A stretch of DNA of 54,718 bases, from the NCBI RefSeq assembly GCF_000223985.1, contig NZ_AFWV01000022.1, positions 1 to 54,718 on the forward strand. Reading direction: 5' to 3'. The position numbers were made by a program, and so were the translations under genes. Under the pieces are notes generated by a model. It was not told where the DNA came from and did no database searches. It worked only from the letters and a program-made list of their open reading frames with translations. The DNA comes from Thiocapsa marina 5811. GTDB taxonomy: Bacteria > Pseudomonadota > Gammaproteobacteria > Chromatiales > Chromatiaceae. Position 1 is the stretch's first letter, and the number at the start of each line of letters is the position of its first letter. Below are positions 1 to 54,718 of the stretch, one piece after another.

Positions 1-1087
1 CCGCCAGCAGCTTTGCCGCCGGGGTGAGCCGCAGCACGCCCTCGGTCGCGAGCGCGGCGCCGTTGAGTTGCCAGCCCGCAACGTCGGCGAAGTCCGGATA
101 GTCCAGGACGACCCCGCCGCCGGTCGCCGTCACGCTCCAGACAAAGCCGGCCGTGACCGTCTCGAGTCCGTCGCTGACCGATACCGTGACCGGGTAGTCG
201 CCGGCATCGGCGGTGATGATGCCGGCGATCAGGCCCTCGGAGGAGATGGTCAGCCCGGCGGGTAGACCGAAGGCGTCGAAGGTCAGGGCGTCGCCGTCCG
301 GATCGCTGGCCTGGACCTGCAGGGACACGCTCGTGCCGGTCGCGTCGGAGCGATCGCCCGGATCGCTCAGCAGCGGCGCACGGTTGGTCGGCGCGGCCGC
401 GGCGGTTGCGAAATAGAACCCCTCCACGTCGTGATTGTTGACCTTGCCGCCGGTGCCGGCGGTAAAGCCCACGTAGGCCTGCGGGCCGACCACGCCAAGC
501 AGGTCGAGGGCGGCGCTCATGACCGGGGCGGACGGCTTCGTCCCCGGCGTCTCGGCGAGATAGACCGCGAGGATCCCGCTCGGGGCATCGTAGTCCACCC
601 ACAGGGTATGCAGCAGGCCGTCCTGTAGATCGAAGGCGGGGGAGAACTCGGCCTGTTGGACCGCCACGCTGCCGTCGAGGAGTACCGCCAGGTGATTGGC
701 GTCGGGATCGGCGGTGTTGCGGCTCTTGAAGGTATCGATCTCCACGGCCAGGCTGGCGGGGATGCCGGCATAACCGAGGCCGGTACCGAGACTGCCGAGG
801 GCGGTCGGGGCGGTGCCCTGGACGACGAAGGTCAGACCGTCGGCGCCGTCGAGCGCCCCGTGCACGCGAAAGTCCAGGCGAGCGGAGAACGAGGTGTCGG
901 CGTCGATATCCAAGGCGGTGGCATGGAAGGCGGAGCCCGCCAGCAGCTTTGCCGCCGGGGTGAGCCGCAGCACGCCCTCGGTCGCGAGCGCGGCGCCGTT
1001 GAGTTGCCAGCCCGCAACGTCGGCGAAGTCCGGATAGTCCAGGACGACCCCGCCGCCGGTCGCCGTCACGCTCCAGACAAAGCCGGC
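1..1087. repeat. Exact 151-bp direct repeat (1-151 and 937-1087)
   Basis: Positions 1-151 and 937-1087 are identical base for base, spaced 936 bp (312 codons), and lie in the same reading frame of the minus-strand lectin gene. They encode the C-terminal edge of an Ig-like module and the start of a lectin domain. Identity stops at 152 versus 1088. The left end of the repeat may extend beyond the window, so the true unit is probably the whole Ig+lectin block. Confidence 0.9.
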
Positions 1088-4000
1088 GTCGGCGGTGTCG
1101 ATGCCGTCGCTCACGACGACCAAGACCGAATAGTCTCCGATGGCGTCGGTGCGGATGGTTCCGTTGATCAGGCCGGTTGTCGGTTCGATGTTTAGACCCG
1201 GCGGCAGGCCGGCCGCGCTGTAGGTCAGCGGGTCGGCATCCGGGTCGAAGGCCTCGATTTGAACTGATACGGTTGCCCCGGCTTTGCTGGTCTGCGCCTC
1301 AGGTGTGCTTACTGTCGGCGGCAGATTTCCCGGCTCCCCGATCGTCCACGCGAATGTCTCGGAGTCCCGACCGCCCAATGGATCCTCGACAGTAACCGTG
1401 ACGTTGTAGATGCCTCGTGCACCGAGCCCCACAGTGCCGATGATCAAGCCGTAGTCGTCCATGGTCAAACCTGGCGGCAACTGGTCGAAGGTCCATGTAA
1501 GGGGATCGTTCTCCGGATCCGTCGCGAGCAGTTGGAGACTGACTTGGTCGCCCTCGTCGTTGCTCCGGTCACCGGGATGACTTAGGTTGGGAGGCTGATT
1601 CGGCATGCCGTCGATCCAATCGCGAAAGACCTCGGTTGCCTGGGCATCGGCGAGATGCTTAGCGAGAGGAGGCATCATCAGGGTTGGATCGATACTCTCG
1701 AGTCGAAGCCAGGCAGCGGATGTCAGGTGGCTTCCGGGTGTGATGACACGGAGGTTCGGATCGCCGAGATCGTCTGACAGGTTGCCGCCGATCATTCCAG
1801 TGTCGTTCAGATCCAGCGACGACAGCAGCCGACCGTCCCAGATGGCTCGTCCGGCGGCGCCGTCCGGCCCGCGATGACAACCGGCGCAGTTGCTGTCGAG
1901 ATATGACCTGGCGCGATGCTCCAATGTCGCGGTTTCGTCATCCAAAGCGGCGGATGTCAGAACCGTTGAGAGATTGATCTCGGCCTCCTCCAGACTGGGA
2001 CTGAGAAGCCCAAGGTGATTAAGCGTGACTAGTTGATTGGCCGTCCGGCCGGTCTGCGAATAGGTGACACTGCGATTCAGCTGACGGGTCTTGGGTCCGA
2101 GTACGAATTCGAGATGGGTATGGCAGAGGATGCACTGTGTCCGGGACGGGTAGTCCCACTCATAAGTCCATCCGTCCGCACCGCCGACGTCGATGATCTC
2201 TGTCGCTCCCGTCGACCCGACCAGGATGGCGTCAGAACCGTCGGGAAGCCAGGAGTAGGTGATTCCGTACCAATCGCCGTCTTCACCGTGAACCAGGAAT
2301 CGAGTCTCGGTCGGCCGAGCCGTCGACGGGTCGGGATTCACCGGGTCTGAGGGAAGCTCGAAATGCTTGACCACGACGCTGCCGATCGGAAATCCCCATT
2401 GGCCTTCTTCCGAGAAGGCGATCCGCTCCCCGGGCGTGTCGTGAGTGCCGTCGTTGGGAACCACCAGGAAGCGGTACTTGAAGGCAGCATCGGACCAAAG
2501 AGGGCTGTTGAGGTCGTAGGGGATTACGCCCGGAGCAGGCTGCAGGTCCGCGGGACCTCCTATATTCTGGCTGTTCGGGAGGTTCTCGAACACGCCCGTC
2601 TCAGACAAACGGAACGGCGGCTCCGCGACCGGAGCACCGCTTCGCGCAAGCCTTTGCAGAGGCCCCGTGCCCAACACGTCTCCGAGATAGATCTCTCCGT
2701 CATTGTCCTCGCCAAACGTGGCGAGCTGCTTCGGGGTGAAGGTGGTAAGCACCTCTTTCGTTGCCGTGGTGCTTCCCGGGGGCAAGTCGACGGCCCATAT
2801 GGTGTCGGTCACATAGTCGCCCGCGATGTAACGCCCTCTGAGCTCGGGGAAGCGGCTGCCGCGATAGACATATCCACCAATGATGGCGCGCGCCTCTGTG
2901 CGGACGAAATCGATGACCGGATCAGTCAAAATCCCGAGTATGGTGGCGGGAGTGTCGCCCGGGCCTTCCGTCAATCCTTCACGGAAGGGCCAGCCGAAGT
3001 TGCACCCACTGCATAAGACATTGATTTCTTCGCGCGTCTGATGGCCGACTTCGCCGAGCCACAGTCGGCCGTTTGCGGGATCAAGCGCGAGCCGATGCGG
3101 AGCGCGATGGCCGATGCTGAAATATTCCTCGAAACTATTGGCTCGGCCGACCCAGGGATTGTCGTCCGGAACGCAATAGAGTCGGCCTGAGACCTCATCG
3201 TCGTTGCCCGTGACGGATTGCAGGAATCGAGGTGCGATATGGCTACCGACAGGGCAATCCCAGGTCCCATCGCCGTTGTCATCGATGTCGACGGCGAGTC
3301 GCATGACGCCGCCCTGTAGATTGTTCTCGATGTCTTGGGCGGTGTCCTGACGCCTTTGTTCTCCGATGGTAAGATAAAGACGCCCGTCGTTTCCGAATGT
3401 CATTCCGCCGCCGCGATGGGTGTTATTGGTCAAACGGATGTTGAGTAGAACCTCTTCGGACAGAGGGTCTCCGATCAAGATGTCGGTCTGGGCATCATAG
3501 ACTTCGTAGCGTGCCAGTCTCAAATAAACACCAAAGAAGCCGCTGTTGGGTCCGGTATTGTCGCGAGGGTAATTGTTGAAACAATTGCTGAGGTCAACGC
3601 CCGCCTGGGTCGCATCGTAAGGGCAGTGTGAAGAGTAAAACGTGTAGAACGTGCGCTCGAAAGGGTGTCCCGGTTTGCCGAAATCGGGATGAAAGACCAT
3701 ACCCAGGAATCCACCGTCCCAGACCACTGCCACGCGATCCCTGAGATCCATGAATGGATCCTTAGTCACGGCCTCGGGGACATTGTTGAATGACTCGATC
3801 ACTCCGTCCCGGGACCCCACATAGAGTCGGTTGTCGTTGGGATTCGGCGCGATGACCGTCGTGTTGGTCACTGCGATATGCGGGAATGCGTCCTCGACGT
3901 GCCAATCGTTGCCTGCAGTCGGGGTCGTCGACGGGAATGCGCCGTTGACGAAGGGGCCGATGGCTGCGGGTTGATCGATCCCGGTCACTTGACCTGACGC

Positions 4001-4099
4001 AGATGCTGTTATCAGAAGAATCAACCAACCGACCAAAAGAGTCAGTGGAGAACTCAGCGATTTTCGTCTATTGCACTGCGGGAAGAAGTGAGTTGGCAC
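1..4099 (-). CDS. Secreted sugar-dehydrogenase-like / diheme cytochrome / lectin protein (3' end outside window)
   Basis: I translated this frame by hand from 4099 to the left edge and saw no stop, giving about 1366 codons. The start is a GTG at 4097-4099 with AAGGAG eight bases upstream, followed by a signal peptide with a hydrophobic stretch at residues 20-33. Residues ~80-470 resemble the glucose/sorbosone dehydrogenase beta-propeller. Two CxxCH heme motifs follow, CILCH near residue 656 and CAGCH near 738, an arrangement known from the diheme HNE_0200/SO2930-type families. Putative-Ig (He_PIG) modules lie at ~834-920, ~927-1005 and ~1234-1317. A legume-type bacterial lectin domain spans ~1009-1227, and a second copy begins at ~1324 and runs off the window. 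Likely exported and c-type-heme bearing, oxidising or binding a sugar; substrate unknown. The lectin copies share a 151-bp exact DNA repeat. Confidence 0.75.
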   Translation of the reverse strand, partial: MPTHFFPQCNRRKSLSSPLTLLVGWLILLITASASGQVTGIDQPAAIGPFVNGAFPSTTPTAGNDWHVEDAFPHIAVTNTTVIAPNPNDNRLYVGSRDGVIESFNNVPEAVTKDPFMDLRDRVAVVWDGGFLGMVFHPDFGKPGHPFERTFYTFYSSHCPYDATQAGVDLSNCFNNYPRDNTGPNSGFFGVYLRLARYEVYDAQTDILIGDPLSEEVLLNIRLTNNTHRGGGMTFGNDGRLYLTIGEQRRQDTAQDIENNLQGGVMRLAVDIDDNGDGTWDCPVGSHIAPRFLQSVTGNDDEVSGRLYCVPDDNPWVGRANSFEEYFSIGHRAPHRLALDPANGRLWLGEVGHQTREEINVLCSGCNFGWPFREGLTEGPGDTPATILGILTDPVIDFVRTEARAIIGGYVYRGSRFPELRGRYIAGDYVTDTIWAVDLPPGSTTATKEVLTTFTPKQLATFGEDNDGEIYLGDVLGTGPLQRLARSGAPVAEPPFRLSETGVFENLPNSQNIGGPADLQPAPGVIPYDLNSPLWSDAAFKYRFLVVPNDGTHDTPGERIAFSEEGQWGFPIGSVVVKHFELPSDPVNPDPSTARPTETRFLVHGEDGDWYGITYSWLPDGSDAILVGSTGATEIIDVGGADGWTYEWDYPSRTQCILCHTHLEFVLGPKTRQLNRSVTYSQTGRTANQLVTLNHLGLLSPSLEEAEINLSTVLTSAALDDETATLEHRARSYLDSNCAGCHRGPDGAAGRAIWDGRLLSSLDLNDTGMIGGNLSDDLGDPNLRVITPGSHLTSAAWLRLESIDPTLMMPPLAKHLADAQATEVFRDWIDGMPNQPPNLSHPGDRSNDEGDQVSLQLLATDPENDPLTWTFDQLPPGLTMDDYGLIIGTVGLGARGIYNVTVTVEDPLGGRDSETFAWTIGEPGNLPPTVSTPEAQTSKAGATVSVQIEAFDPDADPLTYSAAGLPPGLNIEPTTGLINGTIRTDAIGDYSVLVVVSDGIDTADAGFVWSVTATGGGVVLDYPDFADVAGWQLNGAALATEGVLRLTPAAKLLAGSAFHATALDIDADTSFSARLDFRVHGALDGADGLTFVVQGTAPTALGSLGTGLGYAGIPASLAVEIDTFKSRNTADPDANHLAVLLDGSVAVQQAEFSPAFDLQDGLLHTLWVDYDAPSGILAVYLAETPGTKPSAPVMSAALDLLGVVGPQAYVGFTAGTGGKVNNHDVEGFYFATAAAAPTNRAPLLSDPGDRSDATGTSVSLQVQASDPDGDALTFDAFGLPAGLTISSEGLIAGIITADAGDYPVTVSVSDGLETVTAGFVWSVTATGGGVVLDYPDFADVAGWQLNGAALATEGVLRLTPAAKLLA

Positions 4100-5382
4100 A
4101 ACAAAAACTCCTTATACTGCGGTTGTTTGTGTCGGTTTCATGGTCGCACCGCGTCGAGGCACGGCTCCTCGGGGTGGTGCTTGAGCTAAGGACCAGAGGC
4201 CGCCGCTTCTGTGATCGTTCGCCGTGCCGCCGAGGCGTTTCTTTTTTTCGCTGGGATCAGGCCCGCCCCGCCTTCGAGTGGTGGAGGTGCCGCAAATTTT
4301 CCGATTGATCATTTCCGCAAAAAGAGATGCCAGGATCTGTCTGCTCAAAGACGGGAGGCTCGGTTTTGGAATCCGCGCGCCGTTATCGACTGAACCCAGG
4401 GCCAAGGGGGATGTCGTGCTGCCGCGTTTCAGGTCCTCAATGTGCCGACCGAGAGTGCGGATGTTGGGGTGCAACCCCCGCACCGGCACCGATAGCCCGT
4501 TTCGGGCCGTTTCCTGAATTCCGGGCTAGCCAAAGACGCCGCTAGTAGTATGCCGGTCTCATCTACTGTTCGCTTTTGGCGAGTTTAGCGCAACGGGTTG
4601 GGGTTTGCCTATAATTGCCCCCGAGGTCCACTACCAACCGATAGGGTGGCCCGAGGCGTACCGCCGCATGCGCGATCAGTGCGTGTCCGACCGGACCAAG
4701 GCCGTGATCCCCTAGCGCCCGGTTGGCGAGTCGGGGACATTGCCGACGCGCTCCTTGATGCCATTTAATAGTGCGCACTCAAATCTAAAGCGTTGTCGGC
4801 CCCGTAGCCTCGGTATGGAAGTGGCGCTATAGATCAGAGATAGAGTCTCCGATAGAGTATGACGTTGCGCCCGCAATGTGCCGATTTTCCTCCGTTATGG
4901 CGTTGCGACGATGGTCACACCGGAAACCGCTTCTTCACTTTTTGCCCTCTTCAGCCTCCTCGGAGACACGCGTGACGTTTCTCGGCGTCGAGTCGATCCG
5001 ATAAGTATGGTGATCATTGTCATCGACGCAATGGGGTGCCGGACCAAAGATCGCCGAATAGATCTTCGACGAGGGCGGGAACTACGTACAGGCCCTCAGA
5101 GGCAACTAGGGGATACGGGGATGTGGCCATGCGCGAAGACGACTGCCGAGCGCGACGCAAGCCCAATCGAAGGACCGCCCGCGACAGCTCTCGGACGAGC
5201 GGAATCGGAGCGTCGCGAGGATGATTCGGGAATACTCACACGTTAAGATCGTATGATGCGTAGGGGTGCGCGGCGATGGAATCGCGTCGACGACCTCCAG
5301 GAACCGGGGCCGGAGTGCTGCCGATGGGGCGGAGGCTCCGACAACACTTGTCGATGCGTGCGCTTTGAAGAGGTTGACGCGG
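4100..5382. other. Gene-poor region, 1.28 kb
   Basis: No open frame here has a ribosome binding site or a recognisable product. Small overlapping frames (for example 4112-4489 minus, 4563-4778 minus and 4878-5246 plus) look like chance. It must hold the promoters of the divergent lectin gene and the transglycosylase gene. The only other structure seen is a minor hairpin, GGGGTGCAACCCC, at 4466-4478. Confidence 0.5.
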
Positions 5383-6285
5383 ATGTCGGTGAATCGAGAT
5401 CGGTACCCAATTTGGCTTCTGGCGTTCGGTTTGGCGTTGGCTGCGGGGCATTCCAGCGCGAGTCCGTCGCAGACGACCGGCGGCCCGATGCGCGCCAAGG
5501 CTGTCGTTGGCAACACCGCCCTCGTCACCGATGCGACCTCCGACCGCAAGACCGCCGAAGCGGTCCCGAATTCGTTGCCTATCCCCCCCCGAACCGCGCC
5601 GCCGTCCCGGCAGCAGGTCAACGCGACGATCGAGCATTTTGCCAGGAAGTACAGGCTCGATCTCGATCTCGTACACGCGTTGATCAATGCCGAGTCAGCC
5701 TACGACGCACATGCGGTCTCGCGCGCCGGCGCGGTGGGGCTAATGCAAGTGATGCCTGCCACGGGCGCCGACTATGGTGTAACGTCGGTCGATGCACTCT
5801 TTGATCCGGCAACCAATTTGCATACCGGAATGAGACACCTCAGACGTCTCCTCGATAAGTACGACTCCATCGGACAAGCGGTCATGGCCTACAACGCCGG
5901 TGAAGGCGCGCTGGAGCGCGGCGGCGGATTTGTCGCCTATCCCGAGACGCAGCGCTATACCCATGCCGTTCTGGTCTCCTACCTCCGGAAGAAGGGGGTT
6001 CTACCCTACTCGGTGCAGGCGCGGCAGGTTCTCGGGATGGATGTGACCCCGGAAATGGCACAAGCCTCGGGGGCGAAGAAAAAGAGCGGTCGGGGTGCGG
6101 CAGACTCGAAAACCGGGTCAGCCGACGAAGCCCCGCGACGTGCACCGGCGACACGCTTGAAATCTCGCCTCTCGCCCGGGTTGTCGCATGAATCCGAAGG
6201 AGGAGTCTCAGCTCCCGCCTCTCGCCCGATCTCTCATGGTGTCTTGGACCGGAATCTGTCGCGCTTTTCCGTTGGGGGTAGATGA
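5383..6285 (+). CDS. Lytic transglycosylase (GH23, SLT domain)
   Basis: A 300-residue exported murein lytic transglycosylase that would cleave the MurNAc-GlcNAc bond in periplasmic peptidoglycan. I start at ATG 5383 (GAAGAGG about ten bases upstream) because this gives a clean signal peptide: MSVNRDR, then a hydrophobic run to about residue 24. An upstream in-frame ATG at 5266 would bury the signal. The SLT domain covers ~80-210 with the catalytic Glu in NAESAYD, then GLMQVMPATG and the AYNAGEGAL motif typical of family 1 enzymes. The C-terminal ~70 residues are Lys/Arg/Ser-rich and look unstructured. ubiT follows 88 bp downstream on the same strand; a functional link is not evident. Confidence 0.88.
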   Translation: MSVNRDRYPIWLLAFGLALAAGHSSASPSQTTGGPMRAKAVVGNTALVTDATSDRKTAEAVPNSLPIPPRTAPPSRQQVNATIEHFARKYRLDLDLVHALINAESAYDAHAVSRAGAVGLMQVMPATGADYGVTSVDALFDPATNLHTGMRHLRRLLDKYDSIGQAVMAYNAGEGALERGGGFVAYPETQRYTHAVLVSYLRKKGVLPYSVQARQVLGMDVTPEMAQASGAKKKSGRGAADSKTGSADEAPRRAPATRLKSRLSPGLSHESEGGVSAPASRPISHGVLDRNLSRFSVGGR

Positions 6286-6325
6286 CGAGCTGCCGACAGT
6301 CGCGCAAAAAAACACGCCGGCTGAG

Positions 6326-6331
6326 TATAAT
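6326..6331 (+). promoter_or_regulatory. Possible -10 element upstream of ubiT
   Basis: TATAAT matches the sigma70 -10 consensus exactly and lies 42 bp before the ubiT start, in the 88-bp gap after the transglycosylase. No good -35 hexamer is visible at the expected distance, so the call is tentative. No FNR-like box was seen in this gap, unlike upstream of the yhcC-ubiU-ubiV operon. Confidence 0.35.
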
Positions 6332-6373
6332 CCTCGGCTGCCCGATCATCTTTAGCGCGACGAGAACCCGGAT

Positions 6374-6838
6374 ATGCCCTCTGCTCAACGTTTGTTGTTT
6401 CCCTTGACCTTCCCGCTACGCCTGATCCCGAGTGTTTTGCACAGCCAAACGCTGGCGACCCTTTTGAACCAGGTCATGAAGGAGTCGCTCGCGGAAGGCG
6501 AGCTGGATTTTCTGGACGGTCGTCGGGTCGGTATCGAGATCGACGATATCGGGGTTCGTTACTGTCTGGGTGTGAGCGGCGGTCATATTCGTGGATACGG
6601 CAAGGACTTGCCGCCGGATGCGAGCGTTGCCGGCGGTTTACGCGAGTTTATGCTGTTGGCCGCGCGGCGCGAGGATGCGGATACGCTGTTCTTCCAGCGC
6701 CGGTTGCGGATGTCCGGGGATACGGAGCTTGGGCTCTACCTGAAGAATTTTCTGGATGCTTTCGAGCCGCCCGCGCGCTGGGCGCCGCTCACGCGGGCGC
6801 TCGATCGCATGGCGGGGCTGCGTTTTCCGGGGCATTGA
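6374..6838 (+). CDS. ubiT: UbiT, SCP2-domain accessory factor of anaerobic ubiquinone synthesis
   Basis: 154 residues with an SCP2 sterol-carrier-like lipid-binding fold. The recognisable stretch runs from QTLATLLNQVMKESL through the GELDFLDGR core to RRLRMSGDTELGLYLKN near the C-terminus, which is conserved in E. coli UbiT (YhbT). UbiT is known to be needed with UbiU and UbiV for oxygen-independent ubiquinone biosynthesis and probably presents the lipid intermediate. Here it lies on the plus strand facing the minus-strand ubiU-ubiV pair, with two hairpins between the convergent ends. ATG 6374 is the natural start and the length matches the family. Confidence 0.88.
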   Translation: MPSAQRLLFPLTFPLRLIPSVLHSQTLATLLNQVMKESLAEGELDFLDGRRVGIEIDDIGVRYCLGVSGGHIRGYGKDLPPDASVAGGLREFMLLAARREDADTLFFQRRLRMSGDTELGLYLKNFLDAFEPPARWAPLTRALDRMAGLRFPGH

Positions 6839-6976
6839 GCGTCGCTGCCGGGTGCTTTCGCCGGTTGTACTCAGGACGGTTGTGCTCAGGAAAGGAGGCA
6901 CGAGTTGCTCCGACGGTTCTTTGTGCCTCGTACGGCTCGCCACAACCTCCTGCTCAATCGACACCCTAAGGAACTC

Positions 6977-7027
6977 GTGACACCCGCTCCGCGGTGTCAC
7001 GCATGCCCCGTGGCGCTCTGCGCCACG
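6977..7027. terminator. Two tandem hairpins between convergent ubiT and ubiV
   Basis: GTGACACC (6977-6984) pairs with GGTGTCAC (6993-7000), and CGTGGCGC (7009-7016) pairs perfectly with GCGCCACG (7020-7027) across a 3-base loop. They lie in the 229-bp gap between the two converging genes. No T-run follows either stem, so intrinsic termination is uncertain; a bidirectional transcription block or 3'-end protection is plausible. Confidence 0.5.
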
Positions 7028-7067
7028 TGCCGCGATGGCAGGCGTTACACCGAGCGGATCGACGAAT

Positions 7068-8003
7068 CTAAAGCCGCCGCTCCACGGGGCTGTTGGCGAT
7101 CCCGGCCTGGCCTGTCCAATACCCGTCGCAGAGGCCCGAGGGAGTCCAGTCGCGCAGTTTCGACATGCCGGTCGCGAGATCCATGTCGCCGGCCAGACAG
7201 GCGGCGAAGACGTCGATGATGCCCGCGGTGTGTTGGGACTGCGGGCTGATGCGCAGCAGATCCACACCCATGCGCGCGACCTCCTGGAGCGACGGCAGCA
7301 GGTTGTGGGTGCCGGCCGATTGAGTCTGGATCCCGTTGAGCGCCAGGAAGGGTTCGCCGTCCTGTGTCGCGACCAGCAGCCCATCCGGGTAGTCGGCGCA
7401 GCAGAACCGGCAGTCGTCCTTGGGCAGATCGCGGTTGTAGGCGGTGAAGCAGCGCGCTGAGTAGGCCAGCGGCAGGCGCCCGAACGCGAACAGCTCGCAC
7501 TCCACGCCGTCCGCGCGCGCAGCCAGCAGGTCGGCGGCGGTCTCGCGGCCGAGCTCCACCGGCAGGACCCAGCGTTTCAGCCCGCGGGCGACGAGGAAGG
7601 ACAGGGTGCGCTGATTGTAGAGGTTGATCGAGTGACCGGCCACGAAGGGGCGCCCTTCGAGAAATTCGAGTGCGCCGAGGTCGTTGGCCTCGACGAGAAA
7701 GCGCTCGTCGGTACAGATACGTTTGAGGGTCTTGAGCTCGCCGTCGGATTCGATCAACGCCAGGGTCGAGATGACCGCCTGCTTGCCCGCGGCAACGATC
7801 CGCTCGGCCAGCTCCCAGTAATCCTCCGGGCGCAACAGTCGGCGCTTCGAGCAGACGGTCTCTCCGAGGTAGACGACGTCGACCGGGGTTTCGAGCATCT
7901 CGGCATAGAAGTCGAGGACCTGCTCGCGCGGCCAGTGGTAGAGGATCGGGCCGAGTGAGAGGCGCGGGCGTGGCGATTGGCTCTGCATGGAATCCATTGT
8001 CAT
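7068..8003 (-). CDS. ubiV: UbiV, U32-peptidase-like Fe-S protein for O2-independent ubiquinone hydroxylation
   Basis: 311 residues, U32 peptidase-like TIM-barrel family. UbiV forms a heterodimer with UbiU, each with a [4Fe-4S] cluster, and together they carry out the hydroxylations of the ubiquinone ring without oxygen. Candidate cluster ligands are C51 (ETVCSKRR), C185 (SARCFTAYN), C198 and C202 (DDCRFCC), matching the spacing type of E. coli UbiV. The start lies 12 bp after the ubiU stop, so the pair is probably co-transcribed. There are two in-frame ATGs within the first six codons, so the exact start is uncertain by a few residues. It is not a protease. Confidence 0.93.
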   Translation of the reverse strand: MTMDSMQSQSPRPRLSLGPILYHWPREQVLDFYAEMLETPVDVVYLGETVCSKRRLLRPEDYWELAERIVAAGKQAVISTLALIESDGELKTLKRICTDERFLVEANDLGALEFLEGRPFVAGHSINLYNQRTLSFLVARGLKRWVLPVELGRETAADLLAARADGVECELFAFGRLPLAYSARCFTAYNRDLPKDDCRFCCADYPDGLLVATQDGEPFLALNGIQTQSAGTHNLLPSLQEVARMGVDLLRISPQSQHTAGIIDVFAACLAGDMDLATGMSKLRDWTPSGLCDGYWTGQAGIANSPVERRL

Positions 8004-8015
8004 CGTCGTTTCGGT

Positions 8016-9011
8016 TTAATGCCAAGGCCGGTGATAGGGGCCGATGGTCGTCTGCGCGCCTTCCGAGACCTGGGCAAGGATCTGATGCCAGCTCTCCTTC
8101 GCGCGAAACGCCTGCGGGTTGCGCTTGCAGGCATCGATTGCCTCTCGCCAGACGCGGGTGACCTGCGAGACATAACGGGTGCTGCGCTGACGCCCTTCGA
8201 GCTTGATGGCGCTCACGCCGGCCGAGAGGATTCCGGGCAGGATGTCGAGCGTATTCAGGCTGGTCGGCTCCTCGATGGCATGACGGATCTCGCCTTCAAC
8301 GGTGAAGCGTCCCTTGCAGAGCGTCGGATAACCGGCCGGCTCGCCGTGTCCGCGTCGCTCGATGAGGACGCCGCCGAGCCGCGTCTCCTGACCCTGCGGG
8401 GTGTCGCGCCACTCCACGTGCGCGGCCGGCGAGCAGGCGCCGTAGGTGTTGGGCGACTGACCGCTGGCATAGGAGGAGAGCAGGCAGCGGCCCTCGACCA
8501 TGACGCAGAGGCTGCCGAATCCGAAGATCTCGACCGGGACCTCGACGTTCTCGATGAGGTTCGCGACCTGGGCGAGCGAGAGCACGCGCGGCACCACGAC
8601 GCGACGGATCCCGAAATGGCGATGCATGAAGCCGATCGCCGCCGGGTTGGTCGCCGAGCCCTGCACCGAGAGATGCAGATTGAGGTTGGGATGACGCTCG
8701 GCGGCATAGTCGAGTACGCCCATGTCGGCAAGGATCAGGGCATCGACGGCCAGGTCCGCGGCACGGTCGACCGCGTCCGTCCAACGTGACCAGCCGTTCG
8801 GCTGCGCGTAGGTGTTCACGGCGACGAAGACCTTGACCTTGCGGTCGCGGGCGTACTTCAGACCCTCGCGGATCTGTTTCTCGCCGAAGTTCAGGCCGGC
8901 GAAGTGACGGGCATTGGTGTCGTCGCGAAACCCGATATAGACGGCATCGGCGCCGTTGTCGACGGCGGCCTTGAGCGACGGCAGATTGCCGGCGGGACAG
9001 ACGAGCTCCAT
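8016..9011 (-). CDS. ubiU: UbiU, partner Fe-S protein of UbiV
   Basis: 331 residues, the same length as E. coli UbiU (YhbU). It begins MELVCPAGNLPSLKAAVDNG, the family signature. The four known [4Fe-4S] ligand positions are all present at identical numbering: C169 (FGSLCVM), C176 (EGRCLLS), C193 (YGACSP) and C232 (PTLCKGRF). It acts with UbiV in oxygen-independent ring hydroxylation of ubiquinone. It lies 18 bp after the upstream radical-SAM gene and 12 bp before ubiV, giving a tight three-gene operon. Expression is probably anaerobic, judged from the FNR-like box in front of the first gene. Confidence 0.95.
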   Translation of the reverse strand: MELVCPAGNLPSLKAAVDNGADAVYIGFRDDTNARHFAGLNFGEKQIREGLKYARDRKVKVFVAVNTYAQPNGWSRWTDAVDRAADLAVDALILADMGVLDYAAERHPNLNLHLSVQGSATNPAAIGFMHRHFGIRRVVVPRVLSLAQVANLIENVEVPVEIFGFGSLCVMVEGRCLLSSYASGQSPNTYGACSPAAHVEWRDTPQGQETRLGGVLIERRGHGEPAGYPTLCKGRFTVEGEIRHAIEEPTSLNTLDILPGILSAGVSAIKLEGRQRSTRYVSQVTRVWREAIDACKRNPQAFRAKESWHQILAQVSEGAQTTIGPYHRPWH

Positions 9012-9029
9012 ACAGGGGGTCTCCGAGGG

Positions 9030-10004
9030 TCAGGCTGTGCTTGCAAGTTTTGGATGGGACGCGGGCGCGGCATGATCGCCTTGGCGCGATCCCCGTCGGT
9101 AAAGCTCCGCCTCGATGGCGTTCAGAACCGCCCATTTGCGGTTGCACCACCCGGGCGCGAGCAGGATGTCGCGCGAGGCGGTACCGGTGAGGCGATGAAA
9201 GGTCACCTCGGGCGGCGTGCGCTCGACCAGGTCGGCGCAGATAGTCACGTAGTCGTCGAGCGCCAGCGGCGTATAGTCGCCGCGTCGCCAGTCGATGGCC
9301 AAGCGGGTTTGGCGCACGACATGCAGCGGGTGGATCTTCAATCCCTCCACACCGAGCTCGAGTACCCGCTCCAGGCTCGACAAGGCCGCGTCGCGCCCCT
9401 CGCCCGGGAGCCCGACGATCAGGTGTGCGCAGACCGGAATGCCGCGACGCCGTGCGGCGGCAACGGCGGTTCGAAAGTCCGCGAACCCGTGCCCGCGATT
9501 GACCCGCTCGAGCGTGCGGTCGTCCGCCGACTGAAGGCCCAGCTCAAGCCAGATCTCCTTGCCGCGGGCGCGATAGCGGGCGAGCAGGTCCAACACCGCT
9601 TCCGGCACACAGTCCGGACGTGTACCGACCGAGAGCCCGATCACGTCCGGGTGCACGAGTGCGGCGTCGTAGCGCTCGCGCAGCGTTTCGACCGGATCGT
9701 AGGTATTGGTATAGGCCTGAAAGTAGGCCATAAAGCGCCGCGCCCTGGTGCGTTTGGCGATCACGGCACGCCCGGCATCGAGCTGCTCCGCAATCGGGGC
9801 CGGTGCCTTGGCGTTGGGGCTGAAAGAGACGTTGTTGCAGAAGGTGCAGCCGCCGATGCCTTTTTGGCCGTCGCGATTGGGGCAGGTAAACCCCGCGTTC
9901 AGGGCAAGCTTGTGCACCCGCTGACCATAACGGCTCAACAGATACTGACCGAAGGTGTTGACGCGAGCGCTGAGGGTGCGGTGTTGCGGGTAGAGAGAGG
10001 CCAT
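9030..10004 (-). CDS. TIGR01212-family radical SAM protein (YhcC-like)
   Basis: A radical SAM protein of about 324 residues, related to E. coli YhcC (309 aa), whose reaction is not established. The cluster motif is CTFCNNVSFS, with CPNRDG just before it. GTRPDCVPEAVLDLL, ELGLQSADDRTLERVNRGH and HLIVGLPGEG are diagnostic family stretches. I place the start at ATG 10004, preceded by TTAAGGTG, because it sits closest to the family N-terminus. A longer in-frame start at 10046 would lie inside the FNR-like box. It is the first gene of the operon with ubiU and ubiV, which makes a role linked to anaerobic metabolism plausible but unproven. Confidence 0.88.
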   Translation of the reverse strand: MASLYPQHRTLSARVNTFGQYLLSRYGQRVHKLALNAGFTCPNRDGQKGIGGCTFCNNVSFSPNAKAPAPIAEQLDAGRAVIAKRTRARRFMAYFQAYTNTYDPVETLRERYDAALVHPDVIGLSVGTRPDCVPEAVLDLLARYRARGKEIWLELGLQSADDRTLERVNRGHGFADFRTAVAAARRRGIPVCAHLIVGLPGEGRDAALSSLERVLELGVEGLKIHPLHVVRQTRLAIDWRRGDYTPLALDDYVTICADLVERTPPEVTFHRLTGTASRDILLAPGWCNRKWAVLNAIEAELYRRGSRQGDHAAPASHPKLASTA

Positions 10005-10039
10005 TCCATGCACCTTAACTGACTCGATCTCGGGCATGT

Positions 10040-10053
10040 TTGACATGAATCAA
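10040..10053. promoter_or_regulatory. FNR/Anr-type box before the yhcC-ubiU-ubiV operon
   Basis: The sequence TTGACATGAATCAA matches the FNR consensus TTGAT-N4-ATCAA at 9 of 10 defined bases. Its centre lies about 42 bp upstream of the preferred start of the radical-SAM gene. In E. coli ubiUV is known to be activated by Fnr, so this site fits a conserved anaerobic control. A class II position would put the transcript start almost at the start codon, so the precise promoter geometry is unresolved. Confidence 0.6.
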
Positions 10054-11188
10054 AGAAAGGTTACATGGCTTGCGGTTACGCTAAGTATTTATTCGGAGTG
10101 TGCGCGATAGAAGATCCTGATAGTCTTCGAGCGTCTCCGAAAAGATCGGAAGAATCCTTGAGCCCCCGATGACGCATTTCACTCTGGATGCGGTTCAGCG
10201 GTCCCCTACGGCGAGTGTCGGCGCGCGCGACGACGCGTACGCAAGAAGAGCGTCCGACAGGTAGACGGGTCGTTTAGTCGAAGGCCTTCGCCGGACCCGT
10301 CCGAAACGGGGTGAATCAGGTTCGTGGAAGGTGATCGCTCCCATCCTGGCGGACGAATTCACGAGCGAGACTCGACACGATGTTCGTTGCGGTCGAGCGG
10401 TGCCTACGACCGGATTGTGCCGCAGAATCAAGACATTTCCGAACACGATGAGGGTGTACGGACCCTTAACTTCGGTGAATTCCGGAAACCGTCAAATCGG
10501 GGGAAATTGTGCCGATCCGTGCGGGTCACAACGACACGTCGGCGCAAGTTGTGCTTCCTAATCGTCAGCACAACCTACGGTATGGAACGTTGCGGAAATC
10601 GCCTCAAAATTGCGGTGTCGGCGAGAAACGCATTCCTGGTTTCCGTCCCAGCCTTGCCGGGTATCGAACGCGCAGGAGATCCACCCGAGGCGATGTAACA
10701 CGGCCGGCGGGTGAAGGCGACCTTGAATCGCCTTCCAGCCAAACCACGATGTCATTGGCCGCTAGGGGCCTCGACCATCTTTTCGGCCACATTGGCAGTG
10801 CCTAGGTCGCCGCCCGCGACCGCTTGGGTACGCCGGATTCATCCGGCTCGCCGGGGTACGGGCGCCTTCAGTCGCCCGATCGCTCCCGCGCGGCGGACTG
10901 AAATCCGCGTCCCCGGGGTTTCCGTCTGGTTGGGGTAACCCGAGAGGCCTGAACGAAACAATGACCAAAGCCCCGCTCGGCAACGTCCTCAGCCCTCCCG
11001 CCGGAGGCGACGATTGAAGTGGACCGGGAATTGCTTGCATGTGCGACGGGGCGCTGCTCGCAAGTGTGTGTCTGCCTCCGATGCATTCCGATTTTCCTCG
11101 AAACAAGCCTAAGCAGCTTGCTCTAGCCTGACTGATGGAAAAAATAGGCGCGATGTAGTAGCCGAAACTTCGGTAGGGAGCAGATCAC
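10054..11188. other. Intergenic region, 1.1 kb, with REP-like hairpins
   Basis: No credible gene. The small frames at 10324-10698 and 10762-11106 have no ribosome binding site, no family resemblance and irregular composition. The notable content is the cluster of small palindromes at 10832-10908, listed separately. The last ~80 bp should hold the promoter of the giant secreted protein; CCGAAACTTCGG at 11161-11172 is a minor palindrome there. Confidence 0.5.
10832..10908. repeat. Cluster of three REP-like palindromes
   Basis: GCCGGATTCATCCGGC (10832-10847), GGGCGCCTTCAGTCGCCC (10860-10877) and GCGGACTGAAATCCGC (10893-10908) are three short stem-loops within 77 bp. The second and third carry an ACTGAA/TTCAGT core, with GGGGTAC and TCCCCGGG flanks. 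The same core and flanks recur at 33116-33169, which marks a family of interspersed palindromes. Confidence 0.7.
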
Positions 11189-14100
11189 ATGAGTAATTTT
11201 TTAAGCTTATCGATCGGCGAAAGGGCGACATGCCAAGGTCCCCGATTCTCGGGTTCCGACACCGAGGCACGACGAAGCGTCGGTTATCGCGCTGGCGGCA
11301 TATTGCGGCGCGTCATCACATCCATTGCCACTCTCGTCGTTGCCGCCACGCTGGTCGCCATCCCGGTCCGCCTTGCTGCGGCAGCCGAAGCAATCTCGTT
11401 CGGATCGAGTGGCTTGGCCGGGACGTCGGTATTTAAACCGACATCGCTTCAGTGGGGACCCGACGATCGTCTCTATGTGGCCCAACAAGACGGCACGATC
11501 CAGATCTACTCGGTCCAACGAAACGGCCCCAACGATTACTCGGTGACCGATCTCGAGGTCATCACGGCCATCAAGGAGATGGCCAACCACAACGACGACG
11601 GCACGGTGGCGGATCTGGGCAAGCGCCAGGTGACCGGCATCTACGTTACCGGCACCCCGACCGAACCAGAGATCTACGTGGCCTCGAGCGACCCGCGTAT
11701 CGGCGCAGGCAGCAGTGGAACGGACAAAAATCTCGACACCAACTCGGGGGTTCTGTCTGTGCTGAACCAGACCGCTGACGGCTGGACCAAGACAGACCTC
11801 GTCCGGGGCCTGCCCCGCAACGAGGAGAACCACTCCAGCAATGGGATGGTGATCGACGGCACCACGCTCTACCTTGCCCAGGGTGGCCACACCAATATGG
11901 GCGGCACCTCGAACAACTTCGCGTTCCAGAAAGAGTACGCCCTTTCGGCCGCTATTCTGGCCATCGACCTCTCTGCCATCACGTCGCCTCCGTACGATCT
12001 GCCCACGCTCGACGACCCCGATCGTGACGGCGTGAACGATGCCAACGATCCATTCGGTGGCAACAACGGTTTAAATCAAGCAATCCTCGATCCCTTCGGC
12101 CCCGTGCAGATCCACTCGCCGGGCTATCGCAACGCCTATGACGTGATCATCACCGAATCGGGCCGGATGTACACGTTCGACAACGGCCCGAATGCCGGCT
12201 GGGGCGACATCCCGATCGGCGACGGGCCGGATGGCCTGTGCACCGACGAGATCAGCGAGCCCGGGGTGACCCATCCAGACAACCTGCACTTGATCACCGG
12301 GCCCGGCTACTACGCCGGGCACCCGAACCCCACCCGGGGCAATCTGGCGAACACGTTCAACGGAGTCTCTCCCGTCCCCGCAGCCAACCCCGTTGAGTGT
12401 GACTACCGGATACCCGGTGTCGAGGACGGCGCCCTGATGACCATCAACTCCTCGACCAACGGATTGACCGAGTACACCGCTTCGAACTTCGACGGCGCCA
12501 TGAAAGGCGATCTTCTCGCCGCGGCATGGCGCGGCTGGGTGCATCGTATCAAGTTGAACGCGTCCGGCGACGCAGTGATCTTCGACGAAGAGCTCTTCTC
12601 GAACTTCGGCGTGAAGCCGCTCGACGTCGTGGCTCAGGGCGACGAGGATCCCTTCCCGGGAACGGTCTGGGCAGCCGTCTTCGGCGCGCAGACATTTGAG
12701 CCGGCCATCCAGGTCTTCGAGCCCAGCGACTACGACGGTTCCATCGGCCCCGTCTGCACCGGTGAGAACAGGGCCGACCTCGACGAGGACGGCGACGGTT
12801 TCGACAACGCCGACGAAATCCTCAACGGAACCGATCCGTGTTCGGGCGCCGACCAACCGCACGACACCGATCGCGACGGCGAATCGGATCTGCTCGATCC
12901 CGACGACGACAACGACGGGCTTGCTGACACCTTGGATCGCTTCGCCGTCGACCCCGATAACGGCACCACGACCACCCTCCCGGTCTCCTACACCTGGGAC
13001 AACGACGCCGCCGTACCCGGCGGCCTGCTGGAGCTTGGATTCACCGGGCTCATGACCAACAGCGTCGACGACTACCTCAACCTCTTCGATCCCGACAACA
13101 TGACGGGCGGCGGCGCTGCAGGTGTCACCACCGTCGACAGCGTCCCGGCCGGCGACGCCTTAGGCCCAAACAACGACCAGCAATACGGCTTCCAGTTCGG
13201 CGTCAACCCCGGTAACTTCGAGGTCTTCACCGCTCACACGGTTATCCTCGCGCCATTCGCAGGGGTGTCGCCCCTCAGGGCCCAGTCGACGGGACTCTTC
13301 GTCGGCACCGGGGATCAGGACAACTACGTGAAGATCGTGGTGTCGGCGGCCAACAGTGGGGCCATTGCGGCCCAGGCTGAAATGGACGGCATTGCCGCCA
13401 CGCCGATGACGGCTCTGGTGGCATTGCCCGGTCCGTCGAGGGTCGATCTCTTCCTCACCATCGATCGAACGGCATCGACCGTGGCCGCGAGCTTCTCCGT
13501 CGACGGCGGTCCGATCACTCAGGTCGGAACACCCCAACTGGTGCCGGCATCATGGTTCGACGGCTCCGAGGCCGTCGCTGTCGGCATCATCTCCACCGCT
13601 GGCCCCGACGGTGTGTCTTTCCCAGCGACCTGGGGCCTCATCGAGGCACAGCCAGGGCTGCCGACTCCGATGACGCCGGGTGAGGTGTTGTATCGGGTGA
13701 ATGCCGGTGGTGGGGTGTTGGCATCCTTGGACGCCTCTATGGACTGGTCGGCGGATTTGAGGGTTTCGCCGTCGCCTTATGTGAATGCTTTGGAAACGGG
13801 TAACAGGACGGGGAAGACGAACGAGGCGTTCTCGGTGCATTCATCGGTGCCGGCGTCGACGCCGTTGGCGTTGTTCGAGTCGGCCCGGTGGGATCCCAAG
13901 CCGCTTCCCGAGATGCGGTGGAGTTTTCCGGTCTCGGGCGGGGGGCCTTACGAGGTCCGGTTGTACTTCGCGGAAATGTTCGATAAGACCCAGGAGGTCG
14001 GGGCTCGGACGTTTGATGTCACCATCGAGGGTCAGTTGGTGCTTGAGGAGTACGACATCTATGCCGATGTGAGCGGGTACACGGCGGTGATGAAGAGTTT

Positions 14101-17100
14101 CACGGTGGACAGTGACGACTCGTTGGACGTGTCGATCCTGTTCGAGCATTGGGTGGAAAATCCTGAGATCCGCGGGATCGAGATTCTCGCGGCGGGTGGA
14201 GAGGAGCCGCCGCCGGCCAATGCTGATCCGGTGCTGGAGTCGGTGGCCGATCAGTTGTCGGTCGATGGAGATGTCGTATCTGTGCCGGTGACGGCGTCGG
14301 ATGCGGACGGGGACACGTTGTCGTTCATGGCGGCGGGTTTGCCTGCTGGCGTGTCGATCGATTCCTCGTCGGGTTTGATCTCGGGGACATTGGGGTCGGA
14401 TGCGAGTGTCTTCTCGCCGTATGCGGTCTCCGTTGCGGTGTCCGACGGTGCGGGTGGTGCGGACACGACGTCATTCTCATGGGTAGTGTCCCCGGTCGAC
14501 GACCCGGTGACGCCGGGCGAGGTGTTGTATCGGGTGAATGCCGGTGGTGAGGCGTTGGTCTCGTTGGATGCCGCTATGGGCTGGTCGGCGGATTTGAAGG
14601 CTTCGCCGTCGCCGTATGTGAATGCTTTGGAAACGGGTAACAGGACGGGGAGGACGAACGAGGCGTTCTCGGTGCATTCATCGGTGCCGGCGTCGACGCC
14701 TTTGGCCTTGTTCGAGTCGGCCCGGTGGGATCCCGAACCGCTTCCCGAGATGCGGTGGAGTTTCCCGGTCTCGGGCGGGGGGCCTTTCGAGGTCCGGTTG
14801 TACTTCGCGGAAATGTTCGATAAGACCCAGGAGGTCGGGGCTCGGACGTTCGATGTCACCATCGAGGGTCAGGTGGTGCTTGAGGAGTACGACATCTATG
14901 CCGATGTGAGCGGGTACACGGCGGTGATGAAGAGTTTCACGGTGGACAGTGACGACTCGTTGGACGTGTTGATCCAGTTCGGTCATGAGGTGCAGAATCC
15001 CGAGATCCGCGGGATCGAGATTCTCGCGGCTGGTGGCGAGGAGCCGCCGCCCGTTGATTCGGTGATGGTCGGCATCGCCGACGCGGCGACCGTGCAGGAG
15101 AGCGGCGACAGTGGCAGCACCATTCTCGACTTCCCGCTGACCGCCTCGGGTGGCTTCACCGGTACCGTCACGGTCAGCTACAGCGCCGGCGGCGCCAGCT
15201 TCACGGCGCAAGTGAGCTTCGCGACCGGCTCGGCCACTCTGCCGGTCGCCGTAGCCAACGACGACGTCGACACCGGGCCGACCACCGTCGATGTCACCCT
15301 AGGCGGCGTCGGCGGATCGGCCGGAACCAGCTTCGAAATCAACGCCTCCGCCAACTCCGCCTCGGGCATCGTGGAGGAGGACGACGAGGCATCGCCGCCG
15401 CCCGAAGGACCGAAGGGTCCGTTGGTCTTTGCGGTGAACGCGGGCGGGCCGTCGGTGACGGACACGTCCGGGATCGTCTACGAAGCCGATGTTAACGCGA
15501 GCTGGATTGGATCCAATGCCTACCTAGACGGCGCCTCTCCGAGGGACGGCCCGGCGCCGGACGGCGACTATACCGGCGACGGCAACGCCGATGGCGACGA
15601 CGCGACGTATGCCACCGAGCGCTTCGGCGGCGCGGACGGCGGGTCGGTCACCTTTACCCGCGGTGGGATCACGCAAGGTGACTACATCCTGACCCTGAAG
15701 TTCGCCGAGATCTGGGACCCGCTCGGTACCAGCGGCGCCGGTTCCCGCGTCTTCGACGTCATCGTGAACGGCCAGCTTGTGATCGACGACCTCGAGCTCA
15801 TGGCAGTCGCCGGCCTCAACAATGCCTACGACGTCGATGTCCCGGTCACCATCGGTGCGGACGGCCTGCTGAGCGTCACCGGCAGCGCCTCTTCGAACGC
15901 CGCCAAGTTCAGCGCCATCGCCCTGTACCAGGCCGTCCCGCCGTCGGATACGATCCCTCTTGATGTCTTTGAGGCCATCGGGGCGGAGACACCGGACGTT
16001 GTCCAGCCGGGAGCGATCGGCTCGGCGGTCATGAAGGTTACGCCGAACACAAACAACGTCCAGATCTCGAACTTCGGCAGCAATTCGTTCACCCTTCAGA
16101 ACACCGGCGACAAGCGAATTTCGGCCGTGTTCATCGACGCCACCGGCGCGCTCTACTCGGACGTGGTTTTCGATTTGGACGGAAGCGGCGGCGACCACGT
16201 CGTTAAGCCGTGGAACTTCGATTCCGGCCAGACGACGGCCGGCGGCGTGGGCACCAGCGAGTACCAGTCGTACTGGCTCCCGGCGCACGATTCGAACGAT
16301 TTGAACCCGCTATTCGACGATGTCGGCAACAGCGGTCTCGGATCGGACGGCGGCTTTCGCGGCGCTGTCCTGAAGTTTACGACCAATGTCGGGAACGGGT
16401 TTGAGAAGGGCGAGACCGTAGGCTTCAGCGGCGATATGGACTCCAACTCGATCGCCGGTTTCTTGAAGCAGACCGTCGACGACAACAGCATCCCGTTATG
16501 GGATGTGGGTGGTGTCTCCGGCGCCGAGATGATTGGCTCCAGGATTACGATCCTCTTCACGGACGGCACGACCGCAACGGGTCAGCTCGTCTCCGACGAG
16601 ACACAGGCCGGTGCCCACGCGCTGATGACCCAAGCGCCCGAAGCAGGTGCCGCTACGGTGAGCGTTAACGGGTTCGAGCCGGGCGAGATCGGCAGTTACG
16701 GTGCCGACGTGCCCGAGGTCCTCGTCGGCGGTCCCGCAGGCTCGACGATCCTGGTGACCATGACCAAGGGCATTCAGCCAGTGACGAACACCGTCGCCGA
16801 TGTGGCATCGATCGTCAACCAGCGGGTCGCGCTGCTGAAGTTTCCGGCAAACAATGCCGTAGAGATCCAAACGGTCCAGATCACGCTGGACGCAAATGAG
16901 ACATCCCGCAATATCTCGAACCTGTTCGACTACGGCAACGATCCAAACAATTACGCCTTTGACGGCAACACCACGCTGCCGCTCGGTTTCGTAGCCTCCG
17001 TTGTGGATCCAATGACCGGACTCGGCACGGGGCCGGTCAGCAAGCCCGTCTATCTCGTCAACAACGGCTTACTCGGAAACAACGGTCTGCTCGGATATTG

Positions 17101-17743
17101 GGCCTTCGACGAAGGGGAAGGATCAATCGCCAATGACAGCTCCGGGAATGAGAATCACGGTGCCCTGCTCAACGCAGGATGGGCGACTGGACGGATCGGT
17201 AATGCACTCAGCCTCAGTGGGTTAAACGACTCATATGTGAGTGTTCCGGCGTCCGCAAGCCTAAACGACGTCGCCGACGCGATCACGGTTATGGCATGGA
17301 TCTTCCCGACCGACCCGTTTCTTATCGACGTCGACGTCATCGCTCAACGGCAGCTCGGGGATCTCAAACATCCCGATCAGTTCTTTCTTGGGATCGTGCC
17401 GATGGACGGCGGCCGAGTCAAGTGGCATTCAAGCACCTTAGACGAAGGTTCTCTGAAGGAAACGGCTGTACATGCAGGTGACCCTCGACCGAATACTTGG
17501 TTTCACTTGGCCGGAACCTACGATGGCGAGTTTATGCGCCTGTATATCGACGGGGTTCAAAGCGGTGCGCCCCGCCCATTGACCGGGAACATCTCAGTGG
17601 ATGACAACGGCCTGATCATTGGCGCAGAAGCCAACGGGGCGACCAAGGAGATCGTCGGAGAGCTCACCGGCCTGATCGACGAGCTCCGCATCTACAATCG
17701 CGCATTGAGCGTATCGGAGATCGAACGGCTAATGCATCCTTAG
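11189..17743 (+). CDS. Giant secreted beta-propeller / malectin / LamG protein
   Basis: 2184 residues. GGGAG lies eight bases before ATG 11189, and a signal peptide with a long n-region ends near residue 68 (LAAAAEA). Order by eye: sugar-dehydrogenase-like beta-propeller (~70-515); Asp-rich thrombospondin-3-type calcium repeats (~527-590, DEDGDGFDNADE and DDDNDGLADTLD); an undefined beta domain (~595-825); malectin 1 (~829-1005); Ig-like He_PIG (~1008-1107); malectin 2 (~1109-1287); a Calx-beta-like domain (~1290-1400); a divergent malectin 3 (~1411-1584); an unrecognised region (~1586-1960); and a C-terminal LamG/concanavalin fold (~1966-2183, GYWAFDEGEG to LIDELRIYNRALS). Probably a cell-surface or released carbohydrate-binding protein. 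Enzyme activity is not certain. Malectins 1 and 2 are 91% identical and use different leucine codons from their flanks. Confidence 0.8.
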   Translation: MSNFLSLSIGERATCQGPRFSGSDTEARRSVGYRAGGILRRVITSIATLVVAATLVAIPVRLAAAAEAISFGSSGLAGTSVFKPTSLQWGPDDRLYVAQQDGTIQIYSVQRNGPNDYSVTDLEVITAIKEMANHNDDGTVADLGKRQVTGIYVTGTPTEPEIYVASSDPRIGAGSSGTDKNLDTNSGVLSVLNQTADGWTKTDLVRGLPRNEENHSSNGMVIDGTTLYLAQGGHTNMGGTSNNFAFQKEYALSAAILAIDLSAITSPPYDLPTLDDPDRDGVNDANDPFGGNNGLNQAILDPFGPVQIHSPGYRNAYDVIITESGRMYTFDNGPNAGWGDIPIGDGPDGLCTDEISEPGVTHPDNLHLITGPGYYAGHPNPTRGNLANTFNGVSPVPAANPVECDYRIPGVEDGALMTINSSTNGLTEYTASNFDGAMKGDLLAAAWRGWVHRIKLNASGDAVIFDEELFSNFGVKPLDVVAQGDEDPFPGTVWAAVFGAQTFEPAIQVFEPSDYDGSIGPVCTGENRADLDEDGDGFDNADEILNGTDPCSGADQPHDTDRDGESDLLDPDDDNDGLADTLDRFAVDPDNGTTTTLPVSYTWDNDAAVPGGLLELGFTGLMTNSVDDYLNLFDPDNMTGGGAAGVTTVDSVPAGDALGPNNDQQYGFQFGVNPGNFEVFTAHTVILAPFAGVSPLRAQSTGLFVGTGDQDNYVKIVVSAANSGAIAAQAEMDGIAATPMTALVALPGPSRVDLFLTIDRTASTVAASFSVDGGPITQVGTPQLVPASWFDGSEAVAVGIISTAGPDGVSFPATWGLIEAQPGLPTPMTPGEVLYRVNAGGGVLASLDASMDWSADLRVSPSPYVNALETGNRTGKTNEAFSVHSSVPASTPLALFESARWDPKPLPEMRWSFPVSGGGPYEVRLYFAEMFDKTQEVGARTFDVTIEGQLVLEEYDIYADVSGYTAVMKSFTVDSDDSLDVSILFEHWVENPEIRGIEILAAGGEEPPPANADPVLESVADQLSVDGDVVSVPVTASDADGDTLSFMAAGLPAGVSIDSSSGLISGTLGSDASVFSPYAVSVAVSDGAGGADTTSFSWVVSPVDDPVTPGEVLYRVNAGGEALVSLDAAMGWSADLKASPSPYVNALETGNRTGRTNEAFSVHSSVPASTPLALFESARWDPEPLPEMRWSFPVSGGGPFEVRLYFAEMFDKTQEVGARTFDVTIEGQVVLEEYDIYADVSGYTAVMKSFTVDSDDSLDVLIQFGHEVQNPEIRGIEILAAGGEEPPPVDSVMVGIADAATVQESGDSGSTILDFPLTASGGFTGTVTVSYSAGGASFTAQVSFATGSATLPVAVANDDVDTGPTTVDVTLGGVGGSAGTSFEINASANSASGIVEEDDEASPPPEGPKGPLVFAVNAGGPSVTDTSGIVYEADVNASWIGSNAYLDGASPRDGPAPDGDYTGDGNADGDDATYATERFGGADGGSVTFTRGGITQGDYILTLKFAEIWDPLGTSGAGSRVFDVIVNGQLVIDDLELMAVAGLNNAYDVDVPVTIGADGLLSVTGSASSNAAKFSAIALYQAVPPSDTIPLDVFEAIGAETPDVVQPGAIGSAVMKVTPNTNNVQISNFGSNSFTLQNTGDKRISAVFIDATGALYSDVVFDLDGSGGDHVVKPWNFDSGQTTAGGVGTSEYQSYWLPAHDSNDLNPLFDDVGNSGLGSDGGFRGAVLKFTTNVGNGFEKGETVGFSGDMDSNSIAGFLKQTVDDNSIPLWDVGGVSGAEMIGSRITILFTDGTTATGQLVSDETQAGAHALMTQAPEAGAATVSVNGFEPGEIGSYGADVPEVLVGGPAGSTILVTMTKGIQPVTNTVADVASIVNQRVALLKFPANNAVEIQTVQITLDANETSRNISNLFDYGNDPNNYAFDGNTTLPLGFVASVVDPMTGLGTGPVSKPVYLVNNGLLGNNGLLGYWAFDEGEGSIANDSSGNENHGALLNAGWATGRIGNALSLSGLNDSYVSVPASASLNDVADAITVMAWIFPTDPFLIDVDVIAQRQLGDLKHPDQFFLGIVPMDGGRVKWHSSTLDEGSLKETAVHAGDPRPNTWFHLAGTYDGEFMRLYIDGVQSGAPRPLTGNISVDDNGLIIGAEANGATKEIVGELTGLIDELRIYNRALSVSEIERLMHP
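13684..15053 (+). repeat. Malectin-domain tandem duplication (units ~13684-14216 and ~14521-15053)
   Basis: Two in-frame units of about 533 bp start 837 bp (279 codons) apart. Over 178 aligned residues I count 16 differences, so about 91% protein identity; most of the DNA is identical. The duplicated units and the Ig-like module between them use TTG for most leucines, while the flanks use CTG/CTC. This suggests recent duplication of a segment with a different codon history. Confidence 0.88.
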
Positions 17744-17969
17744 TTCGCATGTCTCTCCGACAGAAGCGCACCGGCGAATCACGGATCAAACAGTCACCGG
17801 CCTGGCCCGTTGATTGTCTTGTCGTGACCTTTAGGCGGCACGAAAAAAACGCTCGGCCTCGTGAGCGGTTCCGCACAGACGCTTCGAGCAGCTCACGCAT
17901 GAAGGCCCCCGGCTTTTCCGGCGGATGGTTTCTCTCTAGACCCAGACTGCGGCGCGATTGGAGCTCAAT

Positions 17970-19130
17970 ATGGTCCCGCACGAACGTGTTTCGCCTTCGC
18001 CCCGATCCGACACGAATGCCAAGCGGATTCTGCTCATTCAATCCGGGTCTTTCTCTCTCATCAACGCCAGCATACTGAGCGCGCTGACGCGGCAGTATCC
18101 AAGTCTCGAAATCGACGTTATCGATATCGTCAAGGAATTCGAAACCGTCAAGTGGCGTAAGATCGCCGCGCTTCCGCATCTGCTGCTAGAGCGCGGGCCG
18201 CAGGCGTTCGTCTCGTCGCGGGCGATCCGGTTTCATACGGTCCGGAGCGCGTGGTACGTGGGAATCGTTCGCGAGATCGTCGAACGGCGGCGAGGGAACG
18301 CGCCGATCCTGTTTACCTTGCAGACCCAATCCTTGTGCGACGCGTCGCTCGACGACGTGCCGCACTGCATCTACACGGATTTCGCCGCGCTGGGACGCAG
18401 GTGGTCTTCATGGCGGGCAGACGACCCGCCGCCTCACCCCCGGTGGTTGGCGCTCGAACGGCAGTTCTACGAGCGTGCCGATCGCGTGTTTACCTTCGGA
18501 TCGCGCGTGCGCGACCTGATTGCGCACGAATACGGGGCGGGAGCCGAGAAGGTCCGGTGCGTCGGGGCGGGCCCCAACGCCGAAATCCGGCGCGACCGTT
18601 CGAATGTCCGCCCGCGGAGCATCCTGTTCATCGGCGTGGAGTGGGAACGCAAGGGCGGCCCGGAGCTGGTCGAGGCATTCGGCCGCGTCCGCGCCGCGCT
18701 TCCGGACGCGACCCTGACCATCGTTGGCTGCGCGCCGCGCGTCTCGGGCCCCGGTATCGAAGTCGTTGGGCGACAGCCGCCGGCGAAGATCAGTGACTTC
18801 TTCGCCCGCGCCGCCTGTTTCTGCATGCCCTCCCGCCTTGAGCCCTTCGGGATCGTGTATGTGGAGGCACTGCACGCAGGAACTGCGATCGTCGCGAGCG
18901 ACTGCGGTGATCAGCGCGACGTGGTGCGCGACGGCGAGAACGGGTTCGTCGTGCCCGTCGGCGACGTCGCCGCCCTGGCAGAAGCGCTGATCGACGTTCT
19001 GGCCGATCCCGAGCGGTCCGCCGCCATGGGCGCCGCGAGCGCGGCACTCGCTCCGCACTTCACCTGGGACGCGACCGTCAAGCGGATCGTGTCCGAGATG
19101 GCGGAAGTGCTGCCGGTCGCCGTGCGCTGA
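17970..19130 (+). CDS. GT4-type glycosyltransferase
   Basis: 386 residues from ATG 17970, which has GGAG six bases upstream; a TTG at 17958 would be a poorer start. Retaining glycosyltransferase family 4 (GT-B fold), expected to transfer a sugar from a nucleotide donor in the cytoplasm. The C-terminal Rossmann domain shows GVEWERKGGPELVEAF (donor-site helix) and the EX7E-type motif in EPFGIVYVEALHAGTAIVAS. The N-terminal half starts RILLIQSGSFSL and is poorly conserved. It is 226 bp downstream of the giant secreted protein with no polysaccharide cluster around it, so the acceptor is unknown; glycosylation of a neighbouring surface protein is only a guess. Confidence 0.85.
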   Translation: MVPHERVSPSPRSDTNAKRILLIQSGSFSLINASILSALTRQYPSLEIDVIDIVKEFETVKWRKIAALPHLLLERGPQAFVSSRAIRFHTVRSAWYVGIVREIVERRRGNAPILFTLQTQSLCDASLDDVPHCIYTDFAALGRRWSSWRADDPPPHPRWLALERQFYERADRVFTFGSRVRDLIAHEYGAGAEKVRCVGAGPNAEIRRDRSNVRPRSILFIGVEWERKGGPELVEAFGRVRAALPDATLTIVGCAPRVSGPGIEVVGRQPPAKISDFFARAACFCMPSRLEPFGIVYVEALHAGTAIVASDCGDQRDVVRDGENGFVVPVGDVAALAEALIDVLADPERSAAMGAASAALAPHFTWDATVKRIVSEMAEVLPVAVR

Positions 19131-19608
19131 TACAGGGAGCAGGTGCGCCGTCCCGCGGCGCTTCGGTCGTTTCGTGCAACTCAACAACCGCCTGCTGTGG
19201 TCGGGACTCTCAAAGATCTTTGACGGCTGCCCGAGGGCGCCTGGAAAATCCGTTAAACAGGGCCACAAACGAGGTTGCGGCCGAGCTGGCGTAATATCTT
19301 CCTTGTCAAAGACCGCGGCAGATTATTTGTGAACGTTTGCACGGCCGCGCTGTCTCCAAGTGCGCACTCTATGGTGCGACTGTCACCGTTGCCCCGGCAA
19401 GGCGCTGGAAGCTCTATCAGGCCAGCTTAGTGCAGCCGACGTCCCAACCTGCGGGACTCGTTGGGCGATGGTTACTCCTCAAGCAATATCCGCAGTAGTA
19501 TGGTCGCAGCCGATGGTTTGCGAACGGTGGGGCGCATTGGTTCTTGGTTACAGCGGAGCAGTTGTCGGGCTTACGAGGCCCCTCGCGTGCAGGCAACGGA
19601 GGATTCGG
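19131..19608. other. Intergenic region before the kinase operon, 478 bp
   Basis: The kinase frame remains open upstream to 19360, but those codons read as low-complexity, non-family sequence before the ribosome binding site at 19598-19602. I therefore treat the stretch as noncoding leader/promoter DNA. No clear -10/-35 or sigma54 -24/-12 motif was found. Confidence 0.5.
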
Positions 19609-21102
19609 ATGACTCGTAGGGTCTCGGTCTACCGTCTGTTCTCACTCCTTCAGCTGATCTTCATGGGATTCGCGGTCGTCACTCTGCCCCTTGCCGGCGC
19701 GCTCGCCACGGCTTTGGTATCCGTGGATCGTCTTACTTCGCATGGGCAGGCGGCGGTACTCGAAGCGACCCATGCCATCCAGGCGAGCCGCAATCTCGTC
19801 GAAGACATGACCGCAGTCGAGCGCTACGCCCGGCAATATCATGTCCTTGGCGACACGGCCTTGCTCGAGTCATACGAGCAGAGGCGCGACAGCTTCTTGA
19901 AGACCCTTGGTACGATGAGACGCCTGCAGTTGGGATCCGCCGGCATGGAACGGCTCGTTCAGCTCGATCGAGAGGCCATGACCGTTTTTTCGGTCTTGAA
20001 GAACGAGGATTCGGGCAGTCAAGTCGCGCTGGAAGCAATCGAGTCATTTCCGGGTCTTGGAATCCTCGCAAGGAACGTTCTTCACGAGACCATCAGGTCC
20101 GTAGCGCATGAAATCGAGCAGATGCAGCGCCAAGCCACTCGATTTCGGCAACACCTTTTGTGGGAGGCATCCGCTCTGATTCCCGCGGCTTTGTTGTTGG
20201 CGATTCTTTTCACCGTTGTGATCGCGAGACCGATCCATCAACTTGACCAGGCCATCAAGTCGCTCGGCGCGGGGATTTTCGACCGGCCCATCACGGTATC
20301 TGGCCCCTATGATCTTGCAGACCTTGGCCGCCGCCTGAATTGGTTGCGGATTCGCCTGATCGAGCTCGAGGAGCAGAAGACCTTCTTCATGCACCATATC
20401 TCTCATGAGCTCAAAACGCCTCTGACCAACATCCGGGAAGGTGTTGCGCTTCTGTCGCAAGACGTCGTGGGTAGGCTGAACGTAGAGCAACAAGAGATTG
20501 CGAACATCGTCTGCGCGAATAGTCTCGATCTGCAGCGATTGATAGAGAATCTGCTGAGCGTCAGTCTCGCAAGAGCGGCTTCGCCGATAGCCGATCCGCG
20601 GGAGATCGATCTGGATGGTCTGGTGCGTGAGATCGCGGATCGACACAAGCTCTACGCCCGATCCAATGATGTGACGCTCGACTTGGATCTGAACGGCGAG
20701 GTCTTATGCACGGATCTGGATCGGTTGACAACGATTCTCGATAACCTCCTCTCGAATGCAATCAAGTTTACGGCGATGCGAAGCCGTGTCCGCGTCATCA
20801 CGGGCCGGATCGACGGGGATGTCTATGTCGAGGTTCAAGACGAGGGTTGTGGCATCCCTCCAGAAGATCGGGAGCGCGTATTCGAATTGTTTTTCCAAGG
20901 TGACCACCCTGGAGCAGGTCATATCCGTGGCAGCGGCATTGGGCTCTATATCGCCCGCGAATATGCTCGGGCCCTCGAAGGGCGATTGCAGGTACTCGCC
21001 TCCGAAAAGGGGGCCCGACTACAGCTTCGGTTGCCCGGCCCCAGATCCAAATCGTCAGGTCAGATGGAATCCCCTTTGAGCGGCGCGGGCGTGGAAGGAT
21101 GA
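19609..21102 (+). CDS. Sensor histidine kinase, GlrK/QseE-like
   Basis: 497 residues from ATG 19609, with GGAGG seven bases upstream. Membrane segments lie at ~10-38 and ~186-206 and enclose a helical periplasmic sensor region. A HAMP-like linker follows, then the HisKA box MHHISHELKTPLTNIREG with the phosphorylated His at 266. The HATPase_c domain has NLLSNAIKFT (N box), DEGCGIPPEDRERVFELF (G1/F box) and GSGIGLYIAREYA (G2). Gene order kinase-lipoprotein-sigma54 activator matches glrK-qseG-glrR (qseE-qseG-qseF) of enterobacteria, where the system senses envelope status. The 3' end overlaps the next gene by 4 bp (ATGA), indicating translational coupling. The signal is unknown here. Confidence 0.85.
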   Translation: MTRRVSVYRLFSLLQLIFMGFAVVTLPLAGALATALVSVDRLTSHGQAAVLEATHAIQASRNLVEDMTAVERYARQYHVLGDTALLESYEQRRDSFLKTLGTMRRLQLGSAGMERLVQLDREAMTVFSVLKNEDSGSQVALEAIESFPGLGILARNVLHETIRSVAHEIEQMQRQATRFRQHLLWEASALIPAALLLAILFTVVIARPIHQLDQAIKSLGAGIFDRPITVSGPYDLADLGRRLNWLRIRLIELEEQKTFFMHHISHELKTPLTNIREGVALLSQDVVGRLNVEQQEIANIVCANSLDLQRLIENLLSVSLARAASPIADPREIDLDGLVREIADRHKLYARSNDVTLDLDLNGEVLCTDLDRLTTILDNLLSNAIKFTAMRSRVRVITGRIDGDVYVEVQDEGCGIPPEDRERVFELFFQGDHPGAGHIRGSGIGLYIAREYARALEGRLQVLASEKGARLQLRLPGPRSKSSGQMESPLSGAGVEG

Positions 21103-21776
21103 GGCCGAGATTCGCTCAGGAGTGGTGCCGCCGATCATTGCGCCTGAAGGTGCAGAGGACATCCATTGGTGCCGTTTTTGTCTTGGTTGTGGGTTGCACC
21201 ATGATTCCGGGAAGGACCTCCTCGACGTCCGCTCAAGAGTCGATCGATCTCGGGGTGCTTTTCGATTCCGTTGCCGCCATCCGACACACCAGCCCGGATG
21301 TCCTTCGGAAGGCGGCGGCGGAGGCCAACCCGGATCATCCATCCGAGCTATTGCATTGGAGCGTCGTGTTGATCGTGCTCGGTCGCCCATCTGACAAAAA
21401 GCGTGCAATAGAGCTGCTCGACACCTATCTGACCCACACGGATCAAGCCCCCGGCTCTGTCTTACTCGCAAACCTTCTACTACAGCAGTTGCAGGACGAG
21501 CTCCGACTGCAGAGGAGGGTCGCAAAGGCGATCGGGCAGCGAAACGAGCTCTCCAAACAGTTCGAGGGGCGTAAGGGCGAGCTGCAGGAACGTATACAGG
21601 AGTTGGAGGGTCGCGAGCAGCAACTGGAGGGGCGTGAAGAGGAGTTGACGGGGCTTCGGCGGCAACTCGCAGAGCTGGAGACACAATTGGAAGGTCTCAA
21701 ACGTATCGAGCTTGAGATGCAGGACCGTGCTCTGGCGCCCGATTTGGAGTTACCCCGATTAGAATCACCGAGATGA
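21099..21776 (+). CDS. QseG-like outer-membrane lipoprotein with coiled coil
   Basis: 225 residues. The N-terminus carries basic residues, a hydrophobic run and the lipobox-like LVVGC, so the mature protein should be lipidated at Cys33. The middle is an all-helical region (~50-125). The C-terminal part is a coiled coil with a repeated ELEGREQQLEGREEEL pattern (~160-205). Its position between kinase and regulator, with ATGA overlap with the kinase and a 6-bp gap to the regulator, matches QseG, an outer-membrane lipoprotein that in E. coli touches the kinase periplasmic domain. The sequence is poorly conserved, so the assignment leans on context. Confidence 0.72.
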   Translation: MRPRFAQEWCRRSLRLKVQRTSIGAVFVLVVGCTMIPGRTSSTSAQESIDLGVLFDSVAAIRHTSPDVLRKAAAEANPDHPSELLHWSVVLIVLGRPSDKKRAIELLDTYLTHTDQAPGSVLLANLLLQQLQDELRLQRRVAKAIGQRNELSKQFEGRKGELQERIQELEGREQQLEGREEELTGLRRQLAELETQLEGLKRIELEMQDRALAPDLELPRLESPR

Positions 21777-21782
21777 CGACCG

Positions 21783-23180
21783 ATGATAGATCCTTTTCGT
21801 ATTCTTCTCGTGGACGACGATGCAGGGCTCCTGAGACTTCTCTCCATTCGGCTCAGAGCGGCTGGCCATGTCATCGAAGCCGCGAGCAGCGGCGAGCAGG
21901 CGATTGCGCTGCTCCCGCACTTCATGCCGAGTCTAGTCATTACGGATCTCCGGATGGGAGGCCTTGATGGTCTCGCGCTCTTCTCCTCCGTCCAACAGGA
22001 CTATCCTGGTCTACCTGTGATCATCCTCACCGCCCACGGCAGTATTCCGGAAGCCGTGAAGGCCACGCAGCAGGGAGTCTTCGGATATCTGACAAAGCCC
22101 TTCGACGGGCAAGAGCTTTTGGCCGTCATCGGGCGCGCACAGCGCGTTTCGACTGGAGCGGACTCCGTATCCCGTCGATCCGATGGAGCCGATGAGTGGC
22201 GTGACGGCATTTTGACCCGGAGTGCGGCCATGGAAGAGGTGTTGCGCCAGGCGTACCTTGCGGCAGGAACGGATACCAACATCCTGATCCAAGGGGAAAG
22301 CGGCACCGGAAAGGAGCTGCTGGCGCGCGCGATACATCGGGCAAGTCATCGCGCGAACCGGCCGTTCGTAGCCGTCAACTGTACCGCCATACCTGAGACA
22401 CTTCTTGAGTCGGAGCTCTTCGGTCACAGCAAAGGTTCTTTCACCGGCGCGACACAGAACCGAAAAGGTCTATTCGAAGAAGCGGATGCCGGTACCTTAT
22501 TCTTGGATGAAATCGGAGATATGCCGCTCGCATTTCAGGCCAAGCTGCTGCGCGCGCTTCAAGAAGGGGAGGTTCGCCCGGTCGGGGCAAATCGCTCGGT
22601 ACCCGTCGATGTGCGGATCGTCTCGGCGACGCATCGCGACCTTGACCAGGCCTTGATCGAGGAGCGGTTTCGTAACGATCTTTTTTATCGCCTGGACGTG
22701 GTCAGGTTGGCCTTTCCCCCGCTTCGTGAGCGATGTGAGGACGTGTCCTTGCTTGCAAGCCACTTTCTCGCACGGGCCAACGGACGAAACAAAAGACATA
22801 TCGAAGGTTTCGCACCGGATGCGATGGAGCTGATGATGTCAGCCCCCTGGCCCGGAAACGTGCGTCAACTCCAGAATCTCGTCGAGCAAGCCGCCGCGCT
22901 CTGCACCACCGAGATTATCCCAGCCAGTTTGGTGCAGCGCGCCCTTCGCAACGATCTCAACTCAGTGCCTTCCCTGGCCGACGCGCGCGAGCGTTTCGAC
23001 CGGGAGTACCTCGAAAATCTGCTGCGGATCACCGAAGGTAATGTTGCGAGTGCCGCGCGACTGGCCGGACGGAACCGGACAGAACTTTACAAGCTGCTGC
23101 GCCGGCATCGTCTCGAGCCCGCATTGTTCCGTAACTCACAATCCGACGCCAAGCAGCTGTTGCCCGTTGGCCGCAACTGA
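21783..23180 (+). CDS. Sigma54-dependent response regulator, GlrR/QseF-like
   Basis: 465 residues. The receiver domain (1-120) has the acidic pocket D11-D13, phosphoacceptor D55 (VITDLRM) and K105 (LTKPFDG). The AAA+ sigma54-activation domain (~145-380) has Walker A GESGTGKE (171-178) and Walker B LFLDEIG (239-245). The sigma54 contact loop reads GSFTGA (218-223), not the usual GAFTGA. A C-terminal Fis-type helix-turn-helix follows (~420-452, GNVASAARLAGRNRTELYKLL). It should drive sigma54 promoters when phosphorylated by the upstream kinase. No target site was found in the window. Confidence 0.9.
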   Translation: MIDPFRILLVDDDAGLLRLLSIRLRAAGHVIEAASSGEQAIALLPHFMPSLVITDLRMGGLDGLALFSSVQQDYPGLPVIILTAHGSIPEAVKATQQGVFGYLTKPFDGQELLAVIGRAQRVSTGADSVSRRSDGADEWRDGILTRSAAMEEVLRQAYLAAGTDTNILIQGESGTGKELLARAIHRASHRANRPFVAVNCTAIPETLLESELFGHSKGSFTGATQNRKGLFEEADAGTLFLDEIGDMPLAFQAKLLRALQEGEVRPVGANRSVPVDVRIVSATHRDLDQALIEERFRNDLFYRLDVVRLAFPPLRERCEDVSLLASHFLARANGRNKRHIEGFAPDAMELMMSAPWPGNVRQLQNLVEQAAALCTTEIIPASLVQRALRNDLNSVPSLADARERFDREYLENLLRITEGNVASAARLAGRNRTELYKLLRRHRLEPALFRNSQSDAKQLLPVGRN

Positions 23181-23736
23181 CCGTTCATCGACGAGTTGCG
23201 AGGCGTGACTTTGTTGTCGTGGATCGACGACAAAGAAATACCCTACAAAGCAGCTACTTCGGATATCTCATCTCTTCGGCGTCGCCATTGGACGACATGT
23301 CTGACAGCCGGCATCTCGGACTTCGATCTTCGCTTCGACGCAAATCACATCACAACAAGGGCTTATCCCGCTTCGATGGCGATGGCACGGGTTTCGCGTA
23401 GGCCTGTATGACAGCGCCCCGCGCCCAGCGTAGCACTGTGGATCCGAACCCTGAAGCCGTGGTCAACCGATCGCCGGGTAGTCGACGAACCTGTGGCGTC
23501 TCCCGGCAGCAAGCGAAAGTCTGTCTGAAGTCATGATGTAAGAAACTATGGGTGTCGCTCGTTCACCGCACTCACATGCGGGCTGTAGCCGAATCCCAGG
23601 AGCCAAGACTTCAGTCCTATCTGAATTGACACAGTCGTCGATGAATATCGACTGGGTCAGTTCACCTCGATATCTGTCCGTGTCACAATCCTTCCGTTAC
23701 GACTAAATTCTGCGCTTCCATAGGAGACATTAACCA
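23181..23736. other. Intergenic region, 556 bp, with an imperfect inverted repeat
   Basis: No gene seen. It separates the regulator from the DUF1800 gene. A 15-bp inverted repeat near its right end is listed separately. The ribosome binding site AGGAG lies about ten bases before the DUF1800 start. Confidence 0.5.
23623..23663. promoter_or_regulatory. Imperfect inverted repeat upstream of DUF1800 gene (possible operator)
   Basis: GAATTGACACAGTCG (23623-23637) is the inverse of CGACTGGGTCAGTTC (23649-23663) at 13 of 15 positions, with an 11-base spacer. It ends 73 bp before the start codon, a distance suited to an operator or to a hairpin in the leader. The binding protein is unknown. Confidence 0.4.
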
Positions 23737-25506
23737 ATGCAGACCTTTAAAGGGGCCGGAATGCGCCTCGCCATCGCTCTGATCTTTCTCTTTTTCATTC
23801 TCGGGCCAGTCACGGCCGGCACCTTCACGGCAAACAATTCGTCGGAACGTGCGCTGGTCGAATACAAGATCCTCGCGGCGCAGTTCCTGAACATGGCGAC
23901 GTTTGGCCCAACATCAGCCGACATTGACGCGCTGGCAAGCCGAATGCAGAGAATCGGTGTCGATGATGCACGCGAGGAGTGGATCGATAGGCAGTTCGCG
24001 CTTCCGATCTCCGGGCACCTCTCCCTTGCACAGCAGCTCATTCGCGAGTCCGGGCGCTCGTCCACCTTTAAGACCGAGAATAGAGCCAGGATTCACTCAT
24101 GGTGGCAAAATGCGCTCGCCGCTCCCGATCAACTTCGCCAAAGGGTCGCTTGGGCGCTCGCACAAATCTGGGTCGTTGGAGGGGCTCCGAATGCGCTGTT
24201 TATTGGCACGGCGGATTACTATGACGTGCTACTTCAGAACAGCTTCGGAAACTACCGTGACCTTATGGAGGATGTCACGCTTCACCCGGTCATGGGTGTC
24301 TATCTCGACCATTTCCGAAACCGCAAGCCAGACCCCGCACTCAACAGATTTCCCGACGAGAACTATGCTCGCGAGTTCCTGCAGCTGTTCACCATAGGCC
24401 CGTTCGAGCTGAACCGGAACGGGGAGTGGAAAATCTCGGCTGATGGCGAGTTCGTCCCATCATACGATAACGCGGATATCGAGTCATTCGCCCGTGTTTT
24501 CACTGGATTCGGGTCCGGTACGGCGAATGACTTCTGGCAACCACCAGATGAACTTACACCGATGAGGATGTTCGAAAGCGAACATGATAAAGATCGCAAA
24601 GAGCTGCTTCAGGGCCGGGTTCTTCCGGCTGGGCAAGGAGGTATGCGGGATGTGAAGGATGCTATGGACAACGTCTTCGAGCATCCGAACGTGGGGCCAT
24701 TTATTGCTAGACTCCTTATTCAGCGCCTGGTGATGTCGAACCCGCCCAGGTGGTACGTAAACCGCGTTGCCCGCGCATTTAATGGCGATGACGGCGGGGC
24801 GAGAGGTGACATGCGGCGTGTAATCAAGGCCATCTTGCTCGACCCGGAGGCATCACGTGGGTTATCCATCACCCGGCCGTCGGCGCTGAGCATCACCGCG
24901 ACCTCTGGCGTTTCACACCGCTCTCGACTCCAGGAGCCGGTGGTGCGGTATGCATCCCTGGTGCGGGCGTTTAACCCGAGCAGTAATTGCCCGAGGGGTC
25001 GTTTGATTCTTGACGGCGCGGTGGGAGCTTTTGATCAAGGCCCTTATGCCTCTCCGAGCGTCTTCAATTTCTACCTGCCTGATTTCAGACCGGGAGGTAA
25101 GCTGCAGGAATACACCCACCCATCGCTCCGCGACGGCGTCCTTGTTGCGCCTGAATTTCAGTTGTTGACCTCAAGCGGGGCAAATCGCTTTTCGAACCGA
25201 ATCTACGGGGATGTCAGGTCTGAAGCGATCTCGGTCAATACGATTGCTGGCCAGAGATGTCGGGTGCAATTGGACCTGACTCGGGAAAAGCAGTTGGCGC
25301 TTTCGAACCCAGCGGAATTAATGCGCCACCTCGACTTGCTCCTCTGCCAGGGTACGATGAGCGACAGTAGCCGCCGTGTAATCGAGGAGGAGATTGTGAG
25401 TGCAACCAACCTGCGTTGGTTGAGCCAGAATCAAAAGGCACAGCTCCGGGCAACTAGTGCGGTGATTGCAACGACGCTCTCTCCTGACTGCGCGATTTCG
25501 CCTTGA
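23737..25506 (+). CDS. DUF1800 domain secreted protein
   Basis: 589 residues with a signal peptide (hydrophobic residues ~10-27, cleavage near TAG). The DUF1800 core is clear: LAAQFLNMATFGPTSADID near the start, WWQNALAAPDQLRQRVAWAL, and the family hallmark PDENYAREFLQLFTIG around residue 210. The function of DUF1800 is unknown. It occurs with DUF1501 genes in many Gram-negative bacteria, and the two are thought to work together at the cell surface or in the periplasm. The DUF1501 partner follows 84 bp downstream on the same strand. Start chosen at ATG 23737 with AGGAGA upstream. Confidence 0.85.
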   Translation: MQTFKGAGMRLAIALIFLFFILGPVTAGTFTANNSSERALVEYKILAAQFLNMATFGPTSADIDALASRMQRIGVDDAREEWIDRQFALPISGHLSLAQQLIRESGRSSTFKTENRARIHSWWQNALAAPDQLRQRVAWALAQIWVVGGAPNALFIGTADYYDVLLQNSFGNYRDLMEDVTLHPVMGVYLDHFRNRKPDPALNRFPDENYAREFLQLFTIGPFELNRNGEWKISADGEFVPSYDNADIESFARVFTGFGSGTANDFWQPPDELTPMRMFESEHDKDRKELLQGRVLPAGQGGMRDVKDAMDNVFEHPNVGPFIARLLIQRLVMSNPPRWYVNRVARAFNGDDGGARGDMRRVIKAILLDPEASRGLSITRPSALSITATSGVSHRSRLQEPVVRYASLVRAFNPSSNCPRGRLILDGAVGAFDQGPYASPSVFNFYLPDFRPGGKLQEYTHPSLRDGVLVAPEFQLLTSSGANRFSNRIYGDVRSEAISVNTIAGQRCRVQLDLTREKQLALSNPAELMRHLDLLLCQGTMSDSSRRVIEEEIVSATNLRWLSQNQKAQLRATSAVIATTLSPDCAISP

Positions 25507-25590
25507 CATGGTGAGGGGCGTCATTCGCACGATTTACTCGATGTCCATCATTCCAAAGCGTTTTACGCAGTGTACTACTAGGGGCAAACC

Positions 25591-27024
25591 ATGAAACCGA
25601 AACGTCCAGTCATTGCTCGCGAACTACCCTCGCCGAGCCGTCGTCAATTCCTGAGGCTCTCCGGTGGCTGCGCAGGGTTGTTGTCCACCTCGCTGGTGTC
25701 GAGCATCATCAACTTGAAGATGACCAACGCTGCGTACGCTGCCGCCGGGGATACATCGGGATATAAGGCTCTCGTTTGCGTGTTTTTGCTTGGCGGCAAC
25801 GACAGCTGGAATATGCTTGTTCCCTACGAGTCCGGTGAATATAACGACTACGCCGGGATCCGTCGGGATCTGGCGCTTAGGCGTTCGAGTCTGCTTCCGA
25901 TTACGGATACGCAGACCGGACGCCGCTTCGGCGTTCATCCGAGGATGAACGAGATCCGTAATCTTTACAATCGCGGCAACTCGCCGCTCGCTTTTGTGAC
26001 GAATGTCGGCAGCTTGATCGAGCCCACCGACAAGCAAGGTTTTGTTTCCGGTCGAAATCTTCCGGTCAGCTTGTTCTCGCATTCTGACGAGCAACGTCAT
26101 TGGCAGACTTCTTTGCCCCAATCGGCCGGACAAGAAACGGGCTGGGCCGGACGAATGGCCGACATCCTCACGGACTCCGTCAACGACGATCCAGCGGTCG
26201 GGATGAACATCGCGCTCAACTCGCTGAATGTTTTTCAGACGGGCAGGAGAGTGTTGCCATATGTGGTCGGTGCCGATGGTGCGATCCCCTCCAACTATTA
26301 CAAGGGTAGCGGTATTGCCAACAGCATCTTGACTAAAATCAGCGACCGGCTGCTGACCGACGCCTACGCCAATGAATTCGAGGGAGCCTACGCGCTGGCG
26401 CATCGCGAAGCGATCGACCTGAGTGAAGAGTATGATCGCGCGACCCGCGGGGCGACAGTGAGAACTGCCTTCCCTCGAACCGACCTTGGGGCACAGCTAC
26501 GTCAGGTTGCTCGTGCGATCGCCGCGCGCGGCGCGCTCGGGCACAGGAGACAGACCTTCTTCGTCTCGATGGGAGGATGGGATCATCACGACGAGTTGCT
26601 CAATGCCCAAGCCGCTATGCTCCCGGAACTCAGCCAGGCCCTCGCCGCTTTCTACGAGGCGACGGTCGAGTTGGGGGTCGATCAGGACGTCGTAACCTTC
26701 ACGGCCTCGGATTTCGGTCGAACGTTATCCTCAAACGGCAACGGATCGGACCACGCCTGGGGCGGAAACCAGATCATCATGGGGGGTTCCGTGGTCGGTG
26801 GCCGGTTGTACGGCGACTATCCCGAGACGCTACGTGCGGGCTCAGAACTCGATGTCGGGCGCGGACGGTTGATTCCCACGACATCGGTCGATGAGTACAA
26901 CGCAGAGCTCGCGCTGTGGTTCGGGGTTCAAAACAACAGGGACCTCGACGAAATTTTGCCGAACATCCGTAACTTCGACTTCCCTCGCGGGATCGCCAAT
27001 GGACCGCTCGGGGCGCTGGTTTAA
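25591..27024 (+). CDS. DUF1501 domain protein with Tat signal
   Basis: 477 residues. The N-terminus carries a twin-arginine signal, SRRQFLRLSGG, followed by a hydrophobic stretch, so a folded, possibly cofactor-bound protein is exported. DUF1501 belongs to the alkaline-phosphatase/sulfatase-like superfamily: VCVFLLGGNDSWNMLVPY near residue 65, GGWDHHDELLN around 330, and FTASDFGRTLSSNGNGSDHAWGG around 370-392, which hold the metal-ligand-like Asp/His residues. No specific substrate is known. It pairs with the preceding DUF1800 gene. The stop codon TAA is followed by ACGCGG, resembling but not matching the interspersed AAACCGCG termini found elsewhere in the window. Confidence 0.87.
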   Translation: MKPKRPVIARELPSPSRRQFLRLSGGCAGLLSTSLVSSIINLKMTNAAYAAAGDTSGYKALVCVFLLGGNDSWNMLVPYESGEYNDYAGIRRDLALRRSSLLPITDTQTGRRFGVHPRMNEIRNLYNRGNSPLAFVTNVGSLIEPTDKQGFVSGRNLPVSLFSHSDEQRHWQTSLPQSAGQETGWAGRMADILTDSVNDDPAVGMNIALNSLNVFQTGRRVLPYVVGADGAIPSNYYKGSGIANSILTKISDRLLTDAYANEFEGAYALAHREAIDLSEEYDRATRGATVRTAFPRTDLGAQLRQVARAIAARGALGHRRQTFFVSMGGWDHHDELLNAQAAMLPELSQALAAFYEATVELGVDQDVVTFTASDFGRTLSSNGNGSDHAWGGNQIIMGGSVVGGRLYGDYPETLRAGSELDVGRGRLIPTTSVDEYNAELALWFGVQNNRDLDEILPNIRNFDFPRGIANGPLGALV

Positions 27025-27451
27025 ACGCGGCTTAGCTTGGGGGGAAGCTGGGGGAAGGGATTGCGCCTTGGCACGATGTCCCGGATGACTTAGTGACGAT
27101 TCAGAAACAAGGTGAACACCTAGTTCACGGATGGGTAGAGCGCAGCGAAACCCATCCACCCCCGCTCAAGCGTCGATTCCGGGGCGCGGCGCGCAAAAGA
27201 TGGGTTTCGCTGCGCTCTACCCATCCTACGTGTTTCGGTTATTTCTTAACCGTTCCTCAACGGCCTGCGTGGGCGGTCGATCGATCGGGTCTCTGCGGCG
27301 GGCGATGATGCCGTGGACGGTGGCGGGCACTCGAACCGTCGTTTCGACCGGTCTGCTCAACCCGCCCTCGTCGGCAACATGGTCATGGCGGGTCTCCTTT
27401 GCTGTACCATTTTGTGCAGTGCAAGAAACAATCGCCGATGATCAGATCCAT
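27025..27451. other. Intergenic region, 427 bp, holding a large inverted repeat
   Basis: The DUF3683 frame is open upstream into this stretch, but those codons translate the inverted-repeat element and have no family match, so I treat it as noncoding. The main content is the 28-bp inverted repeat listed next. Confidence 0.55.
27129..27226. repeat. 98-bp element with perfect 28-bp inverted termini
   Basis: The left arm 27129-27156 starts GGATGGGTAGAGCGCAGCGA and the right arm 27199-27226 is its exact reverse complement; the spacer is 42 bp. Elements starting (GTA)GGATGGGTAGAGC and reading to AAACCCATC are common interspersed repeats in gammaproteobacteria. A transcript would fold into a very stable hairpin, which could also end the DUF1501 transcript. 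Confidence 0.9.
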
Positions 27452-30400
27452 ATGACCGCAGCTGTCCAGCAACGGATCCGCGAGATCCCCTACAACTACA
27501 CCTCCTTCTCCGACCGGGAGATCGTCATCCGGTTTCTCGGCGAGCCGCTGTGGCGGTTGATCGAGGAGCTGCGCGTCAGCCGCCGGACCGGACGTTCGGC
27601 GCGGATGCTCTTCGAGGTGCTCGGGGACATGTGGGTGGTGACGCGCAACCCTTACCTACAGGACGACCTGCTCGACAACCCGGAGCGTCGCCGTTTGCTC
27701 CTGCAGGCGCTGACGCATCGGCTCGATCAGTTCGAGCTGCGGCTCAACGACAATCGTCGGGCCGGCGAGCTTCTGACTGCGGCGCGGGCCGCGGTGCAGC
27801 GCTTCGGGGACTGGTTCGAGCAGGAGAAGAGCCAGCGCGCGCGTCTGCGCAAGGCGCTCGTGGGGATCACGCACAAGGACAACCTGGATTTCGGCGGTCT
27901 GGCGCGGGTCTCGCACGCAACGGATGCGACCGACTGGCGCGTGGAGATGCCCTTCGTGGTCATCTCGCCGGACACCGAGGCGGAGGTCGCGCCGATCGTG
28001 GGCGCCTGTATCGACGCGGGTTTGACCTTGATCCCGCGCGGCGGCGGCACGGGCTACACGGGATCGGCGGTGCCGCTTCAGGCGAAGACGGCCGTCATCA
28101 ACACCGAGAAGCTGGAAGACCTCTCGGGTGTGGAGCGGATCGCGCTGCCCGGCGTCGAGGGCGCGGTGCCGACGGTGCGCTGTGGCGCCGGGGTGGTCAC
28201 GCGTCGGGTCTCGGACCTGGCCGACCGGTCCGGTCTGGCGTTCGCGGTCGATCCCACGTCGCAGGATGCCTCCTGCATTGGCGGCAACGTGGCCATGAAC
28301 GCGGGCGGCAAAAAGGCCGTGCTCTGGGGCACGGCGCTCGACAACCTGGCCTCCTGGCGGATGGTGACGCCCGATGCAGATTGGCAGGAGGTCGAGCGTC
28401 TGGATCACAACCTCGGCAAGATCCATGAGCAACCGCTGGTGCGCTTTCGCATCCGGCGCTTCTTGCCTGACGGTGTGACGCCGAAGGGCGAGCCCGAGAT
28501 CCTGGAGATGCCCGGCTCCGCCCTGCGCAAGGTCGGTCTCGGCAAGGACGTGACGGACAAATTCCTCTCCGGTCTGCCCGGCGTTCAAAAGGAAGGCTGC
28601 GACGGGATCATCACCTCGGCACGCTTCGTCCTGCATCGGATGCCGGACCATGCGCGCACGGTCTGTTTGGAGTTCTTCGGGACAGATCTGGATCTGGCCG
28701 TGCCGGCGATCGTCGAGATCAAGGACTATCTCGAAGCCTTGTCTGGCGTGCAGCTGGCCGGGCTCGAACATCTCGACGAGCGCTATGTCCGCGCTGTGGA
28801 CTACACCACCAAGGCGGCGCGTCGCGAGCTGCCCAAGATGGTGCTGATCGCGGATCTGGTGAGCGACGACGAGGCGTTGGTCGATCAAGCCGCCGCGCAG
28901 GTGGTGACGCTCGCCAAGGCCCGCGATGGCGAGGGCTTCATCGCGATCAGTCCGGAGGCCCGCAAACGCTTTTGGCTCGACCGCGCCCGCACCGCCGCCA
29001 TCTCGCGTCACACCAATGCTTTCAAGATCAACGAGGACGTGGTGATCCCGCTCGACCGGCTCGGCGATTACAGCCGCGGTATCGAACGGATGAACATCGA
29101 GCAGTCGATCCGCAACAAGGACGCCATCATGGCGGCGCTGCTTGAGTATCTTGCGGGTGATCTCGGCGGTGATCTTGCCGGGGCGCGCGGGGAGGGCGAG
29201 TATCAGGACTCGGCCGAGGCCGTCGCTATCCTGAGTGCCAAGCGCGATGCGGCGCGCGAGGCGGTCCAAGCCGCGCGGCAGCGCTGGCAGACCATCTTGA
29301 GTGATCTGGACGAGCCCGCCTCGGCACATCTCGATCGACTGAGCGACACCGAGAAGGCCCGTATCCGCGAGGGCGACACCCTGCTCTCCATGATGCTTCG
29401 TCGCGATCTGCGTCAATCGCTGCGCGCCGAGGTGGCCGATCGACTCAACGAGATCTTCTCGGGCCAGGATCTGGCTCGCGTGCGCGAGCGCCTGACCGAG
29501 ATCCACGCCCGAGTGCGCGACTCCCGGCTCTTCATCGCGCTGCACATGCATGCCGGCGACGGCAACGTGCACACCAATATCCCGGTGCATTCATCGGACT
29601 ACGCCATGCTTCACGAGGCCGACCGCCTGGTCGCGCGCATCATGGCGCTGGCGAGCGATCTGGGCGGGGTTATTTCGGGCGAGCACGGCATCGGCATCAC
29701 CAAGCTGCAGTTCCTCGAGCGCGAGAAGCTCGACGCCTTCGTGGCCTACAAGCAGCGCGTCGACCCGCACTCGCGCTTCAATCCGGGCAAGCTGATGCCG
29801 GGCTCCGGGCTGGAAGGTGCCTACACGCCGTCGCTGCGGTTGGTGCAGCAAGAGGCCATCATCCTCGAGGAGACCGAGCTCGGCGCACTCAACGACGACG
29901 TCAAGCACTGCCTGCGCTGCGGCAAGTGCAAGCCCAAGTGCATGACGCATGTGCCGCGGGCCAATCTCAACTATTCGCCGCGCAACAAGATCCTGGGCAC
30001 CGGGCTCATCATCGAGGCCTTCCTCTACGAGGAGCAGACCCGTCGCGGTCTCTCGCTGCGCCATTTCGATGCCATGAACGACGTGGCGGATCACTGCACG
30101 GTCTGTCACAAGTGTCTGAATCCCTGTCCGGTGAACATCGACTTCGGCGATGTCACCATGCGGATGCGGCGCATCCTGATCGATCGCGGGAAGAAGCGTT
30201 TCAACGCCGGCTCCTGGGCGGCGATGCAGTTCCTCAATGTCACGGATCCCCGTGCCGTGCGACTGCTCCGCAAAGGGCTGGCGCAGTGGGGGTTTGCGGG
30301 GATGAATCTCGGCCATCGTGTCGCCAAGGCGCTGCGGATGACGGCAAAGCGTACCGCCAAGCCGGGTGCAACCAGTCATCGGCCGATGCTCGCGAGCCAG

Positions 30401-31321
30401 GTCGTGGATCTGGTCAGTCGACCGATCCGGGTCGAGCTGCCCAAGCGGACCTTTCGCCAGATCCTGGGGCTCGAGGACAAGACCCAGGTGCCGATCCTGC
30501 GCGATCCGCGGGTGGCGGCGGAGGACGCCGAAGCGGTCTTCTACTTCCCGGGCTGCGGCTCCGAGCGGCTCTTCTCGGATGTCGGGCTCGCCACGCTCGC
30601 GATGCTCTACGAGCAAGGCGCTCAGACCGTGCTGCCGCCCGGTTATCTCTGCTGCGGTTATCCGCAGCGCTCGGCCGGGCTCGAAGACCGAGGACGCCAG
30701 ATCACGATGGAGAATCGTGTGCTCTTCCACCGGGTCGCCAATACGCTCAATTACATGGACATCCGTACAGTCGTCGTCTCCTGCGGGACCTGTATGGATC
30801 AGCTGCTCAAGTACGAGTTCGAGCGCATCTTCCCCGGCTGCCGTCTGCTCGACATCCATGAGTGGTTGATGGAGAAGGGCGTGAGTCTGGAGGGCGTTAA
30901 AGGGGTTCAATATCTCTATCACGATCCCTGTCACTCGCCCATGAAGACCCATGCGCCGCTCAAGGTGGCGGCGAGTCTGATCGGCCAGTCGGTGATGCTC
31001 TCGGATCGCTGCTGCGGGGAGGCTGGCACGCTCGGAACCTCGCGTCCGGATATCGCCAACCAGGTGCGGTTCCGCAAGCAGGAGGAGTTGACCGCGGGGA
31101 TTCAGGCGCTGACGGGGCAGGACGTCGTCCGCGCCGGCGAGGTCAAGCTCTTGACCTCGTGTCCGGCTTGCCAGCAGGGTCTCGCCAAGTACACCGACGA
31201 CACGGGTCTGAAGACCGACTATATCGTGGTCGAGATGGCCGACCGCATGCTTGGCGAGGGCTGGCAGCAGCGGTTTCTGGATCAGGCGCAGGACGGCGGG
31301 ATCGAGCGCGTCTTGTTGTAG
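27452..31321 (+). CDS. DUF3683 FAD-linked oxidase with Fe-S and CCG domains
   Basis: About 1289 residues from ATG 27452, matching where the family begins ([20 protein letters not shown]); the upstream open codons are repeat-derived. Order: DUF3683 (~1-140), PCMH FAD-binding domain with [14 protein letters not shown] (~190), FAD-oxidase C-terminal domain ending at [16 protein letters not shown] and [10 protein letters not shown] (~700-760), two Fe-S motifs [17 protein letters not shown] and [17 protein letters not shown] (~820-890), and two cysteine-rich CCG domains ([36 protein letters not shown]). This combines in one chain the parts of glycolate/D-lactate dehydrogenases such as GlcD plus GlcF. 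It likely oxidises a 2-hydroxy acid and passes electrons to the quinone pool; the substrate is not known. Confidence 0.88.
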
Positions 31322-31324
31322 GGC

Positions 31325-31407
31325 TGAACCGCGTCCGGTGCTTCCTTGATGGTTGCGGATTGCGACGGGCGTCGAGGCTAAAGTCGGACTTGGCGAGACG
31401 CAGTTCA
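31325..31407. repeat. AAACCGCG-terminated element A
   Basis: TGAACCGCGTC at the left end and GACGCAGTTCA at the right end are inverted copies at 10 of 11 positions. The core from AACC to the matching GTT is 79 bp. It fills most of the gap between the DUF3683 gene and the cupin gene. The interior does not match the other members. Confidence 0.65.
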
Positions 31408-31450
31408 GGTTCGGTTGTTTTGAATCCTTCCTCGACGAGGGCTGACCGGG

Positions 31451-31777
31451 ATGTTGCGCAACCTTTTTCAAGACCTCCCCCGGATCGATCGCGGCGAGGC
31501 GTTCGAGGAGCTGTTGCGCTGCTCCAACGTTCGGATCGAGCGCATCCTGAGCAGCGATCGCCCCGAGTCCGTCCTCTACGATCAGGTCCAGGACGAGTGG
31601 GTCTGTCTGCTGCAAGGCGAGGCGGAGCTCTGGGTCGACGGAGAGACGCTCACCATGCGCTCGGGCGACTATCGGTTCATCCCGGCGGGAACCCCGCATC
31701 GCGTGAACAAGACGTCGACCGACCCCCGCTGCCTTTGGTTAGCCGTCCATATTCACGACCATTCGACCGAAGCTTGA
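31451..31777 (+). CDS. Small cupin-domain protein
   Basis: 108 residues forming a single cupin barrel. The metal-site motifs are partly visible: QDEWVCLLQGEAELWVDG (first motif, with E in place of the HxH pattern) and the second motif with FIPAGTPHRVNKT. Related phosphoribosylaminoimidazole-type and other small cupins bind a metal and a small ligand; no reaction can be named. The next gene begins 10 bp downstream, so the two are probably one operon. ATG 31451 follows a GACCGGG stretch. Confidence 0.78.
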   Translation: MLRNLFQDLPRIDRGEAFEELLRCSNVRIERILSSDRPESVLYDQVQDEWVCLLQGEAELWVDGETLTMRSGDYRFIPAGTPHRVNKTSTDPRCLWLAVHIHDHSTEA

Positions 31778-31787
31778 GGGCGACCTG

Positions 31788-33002
31788 ATGGACCCGGCAC
31801 GCGACGCGATCCCGGATCAAGAACTGCGACCGCTCGTCGATCGTCTGCTGCTCGAGCAGGGGCGGCTCGATCCACTGGAGCTTCTGCTCGCGGCCGACCT
31901 GCTTGGCTACGAGGACTATGTCGCCTGGCGGACCGGGGGGCGGTCGGATCTGCAGGGGGTCCTGCGTGCCTCACCCAAGGCGATTGCTGGGTTCCTGGAG
32001 GATGCAGGGGTCTATGCTCGCGGACAGAAGCTCGTGGCCGTCGCGCTTTCGCACAACGCGTGGGGCGATCGGGAGCGTCCCTTGTCGATCGGTCCGCACA
32101 CGGAGCTGTCCCGCGCCTGCACGCTCGTCTATGCGCCGCCCCCGGAGCGTTGTCAGCTGGACCTGTTTCAGGACAGCACCGCGCTGCTGCTCGAGGAGGA
32201 GGTCCGCACGGCCTTGGTCGAGCACCGCATGGATCGTGCGCGCGATCGGGTCGCCCGATTGATGCACCATGAGCCGGGGCATCCAAGACTCGGCGGCTTT
32301 CTCCGTTTGATCCAGACCCTCGACGACGTCGATGCGGTCGGGCGCGACGGACGTGTCGAGGAACGATGGCGCGAGCTGGAAGGGATCGGGCCTTTGGCCG
32401 GAGAGCTGCTGGGTCATCGGGCACGCGATTTCCTGGGGACCCTCTGGGCGGGGCTGGCCGAGTGCTTGACCGGGCGTGCCTTCGGTCCGGGTTCGGGTGA
32501 CTTCCACGCGGCGATCGCCTGGACCCGGGCAGGGCGATGGGAGCGCGCGCGAGAGGCGATCGAGTCCGAGCCCGACTGGCTCGACCAACCGGTGCTGGTC
32601 CTCGTCCATGCCGAGGCCTGCTGGCGCGTTCGCGATCCGTTCGGTGCGCGCCGAGACTGGTTGTGGCTCTGTCGTGAATATCCGTCGGCAGCGGAGCGCG
32701 CCTTTCGTGCCCCGGCGTTTCCGGATCGTCGTCTGGCCGATCTCTGGGCGGCGTTCGGCGACCTCGGACTCGAGGACGAACTGGCGACCGAGGATTTCCC
32801 CGCCTGGCTTCTGTTGGAGGATCCGAAGGCCTTTGCGGTGATCCGCGAAACGGGCGACACGTCCAGCGACGATCGCGCGACCGCATACCGTCTCTTGCAT
32901 GCGCTTGTGAGCGGCGACGATACCATCGACCGGCGACGCGAGCTGGGCGAGATCCAACCAATTCTGCTGAAGCAGTTCTTGGCGTATCGAAGGCACGCTT
33001 AA
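31788..33002 (+). CDS. Uncharacterised helical-repeat protein, 404 aa
   Basis: I do not recognise a named family. The protein is rich in Leu, Ala, Arg and Glu, lacks a signal peptide and membrane segments, and reads as stacked amphipathic helices, possibly TPR-like, in its second half (AIAWTRAGRWERAREAIESE, VLVHAEACWRVRDPFGARRD). It starts 10 bp after the cupin gene with GAGGG upstream and is probably cotranscribed. It ends at 33002, just before a dense block of palindromes. A cytoplasmic scaffold or accessory role is possible but unsupported. Confidence 0.7.
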   Translation: MDPARDAIPDQELRPLVDRLLLEQGRLDPLELLLAADLLGYEDYVAWRTGGRSDLQGVLRASPKAIAGFLEDAGVYARGQKLVAVALSHNAWGDRERPLSIGPHTELSRACTLVYAPPPERCQLDLFQDSTALLLEEEVRTALVEHRMDRARDRVARLMHHEPGHPRLGGFLRLIQTLDDVDAVGRDGRVEERWRELEGIGPLAGELLGHRARDFLGTLWAGLAECLTGRAFGPGSGDFHAAIAWTRAGRWERAREAIESEPDWLDQPVLVLVHAEACWRVRDPFGARRDWLWLCREYPSAAERAFRAPAFPDRRLADLWAAFGDLGLEDELATEDFPAWLLLEDPKAFAVIRETGDTSSDDRATAYRLLHALVSGDDTIDRRRELGEIQPILLKQFLAYRRHA

Positions 33003-33115
33003 GCCGGCAGTCGAGCGGACAAAGGCGTCGCCTCGCCGAGCACGCAGAATGCGGCGGTACGGTTTACGCGTGCAACGCCGCGCAATTTCCGGCGCCCTTC
33101 GCACCCGGGTCCACG

Positions 33116-33169
33116 GCAGACTGAAGTCCGCCTCCCCGGGTGCCGACTGAAGTCGGCGTACCGGGGAGG
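33116..33169. repeat. Double REP-like palindrome
   Basis: GCAGACTGAAGTCCGC (33116-33131) is followed by GCCGACTGAAGTCGGC (33142-33157). The second is nested in a larger palindrome with arms CCTCCCCGG (33131-33139) and CCGGGGAGG (33161-33169). The ACTGAA core and CCCCGGG flank also occur at 10860-10908. Confidence 0.75.
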
Positions 33170-33194
33170 CAGTATCGAGACTTCCGGGGGACTC

Positions 33195-33274
33195 AACCGC
33201 GTCCAGAGCGAGATGCTCACTTTAGCGTGAGTTCGACGTCGGGTGCATCCACGGCTCTTAGCGGAGACGCGGTT
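33195..33274. repeat. AAACCGCG-terminated element B
   Basis: AACCGCGTC (33195-33203) is exactly inverted as GACGCGGTT (33266-33274), giving an 80-bp core. An AT-rich 25-bp spacer separates it from element C, forming a doublet. The interior shares no clear similarity with other members. Confidence 0.7.
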
Positions 33275-33299
33275 TCGAATTTTATATCTTTTAATACTT

Positions 33300-33385
33300 T
33301 AAACCGCGCCGGCTCCGAGAATGATCGGAGCCGGCGCGGCCAAACCAAATCAACAGACGACGCATGCCGCGCTGGGCGCGGTTTA
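33300..33385. repeat. AAACCGCG-terminated element C
   Basis: TAAACCGCGCC (33300-33310) is perfectly inverted as GGCGCGGTTTA (33375-33385). The right terminus supplies the TAA stop codon of the minus-strand gene ending at 33383. Inside lies a strong hairpin (33304-33339). Confidence 0.78.
33304..33339. terminator. Strong hairpin between convergent genes
   Basis: CCGCGCCGGCTCCGA (33304-33318) pairs perfectly with TCGGAGCCGGCGCGG (33325-33339) across a 6-base loop. There is no T-run, but the 15-bp GC-rich stem between two converging genes suits a transcription barrier. Confidence 0.55.
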
Positions 33386-33967
33386 GCGACACGGCGCAAA
33401 GAAGGCGTTGCTCATGGCCTCCTCGCACTGTTTCCCGCTCTCCGTGACGCGGCCTGGATCGGCTCCTTTAAGCCACTCCTCCTGTTCCATTTGACGGAGT
33501 TGGCGCGCGGCCTCGCAAGCGGGCTCCTGCCAACAGGTGCGGGCGGCGCCGCAGACTCGGAGCACCAGTTGCTCGCAAGGCGAGGCGCCCGTAAGGCGTC
33601 CGCCGGTCGGCTGCTTGGCCTCGCCTTCGTCGGCTTCGACCGCCTCCGGTGCTTCTGTGTCGGATGCGGCCGGCTCGCTCGGCGCGCCGCTCGGCGCCAG
33701 CATATCGGTCGTCGGGACCACGCGGCCGCCTTCGATGCGGATGACCGAGCCGTCTTCCAGTCGGTGTACGCCGTCCCAGAGTTGCGTGCGACGACCGTTC
33801 TGATCGAGGACCGGGCGGTTGGTGCGTGGATCGACCTCGACCTGACCGCCGCGTTGCAGGGGTGCTGTCCAGGGCTCGTCGGCATGAGCGTGGAAGACGA
33901 AGAGCAGAAGGATCGCGGGAACGGCGCCGAGGCATGCTGTCCAGGGCTGTCTTTCGATGTTGTTCAT
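33383..33967 (-). CDS. Exported cysteine-containing protein, unknown function
   Basis: 194 residues from ATG 33967, chosen because GGAGG lies directly upstream and a good signal peptide follows (AVPAILLLFVFHAHA, cleavage before DEPW). The first half has a short repeated-turn pattern, including LWDGVHRLEDGSVIRIEGGRV. A low-complexity Glu/Ala/Pro linker (~105-140) leads to a C-terminal helical region with six cysteines (PCEQ, RVCG, RTCW, PACE, KQCE, APCR), probably three disulfides. I do not recognise the family. It is the last gene of a minus-strand set of three exported proteins. Its stop codon lies inside repeat element C. Confidence 0.7.
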   Translation of the reverse strand: MNNIERQPWTACLGAVPAILLLFVFHAHADEPWTAPLQRGGQVEVDPRTNRPVLDQNGRRTQLWDGVHRLEDGSVIRIEGGRVVPTTDMLAPSGAPSEPAASDTEAPEAVEADEGEAKQPTGGRLTGASPCEQLVLRVCGAARTCWQEPACEAARQLRQMEQEEWLKGADPGRVTESGKQCEEAMSNAFFAPCR

Positions 33968-34071
33968 GGTCACCTCCGCTGACCTGATTACGGAACGATT
34001 CAAGGCAACATGAGCAGGTCGGTGTGGCGCGCTGCGCTTTGCCTAACGGACGAGCGTCATGCAGCGCGACC

Positions 34072-34866
34072 TCAGAGCCGATTCTCCATCACCAGAAACC
34101 AGGGCCGGCGCGTCACGGGCTTGAGCCGACCGCGGTCGTCGAGCTCGAGGACGCTCTTGGAGACCGAGTTGCGCACGTTCCCTCCGATGACGTCCAGTGT
34201 CTGGCCGTTTCTCCCGACCACGAGGTCGCAGTGGGTTTCCGCACCCTGGAGCATCCAGGCGCTGGTATAGCCGTCGACCGGTCGCAACGGCGTGCGGCCG
34301 CGCCCTGCGCAGACCAGGTCGCCCGGCTCGGGGCTGTAGTCCTGAATCCGCCGGGGGACGAAGTAGCGACCCGGATAGCTCGCCTCCTCGACCATCGATG
34401 AGAGATAGACCCAGTGGGCGCTCGCCGGGCGGAACTGGCTCGTCGGTACGCCCGCACTCTGCATCACCCAGCTGATGAAGGCGGCCGACCAGGGTTGCCG
34501 GCAGTCCAGTCCGTCGAGCGTCGGCTTGTTGACGGCACGCCAGTAGAGGTTGACCCGACTGACATGGGTGTAGTCGTCCTCCCAGGCGCCGACGTGAGGG
34601 ATGCTCTCCTCGTTGCCCTTGAAGACCACGACCTGGCGATCGAACTGCTCCCACTCGCGGGTTGCACGTTGGATCATCGCCTGTTTGAGCCCCGGGTTGG
34701 GCGAGGGCGCCCGGCCGATCGGGCGTCCGGCCCAGGTTCCGGGCGCCTCGCCGGGACGCGGGCCCGGGGCCCCGCAGGCGACCAACGCGAGGCAAACCGC
34801 GACAGAGGCTATTCCGAGCAGGGCCTGCTCGGGTCGGCATGGCACGGAGGGACAACTGCTGGGCAT
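34072..34866 (-). CDS. DUF2272 lipoprotein, NlpC/P60-like
   Basis: 264 residues with the lipobox LALVACG, so Cys31 should be lipidated. The rest fits DUF2272, a family related to NlpC/P60 and CHAP cysteine hydrolases. The likely nucleophile is C122 in DCRQPWSAAFISWVMQSAGV, followed by RPASAHWVYL and PGDLVCAGRG; H212 in AETHCDLVVG is the likely base. Such a protein could cleave peptidoglycan peptides in the periplasm. It lies between two other exported proteins on the same strand, with 104 and 73 bp gaps. The adjacent 604-residue protein shows a similar Cys/His arrangement. Confidence 0.8.
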   Translation of the reverse strand: MPSSCPSVPCRPEQALLGIASVAVCLALVACGAPGPRPGEAPGTWAGRPIGRAPSPNPGLKQAMIQRATREWEQFDRQVVVFKGNEESIPHVGAWEDDYTHVSRVNLYWRAVNKPTLDGLDCRQPWSAAFISWVMQSAGVPTSQFRPASAHWVYLSSMVEEASYPGRYFVPRRIQDYSPEPGDLVCAGRGRTPLRPVDGYTSAWMLQGAETHCDLVVGRNGQTLDVIGGNVRNSVSKSVLELDDRGRLKPVTRRPWFLVMENRL

Positions 34867-34939
34867 GGGACGGACTCCGTTTGGGCGCAGCCGGGCGTGG
34901 GTGTCGAATGCGTCTGTTCAGCCGATCGAGAAGGTTGCG

Positions 34940-36754
34940 CTAACGCGGCGGGCGGACCGCCTCGCGGAACCAGGGACGATACTCCTCCATGCGCGCACGC
35001 TGGTCCGCCGGTGCACGCCGCCGACAGGTCGACTCATCGGGCGAGCCCGGGGATGCGCCCCAGCGCCGCTCCACGCAGTCGTTCGGGTTGTAGGCCATCT
35101 CAAGCTCGGCGCGGCGGCTGAAGATCTCTCCGAGACTCAGCCGCCAGGGCGTGCCGTCGCTGCGGGTGTAGGTGATGAACCGCTCGCCCATTCTCTGTGC
35201 ATTCATCCGTTCGATCCGCGCGGCGGCATCGCTCGGCGAGCGGCCCTGCAGCACGAAGAGCTCCGGGTAACGACGGATGCGCTCGGGCAGGTCTGCGAGC
35301 ACCTTCATGGCGATCAAGAGCCGCATGTCGCGCGAGGGCGTGGCGTAATCCTCCCAGGGGCCGGTGGTCTCGAAGATGGCGGGTCCGCTCGGCATCGGGA
35401 TGGTGATGCCGGGTCGGCTGCGCACGTAGGCCTCGCCGTTCTCGACCGAGGTCACGCGTGTTTCGAGCTGCTCCATTAAGGCGTCCAGCGTCGCGGTGTA
35501 GGCAACCTCGGGTTCGAGGCCGCGCGGGTTGACGAGCCGTTGCATGCGGGCATAGAAGTCTGCCGGCGACAGTGCGGCTTGCTCGAGGGAGAAGGGCGGC
35601 AGACCGGATCGACCGTCGATCGCGTTGTTGGGCATCTGGCGCACGCCGCTGCCTGTCTGAACCACCGGCCTGAACGCCTTGAAGCCCGGTCCCGCGCTCG
35701 GGGTTTGGGCGAACAGAAAGGTGCCCTCCCAGAACCGCTTGCGCGTCACGGAGTTGTCCGGCTGGGCGTCGACGGCGAGCAGGAGACCGCTCTCCCGGCC
35801 GCGTTGGGGCAGCCATTTTACGATCACCATGATGTGACCGTAGGGGTCGGCGAAGATGGTCCCGGGCCAGAGTGTCGAGCGATCGAGCGCGACCGGATAG
35901 AAGTCGGTCGCGTCGTCGCGAAGCGCGGTGCGTGCACTGCCTGAATGGACCGTGTTCATCATCGAGCGGCTGGCCTCGCGAAAGACCTCGGCGGATGCCC
36001 CCTGGTCCATGGAAGCGCCGACGAAGCGCGTCTCGGCGACAGGTGCCTGGCAGGTCGGAGCGCTGCTCCGGCTCCCGCGCGTGCAGGGTCGGTAGGCGAC
36101 CGGCAGGCCGAGCTTCCAAGCGAAATAGGTCCGCAGGAAGTAGGGCAGGTCGGCGCAATCAGGCTCGGCTGGGAGGCTGTGGTCCTCGCCGTTGCCGAGA
36201 TAGTTGAAGAGCAGGTTTCGCGCGGGGTCGCGCAGCACGGGGCCGAGCGAGTCGAAGCTCAGCAATTGCTCGGGCGGGGCCTCGAAGAGGTGCTCGATCC
36301 AGGCCGAGTAGAATGCCTCCGTCGCCAGGTCCCACTCGCCGCTGCCGCGCTTGCTCCCTTGCGTGCGATCTCTGCCGCCGACCCTCACCTCGGCGCAACC
36401 CGCGACCCGCCCTGCGCGCGTGGTTTCGATGCGATAGATCCCGGCGACCGGGCGAAACTGTGTCCCGTAGAGACTCCATGGCGGTCCGCCGCCGTGGGCT
36501 GTGCGCAAGCTGGTTTGGCGGCCGGCGGGGTCCGTGATCAGTACCTCGTCGAGATCGGCGTCGGTAGCGACCGCGATGATCTCCAGCGGCGCGCCCGGAC
36601 TTGGTTGCAGCGGAGCGGTCCAGATCCGCACCTCCTTGCCTTCTCGGCAGGCGTCCGCGGCGCGCGCCGTGTCGGGGAGCACGGCCCCGAGCAAGGAGAG
36701 ACCGACGATGGCCAACGATGGGATCAGCAATCGGATGGAGCGAGGAGTCGACAT
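34940..36754 (-). CDS. Exported 604-aa protein with Cys/His hydrolase-like core
   Basis: 604 residues with a signal peptide (hydrophobic ~8-30, TARAADAC). I cannot name the family. Around C200 the sequence DCADLPYFLRTYFAWKLGLP looks like the nucleophile helix of NlpC/P60 or transglutaminase-like enzymes. About 100 residues on, STLWPGTIFADPYGHIMVIV gives a PG-x-n-GH motif with H307, the expected second catalytic residue. The segment before (~40-130) is beta-rich. The C-terminal 250 residues are mostly helical. Together with the DUF2272 gene it suggests a periplasmic peptide- or wall-processing set. The catalytic call is inference. Confidence 0.7.
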   Translation of the reverse strand: MSTPRSIRLLIPSLAIVGLSLLGAVLPDTARAADACREGKEVRIWTAPLQPSPGAPLEIIAVATDADLDEVLITDPAGRQTSLRTAHGGGPPWSLYGTQFRPVAGIYRIETTRAGRVAGCAEVRVGGRDRTQGSKRGSGEWDLATEAFYSAWIEHLFEAPPEQLLSFDSLGPVLRDPARNLLFNYLGNGEDHSLPAEPDCADLPYFLRTYFAWKLGLPVAYRPCTRGSRSSAPTCQAPVAETRFVGASMDQGASAEVFREASRSMMNTVHSGSARTALRDDATDFYPVALDRSTLWPGTIFADPYGHIMVIVKWLPQRGRESGLLLAVDAQPDNSVTRKRFWEGTFLFAQTPSAGPGFKAFRPVVQTGSGVRQMPNNAIDGRSGLPPFSLEQAALSPADFYARMQRLVNPRGLEPEVAYTATLDALMEQLETRVTSVENGEAYVRSRPGITIPMPSGPAIFETTGPWEDYATPSRDMRLLIAMKVLADLPERIRRYPELFVLQGRSPSDAAARIERMNAQRMGERFITYTRSDGTPWRLSLGEIFSRRAELEMAYNPNDCVERRWGASPGSPDESTCRRRAPADQRARMEEYRPWFREAVRPPR

Positions 36755-37285
36755 GGACTAAACCGGCCCGGCGCGTGGTGTGTCGAGTCTATCCCGAGCG
36801 GGCCCGCGATGGGAGTGGTCTCGGGTATGCCCGGGAGCGCACGTAGGGTGCGGTGAGGATACGAACCGCACCATGTGGCCATCGAGCCGCGTATCGGTGC
36901 GGTTCCTGCGTCACCACACCCTACGCCTTTGTTCTCGCACACGTCGGGTGCGGTGAGGAGACGAACCGCACGGCGCGATCATCGAGCCGCCTATCGGTGC
37001 GGTTCCTGCGTCACCACACCCTACGCCTTTGTTCTCGCCCATGTCGGGTGCGGTGAGGAGACGAACCGCACGGCGCGATCATCGAGCCGCCCAACGGTGC
37101 GGTTCCTGCGTCACCACACCCTACGCCTTTGTTCTCGCCCATGTCGGGTGCGGTGAGGATACGAACCGCACGGCGCGATCATCGAGCCGCCTATCGGTGC
37201 GGTTCCTGCGTCACCACACCCTACGCCTTTGTTTTCGCACACGTCGGGTGCGGTGAGGAGACGAACCGCACCGTGCGATTGCAGC
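36755..37285. other. Gap of 531 bp dominated by a tandem repeat
   Basis: No gene is credible here. Frames across the repeat encode the same arginine-rich string over and over as a by-product of the 100-bp period. See the tandem-repeat entry. Confidence 0.7.
36846..37276. repeat. 100-bp tandem repeat, 4.3 units, each an imperfect hairpin
   Basis: Units start with GGGTGCGGTGAGGA at 36846, 36946, 37046, 37146 and 37246; the fifth is cut off after about 30 bp. Units differ by only a few bases. Each has two inverted halves: GGTGCGGTGA...CGAACCGCAC at one end and GTGCGGTTCC...TCACCACACCC at the other. A transcript could fold each unit into a hairpin. It lies between two divergent-to-tandem minus-strand genes. 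Confidence 0.92.
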
Positions 37286-38476
37286 TCAGCCTCGCCGAAG
37301 GTCGCGGTCGACAAGGGCGGCGACAACCAAGTCCCCCCAGACGTTGACGGCCGTGATCGGATAGTCGAAGAAACGATCGACGACGAGATAGAGGGCGAGA
37401 TAGGTCTGCGGCAGGCCGAGCAGGTCGAGCATGAAGGCCATCAGTGCAATGCCGCCTCCGGGGATGCCGGCGGTGCCGGCGGAGGAGGCCATGGTGAGCA
37501 GAACGATGAAGAGCGCCTGCGCGGCACTGAGATCAACCCCGGCGAGCTGGGACATAAAGATGAGCAGGATCGACTGGTAGAGGGCGGATCCGTCCATGTT
37601 GAGCGTAGCGCCCAAGGGCAGACTGAAGGCCGTGACACGCTCGCTCACGCCCGTGTCTTCCAGTGCCTGCTTGGAGACCGGATAGGTCGCGGCGCTCGAG
37701 GCGGTGGAGAGCGCGGTCATTAGCGGGGCACGGCAGGCGGCGACGAAGCGCCAAGGCGAAGACCCCGTGCGCAAACGAAACAGGGTCGGCAGAAAGACCC
37801 CCGCATGCAGCACCGCGGCCAAGGCCACCGCCCATACGAATGCGTGCAGCTGGAAGACCTCGGCCCAGTCCATCCCGGCGAGTCCGTCGTAGATCAAGGC
37901 CGCGATGCCGACGGGTGCAAGTGCAAGAACCCCGCGCAGGACCTGCATCAGCAGGGCGTCCGCGGCGCGTGCACCGGCGAGCAGGGTCTCGCGCTGTTCT
38001 CCTGCGATGCGCCGCGAGGCAATCGCCAACACGATGGCAACGAACACGATGTGCAGGATGTTCCCGTCCGCGAGCGAGGCGAAGAGGTTGCTCGGGACGA
38101 GGTTCGCAACTAGGTGCTCGATACTAAAACTTGCCGCGCCCGGCTCGACCTGCTCGAGCCGGAGCAGCCCCGCCGGGAGCTCGCGCGAGAACGCCAGCCC
38201 GATCAGTGTCCCCAGCCCGGCGGCAACGGCGGAGGTCGTGACATAGTAGAGCAAGGTCCGTCCGCCGATGCGCCGCAGCTCGCGCCCGCCCGAGAGCGAG
38301 GCATAGATGGAGACCAGGATCAGCGGCAGGATCAGCAGCTTGAGGATGGAGATAAAGACCTGCCCGATCCAGGCCACGTTGGGCGCACCCTCCGGGACGA
38401 GCAGCGCGAGCACGATGCCGAGCAGCAAGCCGACGGGGACCGAGTAGAGTCGGCGCAAGGGCCCAGTGATTGGCAT
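37286..38476 (-). CDS. Dicarboxylate/amino acid:cation symporter (DAACS)
   Basis: 396 residues with about eight hydrophobic segments and two re-entrant regions typical of the DAACS (DctA/GltP) family in the inner membrane. Diagnostic stretches are STASSAATYPVS (first re-entrant serine motif), PLGATLNMDGSALYQSI (NMDG cation/substrate site) and SSAGTAGIPGGGI (second re-entrant loop). It would import C4-dicarboxylates or acidic/neutral amino acids with Na+ or H+. It is slightly shorter than DctA (~428 aa). The upstream MurE-like gene ends 21 bp before it, so the two are likely in one operon. The substrate cannot be fixed from sequence alone. Confidence 0.9.
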   Translation of the reverse strand: MPITGPLRRLYSVPVGLLLGIVLALLVPEGAPNVAWIGQVFISILKLLILPLILVSIYASLSGGRELRRIGGRTLLYYVTTSAVAAGLGTLIGLAFSRELPAGLLRLEQVEPGAASFSIEHLVANLVPSNLFASLADGNILHIVFVAIVLAIASRRIAGEQRETLLAGARAADALLMQVLRGVLALAPVGIAALIYDGLAGMDWAEVFQLHAFVWAVALAAVLHAGVFLPTLFRLRTGSSPWRFVAACRAPLMTALSTASSAATYPVSKQALEDTGVSERVTAFSLPLGATLNMDGSALYQSILLIFMSQLAGVDLSAAQALFIVLLTMASSAGTAGIPGGGIALMAFMLDLLGLPQTYLALYLVVDRFFDYPITAVNVWGDLVVAALVDRDLRRG

Positions 38477-38497
38477 GTCGCTCCTCGCCGGCTCGCG

Positions 38498-39937
38498 TCA
38501 GACCCAGCCGAGGCGCAGAAGGTTGCGCTCGATCTCGTCCTGATCGCTGTAGGGCGTCTTGTGGCCTTTGGCATCGAGATAGCGCTCGTGACCCTTGCCG
38601 GCGACGAGGGCGACCCAGGGCTCGTCCTCCGGTCGCTCGGCAAGGAAGTCGAACAGGCGTGCGATCGCGCGCGGGCGCTCGACCACCACCTCGCGACCCG
38701 TCTCGGGCATGCCCGTCAGGATATCCGCGATGATCCGTTCCGGGTCCTCGAAGCGCGGATTGTCGGAGGTCACGATCGTGTGGTCCGAATGACGCGCCAC
38801 CGCGGCACCCATCAGCGGGCGCTTGAAACGATCGCGGTCGCCGCCGCAGCCGAAGAGGCTGGCGACCTGCGCCCGGGGGAAGGCCTCGCGGATCGCGCTC
38901 AGGATGGTCTCGAGTGCGTCCGGGGTGTGGGCGAAGTCGACCACCAGCGTGCGGTTGCCGACGACGCGGCACTCGAACCGCCCGTCCACCGCGCTCAGAT
39001 GCCGCCAGTCCTCGCGCGCGCCCGGTCCCAAGATCCCGTCGGCCAAGGTAACGGCGAGCGCATAGTTGCGACGGTTGTGCGCGAGCGCGAGGAATGGCTT
39101 GGCGGCGAGCGCCTCGGCGCCGAGCGTCGCGGCAGGCAGGACTTCGACTGGAACCCGCGGTTGGCCATTCTCACGCAGACGCTCGGCGACATCCGAGCTG
39201 GTCGTGTAGAGACGCCCCCCGTCCGCGATCATGTCCAGGATGCGTGCCTTGGCCGCGAAATAGGCCGCCTCGCCGCCGTGATAGTCCAGATGATCCTGCG
39301 TGAAGTTGGTCCAGGCGGCGTTCTGAAGCGGGATGCCGTGCGCGCGCCCTTGATCCAAGGCGTGGCTGCTGACCTCCATCGCGACCACCGCGTAGCGGTC
39401 GCGATGGGCGTGCAGCAGACGGCGCAGCTCGATCAGCGGCGGCGAGGTGAATCCGGTATTGACCAGCGGCTCGCCCGCCAAGGAGAGGCCGAGCGTCCCG
39501 ACCGAGAGGACAGGCCGCCCATGGGCCGAGAGGATCGCCTCCAGATACTTCACCGTGGTGGTCTTGCCGTTGGTGCCCGTGACGCCCAGAAAGACCGTGC
39601 CGTCGGTGTCCAGCGGATAGATGCAATCGCAGAAGCGCGCAACGACCTCGGCCCAATCGCCGAGGTGCGTGACATAGATGCCCTTGCCGGGCAGTCGCTC
39701 GACACCCTCGATCATGCGGTTGGTGACCAGCACGGAGCAGGCGCTATCGGCGAGATAGCGCTCGATGATCTCGGTATCGGTGCGCCCGTCGTCGAACCGC
39801 TGGAAGAAGAGGATCGAGCCGGCATCGCAGGCATTCGCGCGCCATTGGATGTTGTCCAAGGGGCCGGGCGTGGCCGGTTCGCGCCTCCAGGCGAAATCGA
39901 GCGCGGACAGCAGATCGGATAGGGCGTGATTCGGCAT
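38498..39937 (-). CDS. MurE-like Mur ligase without the usual UDP-MurNAc N-domain motif
   Basis: 479 residues from ATG 39937, where the family-like sequence begins. The ATPase core is intact: GTNGKTTTVKYLEAIL (P-loop), NFTQDHLDYHGG with the downstream carbamylated-Lys position in YFAAKARIL, VDFAHTPDALE, and the DNPRFEDPERI motif which in MurE binds the meso-diaminopimelate side. The N-terminal ~100 residues do not show the DSR...GxLF(V/A)A UDP-MurNAc-binding signature of ordinary MurE. The gene is outside any dcw cluster and is coupled to a cation symporter. It probably ligates an amino acid to an unknown acceptor; it could also be a second MurE. Confidence 0.8.
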   Translation of the reverse strand: MPNHALSDLLSALDFAWRREPATPGPLDNIQWRANACDAGSILFFQRFDDGRTDTEIIERYLADSACSVLVTNRMIEGVERLPGKGIYVTHLGDWAEVVARFCDCIYPLDTDGTVFLGVTGTNGKTTTVKYLEAILSAHGRPVLSVGTLGLSLAGEPLVNTGFTSPPLIELRRLLHAHRDRYAVVAMEVSSHALDQGRAHGIPLQNAAWTNFTQDHLDYHGGEAAYFAAKARILDMIADGGRLYTTSSDVAERLRENGQPRVPVEVLPAATLGAEALAAKPFLALAHNRRNYALAVTLADGILGPGAREDWRHLSAVDGRFECRVVGNRTLVVDFAHTPDALETILSAIREAFPRAQVASLFGCGGDRDRFKRPLMGAAVARHSDHTIVTSDNPRFEDPERIIADILTGMPETGREVVVERPRAIARLFDFLAERPEDEPWVALVAGKGHERYLDAKGHKTPYSDQDEIERNLLRLGWV

Positions 39938-40186
39938 GGTGTTCGGGTCTGATATCCAGAGGAGCCGAATGATACTCGGGGTGCCGGGATCTTGCCCGGG
40001 GTTACGGGATAGGGTCGGGTCGATCGTGACTGAAACCGCGTTGCGCTCCGACGACCACGGCCACGGTCGGTTTGTCGAGGGCTCACCGGGAATGACGCGG
40101 CGCAACGATGCATATATTCTTGATCAGTGCAGTTCGCGTTCTTCCCGCATGGCTACACTACTCCAAGACAACCAAGCAACTGACCA

Positions 40187-40528
40187 ATGGATATCGCTGA
40201 AGAAATCCTGCTGGGTCGAATGGTCTCGGTGATCGTTCGGGAAGTCGATCCCGACGCCATCATTCTCTTCGGTTCGCGTGCCCGCGGGGAGGCTCGTTGG
40301 GACTCAGACGTCGATCTGTTGGTCGTCGAGCGTAAGCCATTCTCCGATACGCACAGTCGTGGTCGGGACGCCGGTCGTCTCTATCGCAGTTTGGCTGGGT
40401 TCGGGGTTGCAAAGGACCTGCTGCTTTACAGCCGAGACGAGGTCGATCGGTTATCGAAGAACCCAGGTCATGTCGTCAGCCAGGCGCTCAAGGAGGGAAA
40501 GGTGATTTATGGCAAGCCATCGGGATGA
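40187..40528 (+). CDS. MNT-type nucleotidyltransferase
   Basis: 113 residues, minimal nucleotidyltransferase fold with the catalytic signature LFGSRARGEARWDSDVDLLVV (GS...DxD). MNT proteins paired with HEPN proteins act as antitoxins in toxin-antitoxin modules, in some cases by AMPylating the HEPN partner. The next gene encodes a HEPN protein and overlaps it by 20 bp, which supports a functional pair. Start ATG 40187 has no strong Shine-Dalgarno sequence. No mobile element is adjacent, although the gap upstream contains a degenerate AACCGCGTT/GACGCGG pair. Confidence 0.85.
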   Translation: MDIAEEILLGRMVSVIVREVDPDAIILFGSRARGEARWDSDVDLLVVERKPFSDTHSRGRDAGRLYRSLAGFGVAKDLLLYSRDEVDRLSKNPGHVVSQALKEGKVIYGKPSG

Positions 40529-40895
40529 TGCGGCGCGACTGTTACGGCGATCGAGTGCCGATTTTCTTGCGCTCGTCAACATGCGCAATCCCCGCAAATT
40601 CGACGACAACATCTTCGGATTCCATGCCCAACAGGCCGTTGAAAAGGCACTGAAGGCATGGCTAGCGATCCTCGGCGCCTCCTATCCGTTTCGCCATGAT
40701 CTTGCCGAGTTGCTTGCGGCCTTGGAGTCGCACGGCCAGAAGGTCGATGATCTTTGGTGCCTTGTCGACCTCACGAGCTTCGCTGTTCAGCTTCGCTACG
40801 ACGAGGTCGACGCGGGGTATCCGCTGGACAGAGAGGCTCTGATCAAAGCAGTCGGCTTGCTGATCGACCGTGTCCAGGCCACACCCCTAACCTGA
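40509..40895 (+). CDS. HEPN-domain protein, partner of the MNT
   Basis: 128 residues, four-helix HEPN fold: FGFHAQQAVEKALKAWLAILG is the typical first conserved helix and YPFRHDLAELLAAL the second. HEPN proteins with Rx4-6H are RNases; here no clean Rx4-6H is seen (only RHDL), so catalytic activity is doubtful. The reading frame overlaps the MNT gene by 20 bp, with AAGGAGGGAAAGG before its ATG, so the two are translated together. A toxin-antitoxin role is inferred from family pairing only. Confidence 0.82.
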   Translation: MASHRDDAARLLRRSSADFLALVNMRNPRKFDDNIFGFHAQQAVEKALKAWLAILGASYPFRHDLAELLAALESHGQKVDDLWCLVDLTSFAVQLRYDEVDAGYPLDREALIKAVGLLIDRVQATPLT

Positions 40896-41153
40896 TTCGC
40901 GCACGGGTGGGAGCAGTATGGACGAAACGCTGGGTTACCCCCAACCCCTGTGACCGCTCGTGTGGATAAGCTGTTCGCGCGTGCCTTAACCCGCGGGTGG
41001 GGCACGGCGGATCGGTAGCCGGTCAAGGATTGCCCGCTTGTGGTTATTCGGCGTCGAGTGCGGAACGGTCGAGGCCGGTCCGCTCCTCCGCGCTCCGGCC
41101 TCGGATCTCAAGTATCATGTCGGATCAAGAGCCAGAATACAGAGTCACGTCCC

Positions 41154-44100
41154 ATGCTCGTCCTCCGTGGTGCCCCCGCCCTTTCAGAGTTCCGTCTTCA
41201 GAAGCTTGCCGGCAGGCTGCGCGAGCAGATCGGCGTGCCGATCGAGGTTTATGCCGAGCATGTCCATTTCGCCGCTCTGGCAGGCGAGCTGGCCGAGGAT
41301 CAGCGCGGGATCCTGGAGCGGCTCCTGCGCTACGGTCCCGCCTTGCCGAGCCACGCGCCGGTCGGCCGGCTCGTTCTGGTCGTGCCGCGACCGGGCACCA
41401 TCTCGCCCTGGTCGTCGAAGGCGACCGACATCGCGCACAACTGCGGACTCGATGGCCTAGAGCGACTGGAGCGCGGCACAGCTTACTATCTGACGGCGGA
41501 CGGCGGCTCACTCGACGCGGAGACCGTCGAGCAGGCTGCTGCATTCCTGCACGACCGTATGACCCAAGTCGCGCTCTTCGACTTGGCCGAGGCCGAGCGG
41601 CTGTTCGCACACGCCGAGCCGCGTCCGGTGCGCCGAGTCGCGCTCGGCGCGGACCCGGAGGCGGCGCTGGGGCAGGCGAACCGCGAGCTGGGCCTCGCGC
41701 TCTCGCCCGACGAGATCGCCTATCTCGCCGGCAGCTTCGCCGCACTCGAGCGCGACCCCACCGATGTCGAGCTGATGATGTTCGCCCAGGCCAACTCCGA
41801 GCATTGTCGGCACAAGATCTTCAACGCCCGCTGGGATATCGACGGCGAGCCGCAGCCGCACTCGCTCTTTAAGATGATTCGCCACACGACGGACGTTTCT
41901 CCGGATGGCGTGCTCTCCGCCTACAAGGACAACGCCGCCGTTATCGAGGGGTGGGAGGGGCGCCGTTTTCTCGCCGACCCCGCAACCGGGATCTATGGCG
42001 AGCACGAGGAAGCCATCCAGATCCTCATGAAGGTCGAAACCCACAACCACCCGACCGCGATCGCACCGGATCCGGGTGCGGCGACCGGCTCGGGCGGTGA
42101 GATCCGCGACGAGGGCGCGACCGGGCGGGGCGCCAAGCCCAAAGCCGGTCTCTGCGGCTTCTCGGTCTCGGATCTGCGCATCCCCGGTTTCGGGCAGCCC
42201 TGGGAGCCGCCAGAGGCCGACTACCACGGAAAGCCGGGCCGGATCGTCTCCGCACTCGAGATCATGCTCGAAGGGCCGATCGGTGCGGCTGCGTTCAACA
42301 ACGAGTTCGGCCGACCGAATCTGACGGGTTATTTCCGCACCTTCGAGCAGGCCATCCCCGGCCCGAACGGCGCGACCGAGCTGCGCGGCTATCACAAGCC
42401 CATCATGCTCGCCGGCGGCATCGGCAACATCCGCTCCGAGCATGTCGCCAAGGACAGCTTTCCCGTCGGCACGGCGCTGATCGTGCTCGGCGGCCCGGCG
42501 ATGCTGATCGGGCTCGGTGGCGGGGCGGCCTCGAGCATGGCCTCGGGCGCTTCGGCAGAGGATCTCGACTTCGCCTCGGTGCAGCGCGCCAACCCGGAGA
42601 TGCAGCGCCGTTGCCAAGAGGTCATCGACCGCTGTTGGGCGCTCGGCGAGGACAATCCCATTCTCTTCGTCCACGACGTCGGCGCCGGCGGGCTGGCCAA
42701 CGCGCTGCCCGAGCTGGTTCACGACGCCGGACGCGGCGGACGCTTCGAGCTGCGCGCCGTACCCAACGCCGATCCGGGCATGTCGCCGATGGAGATCTGG
42801 TGCAACGAGTCGCAGGAGCGCTATGTCCTGGCCGTCGCGGCGGAGCGGCTGGCGCAGTTCGAGGCGATCTGCGCGCGCGAGCGTTGTCCGCATGCGGTGG
42901 TCGGAACCGCGACCGAGGATGAGCATCTGATGCTCGGCGACACCCATTTCTCGGATACCCCGATCGACATGCCCATGTCGCTCCTCTTCGGCAAGCCGCC
43001 CAAGATGGAGCGGGATGCCCTCTCCGGACAGCCGCCGCGCCCGCCGCTGCGCACCGCCGAGATCGATCTGCGCGAGGCGCTCGATCGCGTGCTGCGTCTG
43101 CCCACGGTCGCCGACAAGTCCTTCCTGATCACCATCGGGGATCGCAGCATCACAGGTCAGGTCGCACGCGATCAGATGGTCGGACCCTGGCAGATCCCGG
43201 TCGCCGACTGCGCCGTGACCATCAGCGACTATCGCGGCATCACCGGCGAGGCGATGGCGATCGGCGAGCGCACGCCGCTCGCCCTGCTCGATGCCCCGGC
43301 CTCCGGGCGCATGGCCGTCGGCGAGGCCATCACCAATCTCGCAGCCGCGCGCATCGCGTCGATCGGGGATATCAAGCTCTCCGCCAACTGGATGGCCGCC
43401 GCCGGCGATCCGCGCGAGGATGCTCGGCTTTACGCCACTGTCCGCGCCGTCGGTCTGGAGCTCTGCCCGGCACTCGGGATCGCCATCCCGGTCGGCAAGG
43501 ACTCGATGAGCATGAAGACGGTCTGGGAGGATGCCGCGGGTGTGCGGCACGCGATGTCCGCGCCGCTCTCGCTGATCGTCTCCGCCTTTGCCCCGGTGCT
43601 CGACGTGCGCGCGACCCTGACGCCGCAACTGCGAACCGATCAGGGCGACACCGATCTCATCCTCGTCGATCTGGGGCAGGGCCGGAACCGTCTCGGCGGG
43701 TCCGCGCTCGCGCAGGTCTACGGTCAGCTCGGTGACGACGGGCCGGATCTGGATGCACCGGACCTGCTCAAGCGCTTCTTTGCAGCGATTCAAGAGCTTC
43801 AAGACGAGGGGCTGATCCTCGCCTACCACGACCGCTCGGACGGCGGACTCATCACCACGCTCTGCGAGATGGCCTTTGCCGGACGCTGCGGGGTCGATGT
43901 CGATCTGGCCGCGGTCGGTCCCGATGACCTCTCGGCCCTGTTCAGCGAAGAGCTGGGTGCGGTGATCCAGGTTCGCCACACGGAGACGGACGACGCGCTC
44001 CAGATCCTGGAATACCACGGTCTGGCCGAGTACAGCCCGGTGATCGGCATGCTCGACGACAGCGATCAGATCCGCGTCTGCCGCCGCTGTCGACCGCTCT

Positions 44101-45059
44101 TCGAGGCGAGTCGCACCGAGCTTCAGCAGGTCTGGTCCGAGACGAGTTTCCGGATGCAGTCCCTGCGCGACAACCCCGAGTGCGCGGCCGAGGCCTATGC
44201 GCGCATCGCCGAGCCGGATCCCGGTCTCCATGCGGAGCTGACCTTCGATCCGGATGATGACCTGACCGCGCCCTATGTCGAGCGCGGCGCACGCCCGCCG
44301 ATCGCCATCCTGCGCGAGCAGGGGGTGAACGGGCAGGTCGAGATGGCCGCGGCCTTCCATGCGGCGGGCTTCGAGTGCGTGGACGTGCATCTGTCCGACA
44401 TCATGGCCGGGCGCGTCGAGCTCGCGCGCTTCCGCGGCCTCGCCGCTTGCGGCGGCTTTTCTTACGGCGACGTGCTGGGGGCGGGGGAGGGCTGGGCGAA
44501 GTCCATCCTCTTCAACCCGCGCGCACGCGATCAATTCCAGGCCTTCTTCGAGCGCAGCGACACCTTTGCGCTCGGCATCTGCAACGGCTGCCAGATGCTC
44601 TCCAACCTGCGCGAGCTGATCCCGGGCGCGGACCATTGGCCGCATTTCGTGCGCAACCGCTCAGAGCAGTTCGAGGCACGCACACTGATGCTCGAGGTTC
44701 GGGAGACGCCGTCCGTCGTGCTCGCCGGGATGGCCGGATCGCGCATGCCGATCGCGGTGGCGCACGGCGAAGGCCGAGCAGAGTTCCGCGATGCCGAGCA
44801 TCTGGCCGCGGCGCGCACGAGCGTGGCGACGCGCTACATCGAGAACGATGGCCGGGTCGCCGAGCGGTATCCCGCCAACCCCAACGGCTCGCCCGAGGGC
44901 ATCGCCGGCCTGACGACGCTCGACGGACGCGTGACCATCATGATGCCGCACCCCGAGCGCGTCTTTCGGTCCGTTCAGAATTCGTGGCATCCGGATGAGT
45001 GGGGTACGGACGGCCCTTGGATGCGTCTATTCCGCAATGCGCGCGTGTGGGTGGACTAA
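41154..45059 (+). CDS. purL: Phosphoribosylformylglycinamidine synthase
   Basis: 1301 residues, close to the 1295 of E. coli PurL, the large single-chain form that converts FGAR plus glutamine and ATP to FGAM in purine synthesis. I start at ATG 41154 ([18 protein letters not shown]), where the family begins. Visible landmarks are [19 protein letters not shown] (linker/ATP site), [11 protein letters not shown], and the class I glutaminase at the C-terminus: nucleophile C1143 in [17 protein letters not shown] and [12 protein letters not shown] with the catalytic His-Glu. The stop TAA falls in TAAACCGCGTCC, a solo copy of the interspersed terminus. arfB follows 23 bp downstream. Confidence 0.97.
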
Positions 45060-45082
45060 ACCGCGTCCAGATCAATTGCGTG

Positions 45083-45505
45083 ATGTTGCAGATCTCCAAG
45101 CGTATCCGAATCGACGAGACCGAGCTGAGCGAGCGGTTCATCCGCTCGCCCGGACCCGGCGGCCAAAACGTCAACAAGGTCGAGACGGCGGTCCAGTTGC
45201 GGTTCGACGTCGGACGCTCGCCCTCGCTCCCGGAGGACGTGCGCGAGCGTCTAAGACGCCTCGGCGGCCGGCGGATCGATTCGGACGGCGTCCTCATGAT
45301 CGAAGCACACCGCTATCGCACCCGCGAGCGCAATCGCGCCGATGCGCGAGCCCGACTCGCCGCCCTGATCGCTCAAGCAGCGGTGCGGCCGAAGACACGC
45401 ATCGCGACTCGACCCACCCGCGCCTCGACCGAGCGACGCTTGGAGACCAAGCGGAAACAATCCAGCAGCAAGCGGATGCGCCGCGCCCCGTCGGATCACG
45501 ATTAG
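45083..45505 (+). CDS. arfB: ArfB, peptidyl-tRNA hydrolase for ribosome rescue
   Basis: 140 residues, same length as E. coli ArfB (YaeJ). The GGQ motif is in RSPGPGGQNVNKVETAVQLR, near residue 27, and the C-terminal tail is basic (KTRIATRPTRASTERRLETKRKQSSSKRMRR), as needed to bind the empty mRNA channel. It hydrolyses peptidyl-tRNA on stalled ribosomes lacking a stop codon. It begins 23 bp after purL on the same strand. The short leader between them is occupied by the AACCGCGTCC half-site at 45059-45068. Confidence 0.93.
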   Translation: MLQISKRIRIDETELSERFIRSPGPGGQNVNKVETAVQLRFDVGRSPSLPEDVRERLRRLGGRRIDSDGVLMIEAHRYRTRERNRADARARLAALIAQAAVRPKTRIATRPTRASTERRLETKRKQSSSKRMRRAPSDHD

Positions 45506-45591
45506 GAATCGGCTTTGCCGGGTGAGGTTTTCCCTAAAACCCGGGCAATGCTCCGGTGACGGGCGGACGCAGACCGAGCGTCCCTGAGGCC

Positions 45592-45771
45592 CTACTCGCT
45601 CACCTCGACAACCGCCCCCGTACCGTCCGGCGCGACGATGATCACCAGTCTGCCGAGCGTCGGGTGGCGTGCGGTGACCACGCTGAATGCGGGTAGGCGC
45701 ATCTCGCCGATCAACTCGCTTTCGTCCTTCAGGTCTGAGATCAGCGCTGCTTCGGCTTCCAATAAACGCAT
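45592..45771 (-). CDS. Small hypothetical protein, 59 aa
   Basis: A complete 59-codon frame from ATG 45771 to TAG 45592: MRLLEAEAALISDLKDESEL..., ending VVEVSE. No family is recognised. A single weak GGGTGA precedes the ATG. The composition (helical first half, then a VVTARHPTLGRLVIIVAPDG strand-turn-strand) is that of a genuine small fold rather than random frame. It is antisense to the arfB transcript direction and sits just upstream (on its own strand) of a repeat doublet. Could be a chance ORF. Confidence 0.5.
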   Translation of the reverse strand: MRLLEAEAALISDLKDESELIGEMRLPAFSVVTARHPTLGRLVIIVAPDGTGAVVEVSE

Positions 45772-45797
45772 CTGTCACCCCCGATCCTGTTGTGGGC

Positions 45798-45885
45798 CTA
45801 AACCGCGTATGGCTCCACTATGCTCTGTTTTTGCAGGGACGAAACCCGCGATGATCCCCGGAACGCCCTGCACGACGCGGTTTAG
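45798..45885. repeat. AAACCGCG-terminated element E
   Basis: CTAAACCGCGT (45798-45808) is perfectly inverted as ACGCGGTTTAG (45875-45885). Core length 82 bp. TGCAGGG and CCCTGCA inside form a further inverted pair. It forms a doublet with element F, 23 bp away. Confidence 0.78.
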
Positions 45886-45908
45886 AATTCTTCGGGCTAT
45901 TTCGCATC

Positions 45909-46003
45909 CTGAGCCGCGTCGCGCCAAGCTCGTGTGTCGAGCCGACGCATACATTCACGCGACCCGACCCGACCCGACCCGAACCCAACCGGACGCGGTT
46001 CAG
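45909..46003. repeat. AAACCGCG-terminated element F with GACCC tandem
   Basis: CTGAGCCGCGTC (45909-45920) and GACGCGGTTCAG (45992-46003) are inverted with one mismatch. Four GACCC repeats at 45961-45980 lie inside. Core length is 89 bp, the longest member. Confidence 0.65.
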
Positions 46004-46005
46004 CC

Positions 46006-46497
46006 CTACATCGCCATATCCAGATCGTCCTGGATCTCGGCGATGCCGGCGAGTGCGCATTCCTCGTCGGTCTCCCCCGAGGGTGCACCGCTGACGCCGA
46101 CGCCTGCCACAAGCGACGAGCCGCCGACCAGGACGGGAACACCGCCCGCGGACATGACGAGACCCTCGACACGCCCGATCGGCGTATCCGCCCGATCGGC
46201 CATGGCCGAGGTTGCGGCATTGAAGTTGACCGCGGTAAAGGCCTTCATCTTGCTGATCGGCACCGTGATCGGCGCGGCGATGGTGTCGCGCAGTGTCACC
46301 TGCACCGTGCCTTCGCGATCGACGACGGTGACAGCGATCTGGATCCCCTTCTCGCGACATTCCTCGATCGCCCCTTGGGCGATCTTCACCGCAGAATCCA
46401 TCGACAGACGCTGCAACGGGACCACCATAGGTCCGTCGGCGAGGGCCGATCCGCAGACCAATACAGTGGCGATGAGTACGGGAATGGTCTTCTTCAT
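46006..46497 (-). CDS. GlcG/HbpS-type heme-binding protein (DUF336), exported
   Basis: 163 residues with a signal peptide (MKKTIPVLIATVLV...ALADG) and a strong AGGAGGAG upstream of ATG 46497. The DUF336 core is seen in AVTVVDREGTVQVTLRDTIA, KAFTAVNFNAATSAM and GGVPVLVGGSSLVAGVGVSGAPSGETDEECALAGI. HbpS-type members bind heme or act as periplasmic sensors, and GlcG sits in glycolate operons; neither role is demonstrated here. It is a single gene, with ispG further upstream on its strand. The stop is right next to repeat element F. Confidence 0.85.
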   Translation of the reverse strand: MKKTIPVLIATVLVCGSALADGPMVVPLQRLSMDSAVKIAQGAIEECREKGIQIAVTVVDREGTVQVTLRDTIAAPITVPISKMKAFTAVNFNAATSAMADRADTPIGRVEGLVMSAGGVPVLVGGSSLVAGVGVSGAPSGETDEECALAGIAEIQDDLDMAM

Positions 46498-46654
46498 CTC
46501 TCCTCCTCTTTTCCGTTAGGGCATTCTTATCGTTAGTGCTTTGGATCAATATCTCGACGACGCGTACCCGCGGATCGGGGTGATTCAAATCGCCGTTACA
46601 CACGAATCATTGCTTCTCCGGGCATCGTCGAAGCCGAGCCGACCGGCGCGTCGG

Positions 46655-47887
46655 TCACTGCGCCCGATAGTGGGTCTCGATGTATTCGTCGACCATCCGC
46701 TTGAACTGCTCGGCGATCCCGTCGCCCTTGAGTGTGGCGACCTTCTCGCCGTCGACATAGACGGGTGCGGACGGGCGCTCGTCGTTGCCGGGCAGGCTGA
46801 TGCCGATATTGGCGTGCTTGCTCTCGCCGGGTCCGTTCACGACGCATCCCATCACTGCGACCTGCATGGTCTCGACCCCTGGAAACCGCGTGCGCCAATC
46901 CGGCATCTGCTCGCGAAGGTAGGCCTGAATGTCTTGCGCCAGGTGTTGGAAGGTATCGCTGGTGGTGCGTCCGCAGCCCGGACAGGCGGTGACCATGGGG
47001 GCGAAGGAGCGCATGCCCATGGTTTGGAGGATCTCCTGCGCGACCACCACCTCGCGGGTGCGCGCCTCACCCGGTGCAGGGGTCAACGAGATGCGGATGG
47101 TGTCGCCGATGCCTTCCTGAAGCAGCACGGACAAGGCGGCGGTGGATGCGACGATCCCCTTCGATCCCATGCCGGCCTCGGTCAGGCCCAGATGCAGGGC
47201 ATAGTCGCCGCGATCGGCCAGCATGCGATAGACCGCGATCAGATCCTGCACGCCGCTCATCTTGCAGGACAGGATGATGCGATCGCGCGGCAAGCCGACC
47301 TGCTCGGCGCGCTCGGCGCTCGAGATGGCCGATTCCACCATCGCCTCGCGCATCACCTGATCGGCATCGCGCGGCTCGGGCGAGCGTGCGTTCTCGTCCA
47401 TCATCCGCACGATCAGGTCGGGATCCAGGCTGCCCCAGTTCACCCCGATGCGCACCGGCCGATCGTAGCGGCAGGCGATTTCGACCATGGTCGCGAACTG
47501 GCTGTCCTTCTTCTCGCCCCGCCCGACATTGCCCGGGTTGATGCGGTACTTCGCCAGCGCCTCCGCGCACTCGGGGTAATCCGTAAGCAGACGGTGGCCG
47601 TTGAAATGAAAGTCGCCGACCAACGGCACGCTGCACCCTTGTGCGTCCAGCGCCTCGCGGATCGCCGGGACCGCGCGGGCCGCGGACTCGTGATTCACGG
47701 TGATTCGCACCAACTCCGAGCCGGCACGGGCAAGCTCGGCGACCTGTTGGACCGTGGAGGCGATATCCGCGGTGTCCGTATTGGTCATGGACTGGATGAC
47801 GATCGGGGATTGACCGCCGACGGTCACCGGTCCGATGCGAACCGGTACGGTTCGGCGTCTTTGAATCGGGAATCGAGTTGGGCTCAT
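46655..47887 (-). CDS. ispG: 4-hydroxy-3-methylbut-2-en-1-yl diphosphate synthase (flavodoxin)
   Basis: 410 residues. IspG converts MEcPP to HMBPP in the MEP isoprenoid pathway with a [4Fe-4S] cluster. The N-terminal TIM barrel begins [20 protein letters not shown]. The C-terminal reductase-like domain carries the cluster ligands in [20 protein letters not shown] and [18 protein letters not shown]. Length fits proteobacterial IspG (~370-420). The Nudix gene lies 27 bp upstream on the same strand and may be in one transcript. Start ATG 47887 gives [13 protein letters not shown], a basic N-terminus common in gammaproteobacterial IspG. Confidence 0.97.
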
Positions 47888-47914
47888 AGTGCCTTTGCCG
47901 CTGCAGCGGCCCTG

Positions 47915-48799
47915 TCAGTTGGTCGGAGTCGAGCGTCGATCCGACGAGGGCAATGGGGAACGCAGACCCTGGACGATCGCGACATAATGCGGGTCGTCTT
48001 GAGGAATCAGTCCGTGGCGGATTAGAAAATCGATGATGACCAGGTTACAGTTGAGCTTGAAGTCATCGGTCTCGCGGACGATCTCCGCAACCTCCTTCAC
48101 CGGCACGCGATAGAAGGCTTCGACCTCCCCGTCGGTGCAGCGCGGCTCGAAGTCCTCCGGAAGCTCGAGATCGTAGCAGAACATGACGTCCGGCTTCAGC
48201 CCGCGCTCCGAATCGCGGCAGTAGGTGACGGCTCCGACGGCCACCGCCCGGTCCGCAAGGGCGGGGGGCATGCCGGCCTCCTCCGCGCACTCCTTGCGCA
48301 GATTCTCGATCAGACCGACACCGTGGGGCAACCCACCCGCAACAAGGTTATCGAGCCGCCCCGGATAGAGACGGCGATCGGCGGCGCGCCGGCCGATCCA
48401 CATCTCGATGCCCCGTGCGGTCCGCACGAAGCCGTTCAGATGCTGACCGAAGGCGCGCATCCCGAAGAAGGGTGCGCAGGCCCGATCGACCAGGCAGCGC
48501 GCCGCCTCGCGCCCGCCGGCGGTGACAGGGTACTGCTCGCCGTGCAGATAGGGGATGACGCCCTCGTCGACGAGGCCTCGCGTGACCTCGGCCAGCGCCG
48601 AGGTGCAACCCTCGAAGTCATCCGGCGTCTCGATCCACTCGACCGTCGTCTCAGTCACACGGAACCGTGTCGGCCAGCGCCGAAGCTCCTCTGCAGCGCT
48701 ACGCCGCAGGCTCCCGAGACGTTCGCCCCGTCGGATGAAGGGAACAAACGCGTCCGGCTCCCAGGCGTTACAGGCGTCGATCTTGTCGAGATAGCTCAT
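47915..48799 (-). CDS. Nudix hydrolase with DUF4743 domain
   Basis: 294 residues. The N-terminal DUF4743 region (~1-120) precedes a Nudix domain with the box GGLPHGVGLIENLRKECAEEAGM, the GX5EX7REXXEEXG pattern with RKEC in place of the usual R-E spacing. The family includes the Nudix part of yeast Tnr3, which cleaves oxidised thiamine diphosphate, but substrate is not certain here. ATG 48799 is preferred; the frame continues upstream to a TTG at 48829. Repeat element G begins 3 bp upstream of the ATG, so no normal ribosome binding site is visible, which is unusual. Confidence 0.85.
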   Translation of the reverse strand: MSYLDKIDACNAWEPDAFVPFIRRGERLGSLRRSAAEELRRWPTRFRVTETTVEWIETPDDFEGCTSALAEVTRGLVDEGVIPYLHGEQYPVTAGGREAARCLVDRACAPFFGMRAFGQHLNGFVRTARGIEMWIGRRAADRRLYPGRLDNLVAGGLPHGVGLIENLRKECAEEAGMPPALADRAVAVGAVTYCRDSERGLKPDVMFCYDLELPEDFEPRCTDGEVEAFYRVPVKEVAEIVRETDDFKLNCNLVIIDFLIRHGLIPQDDPHYVAIVQGLRSPLPSSDRRSTPTN

Positions 48800-48801
48800 T
48801 G

Positions 48802-48888
48802 ATGAACCGCGTCTTGGAGTGTCTTGCAACCTAATTCAGGTCACGCCCGGCCCGCTTCCCTCCGATACCTCGGCAGGACACGGTTCAT
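48802..48888. repeat. AAACCGCG-terminated element G
   Basis: ATGAACCGCGTC (48802-48813) and GACACGGTTCAT (48877-48888) are inverted at 11 of 12 positions; core 81 bp. It lies directly before the Nudix start codon and forms a doublet with element H, 15 bp away across an A-rich spacer. Confidence 0.72.
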
Positions 48889-48903
48889 TTGATAAAAAAA
48901 TCG

Positions 48904-48991
48904 TAAAACCGCGCCCGCTGAAACGCCCGTTAGTGACTCCAGTCTTCGATCTCGATGAAGACCGAGCCTATCTCGAGGAGGCGCGGTTTTA
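48904..48991. repeat. AAACCGCG-terminated element H
   Basis: TAAAACCGCGCC (48904-48915) is perfectly inverted as GGCGCGGTTTTA (48980-48991); core 82 bp. Its right terminus supplies the TAA stop codon of mazG (48989-48991). Confidence 0.78.
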
Positions 48992-49789
48992 ACGCTCCTC
49001 GGATTTGATGAGGCTCCAGAGCCGCTCCATCTCCGGTCTCACCGCAGCACTCGGCTCTTGCCCGCCGGCACGCAGGCACACCTCGACACGCCCGAAGCGC
49101 CGCTCGAAACGGTGGTTCGCCGCCCGCAGCGCCTGCTCGGCATCCACGCCCATATGGCGGGCGAGATTGACACAGGAGAACAGCAGGTCGCCGATCTCGT
49201 GCACCCGCTCGGTCGGCTCGGCGTGGGCGCGCAGCGTCTCGCGACACTCCTGCAGCTCTTCGAGCACCTTGTCGAAGACCTCTTCCATCTCGTCCCAATC
49301 AAAGCCGACGACCGCCGCGCGCTTCTGCAGCTTCTCGGCCCGCACCAGGGCGGGGAGGGCTTGGGCAACCCCTTCGAGCACGCTCCCGATGGGTCGCTGG
49401 CGCTTGCTTGCACGCTCGGCGGCCTTCTCGCGCTCCCAGTTCGCGCGTACCGCTTCCTCGTCCTCGAGCTCCGCGTCTCCGAAGACATGCGGATGGCGGC
49501 GGATCATCTTCTCGCTGATCGACTGCACCACGTCCGGGAAGGCGAAGCTCCCTTGCTCCTCGGCGATCCGGGCATGGTAGACCACCTGAAGCAGCAGATC
49601 GCCGAGCTCCTCGCGCAGCTCCTTCATGTCCTCGTTCTCGATCGCTTCGGCGACCTCGTAGGCCTCCTCCAAGGTGAAGGGCAGGATGCTGCGGAAGGTC
49701 TGCTCCTGGTCCCACGGACAGCCGTCCTGTGGATCGCGTAGACGCGCAACGATGGCGATGAGATCGGAAATCGAGTCGTGTCGGTTCAT
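48989..49789 (-). CDS. mazG: Nucleoside triphosphate pyrophosphohydrolase MazG
   Basis: 266 residues, matching E. coli MazG (263). It hydrolyses NTPs and dNTPs to NMP plus PPi, a house-cleaning and (p)ppGpp-related role. Two MazG all-helical repeats are present: GCPWDQEQTFRSILPFTLEE AYEVAEAIE in the first, with the EExxE metal ligands continuing to ELREELGDLLLQ, and a second at ~165-235 (FDKVLEELQECRE, HEIGDLLFSCVNLARHMG). The gene ends in GAGCGT followed by TAA from repeat element H. It starts at ATG 49789, 190 bp from the next upstream gene on this strand. Confidence 0.94.
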   Translation of the reverse strand: MNRHDSISDLIAIVARLRDPQDGCPWDQEQTFRSILPFTLEEAYEVAEAIENEDMKELREELGDLLLQVVYHARIAEEQGSFAFPDVVQSISEKMIRRHPHVFGDAELEDEEAVRANWEREKAAERASKRQRPIGSVLEGVAQALPALVRAEKLQKRAAVVGFDWDEMEEVFDKVLEELQECRETLRAHAEPTERVHEIGDLLFSCVNLARHMGVDAEQALRAANHRFERRFGRVEVCLRAGGQEPSAAVRPEMERLWSLIKSEER

Positions 49790-49898
49790 AGGCTGAAGGT
49801 GTTCCGGGCGAATGGCGGATGCGGATTTCGGGGTCTGCTGGGCCGAGACGGGATCGAACCGCCTAGCAACTGTTCAACAACAGGTGATCCATCTTAGC

Positions 49899-49923
49899 CC
49901 CTCTCCCCTCGCGGGAGAGGGGT
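49899..49923. repeat. CCCCTCTCCC hairpin
   Basis: CCCCTCTCCC (49899-49908) pairs with GGGAGAGGGG (49914-49923) across a CTCGC loop. Short palindromes of this type, followed by GGTTGCGGAGAGGGGG, are common interspersed repeats in high-GC proteobacteria. Confidence 0.7.
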
Positions 49924-49986
49924 TGCGGAGAGGGGGAGAATGCACCGGAAGAGCTAAGTTGTTTCTGCACCGTGACCTACCGAGTC

Positions 49987-50349
49987 TCAAGCGGCGCCGT
50001 ACACGAATCCGTCGAAGGCGACTCCGAGCAAGATCGCACCGATCCCGCCCCATTTCCAGTAGCTGCGGGGAATGCCGATGATCTCGTCCGGGCGTGAGCG
50101 ACTCGGATCCTTGAGGATCTCGTAGAGGTGCGGGCCGGCCAGGAACCAGGGCAGGAATCCGAAGAAGGTCGGCACCGCGAGCCACAACGGGACCGGCTCG
50201 TTTAAGAAGAGCGCCACGGCCAAGACCGGCCAAAGCACGAGATAACCGGCGGTGAGCTTCGCGTCACGCGATTTCTGCGCCGTGGTTGCGAACGTCAGGA
50301 GTGCGACGATTCCCCAAGAGGCGACGATCAGGATGAGGAGTATGCGCAT
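49987..50349 (-). CDS. Small integral membrane protein, unknown
   Basis: 120 residues from ATG 50349; an in-frame codon further upstream would add an improbable soluble leader. Four hydrophobic segments are visible: MRILLILIVASWGIVALLTF, LTAGYLVLWPVLAVALFL, LWLAVPTFFGFLPWFLAG and WGGIGAILLGVAFDGFVYG. The loop between the third and fourth holds LYEILKDPSRSRPDEI. No family is recognised. It should sit in the inner membrane. It is monocistronic, well separated from mazG by 197 bp that include a CCCCTCTCCC hairpin. Confidence 0.7.
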   Translation of the reverse strand: MRILLILIVASWGIVALLTFATTAQKSRDAKLTAGYLVLWPVLAVALFLNEPVPLWLAVPTFFGFLPWFLAGPHLYEILKDPSRSRPDEIIGIPRSYWKWGGIGAILLGVAFDGFVYGAA

Positions 50350-51041
50350 TGGGGTCGCGGTGATGGCATTGCTTGGGTTCTCTGCGATGATCCGAGGACT
50401 CTCGTCATGCGTCACGTGCGCCTGAAACGGGCGCCTGAAATGCGACGCGACCAAACGAAGAATGACGTCGGGCCGATCGACGCGTACCCCGGAAAGCCGC
50501 CGGTCATGTTAGCGGATCCTCCGACCAACGGTCCAACTCGGGTGCAACGCCATGCCTTGGAGCAGGTTTTCAGGAACATCCCTCGGGCTCGACGCTGTTC
50601 TGTTTCGACAAGCCGGGACGCGGTGAATCACATGCGAAGCGAAAATCAAACACGCTGAGGCGAGCCGAATCCTTGCGGCGGGTTCCGGAACTGGTCTAGT
50701 TCCGGTTGCGTGCGAGGCATCCGACCTTGATCTCGCGGGTGAGGACGAGTCCGGTCTTGCTTCCGCCCGAAGAGCACCCGTCGGCGAGGGCGTCGTGAGT
50801 CTGCCGACCGTGCCCTCCGGCGGGAACGCCGAACGCCTGCGCTTCACCCGCGTGAAGCCGGATCCGGCGGTCGACAATCTCGGCGTCGAACGAGGTGAGT
50901 CGAACCTCTTGACAGCCGACCGCCGGATCCGGAAGATACGCGGCTCGGTGGTGTCGCCGACAAGCACACCGCCAAGCGTCAATCAGTCTGCAGGCATGCC
51001 GGACTGGATAGAGCCTCCACGGATGGAGCGCCGCACTCAAA
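50350..51041. other. Gene-poor region upstream of tRNA-Arg
   Basis: Frames exist on both strands (50509-50982 minus, 50795-51064 plus) but none shows a ribosome binding site or family features. I see no repeat, promoter or RNA that can be supported beyond the tRNA gene itself. Confidence 0.45.
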
Positions 51042-51118
51042 GCGCCCGTAGCTCAGCTGGATAGAGTACCTGGCTACGAACCAGGTGGTCGGAGGTTCGA
51101 ATCCTTCCGGGCGCGCCA
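51042..51118 (+). tRNA. tRNA-Arg (anticodon ACG)
   Basis: A 77-base cloverleaf with CCA encoded. Acceptor GCGCCCG pairs with CGGGCGC, D arm GCTC-AGCTGGATA-GAGT, anticodon stem CCTGG/CCAGG with loop CTACGAA (anticodon ACG, read as ICG), and T arm GGAGG-TTCGAAT-CCTTC. It reads CGU/CGC/CGA codons. Followed after ~12 bases by an intrinsic terminator. Confidence 0.97.
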
Positions 51119-51129
51119 AACAGAACAAG

Positions 51130-51161
51130 CGGTTAGCTGAGAAATTAGCTAGCCGTTTTTT
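51130..51161 (+). terminator. Intrinsic terminator after tRNA-Arg
   Basis: CGGTTAGCT (51130-51138) pairs with AGCTAGCCG (51147-51155; one G-U pair) and is followed directly by TTTTTT. This is a standard Rho-independent terminator 12 bases past the tRNA. Confidence 0.88.
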
Positions 51162-51847
51162 GTTTGTGCAGGGTAAACCAGTTTTGTAGTCGCGTCTGTA
51201 GTCGCGTGCTGGGGCGGCAACCCTGCTTGACCTAACTTGCGGCACTCCTGAGTTCAGCTGACGACAGCAGGAATCCGCACGAACAGGCCCGTCCTGTTGT
51301 TTCCAGCATTTTCTCGTCACAGATTTCTAAGATTCGCTCACCTGACTTCCGCCGATCTTTCCGCACTGCGGCACCGGCAGAGAGGCGGCGGTCCGTTCTC
51401 GACCCAGACCGGCCACCGAGCCGAGCCAGTCGACCGATCACTTTGCCCCATGACCGGTCACTAGGTCCAGGAGGTCTGAGGGGAAGGTCTCGGCCAGTTT
51501 CGGACACCGTTGCTTGCCAGGCCGGGGTCCGCAGTCGCGTGTGCAGCGGACACTCGCTGCGGCCATGAGTTGCGTGTACTGTCCCCGGAACTGCCTGCAC
51601 CCAGGCCCCGGCAAACCACCCCCCCACGCCTGCTCGGTCCCCTCCGAGACTGCGACCTGATCCCCGACTCTCCCCGTCCCTCACCGTCGGCTCGCGCGCG
51701 ACTCAGTCCGGTCCTTGCCACCCGCCTCCCAACGATGGTAGCGTCCGCCCGACGCTAGTCGTCCGTGCGATTGGACTTCCCATCCCCCTGGTTCCGGCGT
51801 CTTGTCGATCGGTAACACCGAGGCAACAACCCGTGCGGCAAGACCCC
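51162..51847. other. Noncoding region between tRNA-Arg and the DUF3179 gene
   Basis: About 690 bp without a supported gene. A GTAGTCGCG direct repeat at 51187-51195 and 51199-51210 follows the terminator. No integrase, attachment repeat or other structure was found. Confidence 0.45.
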
Positions 51848-53218
51848 ATGCGTAACCCACTGGTCCTGGCGCTCACCGCGCCCCTTCTGGCCGCGTCGCT
51901 GCTGCTGACGGCGGCGCAGGTGCGACCGGCGCCCGATGCCGGGGCGGGGCATCTGCCGCTCACGGTCTTCTACGACCTCATGGCGGACGACCGCACCGCC
52001 GGTGCGGCCCTGGACCGCATCGATGCCGGTTGGCGGGACGGTTACGCCGGGATGCTGCTGGACCTGGTCTATTTCGTGGTCTCCGATCCCATCGAGGACC
52101 GGATGACCCGCCTCCTGGAGCAGGCCTCAGGGATCACCTACCGAGGCGACTACGACCCCTTCTACCGCTGGCTGTGGACCGCGAAGCCCGCAGAGCATCC
52201 CGACTACGCCGACTTCAAGGCACAGCTCTACGCCGACATCGACCCGCGCTTTCGCGCCTATTTCGACGGCGACCCCGGGCGCACCATCCGTCTCGACGAG
52301 GTGCTGTGGGGCGGGGTGAGACGGGACGGCATCCCGCCCCTGGTGAATCCCGGGATGATCCCCGCCCGTGATGCCGGTTACCTGGACGACGACAACACCG
52401 TCTTCGGCGTCTATCTCAACGGCGAAGCCCGCGCCTATCCCAAGCGCATCCTGGCCTGGCACGAGCTGGTGCGAGACCGCGTCGGCGGGCGCGAGATCGC
52501 GGGCGTCTACTGCACCCTGTGCGGGGCCATGATCGTCTACGACCCGGAGGTGCGGGGCACCCGCCACGTGCTCGGCACCAGCGGATTCCTGTACCGCTCC
52601 AACAAGCTGATGTACGACCAGGCCACCGAGTCCCTGTGGTCTACCTTCACCGGGGAGCCGGTGGTCGGGCCACTGGTGGACAAGGGCATCGAGCTCCGGA
52701 CCCTGCCGGTGGTCACGGCGAGTTGGAAGGAGTGGCGCGCCCGCCATCCGGACACCCTGGCGCTGTCCCTGGATACGGGACGGGATCGGGACTACAGCGA
52801 GGGCGCCGCCTATCGGGACTATTTCGCCACCGACCGGCTGATGTTCACCGTGCCCGGCATCGACCGCCGCCTGCCCAACAAGGCCGAGGTGCTGGCCCTG
52901 CGCTACGGCGGCGAGCCGCTGGCGATCTCGGCCGAGTATCTCGAGCGACGGCCGGTCCATCACGACCGAACCGGCGGCACCGGCTTCGTGGTGCTCACGG
53001 ATGCGAGCGGAGCCAACCGGGTCTACGAATCCAACGGCGTGCGCTTCACGGCCTGGGACGGCGCCACCCGCGCCTTCGATACCGAAGGTGACGGCTGGGC
53101 GGTGAGCGAATCGACCCTGACCCATAGCGACGGGCGGCGCCTGGAGCGTCTCACTGCTCACCGGGCCTTCTGGTTCGGCTGGCAGGCCCAGTTCCCGGAG
53201 ACCCGGCTTGTGAAATGA
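51848..53218 (+). CDS. DUF3179 domain exported protein
   Basis: 456 residues from ATG 51848 with a signal peptide (LVLALTAPLLAASLLLTAAQ); a GTG five codons upstream is also possible. DUF3179 is a family of unknown function found in secreted or periplasmic proteins. Its hallmarks are LAWHELVRDRVGGREIAGVYCTLCGAMIVY, with the CxxC, and STFTGEPVVGPLVDKGIEL. The region AYFDGD...RLDEVLWGGVRRDGIPPL is also conserved in the family. No partner is evident; the gene stands between the tRNA-Arg and a decayed zone, which could mean acquisition with an island. Function not assigned. Confidence 0.85.
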   Translation: MRNPLVLALTAPLLAASLLLTAAQVRPAPDAGAGHLPLTVFYDLMADDRTAGAALDRIDAGWRDGYAGMLLDLVYFVVSDPIEDRMTRLLEQASGITYRGDYDPFYRWLWTAKPAEHPDYADFKAQLYADIDPRFRAYFDGDPGRTIRLDEVLWGGVRRDGIPPLVNPGMIPARDAGYLDDDNTVFGVYLNGEARAYPKRILAWHELVRDRVGGREIAGVYCTLCGAMIVYDPEVRGTRHVLGTSGFLYRSNKLMYDQATESLWSTFTGEPVVGPLVDKGIELRTLPVVTASWKEWRARHPDTLALSLDTGRDRDYSEGAAYRDYFATDRLMFTVPGIDRRLPNKAEVLALRYGGEPLAISAEYLERRPVHHDRTGGTGFVVLTDASGANRVYESNGVRFTAWDGATRAFDTEGDGWAVSESTLTHSDGRRLERLTAHRAFWFGWQAQFPETRLVK

Positions 53219-53376
53219 CCGGCGCGTATCGGCCGAGCAACCCGGCTCCCTCCGCGCAGCGAGCTTGCACCCATGAGGATTACAACATTTACAATCAGAG
53301 AAACTGACCGGCTTATGTGGGTTTCTTCGAGCAGGCCCAGTCAATCGCAGCGTTAGATCTTGAGCGCGTCGTCACT
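53219..53376. other. Short spacer before the remnants
   Basis: No gene or structure recognised. The DUF3179 gene ends at 53218 and the minus-strand SUKH-like fragment ends at 53377. Confidence 0.4.
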
Positions 53377-53604
53377 TTAAAGACCTCCGACAAAAAACTT
53401 GAAGTTCTTCGCACCAAGATTGATTTTGTAATCCAATTCCTGATCGACATAGACAACCTGAGGCGCTCCCTCGGGACCACAGGTTCGATAGTCAAGACAG
53501 CGTTTGCCACCGGGGCTCCAGAGCACCGCGGTATGGCGGCTTTCAACGATCCGGCCGCTGCATCGCGGGCGAGAAAGGCCTATCGGAATCGCCCCCCTGA
53601 GCAC
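53377..53604 (-). pseudogene. Truncated SUKH (SMI1/KNR4)-like immunity protein, 3' fragment
   Basis: A 75-codon open stretch ending in TAA at 53377. Its C-terminal half reads VLWSPGGKRCLDYRTCGPEG...QVVYVDQELDYKINL...FFVGGL, which resembles the strand-rich end of SMI1/KNR4 (SUKH) proteins, a class that neutralises polymorphic toxins. The N-terminal half of the family is missing and sequence upstream joins alcohol-dehydrogenase-derived DNA on the other strand. So this looks like the surviving tail of an immunity gene. The family call is by eye and moderate. No toxin partner is visible. Confidence 0.5.
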
Positions 53605-53758
53605 CGGCCACCACCAGCAAGATGCTGGATTTCTGCGCCCTCCACCACATCGATGCCCTCACCGAGCACTACCCACGCGTCAGGTCAACGAGGCCATGGC
53701 GCACTTGGAAGCCGGCAAGGCACGCTACCGGGTCGTGTTGGAAAACGACGCGACCTAG
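53583..53758 (+). pseudogene. Frameshifted C-terminal fragment of a zinc alcohol dehydrogenase
   Basis: One frame reads KMLDFCALHHIDALTEHYP and a shifted frame then reads QVNEAMAHLEAGKARYRVVLENDAT before TAG at 53756. This matches the end of the medium-chain Zn alcohol dehydrogenase family (MLDFCAxHxI...VNEAxxHLxAGKARYRxVL). A frameshift near 53670 and an upstream in-frame stop show it is dead. Only about 55 residues remain of a ~350-residue enzyme. Confidence 0.62.
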
Positions 53759-54341
53759 CGCTGAGTCGCAGGGGCTTGAGCAGTCAACTTCAGCGCGCCA
53801 GCCGGTTCAAGTAGCGCGATGCTCGAGGGTACGCCCCATGACCCACAGCTGCCTCTCAAGGCCAGCCTTATGGTTACCGCAAAGGACGCATTTCGGTCGC
53901 TCGCAGATGGCCCGCCGAATGGATCGGTTCAGCCATAAGCGGCCTCCCGACGCCGCATGACAGGCGGCCGCAATGGCGTCTGTCGAGGTCGTTCGAGTCG
54001 CTCGACACCAGTGGATGGATGCGGTCTGTCGCCGCCAGCGGCAGGCCAACTGCCGGGAATGCATACAGTGGCCCGCGGATTATCTTTGGTAAATTCATTC
54101 AATCGCCGAAAGAAATCCGTGGGGTCTGCTTACGGTGCTTTCTGCTCAAACTCGCCCCCGCTCTGTCCGAGGCGGCCTCCGATCACCGTCGACATCTGGT
54201 CCGAGATGCTCGGACGATGATCTCCTGAGAAATTTTTTCACCCTCCTGTAACCAATCGACGGCGGCCGACGACGAGCCCTGTGAGCCTACCGGCCAGGGC
54301 CGGTGCCTAGGGTCGTCCAATCGTTAACCTTGAAGGAAACC
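53759..54341. other. Degraded region without a recognised gene
   Basis: Short frames on the minus strand (53807-54064) hint at transposon-like remains but I cannot assign them to a family. The stretch separates two pseudogenes from the truncated spondin-domain gene. Confidence 0.4.
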
Positions 54342-54545
54342 ATGATGAAACTCACCAAATCGATCGCCACGGGAACCGGGATGATGGCGCTGCTGCTGAT
54401 TTCGGCAGCGCACGCAGATAACCAGCGCGGAGGAGCGACAAGGGATTACACCGTGACCATTACCAACTTGACGCTGGGCCAGGTCTTCAGTCCGCCGGTG
54501 CTGGTGACGCATAAGCAAGATGTCGCACTCTTTACCCATCTTTGA
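54342..54545 (+). pseudogene. Truncated spondin-N domain exported protein
   Basis: 67 codons from ATG 54342 (AAGGA upstream; ATG 54345 also possible): signal peptide GMMALLLISAAHA, then YTVTITNLTLGQVFSPPVLV THK, the start of a spondin N-terminal domain, ending in TGA after VALFTHL. Bacterial spondin-domain proteins are ~200 residues or longer and continue past this point (VxLF-LGxPAS). The truncation is followed by the start of a transposase gene 141 bp on, so insertion of a mobile element is the likely cause. It could also be a short genuine protein. Confidence 0.5.
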
Positions 54546-54686
54546 CACGGTCGGGTCCGATTTCCTGTCCGCAGGCTGCCCATGCCATTGATTCATATGT
54601 ACACGGCAACCTCGCCGTGAAAAGTAGTGCCATATTATTTCAGCCTGGCCCTAGGCAGCCGGCAGCGCATGGGCTAGCGTGTGGGC

Positions 54687-54718
54687 ATGTACATCCGGCG
54701 CACCCATACCCGCAACAC
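54687..54718 (+). mobile_element. Start of an IS1634-type transposase (right edge)
   Basis: ATG TAC ATC CGG CGC ACC CAT ACC CGC AAC reads MYIRRTHTRN, a start seen in many IS1634-like (IS4-group) transposases (MYIRRTxTRN). Only 11 codons lie inside the window, so the call rests on that short string. The left inverted repeat cannot be fixed. Confidence 0.5.

Follow-up and report, generated by a model that had tools for sequence, protein, structure and literature searches.

What kind of element is bounded by short inverted termini held at a nearly constant distance, and how did it come to lie repeatedly in one stretch of DNA? The question is raised by 54,718 nucleotides of the Thiocapsa marina 5811 genome (the window), for which a preliminary description had reported seven pairs of such termini around unrelated interiors. 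All seven were found where they had been placed, and their core lengths of 79, 80, 82, 82, 89, 81 and 82 bp were reproduced (Table 1). The strict pattern (55-65 bp between the ends) occurred three times in the window, versus a mean of 0.00 and a maximum of 0 in 100 dinucleotide shuffles. In the 5.59-Mb genome, AACCGCGYC-N45-75-GRCGCGGTT was present 350 times and the reversed pattern not once; like MITEs, the elements are thus short, non-coding and dispersed in many copies. When the search was relaxed to allow up to one mismatch per end and lengths of 72-92 bp, 1,637,718 bases of the same genome returned 205 elements; 197 measured 78-84 bp, with a peak at 80-82 bp, while the reversed sequence used as a control gave 14 matches, 4 of them of 78-84 bp; as the elements are detected via their stems, these sets are biased towards intact copies. 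Units measured 80 or about 190 bp, and only 2 of 141 lay inside called genes. At gathering threshold, Rfam recognised nothing in the window but a tRNA (51042-51115).

Table 1. Elements, spacers and remnants located in the window
Feature	Position	Strand	Remark
Single unclassified module	31324..31408, core 31327-31405 (79 bp)		5 bp past stop of gene ending at 31321
Family B module, P end left; left half of composite unit	33195..33274	+
AT-rich spacer of composite unit, 27 bp	33275..33301
Family A module, P end right; right half of composite unit	33302..33383	-
Remnant P end (AAACCGCGTCCAGA) of lost unit	45055..45070	+	comparison with G004
Unclassified module, first half of pair	45798..45885, core 45801-45882		alignment to relatives
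Spacer between 45801 and 45912 modules, 29 bp	45883..45911
Unclassified module, second half of pair	45909..46003, core 45912-46000 (89 bp)
Unclassified module, first half of pair	48802..48888, core 48805-48885		retained in seven relatives
AT-rich spacer, 21 bp	48886..48906
Unclassified module, second half of pair	48904..48991, core 48907-48988

The interiors are indeed unrelated in most window copies, but genome-wide this does not hold: in the 1.64 Mb searched, 130 of 197 elements fell into four interior families (A, B, C and D). In the 67 unclassified ones, the family P-end motif (at least 6 of 9 letters) was detected in 34%, against 3.6% after shuffling. Pairs made up 53 of the 141 units in the same 1.64 Mb, units containing a module outside 76-86 bp (e.g. 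window 45801-46000) being scored as singles. In all 40 fully classified pairs, an AT-rich spacer linked a module A, tail to tail, to a module B, C or D. The P ends (consensus AACCGCGYCCRGMGCG..ATGC) pointed outwards in all 40 and serve as terminal inverted repeats roughly 22 bp long. A full unit of about 188-190 bp is composed of two different 80-82-bp modules and a spacer of ~27 bp, each module having its own closing stem of 11-12 bp, (Y)TRAACCGCGYC / GRCGCGGTTYA(R). The composite at 33192-33385 had end-to-end matches at many places in genome G000 and in relatives.

Most singles may be decayed pairs. At the site of the 45055 remnant a whole pair is present in G004 (L170:2942-3129), and G003 and G007 likewise retain just an end. 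Among the matches listed, module 31327 is retained in G000 and six relatives. Module 45801 is common to five relatives and deleted in G008, the G001 copy of module 48805 is interrupted by another repeat, and the 89-bp core contains a 10-bp CGACC-type expansion absent from aligned relatives. Shared interiors within families, the many tail-to-tail pairs and the location at stop codons were absent from the preliminary description.

Placement at gene 3' ends

According to our home-made gene caller, a stop codon lay no more than 15 bp away from 95 of 137 units, and at 66 of 175 facing gene ends the terminal TRA of the element was itself the stop. Only 7 of 137 units were found between divergent genes, though such regions account for 24% of intergenic length. 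In the window, the stop of the minus-strand called gene at 33383-33967 is supplied by the end of the family A element, the TAA stop (45057-45059) of the upstream gene falls within the remnant P end, and module 48907 abuts the 3' end of a minus-strand mazG-like gene (48989-49789). In the portions of the MITE and REP literature cited here, frequent use of an element end as gene stop was not encountered. An insertion that hits the TA within a stop (TAA or TAG) would do no harm, because the first A of the element would restore TAA.

The position of units, at stop codons and where genes converge, would also suit stem-loops serving after insertion as RNA elements, i.e. 3'-end terminators, exonuclease barriers or RNase III sites. 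Constraint at the RNA level should favour G.U, so the nearly equal numbers of G.U (38) and A.C (31) cells in stems of co-directional units lend it no support; judged by eye, the asymmetry is not significant. Moreover, ribosomes terminating at a stop codon would presumably melt a stem that begins in it. When the consensus sequences of the four families were folded singly, no shared interior fold emerged. An RNA function thus seems unlikely to us, and the processed RNA hairpin offered as one option in the preliminary description gained no specific support.

Insertion sites and candidate transposases

Comparison of L106 with L078 revealed a clean empty site, CGT-TA-GGCG versus CGT-TA-[188 bp]-TA-GGCG, in which a whole 188-bp pair had been inserted with duplication of TA. 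A second, near-clean case was provided by L026 versus L135. These two were the only clean or near-clean empty sites in 24 candidate rows, which counts against a MITE origin. In about a fifth of elements the boundary is TG/CA instead of TA (position -1: 18 G and 73 A of 92). Nevertheless, given the copy number, the length peak, the pair architecture, the TA-duplicated empty sites, the whole-unit matches, the bias to gene 3' ends and stops, and the slow divergence and compensatory pairs of the stems described below, the elements probably represent a non-autonomous, TA-duplicating MITE-class family of Chromatiaceae, whose stems were kept after insertion. A TA-targeting DDE transposase would act in trans on the P ends at YTAR sites.

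Among the transposases of G000, 27 loci from three Pfam families were examined, and none had matching ends. Neither the 6 DDE_3 (IS630) nor the 13 DDE_Tnp_1 loci were bounded by the motif, and IS630 copies have other ends (TATACCGG.../TATACTCAG...). None of the 8 Y1_Tnp loci was bounded by elements, one having an element close to the edge of its 3.3-kb locus. Elements do lie near some transposase loci (L127, L184, L189). With a strict motif, which missed the L225 ends, 84 P ends were counted in the 1.64 Mb, 10 of them outside units, and no pairs faced each other at 0.2-6 kb. Two far-apart end pairs were considered as insertion sequence candidates and rejected, as they enclose no transposase: L225:15856-19494 contains one gene of the MoxR-type AAA kind and one with DUF2126, L218:4039-6872 genes for TacA1-like and HI1420-like antitoxins.

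We also considered the REP-dimer/REPIN/BIME type of spread, in which inverted palindromic modules are moved single-stranded by a RAYT (TnpA-REP) and the stem is the recognised hairpin. Y1_Tnp genes do exist in G000, and REPINs are reported to form inverted pairs, to lie outside genes and to show compensatory changes (PMC3116915). Heterodimers are reportedly preferred in most REP families of the GTAG and CGTC types, and those of the CGTC type to be without a dedicated transposase (PMC3733652). However, the duplicated TA of the clean empty site speaks against this type, as does the lack of elements bounding any of the 8 Y1_Tnp loci. Flank counts disclosed no conserved unpaired GTAG/CGTC tag beside the stem, flanks beyond -3/+3 not being conserved; CGTC is found within the stem, its T/C variation paired across. 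Finally, modules are 80 bp long here, as opposed to 20-40 bp given for REPs in the abstract of PMC3733652. We therefore hold a REP-type origin to be doubtful.

Divergence of stems and interiors

In orthologous copies, stems diverged about three times less than interiors. Among relatives without G000, stem divergence was 0.090 and interior divergence 0.269; third codon positions diverged by 0.20-0.25. Three of ten targets (window 33195, window 50206 and L106:845) were left out of this comparison, as were rows in which either arm of the stem had over two gaps. Rows kept, G000 included, were 7/9 for window module 31327, 6/8 for 45801, 7/8 for 45912, 8/8 for 48805 and 8/8 for 48907; 7/7, 7/9 and 7/9 for L135:12956, 15689 and 15793; and 7/9, 7/9 and 5/9 for L106:2738, 2901 and 3890. 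Protection of the stem was weak in some modules, e.g. L106:2901 (0.145 vs 0.235). Some rows kept for this module appear non-homologous, which raised its stem count.

Double changes were found at 8 of 132 stem pairs, and compensatory pairs exceeded the expectation from a permutation that ignores the species tree. For example, position 3 of module 31327 is C-G in four sequences, T-A in G004, C.A in G000 and C.C in one; position 1 of module 45912 is A-T in five, G-C in G007 and G.T in G000. Position -1 of module 48805 is G-C in seven sequences and A-T in G010, and position 7 of module 48907 is C-G in seven and T-A in G007. In L135:12956, the covarying pair is A.C in most sequences. Pairing falls from 94% to 23% after position 8, and position -3 is paired in just 69%.

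In situ double changes of this kind would also arise if the stems were homogenised by mutation, hairpin-templated repair copying one arm onto the other. By our reasoning, such copying should leave the overall stem rate unlowered, contrary to the slow divergence of stems, and should lengthen the stem, yet pairing stops after position 8; homogenisation by repair is accordingly improbable. Paired protein sites on one DNA face, another option of the preliminary description, leave the covariation of the two ends unexplained when taken alone. The third option, an old MITE with only its ends under selection, fits best, because it accommodates the TA-duplicated empty sites, the high number of dispersed copies, and ends that evolve about three times slower with compensatory changes. 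Integron attC sites have RYYYAAC/GTTRRRY core sites and stand in cassette arrays alongside an integrase, and dispersed pairs with TA duplication argue against such an identity.

As for the retention of old stems in this MITE-class family, a hairpin at the gene 3' end may be useful or its loss harmful, and it probably acts at the DNA level. We put forward, tentatively, the possibility that hundreds of mobile palindromes are now selectively kept at gene 3' ends as DNA hairpins. The stem would give a stop and a cruciform-capable boundary, and selection at the DNA level would preserve its pairing through compensatory change while the rest drifts. If true, many transcription units of one genome would have their ends marked by a lineage-specific mobile element. 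The elements provide a natural system in which the post-insertion fate of a bacterial MITE can be traced across several related species, and in which post-insertion selection as DNA hairpins can be tested.

Comparison with known systems

A literature search at the level of titles and abstract openings, with most subscription journals outside its coverage, yielded no paper on this element family. In the available part of the Thiodictyon syntrophicum genome paper, CRISPR are the sole repeats mentioned; a term search of the Thiocapsa bogorovii paper gave no match, and the accessible text of the GTAG/CGTC REP paper (PMC3733652) does not mention Thiocapsa, Thiocystis, Allochromatium or Chromati-.

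Bacterial MITEs of the TA type (Correia/NEMIS, RUP, ERIC), as portrayed in PMC2229807 (including its Table 1) and PMC10969869, resemble the elements in being small, non-coding and dispersed, with terminal inverted repeats, a terminal TA, duplication of the target and stem-loop potential. Unlike these MITEs, the unit described here combines two different modules that each close by a stem of their own, and interiors form several families. While RUP has been linked to IS630-Spn1 (PMC2229807), no related insertion sequence was found here among the three transposase families.

With REPINs and REP dimers (BIMEs) the elements share inverted pairs of palindromic units with conserved ends. In REPINs, according to PMC3116915, length and pairing of the spacer are more conserved than its sequence, with compensatory changes; inverted dimers and compensatory changes were likewise found here. 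In contrast to REPINs and BIMEs, the elements duplicate TA and bound no RAYT at the Y1_Tnp loci. Their exchangeable two-module layout resembles that of heterodimeric REP dimers, yet comes with TA duplication.

Abundance, anatomy and distribution

All seven pairs of inverted termini claimed by the preliminary description were recovered in the window with the same positions and core lengths. The motif also withstood comparison with shuffled sequence (the strict pattern occurred at three places in the window, and none of 100 dinucleotide shuffles contained it) and a genome search (350 occurrences against none for the reversed pattern). A looser search, allowing at most one mismatch per end, found 205 elements of 72-92 bp in 1,637,718 bases of the genome, 197 of them 78-84 bp long; its reversed-sequence control gave 14, four of them 78-84 bp long.

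Across 312 distinct elements, pairing of mirror positions about the core start (YTR-AACCGCGYC) extended from roughly -3 to 8. The stem limit was sharp, with position 8 paired in 94% and position 9 in 23%; at position -3, only 69% were paired. The search motif comprised positions 0-8 (Y/R free at 7), while -1 to -3 lay outside it. Position -1 was A-T in 236 elements and G-C in 49, and position 7 was T-A in 202 and C-G in 88. Clustering of 197 interiors placed 68 in family A, 34 in B, 14 in C and 14 in D, with 67 unclassified. The two module ends are unlike: CRGMGCG..ATGC continues the outward (P) end and is absent from the inner (Q) end.

The 141 units comprised 86 single, 53 paired and two triple modules. 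Paired modules were separated by 26-28 bp in 45 of 53 cases, and spacers of 22-30 bp (n=50) were 83% AT. All 40 fully classified pairs had their P ends outward and joined an A module to B in 24 cases, to C in eight and to D in eight; the other pairs were unclassified on both halves (12) or on a single half (one). AT-rich DNA (>70%) adjoined the Q side of 17 of 43 classified singles and the P side of none, suggesting that many singles are decayed pairs. The remaining singles may have arisen by slipped deletion between repeated ends, or may have moved as singles. One module (see table) has shrunk to its stem, the perfect palindrome CTAAACCGCGCCGGGCGCGGTTTAG, its interior apparently lost. A variant module, TAAAGCGCGTCC...GGACGCGCTTTA, has both arms altered and directly adjoins the end of a repeated DDE_Tnp_1 insertion sequence.

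A pattern scan of named genomes gave at least 100 matches; among 80 of those listed, 70 were in Thiocapsa, Thiobaca, Thiocystis, Lamprocystis, Thiodictyon or Chromatiaceae, the other 10 being scattered over other bacteria. Flanks of several Thiocapsa units were ~90% identical to sequence in the window's genome (G000). In a pattern scan of 38 genomes (own included) the motif occurred in nine, all of the own genus and representing 9/11 of it; the reversed control matched once in each of two genomes. A stricter scan across the family found it in 19/146 genomes and 9/61 genera: of six own-genus genomes, five had 143-484 copies and the sixth a single copy; there were 242, 81, 52 and 47 copies in single genomes of four other genera, and 1-3 copies in nine more genomes, with no reversed-control match in any genome.

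Two further features lie near the elements. Just before the 33195 unit is a copy of a second dispersed repeat, ~125 bp long and containing a palindrome of its own, of which six copies were aligned. A 1396-aa protein combines a GlcD-like FAD oxidase part with an iron-sulfur part like TfrB/GlpC; every NCBIfam match fell under the curated cut-offs.

Features in and near the elements (L-numbers, other stretches of G000 or related genomes)
Feature	Location	Strand
~125-bp repeat	window 33076-33189	minus
~125-bp repeat	L135:13468-13594	
~125-bp repeat	L106:9691-9810	
~125-bp repeat	L201:12797-12927	
~125-bp repeat	L231:18725-18849	
~125-bp repeat	L214:17442-17586	
1396-aa protein	window 27131-31318	plus
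Module shrunk to stem	L117:7519-7541	
Variant module	L189:2679-2760	
~140-bp repeat in 48805 orthologue	L166 ~1361-1501 (G001)	

Insertion and gene context

Thiocapsa roseopersicina DSM 217 (L078) provides a clean empty site, being uninterrupted where G000 has the pair L106:12766-12953: CGT-TA-GGCG becomes CGT-TA-[188 bp]-TA-GGCG, a TA duplication. A near-clean second case, in which L026:2613-2801 of Thiocapsa sp. S07.Bin152 was compared with L135 of G000, is consistent with this apart from a few differences close by. These were the two clean or near-clean rows among 24 candidates, the others being diverged sequences, partial deletions, remnants or rows that could not be aligned. At L106:845, the relative G007 has TTAG and G000 has TTA followed by the element, the right flank being poorly aligned. 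At window 45059, a single unit end is left in G000, G003 and G007, and the whole unit is present in G004. Window unit 33192-33385 had numerous end-to-end matches, both in G000 and in relatives. Inspection of 27 transposase loci from three families revealed no candidate mobilising enzyme, and neither of two far-apart end pairs enclosed a transposase.

With gene positions from a home-made codon-based caller, 85 of the 141 units lay between co-directional, 45 between convergent and seven between divergent genes, two in genes and two at stretch edges; divergent gaps made up 71,411 of 299,770 intergenic bases (24%). A stop codon was within 15 bp of 95 of the 137 intergenic units, and a start within 15 bp of 28. 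Of 175 facing gene ends, 66 took their stop codon from the element's terminal TRA (TAA 52, TGA 13, TAG 1; across called genes TGA 813, TAA 223, TAG 206). Since just 180 unoccupied YTAR sites lay in stops, against 1391 intergenic and 733 in coding sequence, stops seem over-used as targets, although this comparison sets ends against sites and may partly reflect selection against promoter hits. Modules at one gene end (L106:845-926; orthologues L276 and L278) differ between congeners, being A in G000, D-like in G003 and nested in G001, a pattern suggestive of recurrent insertion at a single stop codon.

Divergence and compensation in stems

Ten places were aligned with congeners, and 11 modules from seven of them were counted (5-8 sequences each). 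Cells off the column majority numbered 91/1809 in stems and 792/4729 in interiors. Pairwise divergence was 0.090 (348/3867) in stems and 0.269 (2709/10082) in interiors, with G000 left out because the elements were first found there by their stems; three genes nearby gave 0.20, 0.20 and 0.25 at third codon positions.

Watson-Crick pairs differing on both sides between species occurred at 8 of 132 stem pairs, spread over eight modules. Among window modules, 31327 position 3 is C-G in four sequences, T-A in G004, C.A in G000 and C.C in one; 45912 position 1 is A-T in five, G-C in G007 and G.T in G000; 48805 position -1 is G-C in seven and A-T in G010; and 48907 position 7 is C-G in seven and T-A in G007. 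When right arms were dealt anew among sequences, a permutation that ignores the species tree, paired cells averaged 802.6 (observed 817/897) and double-change cells 4.7 (observed 11), neither observed value being reached in 5000 permutations; eight double-changed stem pairs were reached in 15. Contrary cases are L135:12956, with A.C at a covarying pair in most sequences, and L106:2901, with a stem rate of 0.145. Homogenisation between arms could also produce paired changes, but would be expected to leave the lower stem rate unexplained. An RNA-level role is not favoured, because wobble cells in transcribed orientation were G.U in 38 and A.C in 31 of 1428. In G001, the orthologue of 48805 carries a different inserted repeat, flanked on both sides by ACGCGACC, which looks like an 8-bp duplication.

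Relation to known elements

The elements are best read as a MITE family that duplicates TA on insertion and has a heterodimeric layout resembling REP dimers. Directly observed features are the architecture, the bias in location, slowly diverging stems with compensation and, in one clean and one near-clean case, TA-duplicating insertion. A putative DDE transposase would act in trans, insertion at stop codons would be harmless, DNA hairpins would be retained afterwards, and many singles would derive from pairs.

No earlier description of the family was found in the literature searched. It differs from REP/REPIN families in its TA duplication, in its missing tag and in the absence of a bounded RAYT, all of which argue against membership. 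According to the parts of the sources consulted, REPINs have length-conserved spacers and compensatory changes (PMC3116915), and most GTAG and CGTC REP families prefer heterodimers (PMC3733652); heterodimer preference and the spacer and compensation features are therefore already known in other families.
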